From positions 6,107,386 through 6,171,385 of the forward strand of contig JABAKD010000021.1 of NCBI GenBank assembly GCA_012845835.1: a stretch of 64,000 bases of DNA. Reading direction: 5' to 3'. The notes under the pieces are model-generated. The model saw only the letters and a program-made list of their open reading frames with translations. It was not told the origin of the DNA and made no database searches. This document shows positions 1 through 64,000 of the stretch, in pieces (position 1 is the first letter of the stretch; every line of letters starts with the position of its first letter). Position numbers and translations under genes: made by a program. Source of the DNA: Undaria pinnatifida. Its lineage: Eukaryota; Sar; Phaeophyceae; Laminariales; Alariaceae.

Positions 1-590
1 GATCCTCCGATCTCGCGTATTAATCGTAAATGTAGGGGCTTGCAATACTCGCGGTGCTAGGTCTAGACGATCGTGCGGGGTGTGGGGAAGGAGGGGGCGT
101 TGGAGTGGGGGAGTGGGAATGAATGGAAGCTACGTCACGGATGGCTAGAAAGATAATGACGTGATATCAATTGCTCAGAAGTGTTTATTACTCGGGTCGA
201 ATTCCATTGTAAGTGGGGCGTTTGAACGAACTGGGCGGGGAACAAAAGGGGGGGGGGGGGGGGGGGGGGGGGGGATGAGTTGGAGCTACGGCATGGATGG
301 CTAGATAGATAATGATATGATATCAGCTGGCTGGTAGTGTTTACTACTCTGGCAGATTTTGATTTCAGGTGTGCCGTTTGAACAAGAGGGTTCGGGGGGG
401 GGGGGGGGGCGGGGGGGCGAGCAGTTCAATATGTGCGCGGAAACCATAAACCCTTAAAGGGGACGAATCTGACGGTTGCAGCAAGAAGACACCCCTCTAT
501 ATCACTCGCCTGGTAATGTTTATCATTGCAGAAGGTTTGATGTTACATTATGTAGTATGCAACCCAGTTCTCACGTGTAGTAAACAACGT
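1..590 (+). repeat. Family A repeat, 5'-truncated by window start
   Basis: Begins inside a degraded head (tccgatctcgcgtatta) and runs through poly-G tracts (about 249-274 and 397-414) and two copies of the unit gcggaaac-ATAAAcCC. The order matches 13610-14080 closely, so both come from one parent arrangement. No coding potential. Confidence 0.6.
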
Positions 591-595
591 GTTAA

Positions 596-890
596 AAGCT
601 TCATAATTTGTCATTGTAAATGGATCGGAAGATATAATATTTCAATCGATAGGTACAATCATGTAGATACCATTATTTTCTGACATCGGTTATAAGAAAG
701 AGATACATATTATTAAATACAACAGGCGAGGTGATGTGGTCATGCAATGTCACCGCCATTGAGAATGACAAGGAGATATGCGAATCGTGTTCCTTTTGAA
801 AGGAACGCTTAGTGTACGCGGGTTCAATGACGTTACTTTGTTTGTCATACCTCGCTTGTCATTGGTTGGGAGGCGATAAAATTTACCATG
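596..890 (+). repeat. Block shared with 14680-14970
   Basis: This stretch matches 14680-14970 over about 280 bp with only scattered differences, for example atttcaatcgatagg and aacaggcgaggtgatgtggt in both. It follows a family A copy at both sites, so it belongs to the same composite element or segmental duplication. Confidence 0.65.
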
Positions 891-2515
891 GTACTTTTAT
901 CTGTTTCTGTCGGTCACATCGTTTGTGCAACAGTGCCGTGATTTGAACTTTTATTTTGCGATCCGATCCCATCCGATCCGATAAAATACAGAAATCAATC
1001 AGGTGGTTTTGTATGGAAAAATGAGTATTGTAAGCCCTTTTGAATCCTTTGTCTGTCTCTCTCCGAAAATAATCAAGCTCAAACTGTTTGTTAGAGGTTT
1101 CACCGTTATGAACCTTCTCCACAAAAGGCGTGGTCACGGGTCTGTGTGTCTTCCCTTCTTCGCCTCATGCGTGCCTTCATTTTTCATCGCGCATAGCTGT
1201 CAACATTTTTCCACTACACGGCTTGTAGTATTTGTCGGTTACCTCGTCGAACCTGCTTAATTAACCCCTTTGGAGCCCCCAAACCCCTCCCTATACTAAA
1301 TCCAAGTCATTTTGTCCCCCAAAAGGGTTTCCAGTTGTAAAGGGGTACTACCGCTACGAGGATCAATAGTCACGGGTACTACCGCCACCTGCATTCGAGA
1401 GCAGTCAATAAAGTTTTACTCAAGGAAAATGTACCTATAAGCACGAGAGTCAAGAGTTTCACAATTAAAAATAAAAGGATTCGAACCCTAATTTATATAT
1501 GGCTTTTAGCAGGGCCTTGCTTCACCTACTACTATTATATACTCCGGAGTATAAATAAATAGCTTTTTCCTAAAGAACCTCCGTGTAGTCGGATCGTGAT
1601 TGATTGTCGTTTCGATAAGAAACTCAAACCCCTTGTAGCACGAAGAGTGACAGCACAGCAAGTAAACAAAAAATACGCGTCGAAGATGCATCACAAACAG
1701 ACCAGTCGAGCGTCAGACACATCAAAGCACCACTTGATAAATATGTACCGGCGTATGTGAGATATACAATGGTACGTATAACCAAAATAGTTTAAATCCA
1801 CGTAGAATGGTACGTACTCGAAAATACTCATATATTGCCTGGTGGAAAGGATTGGAGACTCCCCCGCCAGAACACGTGCGTTCGTCACACCGTGAACTTG
1901 GCCACCGAAAAAGCTGGGAACGCTACCGCTTCGTAGAGACGTTGCAGGTGAGGGAGGTTGCTCTGTCCGTCGCGCTGTCCGCAGCACTACTGATCTCGTT
2001 GAGTATCACCGAGACATCGCGGTATTCTCCATGTGATGACAAATCCAGGTCGTGGCATCGGACGTTTTAATCTAGGAGCAGCAATTGATTCAATTTTGTA
2101 CTGGCAATTGATAATTGATAGAAGTGAAGTGTAGACGGGCTATTATGGGTGGGAGACGTCGCCTGGATAGAGACGGCACGCAGTGTTCAGCTTTGCCGCT
2201 GAATCGACTGCTGAAATGGACTTCGCGGAGGGCGTCGATGACGACCGACGATGAGATTGGCTTGCATGGTTTTACCATTATCGCGCGAGCATTAGAATAT
2301 GCGTATACATAATGCAAGACACATAAGAAAGGGGCGTGCTCTTGTCACAGCAGTAGCAGTGTGGTTTGGCTTGTTTGCAGAACAGAATAGAGCGTGAACG
2401 ACGCTTCGACGCTTCCAGAAAACTTAAGTGGACGCGTACCGCACGTAGTGTGTCTGGAGATTGGCGGACGACCGAAGACCCAACAACACCAATAGTCTTT
2501 AGACTAAATGTATTC
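891..2515. other. Non-coding, no recognised element
   Basis: Only short ORFs (under 100 codons) with no family resemblance. Near 1477-1487 the minus strand holds a perfect tRNA B-box (GGTTCGAATCC) without a credible A box or cloverleaf. I see no other structure. Confidence 0.4.
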
Positions 2516-2520
2516 ATTCA

Positions 2521-2808
2521 CACTTATACTTTCCAGCTTCTGGACAAGCCGTGGTCACAAGTGTCATCCCTTCATCCCCCCGGTTCTTGCCTTAAATTTT
2601 TATCGGCCATAGGGTTCAGCAATCCCAATTCTTATCGATATTTCATCGAGTGCTGCTAACTTACGCTCTCGCGTTTTCCGCACGTCAATTTGTGCGCAAG
2701 AAACAGTCCCCACGAATTTATACGAGTATGCACTGTGGGGGATTCGAACTCATAAAACTGACCTATACCAGGCTCGAGCACAACCTGCTACGCCACCGGG
2801 GCGATCGG
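2521..2808 (-). mobile_element. tRNA-headed SINE, copy 1
   Basis: On the minus strand the element starts CCGATCGCCCCGGTGGCGTA with a Pol III A box (TGGCGTAGCAGG) and, about 35 nt on, a B box (GAGTTCGAATCCCC). A body of about 200 bp follows, ending in the shared 3' end CCGTGGTCACAGG-like/CTTGTCCAGAAGCTGGAAAG. It is about 65-80% alike, by eye, to 4845-5134 and 27031-27325. Non-autonomous; transcription by Pol III is inferred from the boxes. Confidence 0.7.
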
Positions 2809-2844
2809 CGCAATATGAGGGCCCCTTATTGCTCGCGAGGATGA

Positions 2845-3930
2845 TTGCACCGCGTACACACTCTTGTCAAATGCATGCGGCAACTGGTAACTGTTAACTT
2901 GATACATGTAAATGTTTCTTGGTAAACGATTGGCGCTTGAAGTTTCCAGACCAGAGTGTGATTGCGTGGTTACCTTTTCTCGCTGAGAACAAGAGTAAGT
3001 GTGTAAGCCAGGGCAGGTGCCGTATAGTCAGGACGTCAACTGTGGTTTGGAATTTGCTTTTATGCCCCGTGCAGTTAGAAGAAGAGTTGTGTAGACGTTT
3101 CCCCCTTGCCTCGCTCTCTCCTTTTGTTGCACGTGTCGGCTATTTGGTTTACACTACATACCTATGGTACGGCGTACAGAGACAACAGTTTACAGCACAG
3201 GGCCGGAAATAAGAAAGTGCGCAAAATTTAAGAACTTCAAACTCACTCTTGGGCGGACTCCATGAAAAATGTAGAGATCAAAACGTGATTACTCCGCTGA
3301 ACTCAAACGCCGCTGAGCTCAATCCACATACCAGACGCAGCAATACGAGCCTTACGAGCCTCGCGTGTTGCTGTGTCAAGGACACCGTCGTTGTCGGCAG
3401 AAGGGTTGTCGAGATCAGAAAGGCACACACCACCAGGGCCAGTGATGTACAAACCGACACAACCGCCGTAATATTGGCAGTGACTAAGCTGGGGTCGCTG
3501 CAGCAACTTCTATTTTTTGTCGCTGTGGTAATGTTTTCCCCCTGGCTCCCCTAATCTACGCTGGCCGCTTACTACTTTTGCATTGAGAGTTTAAAAACCC
3601 ACAATAAATATTTGTTTATGAAAGAAAAGAACCCGCCCCCCCCCCCCCGTAAACATTTCACCCACACAGCATAGTACAAGTATCGGTAAGAATGTTCAAA
3701 ATTCGTCGAACTCACACCAAATCTCCCGAAAATACATATGATACATGTATTTAAATATTAGAGTGACAGCGTATCAATTTGGAACAGTGGGTTCGTGTCC
3801 CACAGAGTTTTTAATCCTTTTGGGGGTACTTTAGTTATTGAATGCTGTATTAAGAGCAACATATAGATAACCCATAATATTCTGTACCATTCCTACTCTT
3901 CACGATATAAAAGCCGGGGGGAGAAACACA
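2845..3930. other. Non-coding, no recognised element
   Basis: ORFs up to 101 codons overlap in several frames with no domain. At 3790-3815 there is a T-arm-like hairpin (GTGGG TTCGTGT CCCAC) without the rest of a tRNA. A poly-C run lies at about 3633-3648. Confidence 0.4.
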
Positions 3931-4160
3931 AATTTATGGAATAGATGTGATGTTTTACCTAGCTCAAAATTCCTCACCTCAAGTATAAATACCAATACTT
4001 ACCATTATAGTAGACAAAAGATAACACACCTCCCAATAAAAACACACTCTCATATAGTATATTACGAGTACCAACAACGCAGCTTGCAAAGATGAGTATT
4101 GACCTGAAGTTCGTCAAACTCACGGCTGACGTCCTTGAAAATTCGTTATAAAATAAACCG
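3930..4160 (+). repeat. Family F repeat, copy 1
   Basis: About 215 bp beginning AATTTATGGAATAGATG and GATGTTTTACCTAGCTCAAA, ending CGTCCTTGAAAATTCGTTAT. It is repeated directly at 4201-4434 and again at 12690-12914. The 3' part read on the minus strand (TTCGTCAAACTCA/CTTTGCAAGCTGC) resembles the head of family A. Confidence 0.8.
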
Positions 4161-4200
4161 CGTACCATACATATGATAAAGCAATATAGTGGAAACTACA

Positions 4201-4434
4201 GGAATAAATTTATAAAATAGATCATGTGATGTTTTACCTAGCTCAAAATTCCTCACCTCAAGTACAAATACCAATACTTACCATTATAGCTGGACAAAAA
4301 ATATGACACCTCCCAAATGAAACTCACTCAAATAGTATAGTACGAGTACCCACAACGCAACTTGCAAAGATGATAATTGACCTGAAATTCGTCAAACTCA
4401 CGGCTGACGTCCTTGAAAATTAGTTATAAAATAC
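4201..4434 (+). repeat. Family F repeat, copy 2
   Basis: Second, near-identical direct copy 45 bp after the first. Differences are mostly single substitutions and one-base indels, so the duplication is fairly recent. Confidence 0.8.
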
Positions 4435-4844
4435 TAAAATGCCATATAGGCTTCACAGCAGCAAGCAGCACACGGCACCCGGTGTACACATAGAGGAGGT
4501 AGCGCAGAACCGATACACCTGTACTGCACATGAACTACCTATAAACACCAGTGCATATATGTCGACATGCGTTGTGTGCAGAAATAGGCCCGCTGTGTCT
4601 GACGAAAAAAAAGGCTCAGTTTCGGGCGGACACTACTCGTATTATCAAGAGATTGGTGGACTACTCGTAAGACGTCAAGCTCAGCGGGGAGCCCTATACC
4701 AAACGCTTTACAATAGTCTATGATCAAGGTTGTTCAATGAATAGTGGTGTCACACGAAAAATCTGACGCTCCCTCAAAATGAGAATTTCTCGTTCGACGG
4801 GTGTATTGGTGCCTACTTGTTTTTTTTGGGTTTTTTTTTGCACA

Positions 4845-5134
4845 CTACTTTTACTTTCCAGCTTCTGGACAAGCCGTGGTCACAGGTGTCGTCCCTTCTC
4901 CTCCCCGGTTCTTGCCTTCAATTTATATCGCGCATAGGGTTCAGCAATCCCACTGCTCGTCCATTGTTCATCGAGTGTTGCTAAGTCGCGCTCTCGCGCT
5001 TTCCGCAAGTCAATTTGTCCACAAGAAAATGTCCCAACGAATTTATACGAGTATGCACTCGGCGGGGCTCGAACTCACGAAACTGACCTATACCAGGCTC
5101 GAGGATAACCTGATACGCCACCGGGGCGACCGGA
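4845..5134 (-). mobile_element. tRNA-headed SINE, copy 2
   Basis: Same structure as 2521-2808, with A box TGGCGTATCAGG and B box GAGTTCGAGCCCC on the minus strand. Its tRNA-like start abuts the (AAC)n tail of the LINE at 5139-5182, so the two minus-strand retroelements are joined head to tail. Confidence 0.75.
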
Positions 5135-5137
5135 CCT

Positions 5138-5138
<1 letters not shown>

Positions 5139-5182
<44 letters not shown>
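5139..5182. repeat. (TTG)n microsatellite, LINE 3' tail
   Basis: About 14 TTG units. On the minus strand this is an (AAC)n tail following GATGTGAGAA, also found at the LINE 3' ends at 27785 and 32240, so it is the retroelement's tail and not a random satellite. Confidence 0.8.
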
Positions 5183-5821
5183 CTCACATCAACTCGCATC
5201 ATAAAGTCCGTGGTCACAGGACAGGCTCCAGTCACTCTGGAGCTGAGGAATACCCCATGGAAAAACACACACAACCCGAGGTGGTACACGCATATATCAC
5301 AGCTGACGCAATTCATGCCTCCACCAGAAACATGTAAAAGTGAAATCGGGAGTCAGCCTACGATGTGCCAGGTCCAGGCCGGTGCATACGTCTCACTACT
5401 CACGCCTGATGGAACCAAATATTCCGATTGCCACCCAAGTAAGACTACCACGTATACATTACACGTGGTATCTATCACTACGCATACGCACGACAGGCAT
5501 AATAAGTCAATTGGAGAAAAATAAACAAGGAAAAGAAAAGAAGATAAAATAAATAAACTAAAACAAAAGAAAAACGAAACAAGACGAAAAAGGCAAGCAA
5601 AGAGAAGAAAAAGCAAGAAAAACAAGAAAAGACAAGACAAGAAAGCAAGGAAAGAAGAGAAAAAAAGAAAAAAAAAAAAAAAAGAAGAAAAGAAAGAAAA
5701 ATGTCATACCAGCAGACCCTAGGAACTGGCTAAGGATGGCATTGGGCCATCAATGGCACCTGGGAGAGAACGCAACATGGCGAAGAAGTCAGGGCGGTCT
5801 TCTGCAATCTTGTGACGGCCA

Positions 5822-6769
5822 TTAGAAGGCCCACAACTTTGAATACGATGATGGCCAAACCCAGACTTCAGTCTCTTGGGCATGACGCTCCCCCTTCCGC
5901 CCCTCCCCCCTTCCTCCCTTTCCCCTTCCGCCCTCCCCCCCTCCCCCCTCCCCCCCTCCCCCCCTCCCCCCCCCCCCCCCCTCCCCCAGTCTCCTCCCCG
6001 CCCCCCCCCCTTCCCCCTCCCCCCGGCCGCTTAGAGATGCCAACGGTAGATGACGCTGCGCCGCAGCCTTTGCGCGTCGCTCTGCAGCTTTGCGTCTCTC
6101 CGTTTCATGCCAATTCCGCATGGACAACTCGGTTCCCTCCTCTACTCTTCGAAACCATCTGCCAGCCTTCTGAGCAGCCTTTCGCCATCCTTCGAATTTC
6201 ATTGCAAAGACCGACATATCCTCCTTCAGATGATCCATCCAGTCTTTCTCTTGCCCCCCTGAGTAGCCCTTACCCCCAACAAACTCCCCAAACATCACCC
6301 TCTGTGGCAGACGCTCCTCCCCCCTGCGTGCCACGAATCTCGCAAACAAAATCCTCAGTTTGCGCACTATCACCTCAACGCTCTCGGAATCTGTCTGGGC
6401 AAGCGCGTCTGCGTACGATAGGGTGTGGTCGTCGCGCTTCCGTTTCCGCCATCCAAGACATCGGAGGAGCATGGAGCGGTGAACCCGTCGTAGCCTGCCA
6501 TAGTCAGGCTTCTTCGGGCTCCACGTCACGCAACCGTACAGCAGTGTCTCGACCACCTCAGCTTTCAGCAACCGCACATTCAACCGTAAACGCACACCCG
6601 GGCGATCATAGATTTCCATCTTGTACCGCAGGAAGCACGCCCAGGCCCTCTGAAGACGCCGCGTTATTTCAGTGCTAAGCTTTCTGTCTGCGGTGATAGC
6701 CCCGCCCCAGTATACAAACGGGATTTTTTGTTTGTAAACCTGGCCGGCTGCATTGATCATGAAGGACAC
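5822..6769 (-). pseudogene. Reverse transcriptase C-terminal ORF (LINE)
   Basis: 315 codons. Residues 1-200 match the end of a non-LTR RT (strand-transfer and thumb region) and about 200-245 the C-terminal helical tail with a Trp-rich pattern (WMDHLKED, EGWRKAAQKAGRWF, RNWHETERR). From about 250 it is a Gly/Arg stretch produced by poly-G expansion. The catalytic YxDD lies in another frame upstream (6788-7015), so the gene is broken. Confidence 0.8.
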
Positions 6770-7054
6770 CTTCCCCCCGCTTTTGGTTTACAGGCATATT
6801 ATCTCTGTTTTTGCCTCGGATACTGTAAGCCCGAACGACGAGCACGCAGTCACGATCGCCGTCATCATCCTCTCCAGCCCTTCTGATGATCGCGATACGA
6901 TGCCCGCATCGTCCCCGTACAGCATACCCCACAATCTCTGCACCCCCTCCCCCTCCTTCCCCCTCCGTGAAGTGCCCTTCTTCTCGCCTTCCTTCTTTCG
7001 TTGGAGCTGCACCATGTTGTCCGTGATGGCTGCATCAGCGAGGACCTATATATC

Positions 7055-7820
7055 CCCTTGGTTCCTTAGCCAAAGTACCACTATAATACACGGGGCTAGA
7101 TATGCTGTACAGCGCAACATGTCGCACCGTTGCTGCTTCGGCGCACCGCCCACCACAACGTGTACGACTACTGCTGCTGGGATGATCAGTACCGCACAAT
7201 GAGTACCGGGTGTAAGAGAATACACCTGGCATATGTCTACATACGTGCTGAGGGGGCGACCATACTTGGTTACCGGCTCGTATGATACAATTACGAGCCT
7301 ATAATTACTGCTAAACGATCATATCGTACAACAGCAGTCCATGTTTGACGAGTACTATGTGGTACACATCGTAAGCCGAGTACGAATGAGTGTGATCACA
7401 ACAACAAATACACGCATTTCATTATCGCTCGCTCGCTCGCTCGCCCGCCGTCGCTCTTGTTGCTACTATGTTCCATGGTCATAGGGATGACACTCTGTTT
7501 TGAAGTTATGATGACAGTACATGTTTGACGAGAATACTCGTATACGGGATACATATCGTAGTACGAGTAAATTATTTGGGTGATTATGACAACAAATGCA
7601 TGCATGCATTCAATTACCAACTAAACAACAGACATATGCCTTGTGAGAGTACACCTCATATCTAGCGTCAGCAGGAAAAAAAAACTAGAGGCTCATCGAC
7701 TGGCAGTCGCGTGGCTCGTGGGGTGCGTTTTTCACTTGATTTTAGAGTTTAACCGACTTTTAAGAAAAAAGTGACCGGGTATACCCGTTTTTGGTTATTG
7801 CCCTTATAATTATGTAACTG
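7055..7820. other. Non-coding with a 180-bp-offset direct repeat and CGCT run
   Basis: ATGTTTGACGAG occurs at 7341 and 7521, each followed by a related stretch (TACGAGTA..., then ACAACAAATRCA). A (TCGC)n run sits at about 7427-7445 and (GCAT)n at about 7597-7611. No gene. Confidence 0.55.
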
Positions 7821-8150
7821 CACTCCAGCAGTGAGATCGAAGATTTCGTCAAAACTCATCTTCGCAAGCTGTACGTGTGTTATACTTTGATGGCGCGTGT
7901 TACCGGGTGTGTTTCCTCGTTAAGGGTGTAGGTCGGCGACTTTCCTTGGAACCACAATGTTGCTTGCACCAGGTTCAACAGGTTGATGTTAGTAATCAAT
8001 CTATGCGCGGAAACTACATAATAACTCGTTTCTGGGGGGGACTAAATCTGACATACCTGTGGAACGAAAGGAATCAATTTATCAAGTATATATTGTAGGT
8101 CGTGCAACCGGTGAGGGGAGGAGCGGTAGTAAAAACCAAGTGCGCTGCTC
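7820..8150 (+). repeat. Family A repeat, short copy
   Basis: Starts CACTCCAGCAGTGAGATCGA and carries TCGTCAAAACTCATCTTCGC, GTCGGCGACT and TGCGCGGAAACTAC in the family order. The poly-G tract is short (gggggggac). Confidence 0.75.
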
Positions 8151-8559
8151 GATAATCTGATCCTGACTGTTGTTGATATCCTGAGTAATCGATGAGGTGT
8201 CATTGGCAGAAAAAATCCGGCACCCGTGTTAGGTGTATGTTCGGCAAGCCCCCCGAGGATGAGTGAAACAGAAAAAACCCAAACATATTTCAACTCTCAC
8301 ATATTTTGTAGAGCAACCATACGGAAGCAGAGCATACCTTCAAATGGCGGGATAAACGCGAAAAATAACGAAACATGCAGTGAAGATATACATAGTCAGC
8401 AGGACCAAGAAGCAGCAAACACTCCCAGTTCGTTTGTTGTAAGGAGCAGCACAGACGGCGGCGGGGGGGGGGGAGGGGGGGGTATACTTAAAAAATGTAA
8501 AAATCAGACCTATAACATAGTTCTCCGTCGTACGAACCTAGTGCGAAAATCATGCCTCT

Positions 8560-9450
8560 TACCGTAAACCACACAAGATAACACACCCCCGGTGATACAT
8601 TTGAGCGCTTGAAAATATTATGACCGCGTGTGGTATCCTGTGGGGGGTGTGGTATGTTGTATAGCCCCGGTGATAGATTGCTGGTCGCGGCGGCCCGCAG
8701 GGGGTGTGATAAACCAGGGGGTGTGATAGCACGTCCGACCACCCACAGGGTACGTTTGGGAGTGTGATAAATGTGGGGGTGTGATAAACCAGGGGGTGTG
8801 ATAGCACGTCCGAACACCCACAGGGTGTGTTTGGGGGTATGATAAATGAGGGGGTGTGATAAACCAGGGGGTGTGATAACCTCCGGACACCCACAGGTCG
8901 TGCTCGGGAAACCGAAACACTCCTTGTAGAGTTGAGCCGCTGCTGGTGAGGCGATGCGGGGGCTGTCATGTTGGTGCCTGCTGCTGCTGCTGGTAGATCA
9001 GCAGCAGCAGCAGGAAGGAGGACTCGTGGCAGGAGTCGCTTGTGTAGGAGAAGTGCGCTCGAGTTGAAAGAACGACGTGATCTGTGGCGCCTGCTGTATT
9101 GCTGCGGTCGAAGCAGTTGTCGGAGAAGCGGGGGCACTTGCAGAGGCATTCTGCTCTCCCTCAACGTTCATGTTCTTGGAGGTGTCCACACGGGGTGTTC
9201 CCCCCGCACACAGGGTGTGGTGTTGTGTGCCCACGGGGCAGATGTTCTATGACCCCGGTGGTGGAAAGGAGGGGCCCCGTGAATGTATGCGGCGTAACTA
9301 AGATTATCACCGGGGTGTGGTATCTTGTGTAGCCCCGGTGGTGAATCGATGGTTGCAAAAATGCGCCAAAAATTATCACCGGGGTATCGTATTCTGTGGG
9401 GGGTGTGATATCTTATGTGGGTGTGTTATCTTGTGTAGTAGTTTACGGTA
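8560..9450 (-). mobile_element. TIR transposon derivative, copy 1
   Basis: Left end TACCGTAAACCACACAAGAT and right end ATCTTGTGTAGTAGTTTACGGTA form terminal inverted repeats of about 28 bp. If the outer TA is the target duplication, the ends are CCGTAAAC/GTTTACGG. Inside are many GGGTGTGRTA motifs at both ends. On the minus strand an ORF (9234-8998) reads NMNVEGEQNASASAPASP and QQAPQITSFFQLERT before a stop. I take it as an internally deleted element that keeps the first codons of its own protein. Orientation is assigned from that ORF. Confidence 0.8.
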
Positions 9451-9930
9451 TTTATGCGACGAAATCCAGCCGCCAAGTGCTTGTTAGATGTCCCGCAGCT
9501 TTTGTAGTGGGGGACTCCCAATGGTGCCTGTTTGACGGTGCCGCTGATGTCTCTGCTGCCGCTGAATGTGTAGCAAGGCTGGAACTCGTCATACAAACAA
9601 TGCACAAATGTATGGCAGCACTACTGGTGGGGTTTCTTGACGAGTGCCCGTATATCGGGCTGGCATACACCGGCTATACCATGTGATTTTGTCTTGAGAC
9701 GCGAGATAACACACACGCGCATCGCAAAAAAAAGCATCATCGGTCAGTTACTGAAACTCCGTGCACAACAACAGAGCAGCAGCAGCTGAACAAGCGGGGT
9801 AGGTCAGAGACAAGGAGGACCTTTTTCCTGCTTCCCCCATCGTGCTCTTATATTCCTGGTGATGACGCTGTCTTGCGCTTTGCTAAAGTTGTTGTGGATG
9901 TTTGGCGTGAACGCATCTGTACCACAGACA
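9451..9930. other. Spacer between two inverted TIR elements
   Basis: 480 bp with no TIR motif. A plus-strand frame open to 9686 reads AAECVARLELVIQTMHKC and ends in a stop; no family is recognised. It is the loop of a large inverted repeat made by 8560-9450 and 9931-10756. Confidence 0.5.
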
Positions 9931-10756
9931 TACCGTAAACTACACAAGATAACACACCCACATAAGATACCACACCCCCCACAGAATACGACACCCCGGT
10001 GATAATTTTGGGCGCATTTTTGCAACCATCGATTTATCACCGGGGCTACACAGGATACCACACCCCGGTGATAATTTTAGTTACGCCGCATACATTCACA
10101 GGGCCCCTCTTTTCTACCACCGGGGTCATAGAACATGTGCCCCGTGGGCACACAACACCACACCCTGCGTGCGGGGGGAACACCCCGTGTGGAGACCTCC
10201 AACAACATGAACGTTGAGGGAGAGCAAAATGCCTCTGCAAGTGCCCCCGCTTCTCCGACAACTGCTTCGACCGCAGCTGTACAGCAGGCGCAAAAACCTA
10301 CCGTGTGTGCGGACGTTCGGACAGGTATTACCCCCCCGCAATACCACACCCCTTCAAGTGTGCGGCAGCAGCGGCTCAACTCTACATGGAGTGCTTCGGT
10401 ATCCCCCCCCAAGCACGACCTGTGGGTGTTCGGAGGATATCACACCCCCTGGTTTATCACACCCCCAAACACACCCTGTGGGTGTTCGGACGTGCTATCA
10501 CACCCTCTGGTTTGTCACACCCCCACATTTATCACACACCCACATTTATCACACCCCCAAACGTACCCCGTGGGAGGTCGGACGTGCTATCACCCCCCCT
10601 GGTTTATCACACCCCCTGGGGGCCACCGCGACCAGCACTCTATCACCGGGGCTACACAAGATACCACACCCCCCACAGGATACCACACCCGGTCATAATA
10701 TTTTCAAGCACTCAAATGTATCACCGGGGGTGTGTTATCTTGTGTAGTTTACGGTA
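9931..10756 (+). mobile_element. TIR transposon derivative, copy 2
   Basis: Ends TACCGTAAACTACACAAGAT and ATCTTGTGTAGTTTACGGTA are near-perfect inverted repeats (about 28 bp), flanked by TA on both sides. It is the mirror image of copy 1 over most of its length. The plus strand at about 10207 carries the same start, NMNVEGEQNASASAPASP, but is cut after TASTAAVQQAQ. Three overlapping frames stay open over 450-560 nt because of repetitive composition; I do not regard them as genes. Confidence 0.8.
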
Positions 10757-11977
10757 AGCGTTTCGCTGATATTCATAGCTGGCAATGAACGAGCTTTTTA
10801 TTTTACAGCCGGTGAAATAGTGCCATTGCTTATAGTGCCGGTATAATCAATTGACACGACTGGCACTCTCTGTACGTAGGTAGCTATGAATAGCAACTAC
10901 ATTCCAATAGTGCTGGTGTCCCTAATTGCGCTGGCCTATAGTCTATACTGGCACTACTATGCGATGCTATCGTGCGACGAACGAAAACACACGAATACAC
11001 CCGCACAAGAAGAGAACGGGCATTTTTTGGGATCGCCACATAATAATCACCACACGCAGACCACATCTGGTATCAGCGCATCAGATAGACAGCGGTAATA
11101 GTTGAGTTGCACACACAGAGCAGCAACAGCAGATCCGGCGGAACTACGATCAGCAGCAGCGTTTAACGCAGCAGTCCGCCTGACCCTCGTTACGTTAGCC
11201 TTCGGAACATTTGGTGTTGATGTTCATATTCGATTTGTTGTTCATGTCTTCAGGCAGAGTTGTTGGTGGTTCCTGAGGGGGTTGGAGTTGCTTTTGAGGC
11301 GTTGTGGCGGTGCCACGTCTGGTCGTCTTCCGAAGGTAGAATTTCTGAAGCGGGACATTTTGGCCTGCATGCAGCAGCAAAAAGTGAAAGAAGCTCGTCA
11401 GTCCGGCGAAAAAGGTACGAACGCGAGAAGCTAGTTGCTAGTCGGGCCAAGAAGCCTGTGAAGGCGACAGCGGCAAGAAGTTACAGAAGCTACATTGTAG
11501 TCGGGCCAAGAAGTTGACAGTAACAAACTAGTCGGGCACAAAGACCTAGCCTGTGGAAGCGATCCCGCTTGGGCTGCTCCTATCGGCCACCCTGTAGACG
11601 TATGTATAAATGTTAAGTTGTTGTGCTCCGATAATAACTGTGATAAATGCATTCTCACATTTGGAATAACGTGGTCATGACGATAGAACACTCTTCTCCC
11701 TAGGTAAACAAGACAAGTGCGCGTACAAGGAAAACGGTGTAGTCCTCGTTTTTGCTCTTCTTGCGTCACCCTCTTCTGCACCTTGAAATTATCCATTTCA
11801 GCTTTTTTCGTGTGCGATTGGATTAGACGTGTTCTCACCTGCGCGTAATGTACACGGGAGTTTTTTCATGGTCCGCACTTTTTCTAATCGCTACGTGCCC
11901 GCCTCCGAATGGTACATTTTCATTGTGCTCAGTTCTAGTATTAATTTTGTTTTTCCTCATATATTAAAGAGCATATA
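10757..11977. other. Non-coding with a small GGGCCAAGAAG repeat
   Basis: TAGTCGGGCCAAGAAG-like units occur at about 11433, 11490 and 11530. The ORF 11102-11434 (110 codons) has no recognised domain and mixed codon use, so I do not call it. No other element seen. Confidence 0.4.
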
Positions 11978-12200
11978 AATACACTCCAGCTGTGAAATCG
12001 AAGATATCGCGCCGAAATTTATCTTTGCAAGCTTTGCGTGAAATTCTGATGGCGCGTGTTACTAAGTGCGTGTCCTCGTTGATTGAGGTGTTAGGTCGGC
12101 GATTCCCCTTGGATCTACACCGCGTAGCTTGCACCGGGGTCAACAGGGTGATGTTGATTATTCTGTGCGCGGAAACTATAAAACCCGTTTTATATGTGGC
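11978..12200 (+). repeat. Family A repeat, head and first unit
   Basis: ACACTCCAGCTGTGAAATCG start, then TCATCTTTGCAAGC-like, GTCGGCGATTCCCCTTGG, GGGTCAACAGGGTGATG and TGCGCGGAAACTATAAAACC. No poly-G follows. Confidence 0.75.
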
Positions 12201-12387
12201 ACTTCCAGGACATTTAGTTGTAGATTATTGTCGTCATAGTCTTGAGCCGTCTGCCCTTAGCTCAACTTCCCCTCTGCTACATGTTCCTGTCTACATTTTT
12301 TTTTTTTAAATACAACTTTGGTTATTCACAGTTTTCTGGAGGCCGTGGGTTTGGCCTCAGATGCAGCACACGTAACAACTGCAGTAT

Positions 12388-12703
12388 TATAATATAATAA
12401 CTTTATAATATTGGCGCCAGAGCACGAAACTACCTCCTAAAACTACTGGCGTTTGTGAAACAATAATTATCGTTCAATTTTATAAAATATTATAATATAA
12501 TAATTCTATAATATAGGCGTCAGAGCACGAAACTACCTTCTAAAACTACTGGCGTTTGTGAAACAATAATTATCGTTCAATTTTATAAAATATTAAAATA
12601 AAATAATTTTATAATAATGGCGTCAGAGCACGAAACTACCTTCTAAAACTACTGGCGTTTGTTTGTGAAACAATAATTATCGTTCAATTTTGTAAAATAG
12701 ATT
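12388..12703. repeat. Tandem repeat, three units of 103 bp
   Basis: GGCGCCAGAGCACGAAAC occurs at 12413, 12516 and 12619 (GGCGTC in the last two), so the period is 103 bp. Each unit ends GTTCAATTTTATAAAATA, and the array runs straight into family F at 12700. Confidence 0.85.
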
Positions 12704-12914
12704 TGATGTTTTACCTAGCTCAAAATTCCCCACCTAAAGTATAAATACCAACACTTGCCATTATAGTGGACAAAAAATAGTACATCTATCTCCCAATAAA
12801 AAATCACCCGTATAGTATATTGTGAGTACCAACAACGCAGCTTGCAAAAGATGAGTATTGATCTGAGATTCGTCGAACTCACGGCTGACGTCCTTGAAAA
12901 TTAGTTGTAAAATA
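12690..12914 (+). repeat. Family F repeat, copy 3
   Basis: GATGTTTTACCTAGCTCAAA to CGTCCTTGAAAATTAG, matching copies at 3930 and 4201. Its left edge is shared with the last 20 bp of the 103-bp tandem unit. Confidence 0.8.
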
Positions 12915-13189
12915 ACAATCGTTCACTTACGCTCCAGTGCTTTCTTCATTTTTGTTCCCGCGTCACCCTCTTTTGGTCTGCTCGTCCCTCTCTTATTTTC
13001 GCCTTACTTTCTACCTGGCCGTTCCCTGCTAATATACTAATATTGCTACGTTTGATTATATGTTGTAGTTGTTGGATTCTACCCTCACTTATTTTTCTGC
13101 CTTTTCATAGCAATTCTGCCTTCGTTTGATATAGTTTCATCTCCGAAGGGAGAACCTGTAGAGTATGTATATATTATCATATAAAAACC

Positions 13190-14085
13190 AAAATACACTC
13201 CAGCTGTGAGATCGAAATTTTGTCGAAACTCATCATTGCAAGCTGTCTGCGATACTCCGATCGCGCGTATTACATGTTGTGTGTCCTCATTAAAGATATA
13301 GGTCGGCGACTCCCCTTACAACTACAGTGTAGCTGTCGGGGTCAACAGGGTGATTTTAGGCTGTCTGTGCGCGGAAACTATAAAACCCGTTTCTGATGGG
13401 GATGGAATCTGACAGCTGTGGAAGGAAATGCATCAATTTCTCAGGTGAATCTTGTAAGTCGAATTTCCGGCAAGGGAAGGACGAAGTTTTTAAAGACGTG
13501 GGGGCCCGATTTTGGTCAAACGAGGGGCGGGGGGGGCAGGATACGGGTGGGGCAGCTCAATTTGTGTGTGTAAACTTCAAATCCTTCTTGTGGGCGAGGG
13601 GGGGGGATGTGGGGTTTACTATGCGCGTGGTGCTAGGTCTAGTCGCTGGTGCGGGCGGTGGGGAAGGAGGGGGCGTTAGAGGCGGGGGGGAGGGGGGGGG
13701 GGGGGATTGCAGCAGCGGCATGGACGGCTCTAAAGATGATAATAAGGCGATATCCAGGGCGTGGATGTGTTTAAAACTCTGACGGATTTCGATTTTAGGT
13801 GGGGCGAAGATGAGTTGGAGCTACGGCATGAATGGCTAGATGGATAATGAGATGATATCAGCTGGCTGGTAGTATTTACTACTCTAGAGTTTGGTTTTAG
13901 GTGGGGCGTTTGAACAAGAGGGATCGGGGGGGGGGGAGCTTTTCAATAACATATATGTGCGCGGAAACTATAAACCCATAAAGGGGACGAATATAACGGT
14001 TGTAGCAAGGAGACGCGCCTTTATGTCACCCGCCTGGTAATGTTCATCATTGTAGAAGGTTTGATGTTACATCCCCTTCATATCT
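13190..14085 (+). repeat. Family A repeat, long copy
   Basis: Complete head at 13192 (CACTCCAGCTGTGAGATCGA), the GTCGGCGACTCC and TGCGCGGAAACTATAAAACC blocks, then poly-G tracts at about 13685-13705 and 13928-13937, and a second unit (GCGCGGAAACTATAAACCC). The 13396-13782 ORF lies entirely in this repeat and is not a gene. Confidence 0.8.
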
Positions 14086-14665
14086 TTGATCTCACAGCCG
14101 GAGTGTATTTGATTATTATTTGTGACCTAAACTTCCTAAAAATCTCCCTCCCCCTCCCCCCCCCCCCCTTCTCGTTCTCCCTTGCTTAAACGCCCCACCT
14201 AATTTCGAAATCCGCCACATTAAAAATCACTTCACGCACTGGATATCACCTCATTATATTTCTAGAGCCATCCATGCCGCTGCTTCCCGCCCCCGCCCTC
14301 CGCCCTGACCGCAACCTTCTTCCTCACCGCCCGCCACATCGGCTGGACCGAGCACCACACGTATAACAAACCCCTCACCTAAAACCCTCCCCCCCCCCCC
14401 CTCCGTCCCCACCCCACCTCATCCCACCCCCACCCCCTCGAAACCACCGCCCTCTCTCTACTCAATGATTGTACGACTTACCCCAGGATGTACATGATAA
14501 ACAGATGCATTATTTTCAAAACCGTCACATTTATCCCCTCAAAATAATGTAAAGTTTTCACGCACAGATTCAGCTGTCCCACTCGCCCCACTACCGCCCC
14601 AACTCTCCCCATCTTATGATAAACTGGTGCATTTTTTTTTTTTTTTTTTCCAAAATCCGTAAGAT
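14086..14665 (-). repeat. Family A repeat in inverted orientation to its neighbour
   Basis: Starts with the head in reverse (GATCTCACAGCCGGAGTGTA at about 14087-14106), then C-rich tracts, and the reverse complement of unit sequence (AACCGTCACATTTATCCCC). With 13190-14085 it makes a head-to-tail inverted pair of about 1.4 kb. Confidence 0.7.
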
Positions 14666-14679
14666 GTACTGTATCCTTC

Positions 14680-14970
14680 ATAATTTGTTATTGTACATGG
14701 ATCGAAAGATACAATATTTCAATCGATAGGCACAATCATGTAGATACCAATATTTTTTGACATCGCTAAATATAAGAAAGCGATACATATTGCCAAATAC
14801 AACAGGCGAGGTGATGTGGTCATATGACATGCAATGTCACCGCCATTGAGAACGAAAGGGAGAAATGCGAATCGGGTTTGTTTTGAAAGGAATGCTTAGT
14901 GTACGCGCGCTCAATCACGTTACGTCGTTACTCATATTTCGCTTGGCATAGGTATGGAGGCGATGAAGGA
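14680..14970 (+). repeat. Block shared with 596-890
   Basis: Second copy of the block following a family A insertion; see 596-890. It contains a small insertion (atatgac) at about 14822 relative to the other. Confidence 0.65.
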
Positions 14971-15047
14971 GACGGTATGTACGGAATACCCTACGTAATA
15001 AGTTGATAGAGTGTGGTTTACCGATATTTTAATATATCATAGAAATA

Positions 15048-15350
15048 AGCATACACTCCAGCTGTGAGATCGAATATTTTTTCGAAACTCATATTTGCAA
15101 GCTGTGTGTGATACTCCAATCGCGCGTATTACAGGTTGTGTGTCATAATTAAGGATACAGGTCGGCGACTCCCCTTGCAACCACAGTGTAGCTATCAGGG
15201 TCAACAGGGTGATGTTAGGCAGTCTGTGCGCGGAAACTATAAAACCCGTTTCTGATGGGGACAAGATCTGACAGCTGCGGAAAGAAATGCATCAGTTTAT
15301 CAAGTCAATCCTGTAAGTCAATTATCCGGTGAGGGGAGGGCGGAGTTTTG
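15048..15350 (+). repeat. Family A repeat, copy without poly-G
   Basis: Head TACACTCCAGCTGTGAGATC, then TTTTCGAAACTCATATTTGC, GTCGGCGACTCCCCTTGC and TGCGCGGAAACTATAAAACC, ending at CCGGTGAGGGGAGGGCGGAG. Confidence 0.8.
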
Positions 15351-15637
15351 TACATATATAGTGTTTCGTGTTCTTGAGGACACAGGGATGATTTGGTCTC
15401 CCTCCGTAGGGGTTGCAGTTGTTTGCGCCAAAATTTCTCTGGGCGATTGAGTTCTTCATGCGAGGAACTTCCGGTAAACAAAGTATTATTATCATGAGCA
15501 CATTTTTTTTCAGCACCAAGTCCAACTATTATGGGAACATTTTGAGCGATCATTTCTGGCGACTATTTTCGTAGTTTTGAGGCTCCAGAAATAACTGCAT
15601 CAAAAATAAGCGGCGTCCATTATTATAAAAAATGAAA

Positions 15638-16290
15638 ATACACTCCAGCTGTGAGATCGAAGACTTCGTCGAAACTCATCTTTGCAAGCTGTGCGTGATT
15701 CTTCGATCGCGCGCAATATTACGAGTTGTGTGTCCTCATTAAGGATATTGGTCGGCGACTCCCCTTACAACTACAGTGTTGCTATCAGGGTCAACAGGAT
15801 GATTTTAGTCAGTCTGTGCGCGGAAACTATAAAAGCCGTTTCTGAGGGGGACAAAATCTGACAGCTGTGAAGGGAAATGTATCCTTTTATCAAGTGAATC
15901 TTGTAAGTCGAATAACCGGTGAGGGGGGTGGGGCGAAGTTTTGAAGGACGTGGGGGCCTGGTTTTGATCAAAAGCGAGCGGGTTTTGAGGGGGCGGGGGG
16001 GGGGGGGGGGAGGGGGCAATTTGTGCATGTAAGCTATAAATCCTTTCGAGGGGATAAATCTGACAGTTTTGGCACCAGTATAGTATTGGGGGCGGGGGGG
16101 GGGGGTTGGGGCGGGGGGGGGGGGGGGGGGGCAGCTCAATATGTGCCTGGAAACTATACATTATTCGACGGGGATAAATGTGACGGTTTTGGAAATAATA
16201 CATCAGTTTATCATGTATATCCTGGGGTAAGTCGTACAATCAGTGAGTAAAGAGAGGGTGGAGTGTTCGAGGGGGTGGGGTTGGGATGGG
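15638..16290 (+). repeat. Family A repeat, three internal units with poly-G
   Basis: Head at 15640, unit 1 at about 15815, unit 2 at about 16020 (TGTGCATGTAAGCTATAAAT) and unit 3 at about 16140 (TGTGCCTGGAAACTATACAT). They are separated by G tracts at about 15997-16012 and 16089-16132. It ends GGGTGGAGTGTTCGAGGGGG. This is the best copy for defining the element. Confidence 0.85.
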
Positions 16291-18060
16291 TTGGGGGGGA
16301 GGTGCTTCTGTTATCTGGAAGGTGGTTTTATGTTGAATTGGTAGGTCATGTTTTGCCGTTTGCCTCAATTTGTGAAATCTGGTACACACGCTGTAGGCGG
16401 CGACGTTAGTTCGCCGCCGCCTCTGCTGCTGTTTCTGCTGCTGTGCTGCTGCTGTGCTGCTGCTGTGGTGCTGCCATGGTCGTTTTGACGGTAGTGGTGC
16501 AGCTGCTGTCGCGTTTGTGTGCGGGGACGAAGCTATGTCTCGCACACAACGACAAGCGCGGTGGGCCGTCGTACATGTGTTTGTGATTCTTTGTTATGGG
16601 TGATGGGTGACGTGTACAGCAGATAGGAACCATAGCAGGTACAGAGTAGGCACTGGTTACGTGTGATACTTGGTACGAGTTAGTATGCAAACGTCAAATA
16701 ATCCCAGTTCTGCGAGGTTGGAAGAGCGGTTGTTTCTGGGCTCAGGAATCACAAGATCCGCTGAGTTCTGGCCTCGATTATATCTGAACCCAGAAATGAC
16801 GATGATTTATGGTCTTATAGTGGATGGTTTTTGTTTCTGGCGTCGAAGATCTCCGTTAAAGAGAGAAACAATCGACGGAAATATTTTTCTAAATATTTGG
16901 TTTAAGGCATAGAAGCTTGGTCGGGTTGTGCGAAGCCTTTGAAGTCATTTTTCGTGTGAAATATTTAGGTTATCATGTGAGGACCTCAGGGACTGATGCT
17001 GCAAGTATACCGTGGGATGGCTCCTTACTTGGACTCGGCCCTGGGATTAGATAATCGAAACTTCAATTTCTAGGTCAAATCGCTTCGTTTGAGCGCGGTC
17101 TTCGAGGTACGGCTCCAACGCCCCTCGCCCTGGCTTATCCATTCCGCATCTCGCGGATGGAGGCTGAGCGAGGCTAGCGAAAAGTGCGCAACTTTTTTTT
17201 TCGGAACGGTACACGTACCGCTCCAGTTATTGATCTCAGATCTCGTGACGTATGGAGGGGTTGATAAAATTCAACGTGGCAAGACATTCTTTCCAAATTG
17301 GCGTAATAATTTGTCGCAAAACAAAGAATTCTGACGACCGTGAAACAAATCTCCATGGTCCTCACAGCAGTAGGGCATATATTTCACGGATTTCGGTAGG
17401 TATGCACGTACGTGGATAATATTAGACGTGGCAAGCGCACGCAAACCTAAAACGAGGTAGTGATGACGATTACTGCGCCAGTAAAAGTCACACACCAGCA
17501 TTGCGAGTTGCTTCGTCCCCGGCCTCGAGGGCGGTAGTAGTGCGGGCACATGGACATAGTTTGTGCTCGTGCGAGTATTATAGGTACGACTGAGAGCACA
17601 CACTAATGCTCTTGCACACACACGTTTTTTGTCTGACTTATGGCATGGGGAGGTGTACCAAAACTGAGGGAATAACTTTTCGACATGTAAGCAGTAACGG
17701 AGAAAGCGTTCCTGTTGTTAAGCTGTGCCTCGCGAAGGTCGCAGTAGTAGTAGACGGTATCCACAGATGAAACCAGTGGCATGCAATTGTCCGCGTATCG
17801 CGTCGTTCGGTGTTTCTTGTGGCTCTCTGAAGAAGTATTTGTGTGGAAATTGTGCATTGTTGTTGCCGTGGGGCCTTTCTCCGTTACTGTTTTTGTCGTT
17901 TGCTGGTGAAATCAACTGAAAGCGGTCGTGTTGATACGTAACTGACAAGTAATTTTGTGCTGCTTCTTAACGTGCTCCTTGCTGCAGATTATCTAGATGA
18001 GTGATGGATAATTTCATGTGAGATATGTGGGTGACTGACAATTTCATGTGAGATATATTA
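16291..18060. other. Mostly non-coding, CTG-rich stretch, possible LINE fragment
   Basis: A CTGCTG-rich run lies at 16425-16475. At 16918-16985 the frame GLCEAFEVIFRVKYLGYHVR resembles the VKYLG motif after the YxDD domain of non-LTR RTs, and the DNA is similar to 21487-21560. Nothing else is recognised. Confidence 0.4.
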
Positions 18061-18063
18061 TAA

Positions 18064-18612
18064 AAAATGAAAATACACTCCAGCTGTGAGATCGAAGATT
18101 TCGTCGAAACTCATCTTTGCAAGTTGTGTGTGATACTCCGATCGCGTGTAGTACGAGTTGTGTGTCCTCATCAAGGATATAAGTCGGCGATACGAGTACA
18201 ACTACAGTGTAGCTATCAGGGTCAACAGGGTGATTTTTGTCAGTCTGTGCGCGGAAACTATAAAACCCGTTTCTGAGGGGGACACAATCTGACAGCTGTG
18301 GAGGGAAATGTATCTTTTATCAAGTGAATCCTGTAAGTCGAATAACCGGTGCGGGGGGGGGGTAGTTTTGAAGGACGTTAGGGCCTGGTTTTGATCAAAA
18401 GCGAGCGTGGTGGGGGGGGGAGGGGGGAGGGGGGGCGAACGGGCGGGCAATTTGTGCATGTAAGCTATAAATCCTTTCAAGGGGATAAATCTGACGGTTT
18501 TGGAAAAAAAAAAAAAAAAAAATGCACCCGTTCATCATGAGGGGGGGGGGGGGGGTTGGGGGGGGAGTGGGGCGTGTGGGGCATCTCAATGTGTGCGTGG
18601 AAACTATACGTA
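18064..18612 (+). repeat. Family A repeat, three internal units
   Basis: Head at 18070, units at about 18245, 18450 and 18590, G tracts at about 18350-18362, 18412-18436 and 18541-18575, plus an A17 run at about 18504-18522. The minus-strand Pro-rich ORFs here are products of the G tracts. Confidence 0.8.
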
Positions 18613-18630
18613 ATTTTGATATATATGTAG

Positions 18631-18715
18631 AGCCGGTCACACCGGTGGTCAATAAAGTGGATGTCTTCGAATACTACTAGAGGTGGTCCCTGAGTTCGAT
18701 TCTCACCGTTGTGAT
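18631..18715 (+). mobile_element. tRNA-like SINE head, type 2
   Basis: CCGGTGGTCAATAAAGTGG is an A-box-like start, with CGAATACTACTAG in the middle and a B box GAGTTCGATTCTCACC. The same order (CGAATACTGCTAG, GAGTTCGATTCCCAC) recurs on the minus strand at 31953-32038. The acceptor stem does not pair well, so a functional tRNA is unlikely. Confidence 0.5.
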
Positions 18716-18719
18716 ATTT

Positions 18720-20215
18720 GACTTTATTATCAGATAAGTGCAAAAGGAGATCAACAGACTGCTGAGAACGCCAAGAAACACGGGTAGGTAGTCTACACTT
18801 CGACGCAAATCGAGACGAGGGAAGAAAATGCTGAAATATTCTCGCGACAAAAGTTATTTCATGTACCCTAGTGGGCAGGGGGCAGGAGGGCCCGCAATGT
18901 GACCCCGGATATGAATTTACAACTAGGAGGGAGGGCGAGAGTATTGCGAGGGCAATATATGGGAAGGAAAAGAGAATGAAACGGCTTTATTATTCTGGTC
19001 TAATCAGATAATCAAACGAGTTGCGCCGATCTCGGACTCGATCTGGACTGAATTATGCAATCGGTTAATGTAACACCTCTCCAATCACAGGCAGGAATGA
19101 AATGATATTCATTGAACTTGCTTAACTCCCTAGTGAGTGGTGGTTTCCTCTATCCACGAATCCCGGCTAAGCCGATCTATCGAATACCCGTAGTTTGAGG
19201 GTTACACTGTGCGGGGCGGTATCGAGGCAAAGGGTCAAATGAAATGTCCGCGCACGGGGGTTGTGATATGCGAACCAGCCTTCAACAGTGCGAGCTGCCC
19301 TTGATTTTTTTCTACCGGTAAATATGTTGAAGGATTTCTGAACCGGGGGGTTGAACCCATTTTGTGTGGGACTGTCGTTTTTTGAGAACCTCAGCAATTT
19401 AGGGCTTTCACACCGTGCGATGTGATAGGACCCGGGAACAGTCAGGTTTCGTCCACGGTTTGTTAGAGTTGATGACGTATGGAAGGATTTCTGGAACGGG
19501 GACGGAGCTCTATCGTTATCGGGTGCGTCGGAACGCCCCCCCCCCCCCGCCCCCCCATTGGCTGGCCTACATGCTTCCCGGGTGTCTTTGGCTCTACGGG
19601 CTGAACGGCCAATGTACGATAAACCAATGTGAATAGATGATTGCCACACCATCATGGGGGGCTGTGTCGACCAGGCGGAGAGATCGGTTAACGTCCCTGC
19701 TTTGTCATAATTTCTAAAGCGGGAGTAAGTCTCTATCCTCCATTATGTCCGAGCCCCAGCCAGTCAGCGGTAAGCCAAAGAGGTTACGGTGTACGCCGTG
19801 CGGGGCGGTGTGGGCACGGGAGATTGTCGTTACTGTTCCCGCGTTTTTGGGGCTGTAGAGGTTCGGGGGATTCATTAATCGGGGATGAGACCCTGTGTTC
19901 CCCGTGTGCGACGGAAACGCCGCCCGTTGATGGACTTCTACCCGCCTAGGACGGCACTGTTGACCTCGAACCAATCAGTGATTATCGAACGCGGTTGAGG
20001 TTTCATCACATTGAGCGGCGGTCGGGTGTCTTCGCCTTGTGGGAGGGTGTCCACCCGAGAAAGCTTAAAATATAAAATTCGGTTCACATGAGAAAACGGC
20101 AGCAAGTTCTCGGCATAAGTAGCTCCTGGTTTTCTATAAAAAAAATCCGTACAGCTGTCGTACTATGGCATGATTTTGGTGCCGACATGCGCTGATACCA
20201 GGCATGTAGCCATAC
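18720..20215. other. No recognised gene or element
   Basis: A minus-strand ORF of 162 codons (19655-19167) has a twice-occurring QKSFxxxxxxxxR motif reflecting a small DNA duplication (AAGGATTTCTG at about 19330 and 19483). No domain is recognised and I do not call it. Confidence 0.35.
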
Positions 20216-20221
20216 CAATCG

Positions 20222-20449
<228 letters not shown>

Positions 20450-22240
20450 AACGTCGGACAGAAAACAGAGTGGAATGAACATAATTGCGTGCTGATGGTT
20501 TTTTTTACCCTACTGAATGTAGGCCTCGACCTCTTTTCGTCACGTTAAACTTTCAGATAACGAAATGTTCAGAAACTAACATTTACGTTGAAGCGCAGTC
20601 GAGCGAGAGCTATTCAAAACGAAAGGAGCCCCAGAACGAAAAAAACATGTGCACCTTTATCGTGGCATATGTCTCGTTGGCGATTCCGACCGTTAACATC
20701 GAGGGGGGGGAAAGGCTGATAGCGTTACAGAACCAACCGTCACTGTTCATTTGAACGGCAACTGTCCGACCTTGGCTATGCTCTGTATTCATCCGAAGTT
20801 GTAGTCGCCTAGCTGGGTTCCTGAAGAGGCCATGTATTCGGTACTGAACCCGGTTGAAAACGGTAGGTGGCTTTATGCTGGAGTTTCCACATAAAAAAAG
20901 CCATATTTGAAATTTCATTATTGCCAGAGCTGAGATTGGATACTTTTCGCGAGACCGTGAGTAACTTACACCGTTGGGGCGAAACGAAGCGAGACACGAA
21001 AGCCCATTTCCTCTGTTGGGCTAATCCATCACGCAGCATGTAAGAACGCACAAAGTGTGCGCGACACGCAGGAGTCATCTGGCGGTCGGGGTTCCACTTC
21101 TCGGACCAAACGTATCTAACAGGTTGAAGTCCTCAGGTGTGGCACTATCGGCGAGTATGGTCATTTGTGGGGTACTTTTCGTCTTAGTACTAGCGGGATA
21201 TCCCCCGCTAGGTCTGCAGATGAAGTTTCTGAGCTTCAAGCATGGTAGCATTGGGAGCTGGCTCCAGATCACACCCGAATCATGACTTCGAAGGCCTTCG
21301 ATCGCGCAGTGCGACTAACGTTTCCACGCGCTGGTCCTGAAACAAGTCCAGTCTCGTAAAAAAATCGGAATAACCGCAGGTCCTCATTCAAAGAAGCTCA
21401 ATCGGACAGTTACATTCGTAGGCAATCCAACAACTGCAGCCCCCATCATAGGATGTCTGTCAACGCATACAAATAGAAACTTTTGACGGGTTGTGCGAAC
21501 GAACGCCTTTTGAGGTCACGTTCCGGGTGAGACGTTGAGTTTCTGGGGGTATCATGAACGGAGCTTTGCTTAGAAACGTCTTACGCACCGCTTTTAGGTA
21601 GCATGAGATGACTTCGCCGGTGGTCAACCATCAACACACGCAGAAGAAAAGCGAACAAATCATGTCAGCGGCAGATCGTTAACGGTTGTGATCACTGTGT
21701 AGTCGGTAAAACTATTATGGTGACACCCGCCGGTTTACGGTTTCTTTTTTACCTGGAACGTACGAGTATGTCGGTGGTAGCCCAACTGTTGGCATGGCGC
21801 ATAAATATTTTTATGTCTATGGTATCTTCATATGTACATGGTCAGTGATCGAAATATGGAGCCTATTGATGACTTCTGGTCCTCAGAGGGTGGAATTTGC
21901 TACACTACTCAGTGTCTAATCGCGGCCATCATTCTGCAAATGGCCAAAGCCAATTTTATACTGCGGATTGTCCGGGTGTTTATTCGGATCGACCCCCCTG
22001 CCGTGTTGTTTAGTACGCGGTCGACGTGGATCACCAGTGGCCGTGGACGTACGTGTTTTGAAGAGGGTACAAGCGCTTCGCGACGGCAACATCCCCTCCT
22101 CACAGCGTTATCCACTTCATTAAATACCGCAAGCCGTCGAAATGATTGTTTTCAACATCGTTCGAAATATATTTTTTGGCCAGATGGAGCAATCTGTCCG
22201 GTCTTGCATTTTTTTTTTTTTTTTCGGGGTCAGTGTTTCT
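20450..22240. other. Degraded DNA, possible retroelement remains
   Basis: At 21138-21200 the plus-strand frame VALSASMVICGVLFVLVLAG loosely recalls the RT motif preceding YxDD. At 21487-21560 FDGLCERTPFEVTFRV parallels 16918. A T18 run lies at about 22206-22224. The remains are too decayed to assign. Confidence 0.3.
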
Positions 22241-22242
22241 GT

Positions 22243-22875
22243 TTAGCTATACATCGTTGTCAAATCAATCGAGGAGCTCTTTTGAAACTGACAGTGAAGG
22301 TCTGCCGTAGCATGCGTCCGCGCGCGGTGACCTACGATTGGGTCGAATGAGTGTCTTGTAAATATTTTCATCGACGAGGTGGGGTTTCCCAAAACGTTGA
22401 AGGATCGACGGAGGTCCTTATCTGTGACACACATACGATACAACCAACGATGCTGGTTCGCGGGTGAATCTGACCGTTCCAAGAGCCATGATCTACTAAA
22501 CCTCCCGGTCGTTCCGATCTTGTTCGCGATGACAACATAGCTGGACCAATGCATCGTGAACAAATACTGGAATTCAACATGTATCATGGAAATTGTTGAC
22601 AGCAGCATGAGAACTTTAGCTACAGCATCACGCTCGGCACTAACACTAACAAGAGCATATTCAGGTGCACGTAGAGCAGGAGAAACAACGTGTTTTCGCC
22701 CAATCGCGCGGTTTGTGAGGTGTTTGTCTTTACATGGTATCGGCGTACTACTCCTGTCATTGGTTCCCAACGGGACCGACAGGTCTGCCTTTGGTTCTTG
22801 CCCTCTGCTGTCAGAAGATGGGCGATTTACGTCATCATTGGCATATCCCACACGGGAAACACGTAGAAAACCCAT
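22243..22875 (-). pseudogene. Probable Ty1/copia RNase H remnant
   Basis: The 210-codon minus-strand frame contains IGRKHVVSPALRAPEYALVS followed by VSAERDAVAKVLMLLST, then VVIANKIGTTGRFSRSW and VTDKDLRRSFNVLGNPT. The order (K-VVS-EY-AL, E-A, then A-N-K, then TDK-L-FN-L) follows a Ty1/copia RNase H. The catalytic DN and the His-containing segment are not clear and no LTR was found, so it is a dead fragment if the assignment is right. Confidence 0.4.
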
Positions 22876-22984
22876 GTAATCGCGGAGCAGTCAGCGAAAT
22901 AATCGTTCAATTAGTAGAGATCGTTTGCAACAGAGCTAACATCTGCATACTAGCGATTTCTCATATATAGTCTATATATAAAAA

Positions 22985-23270
22985 ATATAAATGCACTGCA
23001 GATGTGAGATCGAATATGTTGTCGAAACTCATATATTTGCAAAGCGTTGTGTGATACTCCGATCGCGCATACTACAGGTCGTGTGTCCTCACTAAGGACA
23101 TAGGCCGGCGACTCCCCTTGCAACTACAGGTAGTGTGGTTATAAGGGTCTAGATTGTAACGACATCAGCTGTGAGTTCGACAACTTTGGGTTCGGTACTC
23201 ATGTCTGTAAAGGTGAACACGCAATCGATCACCCGTCAATACGTAGTACGTTTCATAAATCAAAACCTAA
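22985..23270 (+). repeat. Family A head fragment plus a second head-like sequence
   Basis: 22985-23130 matches the first 150 bp of family A (CACTGCAGATGTGAGATCGA to GCGACTCCCCTTGCAACTAC) and then breaks. At 23163 a diverged head, CATCAGCTGTGAGTTCGACA, starts again. Confidence 0.65.
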
Positions 23271-23316
23271 CATGAGATGGCACGAGGGCGGACAAGGAAG
23301 TTAATCGTGCAAACCT

Positions 23317-23318
<2 letters not shown>

Positions 23319-23352
<34 letters not shown>
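23319..23352. repeat. Poly-C run of about 34 nt
   Basis: Uninterrupted C on plus (G on minus). It forms the Gly tract of a spurious minus-strand ORF. Confidence 0.9.
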
Positions 23353-23353
<1 letters not shown>

Positions 23354-23570
23354 ACCTTCCCCACCGAGGCCCCGAAAAACATTTTTTTAACGTTCTTCTT
23401 TTCTTTTATACTTTGTTTCCCTGATCGGTGGTTCGTTTCGTGGCTGTGCACCTCTGGATGGTTTATTTCTCACTCTTGCGTCAACCAAGAGGCTTGGTAG
23501 CAAGCCAACATTGCAAGAGCAAGGAATGTCAAACTGTACTTTAGGTTGCTTCGGTATGTAAATCCTTGCG

Positions 23571-24233
23571 TCAATGCAAGGTGGTCAATGTAGGCAGAAA
23601 TATTGAATGGTGGGCAAGCGCCGCGCTTGGGCACGAAACCCTGTAAGCCTTCGTGCCCTTATTGTCCAAACACGGCGCGCACGTGCCTCCTGGCTGTTCC
23701 GCCGTTCCCGCACACCCTGGGCTCAAGTTGCCGCGGGAGCCAGTTGGCACCGCGTGGAGAGACACGCGATTCAGGTTTATCCGAGCCTCCCACGACACCC
23801 CCTGGTTGCCAAAACCACGTAGAGCTGATGGGTAGTGTTGGACTACAGGATCCCGGACAGCCGGACGTAATCCCGCGCAGTAGATGGGAGCGTGGACAAG
23901 CCTCCTATCGGCGGGACCACTTCCGTCTGCAGCGTCCGAGAAAACACCTTCCATTTCAATGCCTGCGCCCTCACGATCGTCAAGCCCGTTCACAACTCTC
24001 GTCACAACCAAGTCGGCGTCACTGCCCGCGCCCGCACCAACCTCACCCCTGCTCACACCTCCCGTCGCCACCACGTGAGCGTCACCGCTCGCGCCCCCGT
24101 CGCTACTACTGTCCATCAACACCGGCAACTCCTTCGCGCCGTCCGTGGCGCTCTTCGGTTTGTAATAATCCAACAATGTGCGCCCGCTCCCCACCACCAG
24201 CACTCCTGTCGACACACGTTTGAGGGAAGACAT
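23571..24233 (-). CDS. Unrecognised GC-rich ORF, 220 codons
   Basis: Starts MSSLKRVSTGVLVVGSGRTL and then LDYYKPKSATDGAKELP. The middle is Asp/Gly/Ala/Val-rich and probably disordered; the end has Cys pairs (SPGCAGTAEQPGGTCAPC). RTLLDYYKPK resembles a degenerate PCNA-interacting (PIP-like) motif, as found near the termini of some transposases. A plus-strand frame of 206 codons overlaps, so coding strand and reality are uncertain; minus is favoured by its Met start and acidic composition. Confidence 0.35.
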   Translation of the reverse strand: MSSLKRVSTGVLVVGSGRTLLDYYKPKSATDGAKELPVLMDSSSDGGASGDAHVVATGGVSRGEVGAGAGSDADLVVTRVVNGLDDREGAGIEMEGVFSDAADGSGPADRRLVHAPIYCAGLRPAVRDPVVQHYPSALRGFGNQGVSWEARINLNRVSLHAVPTGSRGNLSPGCAGTAEQPGGTCAPCLDNKGTKAYRVSCPSAALAHHSIFLPTLTTLH

Positions 24234-24481
24234 GCAAATTGCGACATGAGCAATAACAACTGGTCAGCCGTGGAAAGAAAATACGAATTTGCTCCTGTTT
24301 TTCACATACACACATCGACAAGGCCTGCAGCCTCGTACACTGCGCGACTGAAATACGTCCAGCGTGGCAGTTCCCACGCTGCTGAACACGCGCGAACGAC
24401 CTCCCGCAAAAACTGTGAAGCAGTGTATTAACAACCAGGCATATTTCACAAACACCATATTATAAATGAAACATAGATCTA

Positions 24482-24545
24482 TTGTACCACGCAGTTTGCA
24501 AAGTTTTAGTTTCGACCATTCAATCGGTCATACTCACAGATGATG
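24482..24545 (-). repeat. Diverged family A/F-type head
   Basis: Read on minus: CATCTGTGAGTATGACCGAT, then GGTCGAAACT, TTTGCAAACTGCG. The same order of blocks as the family A head, without the rest of the element. Confidence 0.5.
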
Positions 24546-25097
24546 TTTTTTATTTGTTTATCGAAACTGCCTGTGCTAGCTAATGCAACAACTGCTGTCC
24601 TCACAAGTCCTTACTTGTGTTGAAGCCACTGTTCGTGAGTCTCCACGTCGGGTCCGTCTCAGTTGCTCTATATTGCGTCCGAAATCGCGCATCAATTCCT
24701 TGCACACCCAGTCGCCGCTGCTGGTCTTTGCGGCGATTTTTCGATAGGCAAAGCGCTCTGCTCGCATGCGAAAGGCGTGCAGGAACCAACACGGACGCGA
24801 AGAAACTTCGTTGGTTCGCAGTTTGTGCGCGTTTTTTTTGGCGATTTCGATCATGCGGCCACGGCTTCTGTTATTGCTGCTCTGCTGCTGATGCTGCTGC
24901 CAAGGCTAGGCTTCTATACTGCTGATGTTTTCAGTTTTTGGGGAGGAGGCAGCACGACACACACTGCTCGATGATCAGCACTTTTGCATTTATATGATAA
25001 CCCAAACTTTTGTCTTTCCAGTGTTTGCCGTTGATGCTGGTGCTGCGAGGTACACGATACCCTCCAATATCACACTACAGCCCGCATGTCTCTCCAC

Positions 25098-25301
25098 TCA
25101 CTCTCTGTGCTTTACCGAACACTCATGCTCAATGACCTGGCCCTCCTCCATTCCTGAACCGTCGATGAAGTTGGCCCCGCAGCAGCAGATGAAGTCCTCG
25201 CCATCGGCTGGCTTTCCGCAGACCCTTTGTAGCTTAGCTGTCTTGTCGAAGGAGGGTTGTAGCAGGGGTCCCTTAACCGTGGAGGCTCTCATTGTGACCA
25301 C
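25098..25301 (-). CDS. Possible exon or short gene, 67 codons
   Basis: Reads KLQRVCGKPADGEDFICCCG and then ANFIDGSGMEEGQVIEHECS. Third positions are strongly G/C (GCC, GGC, GAC, TTC, ATC, TGC) unlike surrounding DNA, and the Cys/His spacing (C-x11-CCC-x22-H-x-C) could bind zinc. No family is recognised. It may be one exon of a spliced or transposon gene; splice sites were not resolved. Confidence 0.35.
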   Translation of the reverse strand: MVTMRASTVKGPLLQPSFDKTAKLQRVCGKPADGEDFICCCGANFIDGSGMEEGQVIEHECSVKHRE

Positions 25302-25459
25302 TTTCTCCTGCTCTCTCCTTGTTTCTCCGTTGCTCTGTGCTGTGCGTAGCTGGTACCCAGGCTGCCGCTGCGCGACCAGGGGGCTGGGTGTCTGCTCTAT
25401 AGTACCGCCCCTGACCCTTTATTATATAGGTTCTAGAAAAGGGGTTGTTTATGCATAGG

Positions 25460-27030
25460 AAATTATGTGGGTGGATGGGGCCTTCTTACCCTCCCCCCCC
25501 TTCTGAAAGGGCGAAAATGATTTTTTGGTTTAGGCAGCCAATTTTGAGCAAGAAGCAATGCATCTGCTTTTTACGGTATACCTGGTAAAATGACAATGGT
25601 TTGTGGGTGGACGGTATTATCGTCGTTTTTGGTAGTTGTGGTGAAAGTCGTGGGTAGCTTTTCTTCGCCTGAAAAGGATGCGTCGAAAAACAGTTTTGTC
25701 GTGCGACCAGGGTGCCCGGCGGGTTCTACCTCTGGCTACGAGCCGTTCCTAACAACGCGTCGGAAATGACCTTTTTTGTTTTCTTTAAAGCATCACCTAA
25801 AGGTCTGCTTGGAATTCTAAGGCCGGGAAGGGGTAGGTTTGTAGTGGCACAACGGCGTTACACGGGAAAATATCCTTTGGGAGCCGAGATTCTTAATGGT
25901 CGAGGGGTGGTGCGCCATCTAGTCTCGGCGAGGACCTTATTTTGCGTCCAAAATATTTAGGAACGTATTATATCAAACCCATGGAGATGTGGAACCAATA
26001 GCGTGGGACTCCTTATGCGTGTCGAAAAGCATGCGGGCATATTACATTACGACGTACGCCGAGGTTGGAGGCCATCAACGATTCAAACTTATTTCCTCTA
26101 CCATCAGTGCCGCGGAATCATTTCGTTTCGTTGTATCATTTCGTTTGGTTGTCAGTGCTGTCGGAAAACGGCGCGAGCACCTACGCAGGCGACCAACAAC
26201 ACGCAAAAACACAGAGGTGTCCGAAACGCTGTGTGCTGTCACCCAAACCCTGTCTGCACGACGGTATCTATTTTCCTGCTCAATATGAATGCAAGGTTTG
26301 ACGTACATGCACCGCTGAACAGCAGCTGCTTACAGTTTACCTTGTATCTCACCCCTGTGGCTAGTCGGCGTTGTTACTCATCGTGATCAAGGTATCATCT
26401 GCGGTCATCGGCCGCGTGGACACAGAAGAAGGGCATAAAGGCCAAAGCCACAGTACGGCGATGCACCCATTTCCACTATCGGATTGTGGCCAGTCGAACG
26501 AGCGACTCTGTAAGAAACTACCCCGCACGCTTTACGCTCGATTCATTTGGCGCAGCGTAGCTAACCGTCCCATAGCGGATCTATTTTCGTGTCGCGACGT
26601 TGAAATAGTAGGAAAGCTCAAGACCGCGAAGCAACAGGGGGATAACTCGTGCGAGTGCCCCCGAGCCACTGAAATAAAAGGCTTACCCTACCGTACCTTG
26701 GGTCGAAATTGGTAAAGGTTCGTCGTGCTCCCCCGGGGAGTTTGATACATCGAGCTCGTGTGCCAAAAGTCGAAAAAATTAGAGGACAATGAAGCGGCTG
26801 TGATTACGCGCTTTGAGGTCGTACTTGTTATTATGGATGTAAATGTATATGTACTTCTGTCAAATTCTCTTTCGTTTGTGAAGTAAGCGAAAAATGCTTC
26901 TAACCATCAATACGTTCAAGGCGAATTTTTCCGAAAACATACGAACGAAATGTTCGCGCGTTCGTATAGCATGTCTCCGAAATCTCCGTCATGCTGGCCG
27001 AGAAGGGGTAAAAACATGGTCAGCAGTTAC
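25460..27030. other. No recognised gene or element
   Basis: Several plus-strand ORFs of 78-127 codons overlap around 25989-26386 in different frames with no domain. I see nothing else. Confidence 0.35.
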
Positions 27031-27325
27031 TCGGTCGCTCCGGTGGCGTATCAGGATATTCTCAAACCTGGTATAGGTCAGTTTTTTGAGTTCGATCCCC
27101 GCAGAGTGCAGAGTGCATACTCGAAGGAACTTGTAAGAACTTTTTCTTGTGCAAATACCAAAAATTGACGTGCGGAAAGCGCGAGAGCGTGAGTTAGCAA
27201 CGTTCGATAAATAATCGACGAGCATTGGGATTTCTGAACTTTTTGCGCGATAAACAACGAAGGCAAGAACTGGGGAGATGAAGGGACGACACCTGTGACC
27301 ACGGCTTGTCCAGAAGCTGGAAAAT
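27031..27325 (+). mobile_element. tRNA-headed SINE, copy 3
   Basis: Plus-strand copy: GTCGCTCCGGTGGCGTATCA (A box 27044-27055), B box GAGTTCGATCCCC (27088-27100), body to CTTGTCCAGAAGCTGGAAAA. It has a short duplication (GCAGAGTGCAGAGTGCATAC) just after the B box compared with copies 1 and 2. Confidence 0.75.
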
Positions 27326-27784
27326 ATAAAGTTTAAATGAAGAAAATATAATGAAAAACGTAGTACTCTGACCGGGTTCAGCCCACTCCGGCACGAGGTC
27401 GTGGTCAGGGTTAGTTTTAGAATGCGATGCCGGTTTACACCCTTGTTTGTTAACCCTCCTGCGATATGCGACACCGAACTGGAATGTTGTGTAAGGGGTG
27501 TGTCGTACACTGTCTTCAATACGAAAGAGCTCTTGTTCTTATCCAGCTAAATCACACGAGCCTTAAATTGTTCACTACCAAAATTCGTGTAGGGTGTGGT
27601 GTGTTTTGGCAAGTAAACTCTAATCTGAGAAATTGTTCAACAATAGATGGCGTGTCACCGCACAAACATGTCAGCGTGCGGATTGCCTAGGAGATCCACC
27701 ACGATGTGCACTCTAATGCGTCCTCCAAATACCAAATAGCAAATGAAAACAACACCAAACGAAAAAAAAATCAGATACGGTCTA

Positions 27785-28700
27785 CATAATTGTTGGTGTT
27801 GTTGTTGTTCTCACATTAACTCGTTTAATCAAGTCCGTGGTCACAGGACAGGCTCCAGGCACTCTGGAGCTGAGGAAAACCCCAGGGAAAAAAACACAAA
27901 CAGACTAAAGGTGGTACACGTATATATACAGTTGGCGCAATTCATGCCTGCGCCAAAAAAAAAATACATGTTGAATTCCGGAGTCAGCGCACGCTGTGCC
28001 AGGTCCATACTGGTGCATAGATCTCACTTCTCGCGCCTGGAAAAACCGACTATACCGTTTTTCACGCAGAAAAGACTATCACGAAAATGATACACGTTGT
28101 ACCTATCCTTACGCATACGCACGTCACACCCAAGTCAATTCAGAAAATACACAAAGAAAAGAAAAGTAGAGTTAAGAAAGAACAAAAAAAGAAAAGAAAA
28201 GAAGGCGAAAAACGAAAGGAAAAAAAGGAAAGACAAGGAAAGCAAGAGAAGACAAGACAAGAAGAGGAAGCAAGGAAAGGAAAAGAGAATAAACAGTATA
28301 GACTGCTGCTGTAGCAGACCCTAGAGACAAAATATATACAGCATTGGGCTCATAGAGGGTGGCAAGTGCATCAATGGCACTGGCAAGAGAACGTAACAAG
28401 GTGAACAAGTCAGAGCGGCCTTACGCAAACTTTTGAAGGCCATTGTAAGACCTACAAATTTCAAGGCGATAATGGCCAGACCCATACTTCCGTGTCTCGG
28501 AACGGACGCCCCCCCCCCCCCCCCCCCCCCCCTCCCCCCGGCCGCTTAAAAATGCCGACGGTAGATGGCGCTGCGGCGGCGTTTGCGGGTCGCTCGGCAT
28601 CTCTGCGTCTCTCCGTCTCATCCCATTTGCGCATGAACGACTCGGCTCCCTCCTTTATTCGTCCAAACCATCTGCCGGCCTTCTGAGCAGTCTTTCGCCA
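27785..28700 (-). mobile_element. 5'-truncated LINE, copy 2
   Basis: Minus-strand 28690-28461 encodes the last part of the RT tail (WRKTAQKAGRWFGRIKEGAE, then FMRKWDETERRRDAER) and a G tract at the same site as in 5139-7050. The 3' UTR (28420-27810) is collinear with the first copy and ends with a short (AAC)n-like tail at 27790-27812. Confidence 0.8.
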
Positions 28701-28717
28701 TATATATACATATACGA

Positions 28718-28785
28718 GTATCACACACAGCTTGCAAATATGAGTTTCGACAAAATATTTGATCTCACAGCTGGAGTGTATTCAA
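28718..28785 (-). repeat. Family A head fragment
   Basis: ATCACACACAGCTTGCAAAT, then GAGTTTCGACAAAATATTTG and ATCTCACAGCTGGAGTGTAT: the first 65 bp of family A reversed, directly next to the truncated 5' end of the LINE. Confidence 0.75.
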
Positions 28786-28789
28786 ATGT

Positions 28790-29315
28790 TTGCAACTACC
28801 AGGAATGGTCTATACGTGTCCTATCTCCAGTACTAGTTACTATTGAGAGTTAGTAGTGGATCCAAGCCATACAATTGTCTCTTGTCTTACTGAAAAACAG
28901 GTTGACGAAACGGCGACAAAAATGTGTACCACGGCTCTATAACCCTCCCCTCTCTCTGCAGAATATTCTCTGCTGAGGTATGTCTCGTATTTCCGGGAGC
29001 ATGCGAACGTTACTCCAGTTGTCATTACGCGGTAGGTCAGAAACTCGTACACGAAAAATACCCATCCTTACGATCCTAAATCGTGGAGTATATTATTTGG
29101 TCACATTCCTTGCTAATTGGACCCTCGAGCACTTTTCCTCTTGAGTGTGCTAGGTTGATAGCACACTTGTGCGCCTTCTTCGTATTTCGTGTGTTTTCGG
29201 TGGCAAAACGCAGTATTTCCGAGACGGAACTTTCATTTCAATTGGTTATTTGGGTCTTTCGATATTTCCTTCGTTGCGTGACCGCAGACTCTAGATTTTG
29301 ACCATATTTAATGTG
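28790..29315. other. Non-coding, nothing recognised
   Basis: Short ORFs only, without domain or repeat. Confidence 0.35.
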
Positions 29316-29317
29316 AA

Positions 29318-29409
29318 ACAACATCAACAACAACGACAACAATAACACCAACACCACCACCACCACCACCACCACCACCACCACCACCACCACCACCAAC
29401 AACAACAGC

Positions 29410-29455
<46 letters not shown>

Positions 29456-29529
29456 CCACCACCACCACCACCACCACCACCATCACCAACAACAACAACA
29501 ACAACAACAACAACCAACAACAACAACAA
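29318..29529. repeat. (CAA/CAC)n compound trinucleotide repeat
   Basis: Alternating blocks of CAA and CAC units over about 210 bp. The Val/Leu/Gly minus-strand ORFs are artefacts. Confidence 0.95.
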
Positions 29530-31950
29530 GGGTGGTCTGTGGTACTTGCCGCCGTCCTGCGATAAACAAATGAGTGGCGACAGCCGTGGAGGGAGCCTGG
29601 AGTAATTTTTGACCCACACCGCACACGGAAAAAGACCGCGATGACTTGCCCGTTCGTTGCTACCGATTGGCGGTACGCTCAACGTATGTCGTTGGGTTTT
29701 GCTCTGTTAAGAGCGTTTTATACGCAGCAATTGATGTGTTGGGAAGGTTGTTTGGACATGTTTACATGGCTGTTGTTGCGACGGTTTATCGGTGGTTACA
29801 CCGGGGGTCATACTTGCAACGTCACGCAAAAGGCGACATGAGACCGGTCGTGCACACCACACAGTTTTCGAAGCGAAAGTTGTTTCACCGCGAGTTTGTT
29901 TTCTCGCGCACAAGACTGTTTTTTTTCCCGCTCGTCTCAATTGGGCTGTATGGATTTATTGATTGCTTTATCTTCTGTTCCTCTTAAAGCATATACCGCT
30001 GAACACGTGCGCTTGTGGAACCAGTTCCACAACTTGTCTTTACGCCGCGATCGTGATGTATCTGTTTCTGGCGCCCACTGAGGACGTACCTCGTGGTCGG
30101 CCCGTAGAAAAATCGGTGGAACCAATGCTCCTGCGAGACGCACAAAGCTCAGCAAGCAATCATTTGGTGGTCGTAATAAGCGGGTTATTTTCACCTTTTT
30201 CCCGTTTGTTTACAACTTTCGTTTGTTCACTCTGGAAACTTCGTTCTTAGTACTCGTATGCACCAACCGACGTTTGGCCCAAAATGCTCTCAACTATTCG
30301 ACAATTCCCGCATCTGAAACGAAAACCACTCAGGTTCAATCTTTACAAACGAAGAGGAGAGCGGAGCATTGAGCGAGAGCGGCAGGCGGGTGCATTTCTT
30401 CCATGTTAGGAGCGACGGGGTCTGACGTAACCGAATGAACAGGACACTACTGGCCGTCGCTTTTCGCAGCTAAACAACGAGAAAGGACCACTGCACCTCT
30501 AAGGTTCGGCCCGCAGTTGGGTGAGTTCAACCAAGAGCGAACGTTGCTGGCGGGCATAGACTGGGCGTAGGAATAACGGTGACATGTTATGCTTGGAGAC
30601 GTCGGAGTCGCGCTTCGAAAGCATTTGATAAAATTCTAGGGCTCCGTATGGGCGCCGCCCGGTGCCCATGCGTCGGGTAGCACTTCCTTCCGCAAAATTA
30701 GTAGGTGTAGCTGTCCGATTTGACATTCATTGATCTTTAAAAGTAATGCCGAACGTTTAATAGGAACATGATAATATGAAGAGTAGAGCATAATTTGGCA
30801 GAAAAAATACGTCATATACAACGAAGAAGGCAAGGATAGGTGAAAAACACTCTTGTTGTTGAATGCGCAGTCTAGTACAAGTTGGCGTATGTCAAACAAA
30901 AATACCGAAAACAGTATTGAGAACCCACTTCGCTTCCATGTGAAAGGAAGAGGGACTTGGCATCATTGAAGAGACTACACTGCTGTCACCGTGGCAATGG
31001 AGGTTCCAAGTCGACAGGATGCAAGGTCGGTTTGCATCAAGCGTCGACATGGGACCATGTCAGCAGGCGAGGTTTTGGAAATATGGGCGTTGTTTATTGC
31101 CTGAAGGCTATGGCATTGATCGGTCTGCGTGGTCACGGTCGAGGAGGAAAACGAAGAAAAGGATAGCTATCTTATCGTTGCGGCGGCGTTGTCTGAGGGA
31201 GATACGGGGTCGTTTGCTTGTAAGAGTGGTTGGCGTAGCGCTTCTCCTCTGTTTTTACTCGGGAAAGCGGGATACGTGTATTTATCTGCTGTCTTTGCTT
31301 CGCGGGTGCTTTCACGTTGTGGAAATAGGACGCTTCCCTCAAAAAATAACATCCGGAGTGGCTCTACCATGACGACTGGTGACAGTGCCGTGTGTGTTTC
31401 CGACTAATATATAAATAACTGGCAGTAGTATTCTTTCGTTTCGGACTATGCGCATAGCGGACAAGGTCGATGTTTAGCATTTTTATTTCCGACTGAAAGT
31501 CCAATTTCATTAAAAAAATAGGCGCAGACACTCTAGTATCTTTATTCAGGATGTCCTAGTGCACCAAAATAACAATTTTGTCAAAAGAAGAATGGACGTA
31601 CGTACAAAGGAAAGATCCCGGAAAAGGATAGGGTCCCTGGGGTGCTTTGTGTAGTACCTGGTAGTAATAACATGCCTTTGCAACATGATCTTTTTTCCAT
31701 CCCATTTGTTTCCCTCGCACCACTCCTGCGCTCCCCCCCCAGTAGTAACTCGGATCGTGGGTCACATAGCTCGAGCCCTCCTCCTCCCTCCCAACTCGGC
31801 ACGTGCCTTCATATTTATCGAGAGAAGAAGTCAAAGTTTTCTCCCCTCGTCGACTCGCATCGAATTATACCTTCCCACACGCTGGTAGGCGCTCTCAGTA
31901 GTTGATCCCTTTGTTTTTTACAGCATTTTTTGCAAATATAGTCAAATCTA
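29530..31950. other. No recognised gene or element
   Basis: ORFs of 60-117 codons occur on both strands with no domain. I looked for RT, transposase and Pmp motifs and found none. Confidence 0.35.
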
Positions 31951-31952
31951 TT

Positions 31953-32038
31953 TTTTGTGGGAATCGAACTCACGGACAAACAAACAAACGCTAGCAGTAT
32001 TCGAGCATAAAAACACTAGACCACCGGGGCGACCGGCT
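31953..32038 (-). mobile_element. tRNA-like SINE head, type 2
   Basis: On minus: CGGTCGCCCCGGTGGTCTAG (A-box region), CGAATACTGCTAG, an imperfect (GTTT)n spacer and the B box GAGTTCGATTCCCAC. It shares its first 16 bases with the type 1 SINE and its middle with 18631-18715. Confidence 0.55.
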
Positions 32039-32149
32039 GTCAATTGATCAAAACAAAACAGTATATTTGCATAGAGATTACGTTGCCCGAAGTAGTACGA
32101 CATTACGATGGTCGACGCCGCGTTACCCTCAGTGGTGTTGCCCTCGCAG

Positions 32150-32245
32150 TGGTGTCAGCCAACATTATTTTCTGATGTGTCCTGTGACCACAGACTTGAC
32201 TATGCGAGATCATGTGAGAACAACAACAACAACAACAACATAGAT
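32150..32245 (+). mobile_element. LINE 3'-terminal fragment, copy 3
   Basis: TGTCCTGTGACCACAGACTT and GATCATGTGAGAACAACAAC match the last 70 bp and (AAC)n tail of the LINE copies, here on plus. Confidence 0.65.
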
Positions 32246-32289
32246 GGCTATATTTCCAATACTAGAAACCACCTTAGTGGCACCCATAG

Positions 32290-33035
32290 TGTTTGCATAA
32301 TAAGCCCCTCCTCCCCCCTCCCCCCACCCATCACCCCCCTACCCACCCACCCCACCCCACCCCACCCCCCTCCCAGCCCCTCGAACACTCCGCCCTCTAC
32401 TCACAAGTGGTACGACTTACAGGATATACATGATAATAAACTGGTGAATTATTTCCGAAACCGTCACATTTATCCCCTTGAAAGAATGTATGGTTTCCAC
32501 GCACAGATTGTGCAGCCCTACCCGCCCCGCCCCCGCCCCAACCCCCTCCCCCATGATAAACTGGCGCATTTTCCAAAACCGTCAGGTTTATCCCCTTGAA
32601 GGATTTATGGTTTCCACACAGAAATTGAACTGCCCCGCCCGTCCCCCCCCTCCCGCCCCCAACCCCCCTCCCCGCCCTCCCCCAACCCCGCTCCCGTTTT
32701 ATCAAAACCAGGCCTCCACGTCCTTCAAATCTCCTCCCTCCCCTCACCGGTTATTCGACTTACAGGCGTCACTTGATAAACGGATGCATTTCCTTCCACA
32801 CCTGTCAGATTTTGTCCCCATAAGAAACGGGTTTTATAGATTCCGCGCACAGACTGCCTGACACCACCCTGTTGATCCTAATAGCTACATTGTAGTTGGT
32901 AGGGTTGTCGCCGACCTATATCCTTAATGAGAACACACAACCCGTAATACGCGCGATCGGAGTATCACACACAGCTTGCAAAGATGCAGTTTCGACAAAA
33001 TATTCAATCTCACAGCTGGAGTGTATTTTCATTTT
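32290..33035 (-). repeat. Family A repeat, minus-strand copy with three units
   Basis: Reverse-complement order: C tracts, units ending AACCGTCACATTTATCCCC (32458) and AACCGTCAGGTTTATCCCC (32576), the first unit at about 32770-32860, the CCCTGTTGATC block, and the head ATCTCACAGCTGGAGTGTAT at about 33007-33026. Confidence 0.85.
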
Positions 33036-33039
33036 ATAT

Positions 33040-33480
33040 AAAAACTTGGCAGAGGACGTATCATGTTAAGGGGGACAGATGCTTTTCTTCCATTTTTTTT
33101 TTCCCTTCGACTTTTCGTTAAATTCCCAACTGTCTTCATTGAGGACTCATCCCACGGTAGGCGTCGCACTTTCTGCGCGAAAAAGTCCCTGGGCGATTGA
33201 GTTCCTCATGTGAGGAACTCAGAGACTTTCTGCTACAACCCTATCGTGGGAAGTGGCTCTGAGCCTGTCACACGCATGCGTAGTAATAGTTGCTTTGATA
33301 GGTATAGTTTTAACGGGGAAGTCCTATTTCGTTCTTGAAGGTATCAACCGGACGCGTATTTTTTATGGTGGTCTATTTTCGCAGCTGCGATGGGTAAAAG
33401 TCTTTACCACGCTACATACACTCGGCTTCTGGCGAGTCTACGTGACTTATTAGTTGACCAGATGCCGATTATCTTCCTTC
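33040..33480. other. Non-coding with a conserved hairpin
   Basis: CTGGGCGATTGAGTTCCTCA and then TGTGAGGAACTC at 33190-33220 form a hairpin shared with 15440-15470. No gene is seen. Confidence 0.5.
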
Positions 33481-33840
33481 GTTTGTCTTCTACATATTAT
33501 CTTTTTTCGTTCTTTCCTTTCTATCTTTCTCTCTGACAGTACATTCTTTTTCTGTTTTTACTCTTGGGACTTGTACATTGGTTCGGTTCAAAGGGTGACA
33601 TACGGTGTAATCGGTTTTCAGATGTATGTTATGTGATGCATGTAGCAGTATGGACCTGGCACGTACCTGGTAGCACGTGGGCTGACTTCCCATTACATTT
33701 GTATAAATCTTCCAAACGGATGCCTCAGGTATGATATATGCGTGTATCACTTTTGGTTTGTTGGTGTTTTTTCCCTGGCGTTATTCTTTCTCGCCAGAGT
33801 GACTGTAGCGTATCCTGTGGCGACAGACTCGACATTTTGA
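33480..33840 (+). mobile_element. Diverged LINE 3' UTR fragment, copy 4
   Basis: Pyrimidine-rich TTTCTTTC stretch, then GCAGTATGGACCTGGCACG, GGGCTGACTTCCC and ATATATGCGTGTATCAC, in the order of the reversed 5230-5700 stretch. No (AAC)n tail remains. Confidence 0.55.
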
Positions 33841-34304
33841 GTTAGGGTAATTTCTAACCCCACTTTTTTTTTTTTACTTTTTCTAAATGAATTGGCCAGT
33901 GTTTGGCAATTTGGACTTGGCAAAATGGCAAAACACTTGCCAGTTTGTTCGGGTATTTTCATTTCGCTGTCGTTGAAAAGGTTCTGGCCGTAAGATTTGC
34001 CATTTAGTTCGCTATTTCAGGCTACTGACGCCAACGCAAGGTTGTACAATGCTGACAACCCCGCGACGCCTCACGGTGTAATTGCTATATCTTCAGCAGT
34101 AGAGGGAGATACAGAGGATACATGATGTTTTTGGCAGCAGCTGTGATAGGGTCGAGTGATATCCATCCTCGTTCTCTGCGTATATGCACCAAGTGCATGT
34201 ACTATGGAGCCAAGCATCAAGCTTTGTCTCGAGCTCTACTTAATTACGGTCTTGGCAGGGAATACACAGCGCCTTAACGTATGGAGAGTCAGAACGTAGC
34301 GTCT

Positions 34305-35025
34305 ACGCTACAAGATAACACACCCAGGAGACAATATTTTGGAGTTAAATAAAATGATCACCGGGTGTCGTATTCTATGGGGGGGCGTGGTATCCGGTGT
34401 AGGTCGGGAAAAAGAGTGAAAGATATAAAGTGGGCGTAGCAGCACCGCTGCACACTTCCACGGGGTGTGGTAGTGAGGTGGTGTGATAATTATGGGGTGG
34501 CAACACAGCCTGTACATTAGTACTGGATACGAAGGGGGTGAAATAAGCCTGGGGGTGTGATCGCACTGCCGCACGCTTGGAAGGGGTGTGGTGGTGAGGG
34601 TTTGTGATAACACTGCTTGTATAGAATGACTCCTGCCGCACCTGCAGAGGGTGTGGTATGGTCGGGGTGTGATAACACCGCCTGTGAAATTCCTGCTGCC
34701 GCACTGCTGCGGTCGAATCTGTCGAAGGAGCGGAGGTGATTCGGTTCTCCGTCCACGTTCATGTCATTGGAGGTATCCCTGCGGGGTCGTTCCCTGCACA
34801 CAAACGGGTTGTTGTGTTCGATCACACGACGGAATGCACCTCCCGGGTGATAGCAGAGGGGGCCCCGTGAACACATGCCACGTAACTTTAAGAGGTGTTA
34901 TGTTTTGTAAAACGGGTGATACATATTACTCCTCGTCGAGTCTCAACAAAAACATCACCCGGTGTTGTATTCTGTTGGGGAGGTGGTATCGTCCGTGGGA
35001 GTGTAGTCTTGTGCCGTACCTGGTA
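34305..35025 (-). mobile_element. Diverged third copy of the TIR transposon derivative
   Basis: Left end CTACAAGATAACACACCC and right end GGGAGTGTAGTCTTGTG are decayed forms of the TIR. GGGTGTGRTA motifs recur inside, and the minus strand keeps TSNDMNVDGEPN, parallel to SNNMNVEGEQN of the two inverted copies. More diverged, hence older. Confidence 0.65.
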
Positions 35026-35965
35026 CACGGTAGGTAGTGCTTCGGACAACTCTTGGATGCTGTCAATGCTTCGCCGCGTTTAGTCCCCATAGAGTCAAGT
35101 AGACCGTTGCGAAACGTAACACACTACAGTCCATTTTTTCCGAATGTCAACACCTACAACCTGGGCTCCACAACGACCCTATTTCGTACCTTTGAACGCT
35201 GGTTACGTGGAAAATTGGTGCAGCACTCGGAACTATTCCATGTTCAACGCCCTGGTCCTGTTGACCCTGAAACAAGAGGAGAAGTCAACGGACAATGTAT
35301 GTCATGAAGACACACACATCCCGTCACGTTCGCGATAGGAATATATCAAAAACAGCGTACACACGCTTTGCTGAAATCTTCTGTATCACAACCAACGTAT
35401 CGTTGCGTGTTAAACCATATTTTTTTCATGGCACAATAGCCAGTGAATTCTAAACCAATGAATATTGATACGTTAAGCTCTCTTGCCTCTGTCTAATCTC
35501 GAGGTCCCAGGATCGACCATGAAATGCTTCGACCAAGGTTTCCAGTCACCATGCGCACGTGACTGCCTCACTTCAACCTAGTTTCCCCCTCCGATGCCTG
35601 ATTGCGTTATTTGCGAGACGTACCCGTTCCCTGCACTTGTTCTTTACCATCTCGTCTCCCCCTACATCCGTGTTCACCTTTCCATTGTTTGTCAGCTCAG
35701 CATTCAGAGATTGAATTTGGGGTCACGGCTCGCGGCTCACCATTAGGCAATAATACGCGCTAAGGGGGCGCCACCCTAGCATCGAAGAATTGCTTGACCT
35801 CTTCGTCTTTCACCGTCACGCCCCATCTGTGGGGGCACCACCCCATCAATTCCAGACGAGGTAAAATCGTGCCGTCGGCCGCGAATGAAATCAAATATTT
35901 TCAAGCGAACTTCGCGAGCGCGAGCGTCTCTCCAGGTCGTTGCAGCTTGCGGTTTCCTACCCGCC
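35026..35965. other. Upstream region of the surface-protein gene
   Basis: No TATA box stands out. A B-box-like GGATCGACC lies near 35511 but no tRNA fits. The 5' UTR and promoter must lie here; I cannot place the start site. Family A and F repeats are absent from this stretch. Confidence 0.4.
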
Positions 35966-36709
35966 ATGAAATCTGGTCTACTTTTCCTCGTCGCCCTAAT
36001 CCTCACGAGGAGCTTCGATATGGGTCTGGGGGTTTTTGGGGCACCCTGCAATTCGGCCACAACTGTGGCAACAGAGGTGAACGTTTCGCCCGCTGCCGAT
36101 TTGACAAATATTACCACCATGTTCAACTGCGAGGACGGAGAGTTCGAAGTGTACTGGTCTGGCGCGGTAATCGTGTCTGGCACAATCGTCATCGGCAAAC
36201 GCACCACGGTGACAATTTTCGGAGACCAGGCCACCCCTTCATCCAGCATCACTAGCAACAGCAGCAGCTTCGACATCGGTACCCATGTTGAAGAACTCAC
36301 GAGTCCACTAGCGTTGCCGCTCGGGCTGACGTCGGCGGCCGTGGGCATCGGAAACCCGGACGAGTCTGCGTCAGGCGACACAACTACTACTTCCGGAGCA
36401 ATATTTTCTGTCGACGGCGGAACGTTAGTCTTGCAAGACTTGATCGTCCGCGATGGATACAGGGCGAACGCAACCGACGACGCTACCGGCGACGAGAGCG
36501 CAAGGGGGGGCGGAATATACGCCATGAGTGCGAAAGTAAACATCACCCGGTGCGAGTTCATGGATAACTTTGCGGTGTACTGGGGGGGCGGAATATATAC
36601 GGAAGAATCTACCCTCGTCGTGGTCGACTCGGTGTTCGACGGTTGCCAAGCCGGGTTTCAATCCCCCGCCGAGGACAACGAACATGATGGTGTTGGGGGC
36701 GGCATCGCG
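35966..36709 (+). CDS. Exon 1: signal peptide and first beta-helix repeats
   Basis: Start taken at the second in-frame Met (35966; the first is at 35885) because it has a good context (ccgccATGa) and opens a typical signal peptide, MKSGLLFLVALIL, before a polar stretch. Residues near the end show the first repeat pairs: GGGIYAM, FMDN and GGGIYTEE. It ends GCG|GTGAGC in phase 0 after GVGGGIA. Confidence 0.85.
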
Positions 36710-39700
36710 GTGAGCACACCTTACCGCATACGCTAAAATAGCACTTCGTCTTCAGGAAGTGGGTGCTGTGTTCATGCACAGCTGTGTTAAGATTCCACTT
36801 TGAGACTAACCATAACTCTTGACCTAGTTTTCAAAAGTGCTTGTATCGTTGAATGACGTTATCCGTCTCTTGAGAGGTACCTGTGTTATCCTTCCTCCGT
36901 TATATAAGTACGCCCTTGCGCTACCAGGTATATGGTAGTTGAACCGTTTACATGGACCCCCCTTGTTGAACTCGTGCTTCATGCTTGGCTCGCCGTTCAC
37001 GTTGAAAAGCGGAAATGAACTTGCCGTACTAAAGTTCTCGGCGAAGATCCAAGGGCGGGTGCTACCGTAAAGGTAGCACGTTTTGACGCAATAGAGGTGG
37101 CACGTTTTGGACTAATGCGATTTCGCTCAAACCCCAAAATCGTACAAATTTGGTTTATCTTTTGACCCAGGCTACGGTAGGGGGGTCCCCTTTTGGGCCT
37201 TATATTTCAGTGGCCAGGGGTCACTCGCGCGAGTAACCCCTTTGTTCCTATGCGATCTTATGTATTCTTCATGTTTTACATTGACGAAATGAATCCGCAA
37301 TGCAAAGGTGATCTAAGCTTTGCCGAAACAAGTGCCAAAACAATTTTCATCCGTGGGGTACAGAGCCACTAGTGCAACTGGCTCAAACACGCCAGTGAAA
37401 ATTAGGGTACCCCCCCTACCGTAGCCTTGGTCCTTTTTTCAATAAGTTCCTTCATCAGGTAGCCCATGGGGTAGTTCATCGTGTGACGCGTGGTACGATA
37501 GAGGTAGTACTTTATGTCCCAGACAGTTTCCGAATGGCTGGGTGCCCTAGCCCAACATGCTCGGAAATAGGCCAGTTTTTTGTAGCGTGGTTCTCGTTGC
37601 ATACCTAGGCAATGGGACTTTTTTATCCGGTAGCGGGTAAATTTATTTTCTAAATGTAAGTCAAGTTGGGGTCAAGAAGGACAGGTCTTAACCTCTTAAA
37701 CTGAGCAGCCTCAGAACATATGTGGTCCACCTCGATAGTATCACGCGTAATGTACTACACACGAGTGCTTCCGTTCGAGGTATCAGAGGCCCCTAAACAA
37801 GGCGCCTCGGACAACTAATGGCACAACCTCTGACACAGCATGCGCCCAGGGGTGAAACGCGCTTCACAGGAAGCATCCCTTGGAGTCGTTAGTCGGGGGA
37901 GCGGGTTGCGGTTGTGTTGTCTAAGAAGAGGTGAAGGCGTACTGCTTTGTGTGCAAGAACAAAGTTGAAAATTGACGTCCCGGCCTAGGTATTTTTCATA
38001 CTCCGTATGGAATCGTCAAATATTGTTTTGTTCTACGATTATTCATGCTGGGTGTATATATACTGACCGTCAAGACACGACGAGAGCACATCATCTAAGC
38101 GGGCGGTAGCGAAGTATAGGTTTGGCGTTGCGCAAAGGAGACGTGGCGATCGCTTCGTAGCTTTCCTCGTAAAACGCGTGCCCGGACCTCTTTCTTGTCA
38201 CCAATTCTGCCTTAATTTTCGAAAGCTACAGTGGTTCCTCCTAGTGACGAACGGCCCCGACGTTTGTCGCGTAGAACGCCCACGTGTAATGTTCTGTTTC
38301 CATCATGCCTCTTTCCTTGTCCCAACGCTGGTATCTCTTGTTCGCAAAGATCCTGAGTCATTTCACCGCCGTGCGGTACCTCAGGTGGGCGGCTTCCATG
38401 ATGTTGCCTCGCTTCATGCACGCTGCTCAATCTATTTCCACCAAAACCGCAATGATCGGTGTTGGACAGGCCAAAGCTTGCGACGTTCTAATTGACGGCT
38501 GCCTCTTCAAGGACAACTACGCCAGCAACAAGGGAGGAGGACTGCACCACGAGGATGGCAGAACATCTATTCTGGGTTCTATCTTTTACGTCAACGACGC
38601 GGGGAGAAAGAACGAAAAAGACGGTGGGTATTTAAGAATACCCATGTGGTAGGTGTTTTGCGACGTTGGTGGCTTGGTAATGCTGCTTGAATTGTTGACC
38701 GCTTTGTCACGAACGTGTCAATTTCTTCAATACTGTCAGTAGAATTTACGTGAGGAAGGTCATCGCTAACCTAGTGCCCTGCTGGTGTACCGCATGACAT
38801 TAGCGGGCGACTCTCAACCGTCCAGGCTGCCGTTCCCCAGTCAGATGACCTGCGCCGGCCAATTTCGTGGGAGCAAATCCGTATGTCCTTGCACGTGTCG
38901 CTGTGTTCGACTTGTCGAGGACGTTTATGGCAGCGCTGTGGTGTCACTTGTTGAAGTTGTATCCCCAACAGCTAGTCGATGCTCCTTTCGGCAGTTTTGA
39001 ATGTTGCACACATCAATATGTCGGACGCGTGCAAGACCATGCATGAAGAAAATTTCTCAACCACTACAGTCCATGTGAAACCGAGGTCGCCCACGTAGGA
39101 ACTCGTCCGCATCACTGAATGAACCTAGGTGCACCTACACGATCGCAGGCTTCGTACCTCTCAAAGGGATACTATAGAATATTGTCTCATTCCCGGCGGC
39201 AGTTCCCTTAGAACACGCTGGCCAACCTATAGTCCATGTATTTCAAATTATCGGTTTGTCCGGCTTGAGGAGCAATCGTCATGCGGTACGTCTTTTGCGT
39301 GAACCGTGTCTCAACAGGGGAAGTGATTGGACAAGGTGGTGATGTATCTCTTGCAGAATGCCGTGGGTCGTTCGAGGACGGACCAGCGTGCGAAGTTAAC
39401 GACACGGTTTTTTTCCAGAGCCGCGTGGGGAGTAAGGGCGGAGCGGTGTCCCTTTCTGGCGGGGCCGACTTTTGGGATATTGGTTTTCACCGTTGCACGG
39501 TGAACGGCAGCTCGGCTGGAGATGGTATAGAGGACGATCCCCAAGGAGAAGGGGGTGCATTTTCGGTCGGCCAGAATATAACGCTTCTCCTGGCGGACTG
39601 TATATTCGAGAACAACACCTGTGGCAAGAAGGTGTGTTGATTGCGTAGGTGACAATACCGGGCTACGGGTGGAGGGACCCTCCATGTATCCTATATATAT

Positions 39701-42700
39701 TCACGCGAGGAGCTGTAGGCCTGATTCTCGGACACAACGCTGACGAAAACCTAGTGCGTAACGACCTTATTGTGTCGTGAGCTTAGTATGACCCAAAAGG
39801 CAGTTAACGCGAAAACGTGTGTCAACGCCACTGCGCTGGTTTCTTTGTTTGTGAGGTTACCATCGGCCAGGCAGTGGTAGATAAGCAAGGCTCCTCCAAT
39901 CCGGGTGAGCGTGAATATTATTCGTTATAGTGTTGTGAGCGGTCCAAGCACATCGTTAGTTGGAATCCCAGCTGGCACTCATGAGAGGGCAGCAGGTGGC
40001 CGTTTATAATTGCATATACTTTCATGACCGGTTTTCTTGGTTTTCAGCTCTGCTACCTTTCTGGTACGGCGTTCACACTCCATGAGAGCCGCTGTAGGCG
40101 TCACTACCTCCATGGTTTCCATCGTAGCTTTAGTGTAGCGTACACCGATCGGCGTCCTTCTCTGAACAAACACACTCGATTGCTCTCACCACGTAGGGGA
40201 AAGTACCCCAAGTATCGAGTTTATCACAACATCTTAGCCATTACACGGGGGGTGTCAACGTCCTCTCTCAACTCGATACGCCACGTACCTGAAATCTGTA
40301 GAACAGACACAAAGTTATCCGCGTCACCCGGACTCTTCTTCCTCACTGGTGCGTGTTTGCCGGACAACATTCTTAACATCAAAGGGCGGGGTTATGAGCC
40401 TGTCATCAGGTACCAGCTGGGACCGTCCTGGTGCTACTGTCATCATGCGGAATTCCTTGTTTGGTTCCAACGAGGCGGAGCTCGAAAGCGGGGGCGTGAT
40501 AAACGCGGGTGAGTTCTGCACGACGGTGGTTGAGGGCGACGGAAACCGTTTCGAGTTGAACAACTGCTACGGGGATGGGGGCGTAATCGTGGCGACGACG
40601 GACACGTCCATCACCATCGAAGGCGGCTTGTTCATCAACAACCGTGTCGGAGAGGTAGGCGATATATCTGACAAAATGATTGACTTTGGTGGTTTCATGT
40701 ATTTTGCCCTGCTTCGTTCGTTAGAGGCAAACCATCAATCCATGTTGGGGGTCTGCGTCGTTCGTTTCAAACCCATACGGGTTTTGAATACCTCCAACTC
40801 CCTCAAACACGATAGATTGAATGTTTTGCGAGAATGCTGCACGTTCAGCATGCCTACCGGCCGTCCGCGTCTGCGTTACCTTTAGGGCCTAAATATACGT
40901 CCCGGTGAATGTTTGGTAGACTCGCTTAGCTTTGCTTGGATGTCGACGCTGCGATGCCCAAAATGCCAATGAGACGTAAAGTGCGGTAGAGATGTAACAG
41001 TCATCGTTTTGAGGGACTCTACTTGACAGGTTCAAATCCCGACCAAGAAACAGAATTTGATAACACAGAATGAGAAGCGGACCAAATATCTTATGCTCAT
41101 CTATACAACGAAATTCGTGCTGGAAAAATGGAGAATTTCCGACGATTAGGTGATAAGGAGTTTCGTCATTCGGAAACACATTGACCTAATAAGTTCGATA
41201 CCTCCATCGCTGCACGCGCCATCACCTTCATGGATACCCCTTCAACGCTTGCAGGTGTAGGTCTTACCCCGACCAACTTGAAACCTATCTACATGCACCC
41301 CTCATACAACACGGATAGATTTCATGGCATTGGCGTGGAACAATTGTTCAGGGGTAAAATAGATATCGCATCGGAGGTGCACTCCGGCCCGTGCTTGCCT
41401 GAAGCTCGGCCCCGTGAACAGCTATGCCGCTGGAAAGCGGTGTCAGCCCTTCATTAGATGGGACCCACACCCGTGCCGGGTGCTGAGGTCTTGATATATG
41501 GCGACCCGTCCTCCTTTTTCCGCCCCACGTCTACTACCAGCGTGGTAAAGCGATTACAGCCGCCACGAACTCTGTACTCCTTGAGTCCTGAAAATATCGT
41601 TATCGTGTTTTGTCAGATTTCGTTAGTGCTTTGGCCCGTACCCTTGCCCTTCTCAGAGTGGCGCGGTGGTTTACTCAAAAGGAAACGTCGCTGTGGTGGG
41701 CGGGAATTTCACCCTCAACGAGAGCCCCGAGAACGGAGGCGTTATTTTTGCCTCCGAGTCGAGCGTATTCACCCTGTCTGGTGGAAATTTCGAAAACAAC
41801 GAAGCAAAAGACGGCGGGGTAATCAACGCGGCGTCTGGTTCTACTATTGAGATTAAGGGCGGCGTCTACTCTGGAAACGTCGCGACCAGCGATGGAGGCG
41901 TGTTCGCGGTACTCGACGGAGCGAAAATCGAGGTAGGAAGAGGAACGTTGACCACTGTATCGATACTACTCGCAAAAATTTTGGACGTCGACGTTTCTCA
42001 TGAATCTAAGCCGTGCGGATAGCCGTCGCGTTACAAATGGTTTTTTTTCTGAAATGGTCGCGGTTTGGGTGAGGTATATTCAAGGGAGCAGTCGCAGTTG
42101 GGTAAAATGCGGCATGAGTCTCCTCGCATTCAGCAGTGGGAATCCCACTGAAACCTTCATCCTGCTTTCAAATGTATCAAAAGCGGAACAGTGTTTGCCC
42201 CCTACTTTAGGGCGCATGAGCACTCGTTGCGCATCATGGTCTGTCATTGGAACGGTGAATACATAGAAGTGTCACCCTGCATCTTTTGATTAGACACTTG
42301 TGGCGTATCTTGCATGCGATGACACATTAATCAGCATTCGCCAGCGATCTTTGGTGCGGACTTGTGGACTGCTATTCATGGGAGCGGTTTCCACAGGCTT
42401 CACCACGTGTTAATCTTCCAGAAAATCATGGTATGAGAGCGACTACATCAAACGCTTCATCTTACCTGAACAGATCACAGGGGGAAACTTTACCAACAAC
42501 AAGGCCGACTTCGGAGGGATGCTGTACAAACAAGGAGGGGGCGAGACTACGTGCGCGGGAGCGCTTATAATGCAAAACGAAGCCGTCGACGGCGGTGCCA
42601 TCCACGTCATCGATAATGCGAATCTGAATTGGGCTTGCGATATACGAGAAAGTTACGCGATCTCTGGACCTGCCATGTACGTGAACCTCTATGATAAGAA

Positions 42701-45700
42701 CTACTGGTACTAATTTGGCGAGAGCAGTTTCGTTCTGAATGTAGGTAACCGGACGATAGCAAAAAACTCATTCGCAGCTGGGCTTGCAGTCTTGCTCTTT
42801 TCTATATATAGTATTCCCTCGAATCGTCTACCGTTTTGATCGAGAGAGATATTGTGCGGTGCGGAACATCTAGAACGTTCGGTGTGGCGAAAATTGGCAA
42901 TTTTGCGCTGCCCGGATTGGGTATAAATCACCGAAACAAATATCGCGGTAATGAAAAAGGAGTTGCACTATGTTGTGTATTGTTGCTCTCTGTCTGCGTG
43001 ACTAGTCGACGCCAACATGATTGTCATTGTGGATAATGTCCTCGATCGCATGTTTTTTGGTGGTGGTGCTATCCAGATATGCCCGTGACAACGCGACTGT
43101 GTCTCTGCAAGGAATGTCGCTGGTTGACAACACTGTCGCTCGAGGCAGCGTGATCTTCGTCATTGACAGCGTTCTCCAAACATACCAGGTGCGTCAGTTC
43201 TTTAGGAAACTTGAAGGAGAACATACTTGATCTTAACGGGCAGCCGCCGCTCGTATACCAAGAATTTGGGTTGTTTACGTCTGCTGCAACCAGGATTCGG
43301 TTAACACGCACGAACGCTTGAGCTACAGTACTGGGCAATAAAATTACCACGTCACACGTGCCCTGGTGTTACCTCCCCGTCATTGCTTTCGTGCAAGTTT
43401 ATTTCCCCGCTTTCCCCCCCCCGAGTTTGTACTACTTCGTGGATGGCCCACATTATGATACCCAGGATTAGCCGTTCGAAATATGTTTTGTCTGCCCCAC
43501 CGTGGTTGGCCATGATGCCCCGGGGCGATTCGCCTCCCGAGTGTTACGTGGATGCACCTGTTCGAACCGGCGTAACACGCTGGCGTAATTGGGGTGTATC
43601 TGCGCAGGTGGAGTTTAACGATTCCTCAGGCTCGTTGGACCTGTCGGCGGTGCAAGTGCACGAAGGTTCGATTTACATGGCAGAAGACACGTCGTTCGAA
43701 GGCTTCAAAGGAGAGGTATGTGTCGATAGTGTGGCATCCTAGGTTTGTGGGCAACGCTGAGGTCTGCCTTTGAAGTTTCTTGCTTCATTTGTTTTATGGA
43801 CGTAGGGTAAGTGTATGAAAGCACCGTTGTTTCGATATCGTCATGTATGCTGCAGTGGACCAAACCACGGTAACGTTTCGATACGACCCGGGGTGTTGCG
43901 CTCACACGTCCGCTTTCAGAGTTTTGTAACCACCTACCGTGGTGGCCACTACTATTGTTTCTGCTCCACTGCAGGCAATCGTTTTTAGCGAGGGTGAACT
44001 CTACTTGGACAACTGCAACTTCAGCGGAAGCACATCCTTGGTACTAGTGTACTCGGAACCTAATTCCACCGCGGTTATCAGGAACTCCGTGCTGGGGACC
44101 AACAACTGTGAGTTGTGGATGGTTGAAGTACCGATGATGTTGCTGTTGTTACTCAGTGGGCGTTTTTGACACAGGTGCTTGTAGTGGCCAGCGCAAATAC
44201 CTGCCACGATCGCTCAACTTTCTCGACTCTGCAGCTCACACAACTTGCACAACAGATGACGTCGCTTAAGAACCACTTTTGTTTTCGTAGCTCGTACGAA
44301 CCCGTAATGCTCTTCGTTGTTTGCTCTCCTTTCTTAGCTCCCCTACATCTTGTTATTCCTGTGGCGAAATGTTTTTACTTGTAACGGACTGAAACTTGCG
44401 CCGTCAGACTTGGCGCTAGCCGAGGCCAGCTCCAGCTCGGGTGAGCTACCGAATGCTGATACGTTCACCAACGCCGACGTCACATGCGGAGATATGATAC
44501 CGGGATCTGAATGGACAGAAGATTCCTCCAGTGATTCTCTAACATCTATCTGTTCCGAAGGGGCTGCGTGTTTGGAGGGCGATCTAGGGGTGTACTGCGA
44601 ATGCTACTACCCGCAGAGGACAATTTCCAGCTCCAGAGAGGTAACCTATTGGTCTAGAATAATTTACTTGGTGTAAAGTTACGGTTTACGTTTTCTCTGG
44701 AGCGGTTTCTGATGCTGGCCAGAGCGCGAACTCTTACGAGCCAGGCTAACACACCGTTTATGCTGCTAAAGCGAAATTGACGACATATATGTATATATAT
44801 ATGTGCACAAGTAAGTTAACGTACGCGTGTAGCCAGTATGTGCTCGTCTTTTTGCCTGCCGCAACTGATTTCTTTGTTCCACTTCCACCCGAAATAATTA
44901 ACGATGGTAACAGAGGTGTGTAAGCGGGGACGGCACCGTGCTAGCCCTGACTCTAGGAAAGAAACCGGGAGCTACCTTCTATCCGGATTTGGTCGAGGGG
45001 AACGTCGTCCTATCGTACAATTCAAGCAACACGAAGGCGGGAGTCTCATCATCTTCGAGCACCGGTGGCATCATCGGCATCAACGGCAGCGGCAGTGTGC
45101 CCTGGTCAGGGGAAGGGGACGGAGGCTTAGTGTGGAACGTGGAGGCGTCGCAGCCGACAACGCTAATGGAATGGACGGTATTTCCGTCGACGGGGTTGCT
45201 CTTTCCGGACGAAAGGTGTGCGGAAAGTTCCTCGCGGTCCTGTCTTCTGGTCCCGATTTTCGTTGCAGGGTTCAGTTTCCCCTCCCTCATTGACGATATT
45301 TACAGAATTACCGACATCGGAAAATAGGCTCATCACGCGTCTCCAGAACCCCATAAACCAGGTTCAGACACATCTCTCCTCGTCCAGGGACCCCTTTGAG
45401 CTTCGTCGAAAGATCATATATAGGTGCAACGATTCACTTTTGTGGCATCTCACTAGCTTGGTCGAGTTCCCTGCCTTGCGGACAACGGCCTTTAGGTGTA
45501 GGAGTGTCGAAGAATTTGGGGTAAATGTTTCTATCCGATTTGGCGTCTCAGGTGAGGCACAGGCGAGCAAGGCTACGGGAGGGGGGGTACGACGCTTGCT
45601 ACGATAGCGAGGTAGCACATCTCGTCTGAGAGGCTTTCTGAACGACGGGGCAAGTTCGTCGGCAATGGTTCTTTATTTCTTCATGATGTTCGTTCTACAC

Positions 45701-47517
45701 ATAGGTCATGGGATTTTGTCATCCGGTATAGTGCAGGTTCGATTTTCCCCCAAAGCAGTTTCACTGGGTTAAGAAGGACGAGAAAGACATGTGTTTATTG
45801 GCTTGAGCTCCCAAAAGGAGGGATCCAGCAAAGGTGTGGCGCACCTCTACAAAATACCGTAGCAAGCGTCGTGCCTCCCTTTTGTCACCAACCGTATTAG
45901 ATCTGGCTGAACGAGTAACTCTGTACTTACTGACAAAACACGTTAGGCGATATGATTGGCCAGCGTCAGCTAACCGTTCTATCGGGGATTCGCCTCGAAA
46001 AAAAATATTTGAACGGCAGCACCGAAACCTGAGGCCGCGCAAGAAACAGGGGGGAGGTCTCTCGCGAGAATGATCTCGAGACACTTCAACGACAGCCCGC
46101 CCCCCCCCCCCCCGCCACCGTAGAAGTTGTCTGCAGGATACTCTGATACGTTTACATCGAAAGTGTGTGTGCTGCAGGTGACCAGGGCATTTCAAAGCTG
46201 GTCGAGGTTCACGAAGGAACGCATTCGAAACCATTTTTTGGGTGTGAGATGTTGAGCTCACTAATATTGGAGGTCAAAAATCTTCTGTTGCACCCTCTTG
46301 CGAAAGGTAGCGCTTTGACGCGATGCCACCCGTTATTCGTTTTCCCCCAACCGCCACCAGTGTTCCGCCTCAAAATACTTTCTCAGTTTGGTCGCTAGTT
46401 GCACATGGGTACAAGCACCTGATGTAGCTCACGGTCGATCGAGTCGACGATTTAAGCACTGCTGCCGGGCTATGCTATCATAGAGTACTCATGTGAGATT
46501 ATGTTTCCAAGATTTATACCAGGTGGGACTTTATTCCCGCTCGTTTGCGCGCCAGATACGACGACCGCGTAGTTGTTTGCCGTCCTCTCGTCGCGCTTGA
46601 TTGTCACCTTGTCCGCCAGACGTAGGCGTCGCTGTATTTATGAAGTTGTTACCATGTATCCCACGCGTCGACCGCTCAAACATATATCAATACGCATAAA
46701 CGCTGTACAATGATATATGATTATAGACATCACCCTGTTGACCTTCATAGCTACTGTAGTTGCAAGGGGAGTCGCCGACCTATATCTTTAATGAGGACAC
46801 ACAACCCGTAATGAATGCGCGCGATCGAAGTATCACACACGGCTTGCAAAGGTGAGTTTCGCCAAAATATTCAATCCCACAGATGGAGTTATTTCATTTT
46901 TTCTTATATTTTGACATCTTACAAGCGTGATTATTGTGCGCGAAACACAGCAGACATGACACCCATACTTGAGCATTCCCTCGGTGAGTATTTGTGGATC
47001 TCGCGCACGGTATTGGCATCGATTTCTTGCCTATTGCAGCTATCTTCCGCGTCGTGTATATCATCATGAGTGTATATTATGTACGTGTTGGTTTCCCAAC
47101 AGCTTGATGAAAATCTGGGACGTACCATGAATAGTAGAAATTGGCGCACAGCTTCCATAATGTCCATGTACTCGGGCTCTCGTCGCTGCTCGCAAACCTG
47201 GTTAGCATTTAAATGTCCGCCTTGCCGGCTGCACCAGTGTCAGCAGTCTCTGTCCAAACAACTGGCTGTTGTTGCTTATCCCGATTACCCTGGTTTTCTG
47301 TCCGCGAAGCAAGAATGTTTTTTTCGCGAATTCGCTTCGTAATTTTCCTCGGCGCTTTTGTACCACTCTCGCTAGTAATATTACCTATTTTGATTTCAAC
47401 GTCGCGGTTTGCGTTACTGTAGGTTGCTTTTTGCTAAGCTGTGCCAGTAATTCATGCACAAAATATCGCTCTTACGTGGGCTAATAGTGGACGTGGAGGC
47501 CTGATTTTGATCAAAAT

Positions 47518-47552
<35 letters not shown>

Positions 47553-50500
47553 GGGGAGGGGGCGGGGGCGGGGGCGGCTCATGCTTCTTATACAGTAGAT
47601 ATACATTCGTTGCATTCGTACGTCTAACCCGTCAGGTACCGAGCCTTTTCTAGGTTGCCAATGCAATTTGAAACGGATATATGGGAATAAATGTTACTCC
47701 TCCCGGTTGTCTCCGTTCAACCCCATCTGCAGCATTACCATTACAGTAGTCACCCGGCCCAGCGATTCTTTCGACGGCACCGCCAACGTCACCTTCGCTG
47801 CCATGGACTTTCTTCAACAGTCCAGCTCGTTCGAGACCACGTCGACCGCCAACGAAGACGAAGACGATGACGTTGGCGCCGGAACCAACGCAGCTCATGG
47901 TCACCAATCACAAGCGACTGGAACCCTGGTGTCGTCGTCCCAAGGAGAGCTGCCGGTAGAACGGATGCTCGCTTCGGTTCGGTTTAATGTCACCTATTAC
48001 CACTGCGCGGCCGGGAGCTTCTGGAACTTCACGTTAGACAGCAGAAACAGCACTGACGAGGTCACTGCTAGCTGTCTTCTATGCACGGAAGAGATGGGAG
48101 GCACGCCGGAGGTAAATGCGCCGGGGGTTTCTGGAGTTGGACTTGACCTCTTCACATTTGTTCCTGAACTGAGATTTCGTTTTTGGTTGAGCCAGTGCGC
48201 ACTCCGAGAATGCGGAAGCAAATTGGCCGCGGCGTTGTCCCAACGGTGATAGGTTGAGCCACAACTCCTACAAACGTGTGAACGTCGTGTGTGGAACCCA
48301 TCGCAAAGATTCCTTTAGAAAAGTTCTCTGTGCTTCACAGAAGTTGAGGTACACCGATAACCACTCATGTTGATGTCGTGTGTAGTCGTGGAACGCACAA
48401 ACGTCCTGTCTTCACCTCTCCCCCTCTTCTGTGGCAGTTGTGGTACGTATATATCTTCATTTTTAGTGCGCAGACCAAGGCCACAGTTGAAACCTTGCTG
48501 CTGTAACATGTTTTTTTTTCTGGGAGGCTGGAATAGCATCTGCCAATGCTTGCCGTTTGAGAGTCATCGCTCTATGGCGCGGCAGGGTTGGAACTTCTTC
48601 GTATAAACGTTTCTTACCTCCTACCCGCTTAACTCCTCTAACTCGGAACCATCGGTGGATACGGTACTTATGCGAGTATGTTTCCTCCGGAACTGGCGCA
48701 TAGGTAGGCTTGTCTGTTTTTGCTAACGAATGTCTTCGAAGTCATGGTTCGTTTGATATACTGAACTTCTGCTTCACCCCGACAGTGAGATGTCTCGTGC
48801 CGCCAGCCGTAAATTGTTGCGTGACGTCGGCATGTATTGACGTGCTTGGCGCCTGAAACGCGCCCCTCTTCTGCACACGCAGGGCGTAGATTGTTCAAAT
48901 GCTGGGGCGACCATTGGGGCATTGCCGATCAAGTCCGGATACTGGCGGGCAACCCTCGACCAGGTCTATATCCGCGAATGCTCTAACCAGGTGTGGAGGC
49001 GATGGGCATTTGGTTGGATGTGGGAGCGATGGGCATTTAAGTGGATGAGATCATCGCTGCCGATTCATGGAAGTGCTTAGTCATATGTTGTTCCCAGCAA
49101 GTCCGTGTACTCTCATGTTTACACCGTAAGTGCGACGTGATTGCACGAGCCGAGCAGAAACTCCCTGCACAGAGGTAGAATGTTCTGTTGCTCGAGACTA
49201 CGTATTGGGTATTGCATATGATCAAGAAGTTGCGCTTTCAAGGTATATATTTGGGTGCGAAGTGTACACCGATGACGTCTATAGGTTTCGCGTAGGTGAT
49301 AGTAGTGATGTTTTTCTGGCATCTAACGTAACGCCGTACGCGTGCATCTGACCCTGCAACGGCGACCGCTATATGAGATGCGACAATTAACCTGCATAAT
49401 ATATGTTCCGCTAGCTGTTCGTTTTTGAACAAAATCTTACCACAATCGCAGGAAACAGGTACACTGAACAAATTTTATTTTTAAGAAATGCGCCCACGCT
49501 CCTACCCCTCTTCAAACACGCGTTGATCGGCCCAACACCCCAACCAAGAACAGCCGCCCGAAACATATTAACCGCGAAATGTACCTACCGACACCACTCG
49601 CCCGTGTGAAATCACGATGATTCGTGGCTTACGAATACACGAAATAAAACACGCTAGTGGCCGGCGCACTGAAGTGAGCAAACGCGCAGTATTTGTTTAC
49701 ACGCGCGGCCCAGCGCGGGAGGTGACTGCTTACTCCACCGTGTTGGTGTCCATGAGTGGTTCGGTTGGGCTGACTACCACAACACGTGACTCAGAGCGTC
49801 GGAATCGTTATGACTTACAGCGCTTGCGTCCAAACATGTGTTCCGTTGCGTTTTCCGACGATATTGAGTTTGGGTGAAATCCTTGTATCGGCACTTTTTA
49901 CAGGACGCGTGCACGGGGGGAACGTCGGTCGCGAGGGTTAACGATTACTGCGGCGATGGCTATGAAGGACCTCGTAAGTGACGTTGTTTCGCCGGGTAGT
50001 TGATGCACCTCGAAGATGCGAATCGCGTTTGTTTGGTCCTGTTGAAAACAAGACCTCGAAGCATTGTACAACGGGGCTGTCTATTGAACAGCTTTCGTCG
50101 GTCGTATATTATAGTCTTTGTGCGTCGAAGCGCTTTACAGGAAATTTTTTTTTTTGCGCTTGTCGATACAACGATAGGGGCATGCTCTGCGGTGACGTTC
50201 GTGATAGCTCCAGCGGGAACGCATCCACCATTGTCCATGTACCACGTAGGCATGGCCGACATAAAACGTATGCGAAACCTTCCTCGCTGTTTTTTCAAGA
50301 CGTTTGTACACTGCCAACCATCCCGAGCTCCCTCTACTCTTTGTCCACCACAGGCAAGTTGTCTCAGGGGCGATTTTCTGGTGGAGGTAACGACAGCCCA
50401 TGCCCTTTTTCTCGTAAGGTTCTCGTTCAGAGCAGATTGTACCGTGTCTAACATGCACATGATCAATCACGTCTGGCGTGTCATACGTGGCGCACCGTAG

Positions 50501-53500
50501 ATGCTGCAAGTTAGGGCTGAAAAATTGATTCTGCAAGTTAGGACTGAAAATATGATTCTGCGAAATCCAGCTACCAGGTATTTTCGTGCAGTGCAGTCTC
50601 CCGCTGAGGTAGCCACCCATAGTTTTCCGCCGGTGGAACAACCAGCGGAAAGGGGGGTGGATACTATCCAACAATCAGACAAAGCAAAAAAACTCTTCAT
50701 CTAGCAATTTGAAGAAATGGTTATACCGAACCAAGACGCTTCAGGGAAAGGAAAAAAACAGTTTGACCCTTTTGTGCGTTCGCTGCATGATGGATCCCTG
50801 CCGCATGATGGATCCCTGCATGTCGGAGCCGCAATGTTGGGTTGCAATGCGTTCATAATTGCAGTCCTCCTCCCTAGCATGGCGCAATCGCCCACATCTT
50901 GCAGAATGTACGTTGCCCGTCTGGGGAAATTGTTTTGCGTCGTTCGTGCTGTACCGTTAACGTGTTCGCTCTTCCGGTCCGGCCCTACCGCTTGGTTGAC
51001 TCCGCCCGCTGCAATAAAAGAGTGTGAAGTGTGTTCCGATGGATACGGAAGAGGAGCTGCGAATGCGTGCCATGTTTGCACGAATGGCTTCAAAATCGGC
51101 ATGTACTTCCTTGTCGTCATTTCGGTGCTATTAACGCTCGTCATCATCGCTCTCCTAGCGGTGTATCTTGTGAGTTTGCCTGTTGACGCGGTGTTTGAAC
51201 GTGAACTTCGCCATTGTTATCAACAGTAATGTAAACTGTTGTTCTCGGATCGTGCTGAGGGTATTTCGTCCGATTGGAGATACATTTTAACACGTCGTTG
51301 CGATTGGTCTAGACCGTCGATGACTGCACCACTGACGTGTACGCAGCCACACGCGATCCGGGTGACGGCCTTAATTTGGTGTGTGACCGTCAGAGAATGC
51401 TAAAGCGGAGTAGCAAAACCAAACCCAACACTCTCGATACCGACGTTTATTCAACCTTCTTCTCAGATTGGAGGCAAGGACGCGGTATCATCCACTGTTG
51501 CGAACACCAAGCAAACAATTTTCTCCGTACACCGTCGTGGCTCCGGGGGTTCACTGCCAACGGGTGGTCGCGGCAGCATTGGCTTTGGGCCCCTCCACGC
51601 CCGCAGCGGCAAGTCAACATTTTCTTCCATTGTTAGCATCAATATCTCGAAACACGGCAGAAACAAGGAGACGGCAGAGGTCGACAACGGCATCGTCGAT
51701 AGTGCTAAAAGCTTCGGGGGAAGCAGGCAGGGAACAGGTTATAGTAGCGGTGATAGTGTAGGTCGGGCAGGATCAAAGGGTCGTCGCTGGATGACTGGAG
51801 TGTCTAGTTTCTTCAGTAGCACTCGCGGGAAGGTGGCCACACGCGGAGCTTCAAGCACAGAAATACATGGTGACAGCGCTAGTGACGTTGTTCGAGCCAT
51901 ACCCAAGGCTGGACGCTGGATCCCTGGACGGTCAGGAATGTTCGGGAACACTCGCCGAGCAGTCACGGTTCCCGGTGGTCCAAGTGCCGACGCGTCTACT
52001 TCGTCGCGAACGGCCGGGGGGAATAGCCCCGCTGCGTTCTTGGGGTCACGAGATGCTGGACCAGCTGTCTCCGAGGGAGGCTTGGGCCGGGCTTATGGAG
52101 GAAAGGGGGTGCCGCGTACGCGGGTAAACAACACAACCAAAACAAAGACCGCAGCTGCCACCAGGATTGGAGAAACTCTGTCTGCTTTGCCCCTATCGAA
52201 GATCAAAATCGTCATAGGTAAGCTAGTATCGAACACTGTATGCGTCCGTCGCTCAACCAAACACAGAGTTTCGAACTTTTACCCCCACAAGTCTTTTCCA
52301 GCTCAAGATGGACTTTCCGAGCTATATTCCCACAGTAGGATTGTTGTCTAAACTCGACGCATCACACCTGTTTTTAGTCTGGGGGTGATGGCGATGAAAC
52401 CTTCCAAAATGAGAGGCGATACGCAAACAAAGTGAAGACTCACGCACAGCACGAAAAGGGGGTTAATGGAACCAGTTGTCGCAGAGTCGACTCTTCGAAG
52501 TCGACGTACCGAATAGGATCTTTTGTTTTGGGGGCGGTTGCCATTTGTAAAGCCGAGATGTTCGCGTGCAGAGCAAAGATGATGACTAGAGGAGACGGAC
52601 GAAAATCGTGAAGTGGTGCATGAATGGTCCTTTCGCATAATGACTACCTCCCCGATCAAACTGCTAGTCAGTCATAATAACACCCGAGCGATCCAGAGCC
52701 AGATCAGCGAACACTGGGATGTTTCTGGTATGCATATTGCTCTGTGTGGTGCGCGTTTGAGATTTCACGTAGGCTACGGAAGATTCTGTACAGAAACGTT
52801 ATGTGCGTCGAACCTCGAACCAAGATGAAGATGGCATCTACTGCCAGATTAAAGGCAACGTGGTCGAAAGCGCGCTTCGGGCCAGGGTATATGCGTCGTC
52901 GTCAATCTCAATGACCTGTTGTTTTTCTTCACCCGTTTCTCGCGCAACGCACAGAAAGGGCAGCAAATAAACGAATTCAACTGCCACTTTTCTTAGTGAC
53001 AAACCGCCACACATGCCGTAATCGTGGACGTTCCGAATTGATTTAGACATCGCAACCGTCCCCTCTTCTGTGTTCCTCGAAACGCCGCGCCTCACTTGGA
53101 TTAGTGGTTGCAAATCAGCAGAAAACGGCGTTGAGTCCGTTCATAACGACTGTTTGCTACCAGGACGCTGCTCTCATTGTCTCATCCCCGCTGCCCCCCC
53201 GCCCCGTGCTTCGTCCTTTTCGTGGTCCGCATGCTTACCTACTTTGCCGTTCCCCTCGCTCGGTTATGATGCTGGCGCTGTGTGTATCGAGTTCAGTTGT
53301 CTGGCAAATATCAAGCGCGGTAAGTCGGCACATATTTCGTGCTTTTTGAAAGCTGTGCCCGTACTACGTGTTTCAGGTTTTGGTTCTGATACATGCTGAG
53401 ACTTTGAACCGTCGAGACCATGTCGACCAGCAATGACGATTGTTGGATAGTTGCGCTCGCGAAGAAACTTGAAATATCCCGATCTGTGGCAATGTTTACA

Positions 53501-56500
53501 TCTCAAAGCTAGAAGCCGGACGATACGCAAATAGCTTGGTTGCACTTGAAATGTTTGGACATTCTCGGCGAAAAAGTTCATCACATCTGCTTCGTAGTAC
53601 GTGGAGTGCCCGTGTTTTCACATGTAGGTGCCCCCTGAATCGCAGGGTCGGCAGCGGCATCTAACAACCGCTTAGTTTAGTGGTGTTAGAGATATTTTGC
53701 GTAGTCCAGTTAATCTCCAAAAAATATCAAGTTGAAACCATACGCACTGCGAGCCCTTTCTCCGCTACCCCCATCCGCCACCCCGATGCGTCGTTTTCTG
53801 CTACTCCGAGTTTAGCTGTCGGTGCTGCACCTTTTTGTGGATGCAATGTCCAATGCTTGCAACGACATGAAACCCCCTGTTTCTGCCCTGGTATGCATGC
53901 AGTTTGCCGACGTCACCAACACCGGATTTCCGCCTATTTACGACAAGTTCCTCTCGGTAATCGGGATGTTCTCGTTGGATCTGGGATGGATTCTGTCGGC
54001 GGCGTGTCTAGCGACCGGCGTCACATTCTACGACAAGTTACTGTGAGCGGCTCGCGGAAGGGCATTGCTTGGTATTCGTAGGGTGTCGTTGCGTGCATCA
54101 CCTACGGTACTGGTGGGTAAAATATTTTTTGCACGCCCCTGGCCAGACGAGTGTTGTGTGTCACGGAAGAAACCGACTACATTAGTAAAAACAAACCGTG
54201 GTGTAGAAATCCGATTCAATCCCGGTGCACTAGGCAATTGGTAAATGATGCGGTAACATCTGTATCGGATCTGGACGTATTCGCCAGACCTTAATATGAT
54301 ATGGCTCATCAGAGATCGAGGCTTGGGGCTCGGAAGAGCATAATGTATCGAAGTCCGAACCTAGTAAGTGGGGTACGCATTCTGTAGTTGGGTAGGCGTC
54401 GCGCTATCTCCTCTGTGGCGCGAGTAGTGGGCGTTACACGACGTCCAAACCCGGCTGTCCCTGCGACCAAGCAATTTCCGGCGTATACATGAACAGAGTC
54501 AGTCTTCAGTCCATGCTTCACTATTGATATGGTGTGAGATTTTTCGATGTGTTTCGTTTCCATTGTCTAGTGATTTCTGCCGCTCCTGATTCCTGAAACA
54601 TGGCACACCAGTGCTCATCCCACTCGACGACTTCACTTGGGAAGGGTGTGTTATTCGAACCCAACGAAGAGGGCAGTTACCCGGCCGATAAACAACGTCA
54701 ATCCCGCCCAAGGAACCACAGCAAGCATTAACACTGTGTGTGAAATGTATATTTCTGTTCATACCGCTGGCTACCCTTCAGCTACGTCTCGTAGGCCGTT
54801 TGATCCCGTTAGTGATATTATGTCATGCCCAGGTTTCGATTTTTGGGTTCGAAGCGGGTTAAGCAGCAATCGTGGCCGAGCAGATCCCGTTCTTGATGTT
54901 GATACCGACTGCTCTGTTCGTCGCGTGTGCCACCGGTGTATGAAACCGTCCGAATGTTGTTTTCGTGCGCAGGATGGTGACCATTGGACCTGTATTTCTT
55001 CTCGGCCTCTTGGGGGTCACCTTTTACTTGGGGTCGAGGCGGACAAAGCCTAGCATCGCCGAGGCGCCGATCATTACAGCGCGCAGCAGGAGACCGAGCA
55101 GCTCAATGGAGAACAGTGTTCAAGTGTTCCCGAAGGTTGGGGGCATCGGCGACCAACAACACCACCCGACGTATGACGCGGCACATCCAGCGGTCAGCCC
55201 GTCAGCGTCTCGACGACCTGCGTTGGGTTCGGGAGGGGTGACAAGTAGCCAGGATCCGCCTACGAAGGTGACGAACGCCACACATGGTCGCGAACCGAGC
55301 TGGATGATACACGTTAGTGAAGATGCTGCCGGCGAATCAGGGCAACCAAACGCTGTATCCGCCTCCGGCCCTGTGGAACGACCTATCCTCGCTTCTGTCC
55401 ACTCTCTTCGGAGGATGTGGCAGACTGGTGCGGGGAACGATATGGATGCTAAGCAGGTGTGTTCAGTGGCACATTAGCGTGGTATCGGGCCGGTCACAGT
55501 GTGTTCTGTGATACGCGCGCGTGGGTATTGAAACAAATGGTTGATCGGTATGCACTATTGAGTGCCATGGTAGCGTCAAGAGCATTGCTAGCAACACGAA
55601 GAATAATCAAAAGACAGAGCGGTGGCTTCCCAATTGACGGAGTCTATGTAACGCACGGATATCGTATCAACGTGCTCTTCCATGTAGCACGGCGTTGTCG
55701 TATCCAAGCCGGGTTACACTTCAACGTGGTATGGGGGCGATGGGATCGAGGGACATGACATAAGAGGATTTACAGGCGCTGTACCACACTGACTGTGTAG
55801 CCAAAGTGGAGCGTGATCAGGTTGAATCATCTCACAGCGTCCGCAACGACGGTGCGTCGTGAGGTGGTATTACCTGCACCGCTGCCCAATCCCTATAGCA
55901 CTACCCAAGAAGCGGTCGAGACGCATGCTACGATAGAGATAGCATTTTTAGCCTCAAATAGTTTCTGAATGAAGGGGCTTCTCAACCAAAAATTTTTGGA
56001 AATAGGCCCAGTTTTGGGCGTGGTTCTTGTTGTATACCAAGGCCATGGCATGTTTTCTCCGGTAGCTGTTTTTAGTTTATCCAAATCACCTTTGAGAGAG
56101 GTCTTATGCTCCGAAATTGAAAAACCTCGGAAAAAAAGGCGTGCAGTTTTTTCGTCGCACGCGTCTCGAGGGGAATCGCTTATGTTCGGTAGAAGGACGA
56201 TTAGTCGACTTCGTTTTGTTTAGAAAAACGATGAACACGAAGTCAACTCCTCTCAACGCTGGCAGCCTTGTCCAAGCCTAGAGATTTTGACTGTCGACCC
56301 GTTCCTTCGACGTTTGCCCTTCGCTTTTCTCTGCTGGCCTGTCGACGCCTTTTTTCCCTCTGACAGAGCCAACTGTGGGGCCTATTTGCCCGCCATACGA
56401 CAATGATCCTCATAATCCTGTACCTCGTGTACAGCCAGGTGTCTACTGTGGTAAGAACAGCGTATAAATCGCACCGTCCTTGTGGTCCTCCTCACCAAAA

Positions 56501-59500
56501 CTGCGACTTGCGAACTTTTTTATTTTACCGTTTGGACGTTTCCACTCCATAAATTGAATCGCATATTAGGGTGTAAAACACCTTTAAGTAAGATTTTCTT
56601 TTTTTTCCCGTGATAAATGGATGAAAACCTCTTGTTTAGGTATAATCGTAGAAGGCACTTGCCCGCAGCACCGATGCCGTATTCACTCGTTACGTCAAAC
56701 AAAGTGTATCTATCTTAGACGGCACCCGCTCGACGCAACAAATCCCCCGCGCAGTAGAGGCGTAACGTAGATGGGGGGAAACTATGTAGGGTGCGCTCTA
56801 TGAGGCAGAGATGCCGGACGGTGTCGGCCTCTGCACGCTCTAACGAAGGTACTGTAAACCTTGGAAGGGAGGACAGGACACGTTTTGCAAGCGGCCAACT
56901 TGTTCTGACTTACCGCTCTCCTCAGCCGAGTCGATGCCTATTGTACCAAAAATAAATGTGTACGCAATTCATTACTCGGTGTCGCAAAACCCACTAGGAT
57001 TAGTCGTTGACGTTCGCGTAAAAGTGTTTTTTGAATGTGAGGGTGTAGAGCTCTTCGTGCGAGAATGCATAATAATTTTTAGGACTCCGCTCTTTACAGT
57101 ACCACGTCTTCTTTTCAGCTTCTACAAGCTTCAAAACTACCTGTTCAACCTGATTGATGCACAAGTGTGGGCAAGCCGTATTTGTGGTATATATGTGTAA
57201 TGCATTGCATCTGCAAAAACATGCGTGATGGAGCCTAAGACGCCTATCGCTGCCAGTACCGCGCAACCAGGGAAGTTGATAGTCACGCCTAGTGAGCGGG
57301 CCTATAACCCCGAGGTGGAATTGATACCGCCAATACCGTAGACCACCAAACCAGTAAGCAAAGATATGGAGTGGAGGTACATCCGTGTTGAACTGAGGAC
57401 AACAACGTCTTCTGTGCCATCAGTGCCTTGAGTCTATCAGTACCTACGGCCTAACGACGCACCACCATAATATTTCTATACCGTACGGATAGTTGACCGC
57501 CTCCAAAAACAATAAATAAAAAAGGTAATAATAATAGTGTTCTTCCCCTCTACCACCCCAATATCCCCGGTCGATATACTTAGCGATTTCTTCACCTAAA
57601 TCAATATTGCGCCATATTTCCTCCAATGCGGAAACACGCGTAACATACAAACCCGTGACGATAACCCTTTTCGTATCTCCCGCAGGTGTTCCAAACGTTC
57701 GCGTGCGAGGATTATCCTGAGATCGACAAAAGCTACTTGAGAGCCGACAGTCGAATCGAGTGCCACACGTCCACGCACACGGGGTACAAGATATATGCCG
57801 CCATCATGATCTGCATCTGTGAGTATCGGACACGTTTGCGGTACGATGGTGTATACTCCGCTTTTATTGCTACGGTTGCTGTGCGCTTGGAGGCATTACG
57901 AAAACCGCATGGTGTGTCCGCGTATATATTTATTTTTAGTTTTTTTCCTTTCATCAAAGCCAGGGTTTAGTCCGCTTTCGTTGACAACTCCGTGAACCGT
58001 GCGTTGTCACATCGGCCACCCGCCCGTAGGGCGTATACATGCGTATATAGCAAAGGTTGGCGGTCAAGTAGGAACGCCTCTCACCTTGGCGAAATAAGAC
58101 CCATGTAGCAGTTTCAGACCTCAAATACTTGAAGGTTTCGCGCGAGCACGTTTCTGCATCGCTACCACCGATCAACCTTCCACGTAGGCATAGCCTTCCA
58201 CATTGCAGTGGCCGGCACATAATAATAGGCATGCTGATTGGCAAGTAACTCAGGGAAAACATTGGCGTAGTCGTGGCGAGAGGTACAGACATTGCTACAC
58301 CCTTTCCATCGTAATCCTGTAATCCTGACATTCGCCTTCGTCTTGGACAGAAGTGCCAGACTCTAGGCGATGTTTTTTTTCGTGTTACAACGTGGCGCTA
58401 TTAACCTCCTTGTGGTCCGCCGACCATTTCATGCACAGATCCGTTGGGTATTCCCGCAGCGTTTGGCTACCTGCTGGTACGTCAGCGGTCAGCGATCAAC
58501 CCTCCAACTGACAAGAGACTTAAATACTCAAGAGGGACACAACACGTTGTGGTAAGTACAGCATGTTAAGCTCTACACAACCTACCTATATCAAGGTGTA
58601 CCCGTGAAAACAAGGCAGTAATGCCCAGATGAAACTTGAACGGTACTGTCCCCGAGCGGGGTGGATGGGTTTTCGTCAAAGGGCTAATGTCTTCAGCCGT
58701 CTCCTCTGTCGAGACAGCCCGGGCCATGCTCTGTTGAACCATGATGCGTCTTCGTGTGTGAGCAAAACACGTGGTATAGGACGAAGCATTCTCCACGTGA
58801 GCCGCCCGCATGCGCTTTAACCCTGTTGATACGTTTGCACCCGCACCACTTGAAGTGGCACTTACCCGTTTGCTGCCAACATCGCGCCGTCCGTTCCTCC
58901 GCGACATTTCCACGACATTTCACGCTTTGAGATAGCGTGAGAAAATCGACCAGCGCAGGTTAAATCAAACGGTCGCACCGACGGCCTTCCTCTGGAGTGC
59001 CTACTACCCCAACCGCTACTACTTCGAGGTACGGCCACCCATTTTAAGCTGAATTTTCTCTTGTCAGGAAACTATATCGAAAATTGGAGTTGCGTATGGG
59101 AGGTATGTTTAGGTCCCGTCGTGGCGTATTGTTTGCATGGAGGCGAAACGTACGTAGTGCACAATGACGGTCGAGATATAGCAGCTAAACGAACAGTTGG
59201 TAAATCGGCATGCCCCCGATTCCTCCTGTTCGTGAGCGCTTGCGGGGGTGATTAGCACAGGCCTGCGTTAAGGCATTGCTTTGTTATTTTCATGGTGGCA
59301 ACAGTGGGTTCACCCCGTAACCACTTCCCCACGACACGAGCAACCATACTCTGCTAACACCACACAGCAACACAATGCCCGTGGTCATCCGGATTCCCCT
59401 CTAAAACTTCCCATGCCAGCTTATCTGTATGTACGAGGGTAATGCGCGTGTTACGGGTCGTTAGGCGCCCTGCGTAGCAGCGTTAGATTCCCTTTACACA

Positions 59501-62015
59501 GGACCAAGGTACAGTATGTTTCTCGCATCAAAACACATACCCACGTGGAAAGCCTTCAACGTGTATTCGATCTAGTCACACTTTTCCCAGCATAACTACC
59601 TTGAATATATCGGCTGTGGCACGATAATTGAAAGATGTATAAAAATGTTTTCCTCACGGGAAAAAACTCATAGCTCTTGCGCTGGTGCTCACAGATGTGT
59701 GTTCAATCGTTGCCCTGCGTCCTGTGTTTTCATTCTTGTTTTTGGCCTTTAACACAACAGGTTTTTGAGTGCATGAGGCGGCTGCTTCTCACCGGTATGC
59801 TGGTATTCATGCCAGATGCATCAGTACAGGTGGCTTTCAGCTGCATCTTTGCTTTCATCAGGTATGGCGGGGGAAGCCTGCTGACCGCACCGCGCGTGAA
59901 GCGAGACTGGCCTCTTGTGACGACCTTGCGTATCCCATCGACAACCGTTTGAGTCCTCGCCGTTTACCACCGAACCACCTTGTACCGGCCCATACGTACC
60001 GGTTGACATGTTGGCGTGTCATCACAGACGTTGACGACCGTCCAATCTAATGTTGGGGCACCACTCGGTGGGCGGGAGGAGGGGGGGGGGGGGGGGAGGC
60101 TCCGGTAGACGATTGGCGTTACACCCATAGAATGCAAGGCGGAAGACGAGAGGCACAGAAGATGGGGTCATTGTTACAGCCGATGGTTTGGTCGGCTCGG
60201 TGTCATTCGTCGCGGTTCGCGTGAGTTGTTACGTATCTGGTGCCGCCTGCGTGGTTTGTTGTATGCACCGCCGTGGAGAAAGCGCCAGCAATATGGAAAA
60301 TTTTCAAACAGCTGCAACCGTGAGTGTTTTATATCGGCGTTCGGGAACAATAGGGGTATCTGACCGGTCCATCGTATGATAGCATTGACCACAAAAAACA
60401 TGACATTTAAACCAAGAGCCAGAAAACAAAGGCCGCGATAGCACCTTTCAACTTTTAGTATCGCATCCGTGTGGTGCACCGACAGTAGGTATTTCGATAG
60501 AACGGCAATGTGTCGTGTGTCAAGGGTCGATGGTTGTATATATTGTTTGCGTGTTGGACCCACGCAACTATACAATCGTCACCGCATAAAGCACCGCGCC
60601 ACAACACCAAGGCAAAGTGGGTCCATCAAGATTTACGCTCGCTGTTAACATGGCCAAGACAACTCATCCAACGAGTGCATACAATAATGGAGAACGCACA
60701 CATATTCCAGCATCCCACTGAACTTTTGTTATATTTGTGGTTGAAAATGTAATGACGTGGTCTCTCTCCCTCCTGCCGCGCTGACTGCCCTGAACCACAT
60801 GTACATGCCGTTTGGTTTCGGATGAAGCCTGTGGGCCTTCGAGCTTCAAAGACCGCACATTGACAGCTTGGAAATGCAGCTATACCGAGCTGTGAGTACA
60901 TCGATGACTGGCTTGTAGATGTGTCCCGCGCCCGTCAGCTTTATCCTCAGATAGGGGCCGCACCACTTGGCCCATTTGTTTTTCGGTTTCATTTGTTTTT
61001 CCGCCAAGCTCCTCAACAGGAGAGCCGGCCAATATTTTTAATGTTTTACTGTGTAAGCTGGTAAGCGTTTTTAATATACTTCTACTTTGCTGAATCGTGA
61101 AGCGGTCTTATCTTACCTGGTGGTAGTGCGGAGCCGGTTGTTGGGTACATTGTGTTGATGAATTCAATTCATGAGCCTTATAAGTTGTAGATACCCGTCG
61201 ATCGGAGCCACGAGAGCTCTGATGGAGCCTGAACAGTATCCCAGGTTAACGTCAAGTCTAAACAGCGGCAGTGATTGATGTCGTATAACCAACACCGCAG
61301 CAAGGAACAGGAGTACGTTGGTGTGCATCGCTCTGACCGTGTATCTCAGTCGATGGGAAAATTGTGACGCCCGAACAAGGTACGTCATTGTAGGTGGTCA
61401 TCGATCTGCAAAACTGTTCCGGCTGAAATGCGTGAACTTTGAGTTTCCTTGTCGTCAGGTGTCAGCAATAGAACCGTACAACATGCTCTTGGTTTGGGGC
61501 TAATCGTAGACGGGAGGACCAGCCGGGGAACTTTGTGTATGTTTAACCAAGCGTGTTTATGTTACTATTCTCACATCAACTCATCGCGATAAGCTAGTTC
61601 ATGGCATCATCTCATTTTTCACCGGAACGAGGGCACACGTCGCAGAGACAAATGGACTCTGCCGACACCTAAACGCGCACTCAACGTTGAAGACGTCTTT
61701 CAAAGTGTCGCGTCTACCGTTTAGTCAATGCCTCGTCGCATTAAGTCATTTTCAGTATCTAGTATTTAGTTTCCTTCCTTGCTTCGTCTGTTTCGCGTTT
61801 GTTTCACTCGGTGTGCCAAATACAAGGGATGCCTGGTGATCTTCTTCACCAATTTCTTGGCTTTGATCATTCAAGCCGAATTTGCAGACCAAAACTCAAG
61901 CAGCAGCGCTGTTTATTCGGCGTTGCTGATCATGGTCCACGTGATGTTTGTTCTGACCATATGCTGGAACAGCTGGGCGACAATGAGGGCGACCTTCAGT
62001 AGGCGACACGTCCAG
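35966..62015 (+). CDS. Pmp-repeat, Cys-rich, multi-pass cell-surface protein (25 exons, 3' end not found)
   Basis: Gene model assembled by reading frames and splice phases. Exons: 35966-36709, 38470-38623, 39318-39631, 40385-40654, 41657-41932, 42474-42676, 43077-43188, 43608-43715, 43975-44107, 44408-44640, 44914-45215, 47733-48111, 49904-49973, 51021-51169, 51467-52217, 53297-53319, 53903-54042, 54973-55456, 56367-56450, 57686-57818, 58439-58476, 58936-59028, 59761-59861, 60828-60891, 61827-62015. They total 5547 nt (1849 codons), every junction keeps frame and all introns are GT-AG. Domain order: signal peptide (residues 1-25), GG[AGV][ILV]/FxxN repeats (about 190-770), EGF-like and Cys-rich part (about 800-1120), TM1 (about 1124-1147), disordered loop (1150-1400), multi-pass domain (about 1400-1849). 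The repeats match those defining chlamydial polymorphic membrane proteins, which are widespread in brown-algal surface proteins. A role at the cell surface (adhesion, sensing or recognition) is inference. No stop codon was found, so the C-terminal tail is missing. Confidence 0.85.
37170..37426 (+). mobile_element. 257-bp MITE, copy 1 (intron 1)
   Basis: Terminal inverted repeats GGCTACGGTAGGGGGGT and ACCCCCCCTACCGTAGCC. Just inside are palindromes, GTCACTCGCGCGAGTAAC on the left and a decayed form on the right. Same length and sequence, inverted, as 63592-63848. Outer bases GACCC/GGTCC suggest the TIR extends a few bases further. Confidence 0.85.
37484..37665 (+). repeat. Family I repeat, copy 1 (intron 1)
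   Basis: GACGCGTGGTACGATAGAGG to TTTATCCGGTAGCGGG. Collinear with 45591-45750 and 55919-56085. The 257-bp MITE lies immediately upstream and a hairpin (GTGCTACCGTAAAGGTAGCAC) at 37058-37080, so the MITE may be nested in a longer element. Confidence 0.6.
38470..38623 (+). CDS. Exon 2: beta-helix repeat
   Basis: Acceptor GGACAG|GCC (phase 0), donor GACG|GTGGGT (phase 1). Reads AKACDVLIDGCLFKDN and then GGGLHHED, a complete FxxN/GGGx repeat that continues exon 1 without a gap. A nearer AG at about 38380 was not used because its phase is wrong. Confidence 0.75.
39318..39631 (+). CDS. Exon 3: beta-helix repeats
   Basis: Acceptor CAACAG|GG (phase 1), donor AAG|GTGTGT (phase 0). Contains GQGGDVSL, SKGGAVSLSGG, EGGAFSVG and CIFENN, matching the Pmp motif pair. 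Confidence 0.8.
40385..40654 (+). CDS. Exon 4: beta-helix repeats
   Basis: Acceptor ATCAAAG|GGC (phase 0), donor GAG|GTAGGC (phase 0). Reads GGVMSLSSG, LFGSN, SGGVINAGEF, DGGVIVA and LFINN. The acceptor has a poor pyrimidine tract but joins exon 3 as ENNTCGKK|GGVM, exactly the expected repeat. Confidence 0.8.
41657..41932 (+). CDS. Exon 5: beta-helix repeats
   Basis: Acceptor TTCTCAG|AGT, donor GAG|GTAGGA, phase 0 to 0. Four repeats are visible: SGAVVY, ENGGVIFA, FENNEAKDGGVI and YSGNVATSDGGVF, spaced about 22-25 residues apart as in a beta-helix coil. Confidence 0.85.
42474..42676 (+). CDS. Exon 6: beta-helix repeats
   Basis: Acceptor TGAACAG|ATC (phase 0) and donor CCAT|GTACGT (phase 2). 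The AG seven bases downstream would break frame. Reads ITGGNFTNNKADFGGML and MQNEAVDGGAIHV. The junction to exon 7 makes GPAIYA, another repeat motif. Confidence 0.8.
43077..43188 (+). CDS. Exon 7: ectodomain
   Basis: Acceptor ATCCAG|A (phase 2), donor CAG|GTGCGT (phase 0). Reads YARDNATVSLQGMSLVDNTV. The DN in LVDN fits a degenerate FxxN turn. Confidence 0.75.
43608..43715 (+). CDS. Exon 8: ectodomain
   Basis: Acceptor TGCGCAG|GTG, donor GAG|GTATGT, 108 nt, phase 0 to 0. Reads VEFNDSSGSLDLSAVQVHEG, beta-strand rich, without a clear GGA motif. Confidence 0.75.
43975..44107 (+). CDS. Exon 9: last beta-helix-like segment
   Basis: Acceptor CTGCAG|GCA (phase 0), donor AACT|GTGAGT (phase 1). Reads AIVFSEGELYLDNCNFSGST and then AVIRNSVLGTNN, ending the repeat-rich ectodomain. 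Confidence 0.8.
44408..44640 (+). CDS. Exon 10: linker and EGF-like Cys cluster
   Basis: Acceptor CCGTCAG|AC (phase 1), donor GAG|GTAACC (phase 0). An acidic Ser-rich linker (EASSSSGELPNAD) is followed by TCGDMIPGSE and a Cys cluster ICSEGAACLEGDLGVYCECY. Confidence 0.75.
44914..45215 (+). CDS. Exon 11: extracellular beta domain
   Basis: Acceptor GTAACAG|AGG (phase 0), donor GAAAG|GTGTGC (phase 2). Reads RCVSGDGTVLALTLGKK and a Ser/Gly-rich stretch, then TLMEWTVFPSTGLLFP. An alternative AG two bases downstream is excluded by phase. Confidence 0.7.
45570..45750 (+). repeat. Family I repeat, copy 2 (intron 11)
   Basis: Begins with a MITE-type end (GGCTACGGGAGGGGGGGTAC), directly followed by GACGCTTGCTACGATAGCGA and, at the end, GGGATTTTGTCATCCGGTA. 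This junction suggests family I and the MITE share terminal repeats. Confidence 0.55.
46725..46900 (-). repeat. Family A head fragment (intron 11)
   Basis: ACATCACCCTGTTGACCTTC through GGAGTCGCCGACCTATATC to ATCCCACAGATGGAGTTATT: the first 170 bp of family A, reversed. Confidence 0.75.
47490..47580 (+). repeat. Family A internal fragment with poly-G (intron 11)
   Basis: GTGGACGTGGAGGCCTGATT and TTGATCAAAAT followed by an uninterrupted G run of about 33, as at 15940-16010. It lies 150 bp upstream of exon 12. Confidence 0.7.
47733..48111 (+). CDS. Exon 12: extracellular domain before the membrane
   Basis: Acceptor CTGCAG|C (phase 2) after a 2.5-kb repeat-laden intron; donor GAG|GTAAAT (phase 0). 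Reads SITITVVTRPSDSFDGTANV, an acidic segment (NEDEDDDVGAG) and YYHCAAGSFW...SCLLCTEE, the start of the GCC2/GCC3-like Cys-rich region. Confidence 0.8.
49904..49973 (+). CDS. Exon 13: Cys-rich segment
   Basis: Acceptor TTTTTACAG|GAC (phase 0), donor CCTC|GTAAGT (phase 1). Reads DACTGGTSVARVNDYCGDGY EGP. Spliced to exon 14 it gives CGDGYEGPQCEVCSDGYG, a standard juxtamembrane Cys motif. Confidence 0.8.
51021..51169 (+). CDS. Exon 14: Cys pair and transmembrane helix 1
   Basis: Acceptor AATAAAAG|AG (phase 1), donor CTT|GTGAGT (phase 0). Reads CEVCSDGYGRGAANACHVC followed by a strong helix, MYFLVVISVLLTLVIIALLA. With a cleaved signal peptide the preceding part is outside the cell and the following exon inside. 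Confidence 0.85.
51467..52217 (+). CDS. Exon 15: 250-residue disordered cytosolic loop
   Basis: Acceptor TTCTCAG|ATT (phase 0), donor ATAG|GTAAGC (phase 1). The open frame runs through 751 nt with no stop. Composition is Ser, Gly, Arg, Lys and Thr rich with no recognised domain. It ends LSALPLSKIKIV, the entry to the multi-pass part. Confidence 0.8.
53297..53319 (+). CDS. Exon 16: 23-nt micro-exon
   Basis: Acceptor GAGTTCAG|TT (phase 1), donor GCG|GTAAGT (phase 0). It supplies VVWQISSA, bridging KIKIVI of exon 15 to FADVTNTGFPPIY of exon 17. The strong donor and exact phase fit support it despite its size. Confidence 0.7.
53903..54042 (+). CDS. Exon 17: multi-pass domain
   Basis: Acceptor GCATGCAG|TTT (phase 0), donor TACT|GTGAGC (phase 2). 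Reads FADVTNTGFPPIYDKFLSVI and DLGWILSAACL, a membrane-associated segment with conserved-looking Pro and Cys. Confidence 0.85.
54973..55456 (+). CDS. Exon 18: transmembrane helix and Ser/Pro-rich loop
   Basis: Acceptor GTGCGCAG|G (phase 2), donor CAG|GTGTGT (phase 0). Opens with MVTIGPVFLLGLLGVTFYLG, a helix capped by SRR, then about 130 residues rich in Ser, Pro, Ala and Gly without a recognised domain. Confidence 0.8.
55919..56085 (+). repeat. Family I repeat, copy 3 (intron 18)
   Basis: GACGCATGCTACGATAGAGA, GTGGTTCTTGTTGTATACCA and GTTTTCTCCGGTAGC, collinear with the intron 1 copy. Confidence 0.6.
56367..56450 (+). CDS. Exon 19: transmembrane helix
   Basis: Acceptor CTGACAG|AGC, donor GTG|GTAAGA, phase 0 to 0. 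Reads SQLWGLFARHT and then MILIILYLVYSQVSTV. Confidence 0.85.
57686..57818 (+). CDS. Exon 20: extracellular Cys loop and helix start
   Basis: Acceptor CCCGCAG|GTG (phase 0), donor ATCT|GTGAGT (phase 1). Reads VFQTFACEDYPEIDKSYLRA, a second Cys in IECH, then YKIYAAIMICI, the start of the next helix. Confidence 0.85.
58439..58476 (+). CDS. Exon 21: 38-nt exon inside a helix
   Basis: Acceptor TGCACAG|AT (phase 1), donor CTG|GTACGT (phase 0). It completes MICIYPLGIPAAFGYLL with exon 20; the phase fit on both sides is exact. Confidence 0.8.
58936..59028 (+). CDS. Exon 22: intracellular turn
   Basis: Acceptor TGAGATAG|CGT, donor GAG|GTACGG, phase 0 to 0. Reads REKIDQRRLNQTV and FLWSAYYPNRYYFE, a basic turn followed by the aromatic entry of the next helix pair. 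Confidence 0.8.
59761..59861 (+). CDS. Exon 23: helix pair
   Basis: Acceptor ACAACAG|GTT (phase 0), donor ATCAG|GTATGG (phase 2). Reads VFECMRRLLLTGMLVFMP and VQVAFSCIFAFI, two hydrophobic segments. Confidence 0.85.
60075..60097. repeat. G-rich run in intron 23
   Basis: An 18-nt G run inside GGGCGGGAGGA...GAGGC. It is not followed by family A unit sequence. Confidence 0.8.
60828..60891 (+). CDS. Exon 24: loop after helix pair
   Basis: Acceptor GATGAAG|C (phase 2), donor GCT|GTGAGT (phase 0). Reads SLWAFELQRPHIDSLEMQLY RA. The frame is closed by a TGA just upstream of the acceptor, which fixes the exon start. Confidence 0.7.
61827..62015 (+). CDS. Exon 25: last two helices found
   Basis: Acceptor ATACAAG|GGA, donor CAG|GTGCGA, phase 0 to 0. 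Reads GCLVIFFTNFLALIIQAEF and ALLIMVHVMFVLTICWNSW, then a basic end, FSRRHVQ. An upstream AG at 61768-61769 would add 19 residues in frame. The donor implies at least one more exon. Confidence 0.8.
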
Positions 62016-62283
62016 GTGCGACCGCGCATGATCCACACTCACATATGCCCCTGGTTTACGTGTTTTTGCCACAAGTGTCGATGGGCATGCCAATTGACAC
62101 TTGGCTCGACTGTATCTGCAACTGTGGCCCACAGCCTTGTAGCTATGCACAGGTGGGGGTGCAGCGGAAGTGGCAGGGCTCCTGAGAACGGTCGCGCAAA
62201 CACAATCTTAGGCGCCGAAACAGGACTTGGAACGCATTCATTCGCTCTCTCTGGCCAACGCGGCTATGCTCCCGATACCCAGG

Positions 62284-62555
62284 GGCAAAGGTGCCATAAT
62301 GGACCCCCTTTTGGGGTGCCGGTGTTTGAAGTGGCTCGGGGTCACTCGCGCGAGTAACCGCTCTGTTTCGTTTTGCGACCATATGTTTTCACGATGGTAT
62401 CAATTGACGATATCAAGATCCGCAACATGGAATCATATTCTACGCTGAGCCGTACAATCACTTGAAGCATTTGTGTGCCCGTCAGGTATATAGTTGCTCG
62501 CGCGAGTGGCTCAAGCCCGGCAGTGAAAACCGTAGACATGGCTGCCCCCTTCCCG
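62284..62555 (+). mobile_element. Diverged MITE copy
   Basis: CAAAGGTGCCATAATGGACC, then GGGGTCACTCGCGCGAGTAA and, near the right end, TTGCTCGCGCGAGTGGCTC and GCCCCCTTCCCGTA. The internal palindromes are better preserved than the TIRs. Confidence 0.65.
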
Positions 62556-62559
62556 TACT

Positions 62560-63590
62560 AATGATACTCGTAAAAGATCAGTCTACCCGGTGCATCGTCT
62601 GTTGAGTAGGTGAAGGGGTCTAAACGTAACCCCGCCCAAGAATAGAATCCCCTGCCTTACGAACCTAAGGGTGTGCAGAGCAGATTATAATGATATTCCG
62701 AGCTCTTAACACCAGGTTATCAACGTTCGCACAATCCTACCAGGCTTGTGTGCCTTAGCCTTGAGAGAAATGGAGTATATATTCGTGAAATTTCTTGACA
62801 AATGACTAACAGCTGGTTCCTCGCTTGAGGAACTCCAATCAAACAAGTACATGGTTATTCGATCCCACAACTTCAACCCTTACCGCACTATATTATGTGG
62901 GGTGACTCGTAGGTTAAAGTTCGAGGTCTCATCCTGCAGGCCTATACCTGATAGAACCTGTGCGTTCATTGGGAGTATGGTGTCGCCATGACCCCGACAA
63001 ACAGCATTTTTAAGCTCGCTTGTGTCAACGCAATAGGGGGAGCTCAAACAGGTAAACGCTGAAGTGTTTTGCGCTGCAGCTCATTGTAGCCCATCCGACA
63101 TGGAACGTCATTCATTTTCAGTCTGAATGACAGGTTGTTGAACCTGTTTGAACCTCCGCGTAGGTTGTCGGTGTTCGGATAATTCGGTGGTTGGAGTAAG
63201 AGCCATATATCTCGCGATCGACGTGACCCGATCCATAGCATATGGTGTGATATACCTATTGGTAAGCGAATATGTATATATATCGCAGACGGCATTGTGT
63301 TTGGCATCGTCCTTGTGATCGCCTCTCTTTGGTTTATTTGTATCTGGAAAGCCATTTTCGCCCTCCGCACGCCTCGCCTCGAAACCAAACACTCAAGTTG
63401 TTGGTCACATAGCTTGTCCCAGACATCCATACAGTTGCGCGAACAACGTAGTACACATCCAGCATACACAACTGTTACAGAATGGCTCTTGGCCACACTC
63501 GAAAACACCGAAACCGCAAGAAGATGTTATAAAAACGGTGTCAAGGGTTGTGAAGCAACACCGTCACAACCGCCTGCCCATGGTAGACCA
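62560..63590. other. Expected location of 3' exons; nothing certain
   Basis: The gene's last donor (62015) requires a further exon. A 15-nt phase-0 stretch, ATAG|GGGGAGCTCAAACAG|GTAAAC (63037-63051), would fit but is too short to trust. At 63285-63370 a plus-strand hydrophobic frame (IVFGIVLVIASLWFICIWK) follows ATCGCAG, in the wrong phase. A minus-strand frame of 154 codons overlaps (63508-63044), without a domain. Confidence 0.35.
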
Positions 63591-63591
63591 A

Positions 63592-63848
63592 GGCTACGGT
63601 AGGGGGGGTACCCCCGTTTTTACTGGTGTGTTTGAGCCACTCGCACGAGTGACTCTGTACCTCACGGATGAAAATGGTTTGGACAAATGATTTGGAGCAG
63701 CTTAAATTACCTTTGCATTGCGGGTCGATTTCGTCAATATAAAACATGAAAAAAACGTAAAATCGCAAAATAACAAAGGGGTTACTCGCGCGAGTGACCC
63801 CTAGCCACTGAAATTCAAGGCCCAAAGAGGGACCCCCCTACCGTAGCC
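63592..63848 (-). mobile_element. 257-bp MITE, copy 2
   Basis: GGCTACGGTAGGGGGGGTAC to CCCCCCTACCGTAGCC, exactly as long as the intron 1 copy and collinear with it in reverse orientation, with internal palindromes at both ends (CACTCGCACGAGTG and TTACTCGCGCGAGTGA). Confidence 0.85.
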
Positions 63849-63973
63849 CGGGGGAGTCCCCGGTCAAAATCTATCACCATTTTTAGTTTTGTCCGAAGAA
63901 ATTCTTTATCGTATTCCGGAGACCTCTCAGCGTCAAGGGCGTTCTTCGTGTGCTTTCTCTCCCCAATATCAAA

Positions 63974-64000
63974 NNNNNNNNNNNNNNNNNNNNNNNNNNN
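63974..64000. other. Assembly gap
   Basis: Run of N to the window end. Confidence 1.

What the first reader, a model, noticed from the sequence alone, without database searches (positions are those of the whole stretch)
35966..62015. Very large Pmp-repeat surface protein fused to a multi-pass membrane domain
Seen: 25 exons join in consistent phase into 1849 codons, with about ten FxxN/GG[AGV][ILV] repeats, Cys-rich motifs (GYEGPQCEVCSDGYG) and several hydrophobic helices. Established: GGA[ILV]/FxxN repeats define chlamydial Pmp autotransporters and recur in brown-algal proteins. Inference: here they form an extracellular beta-helix on a eukaryotic multi-pass receptor-like scaffold, an architecture with no assigned function.
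Basis: partly seen in the sequence, partly recalled or inferred. Interest (0 to 1): 0.75.

Follow-up and report, generated by a model that had tools for sequence, protein, structure and literature searches.

The report
Kelp beta-helix surface protein with TRP-like membrane domain
This kelp gene appears to make a large surface protein whose outer part is built of bacterial-style beta-helix repeats and whose membrane part distantly resembles a TRP ion channel; it is one of a large family in its genome and a plausible, untested sensor of the algal cell wall.

Summary

The gene is one of at least 12 copies on one contig within 1.5 Mb, and 59 near-complete single-frame relatives of its membrane domain lie elsewhere. 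The "multi-pass scaffold" looks TRP-like: the best PF06011 matches in the whole genome are members of this family, one above Pfam's cut-off; the window protein itself does not match PF06011. GCC2/GCC3 and an autotransporter barrel were not found.

Best explanation: a wall-facing beta-helix ectodomain tethered to a TRP-like channel, for sensing or adhesion. The architecture is supported; the function is inferred.

The parts
35966..36709 (+). exon 1: probable signal peptide (by eye and hydropathy), N-terminal cap and first Pmp rungs
   Evidence: open frame with three GGGI motifs; its end is matched at 5 further C28 places
38470..38623 (+). exon 2: Pmp rungs
   Evidence: acceptor chosen by rung register; only the window itself matches this piece
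39318..39631 (+). exon 3: Pmp rungs
   Evidence: splice ends kept in 8 of 8 C28 paralogs read; pooled pN/pS 0.44
40385..40654 (+). exon 4: Pmp rungs
   Evidence: relatives on C28
41657..41932 (+). exon 5: Pmp rungs; modelled as beta-solenoid
42474..42676 (+). exon 6: Pmp rungs
   Evidence: 63% identical paralog exon with AG and GT ends
43077..43188 (+). exon 7: degenerate rungs
   Evidence: joins on both sides read through in paralog L053
43608..43715 (+). exon 8: degenerate rungs
43975..44107 (+). exon 9: degenerate rungs, end of beta-helix
44408..44640 (+). exon 10: linker and Cys motif
   Evidence: gappy alignment
44914..45215 (+). exon 11: membrane-proximal domain, ends FPSTGLLFP
   Evidence: 41% identical in one C28 paralog
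47733..48111 (+). exon 12: membrane-proximal domain
   Evidence: gappy alignment
48883..48990 (+). exon 13: Cys-rich GYWR motif
   Evidence: read through with exon 14 in L053, L054 and L056
49904..49973 (+). exon 14: Cys-rich CGDGYEGP
51021..51169 (+). exon 15: Cys-rich end and first transmembrane helix
   Evidence: hydropathy 3.27; matched at 12 further C28 places; weak acceptor score
51467..52217 (+). exon 16: long basic loop, probably cytosolic
   Evidence: 34 K+R, 13 D+E, no Cys in 241 aa
53297..53319 (+). exon 17: VWQISSA, start of TRP-like domain
   Evidence: phase fit; C32 relatives match query 2-112 in one frame across it
53903..54042 (+). exon 18: TRP-like domain
   Evidence: 4 of 4 paralogs read keep splice ends; pooled pN/pS 0.18
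54973..55456 (+). exon 19: transmembrane helix and loop
   Evidence: the loop after the helix was left out of the alignment query
56367..56450 (+). exon 20: transmembrane helix
57686..57818 (+). exon 21: VFQTFAC loop, probably extracellular, and helix
58439..58551 (+). exon 22: YPLGIP segment
58954..59028 (+). exon 23: FLW..YYFE segment
   Evidence: weak acceptor score, but the register fits the 13 paralogs aligned
59761..59861 (+). exon 24: FECMRRLLLTG segment
60828..60891 (+). exon 25: transmembrane helix end
   Evidence: weak acceptor score; register fits
61827..62015 (+). exon 26 (E27): last two transmembrane helices
   Evidence: 5 of 5 acceptors and 4 of 5 donors kept in the paralogs read; pooled pN/pS 0.18
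62153..62184 (+). provisional last exon with stop
   Evidence: phase fit only; not tested in paralogs

Best explanation
The gene encodes a plasma-membrane protein of a kelp. A signal peptide exports about 1,130 residues. The first 770 or so are predicted to fold as a right-handed beta-helix made of Pmp-type rungs, followed by a membrane-proximal domain and a Cys-rich GYWR domain. One helix enters the membrane, a basic loop lies inside, and a TRP-like multi-pass domain follows. It most likely works as a tethered sensor: the beta-helix binds or lies in the alginate-rich wall (or meets a partner cell or protein), and load or binding on it is passed through the Cys-rich neck to a TRP-like channel. 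Shown here: gene, repeats, model of one exon, family-level TRP similarity, topology signals and purifying selection. Inferred: signal peptide, surface location, ligand and channel activity.
Confidence: 0.45

Rival explanations
1. A diversifying recognition family (immune, self/non-self or gamete recognition): clustered copies with faster-changing beta-helices bind varied partners, and the membrane domain is a signalling anchor rather than a channel.
For: At least 12 copies within 1.5 Mb on one contig in both orientations. The ectodomain exons tested change roughly two to three and a half times faster, by pN/pS, than the two membrane exons tested. Ectodomains are modular: one C61 relative adds Notch-type LNR modules. 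A paper on brown-algal sex chromosomes speaks of putative transmembrane proteins in gamete recognition (PMC12592211, passages), without naming this family.
Against: No sign of dN/dS above 1: pairwise values for ectodomain exons are 0.15-0.49, with several synonymous distances near saturation. No population or pathogen data.
Confidence: 0.25
2. A passive adhesin or wall tether: the beta-helix binds wall polysaccharide and the membrane domain only anchors it.
For: The best structural neighbours of the modelled exon are PL3 pectate lyases, and PL6 alginate lyases are also listed.
Against: The membrane exons tested are the most conserved, more than an anchor needs. Beta-solenoids of unrelated function score nearly alike.
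Confidence: 0.2
3. A decaying or wrongly joined gene: an ectodomain gene and a membrane gene that merely lie next to each other.
For: Several relatives elsewhere carry in-frame stops. Some acceptors in the model are weak and the stop exon is unsettled. The joins 14-15 and 15-16 are not read through in any relative I looked at.
Against: The order ectodomain, neck, membrane domain recurs on C28, C32, C55, C61 and C52, and neck then membrane domain on C24. Splice ends and codon constraint are kept.
Confidence: 0.05

Closest known systems
Chlamydial polymorphic membrane proteins (Pmp; PF02415, TIGR01376)
   Same: FxxN and GG[AGV][ILV] rungs above curated cut-offs; beta-solenoid model of one exon
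   Different: Spliced eukaryotic gene; multi-pass membrane domain instead of a C-terminal autotransporter barrel (no barrel family listed)
TRP family PF06011 (fungal members such as Flc proteins and fission yeast Pkd2 are recalled, not from a call)
   Same: Family members match profile positions of about 213-412, one above the cut-off
   Different: The window protein itself does not match; the ectodomain is a Pmp beta-helix, not the lipid-binding ML-like domain recalled for the fungal proteins
Polycystin-1 (recalled)
   Same: Very large modular ectodomain on a TRP-related membrane half, by recall
   Different: No comparison was run; no polycystin turned up in the searches of solved structures
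[quoted passage not shown]
   Same: The same repeat-based label
   Different: The passages give no architecture or function; I could not compare sequences

Membership tests
Pmp autotransporter | Pmp repeats PF02415 / TIGR01376 | tested here: met
   23 bits against 20.6; 34.3 against 15
Pmp autotransporter | C-terminal autotransporter beta-barrel | tested here: not met
   no barrel family in Pfam up to E 10 for either half; helices instead
Right-handed beta-helix | parallel beta-solenoid fold | tested here: met
TRP family PF06011 | profile match above the curated cut-off | tested here: inconclusive
   window protein no match; relative on C24 29.1 bits against 28.5, 30.3 in the genome search; 6 of 29 members at E 0.1, all below the cut-off where shown
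TRP family PF06011 | cation conduction | not testable with these tools
   needs electrophysiology
GCC2/GCC3 (ephrin-receptor-like) proteins | GCC2/GCC3 Pfam match in the Cys-rich part | tested here: not met
   not listed up to E 10

The most novel reading that the evidence does not exclude
Brown algae evolved their own large class of wall-integrity or adhesion receptors: TRP-like channels carrying exchangeable bacterial-type beta-helix ectodomains, some with Notch LNR modules, which do for the algal wall what integrins and wall-sensing receptor kinases do elsewhere.
Probability: 0.2. Interest if true: 0.85.

Novelty: new variant of a known kind. Interest (0 to 1): 0.55.

Why it matters
How brown algae, which became complex multicellular organisms on their own, sense their alginate wall is open. 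[quoted passage not shown] A large, conserved, probably surface-facing family with a TRP-like membrane half is a concrete candidate set. If the mechanism is right, the question becomes testable by recording and by gene removal in a model brown alga. My ten searches of the open library turned up no description of this combination; most papers of subscription journals are not held there.

Tried and rejected
A PF02415 search of the whole genome found nothing at E 0.001; the model has 19 positions, too short for a search of 511 Mb, so it says nothing. phmmer of the two halves listed 5 solved structures up to E 10 for the membrane half (best E 0.041, an ABC-transporter permease) and 4 up to E 1 for the ectodomain (best 0.8); the profile of the membrane domain listed one at E 0.72; I take none as a relative. 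Pfam also listed Motile_Sperm at E 0.21, below its cut-off, on residues 937-973. The membrane-domain profiles found no relative in the viral collection or the prokaryote genomes, by pattern scan and tblastn. NCBIfam gave nothing usable for the membrane domain, PHROGs nothing for the repeats. AF2 on one exon without an alignment was poor (pLDDT 53.2). A gene finder with a low exon penalty added spurious small exons. The mini-exon 61305-61316 was dropped. Positive selection on the ectodomain was considered and not found. In that table exon 6 was read twice from one and the same paralog (L055 and L074 overlap), exons 6-12 rest on that one paralog, and one of four exon-18 rows and one of five last-exon rows gave no dN/dS because of saturation. 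The rung spacing of about 26 residues came from a hand-fitted pattern and is not used as evidence. Two of the nine upstream stretches read for Pmp repeats, L052 and L078, showed none. L012 was left out of the alignment because of a stop; C61:2462455 (11 stops) and shorter matches were left out of the count of 59.

Full report
Source. The window is C28:6107386-6171385 of a 511,146,479-base assembly in 68 contigs. Contig C34 is 16,510,065 bases long, exactly the scaffold N50 printed for the Undaria pinnatifida assembly in PMC7058681 (passages seen). The printed scaffold total is 511,280,173 in 114 scaffolds, slightly more than here, as if small scaffolds had been left out. I take it to be that kelp.

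Gene. Stop-free stretches with Pmp motifs lie on the + strand from 35966. A simple splice and codon model, then curation by hand, gives a chain of GT-AG exons. Without the dropped 12-nt exon and the provisional last exon it has 26 exons and 1,904 codons up to 62015. To avoid circular training I retrained on 10,572 codons from paralogs outside the window. The region then scores 228.6 with 23 exons on the + strand, 5.0 on the other strand, -1.7 and 26.4 on the left flank, and at most 2.8 in 20 shuffles.

Proof of joins. Paralogs L053 (C32) and L056 (C30) carry window residues 599-1138 in a single open frame at 28-30% identity, with gaps in the middle; L054 (C32) does so in two pieces of one frame. 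That reads through the eight joins from exon 6 to exon 14, which the window gene splits; just after that all three leave the match, where the window also has an intron. Of 124 matches to the membrane domain, 59 cover most of the 330-residue query in one frame (query starts 6-19, one 48; ends 319-329; two hold one in-frame stop, counted). They read through the joins from exon 18 to exon 26. C32 and C30 relatives that match query 2-112 or less in one frame read through 16-17, 17-18 and 18-19. By my count that is 18 of 25 joins. The first five joins and 14-15 and 15-16 rest on phase, splice sites and rung register. Short stretches from C28 paralogs show AG and GT at the homologous ends of exon 3 (8 of 8 read, of 11 known) and exon 18 (4 of 4, of 8 known). 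For the exon ending at 62015 the acceptor is kept in 5 of 5 and the donor in 4 of 5 (of 8 known).

Membrane half. The window's own 760 C-terminal residues match no Pfam family up to E 10. In the family, PF06011 (TRP channel) appears weakly in 4 of 14 members up to E 1 and in 6 of 29 up to E 0.1; DUF6338 appears in 3 of 14 and 4 of 29. A PF06011 search of the genome gave 15 matches up to E 10 from 22 scored candidates, three of them below E 0.01. Eight of the 15, including the six best, overlap membrane-domain matches. The best, on C24, is above the cut-off (30.3 bits). Scanned as a single protein it gives E 5.8e-07 and 29.1 bits over profile positions 231-408; its neighbour gives 28.0, just below. 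That C24 gene matches the window's domain at E 3.4e-26 and 3.4e-22. The TRP link is thus by way of relatives, and partial. Charge and Cys distribution fit the topology: ectodomain with 51 K+R against 148 D+E, 33 Cys and 22 NxS/T sites; first inner loop with 34 K+R against 13 D+E and no Cys.

Family. A Pmp piece that corresponds to exon 3 occurs at 12 places on C28 between 5.86 and 7.31 Mb, window included, on both strands (74 matches in all). Relatives on C32, C30, C35 and C57 match the ectodomain end and the neck in frames of equal length, so probably in one exon; I read three of them. Pmp-type repeats were found in 7 of 9 upstream stretches read: L051, L053, L054, L055, L056, L077 and L079, but not L052 (which starts downstream of the neck) or L078. 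That L077 and its membrane domain, about 10 kb apart, are one gene is inferred. L051 gives PF02415 at E 2.9e-25. L077 holds Notch LNR modules (PF00066, E 3.8e-07) and PF02415 at E 3.1e-18. Counts are lower bounds, since the tool scores only the best candidates.

Selection. Against C28 paralogs pooled pN/pS is 0.44 for exon 3 (eight paralogs), 0.30-0.40 for exons 6-9 and 0.50-0.65 for exons 10-12 (one paralog), and 0.18 for the two membrane exons (four and five paralogs). Of 406 pairs of single-exon membrane domains the 11 with dS below 0.7 have dN/dS of 0.11-0.30. All tested parts are constrained, the membrane exons most.

Mechanism. Supported: a beta-helix ectodomain joined to a TRP-like multi-pass domain, kept by selection in many copies. 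Inferred: that the ectodomain meets the wall or another cell and that the membrane domain conducts ions. I rate the sensor-channel reading 0.45, a diversifying recognition family 0.25, a passive tether 0.2.

Literature. [quoted passage not shown] PMC8078820 names Chlam_PMP once, in a paper on modelling repeat proteins (search listing only). The terms I looked for in PMC7929912 (Undaria) and PMC12592211 (sex chromosomes) gave no passage on this family. From recall only, similar GYWR Cys-rich multi-pass proteins occur in other protists, so I do not call this categorically new.

On rereading I corrected which joins the relatives read through (exons 6-14 and 16-26, not 6-15), the rate ratio of ectodomain to membrane exons, and the C24 entry in the list of recurring orders.

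Noticed in passing
37166-37432 and 63586-63852: Inverted pair of a 267-nt element, 85% alike, in intron 1 and in the 3' flank, with a 52-nt piece at 62479-62530; looks like a small non-autonomous DNA transposon.
   Followed up: partly
8558-10758: Large palindrome: ten inverted pairs, the longest arms 353 nt (95%) and 244 nt (93%).
   Followed up: partly
5822-6787 (- strand): 321-aa open frame that looks to the eye like the end of a non-LTR reverse transcriptase; no Pfam match at E 0.01.
   Followed up: partly
7000-35260 (- strand): The gene finder gives a weak 4-exon, 144-codon model (score 26.4), above the shuffles; not identified.
   Followed up: no
L077 5260-8676: 1,139-aa open frame with Notch LNR modules (PF00066) followed by a long Pmp stretch (23 GG motifs); a modular relative on C61.
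   Followed up: partly
G000:C61:2462455-2463330, C19:3231734-3232540, C25:193262-194152 and others: Copies of the membrane domain with in-frame stops, probably pseudogenes of the family; only described.
   Followed up: no
G000:C32 0.37-1.78 Mb and G000:C24 1.38-1.52 Mb: Further clusters of relatives, apparently with fewer introns than the window gene.
   Followed up: partly
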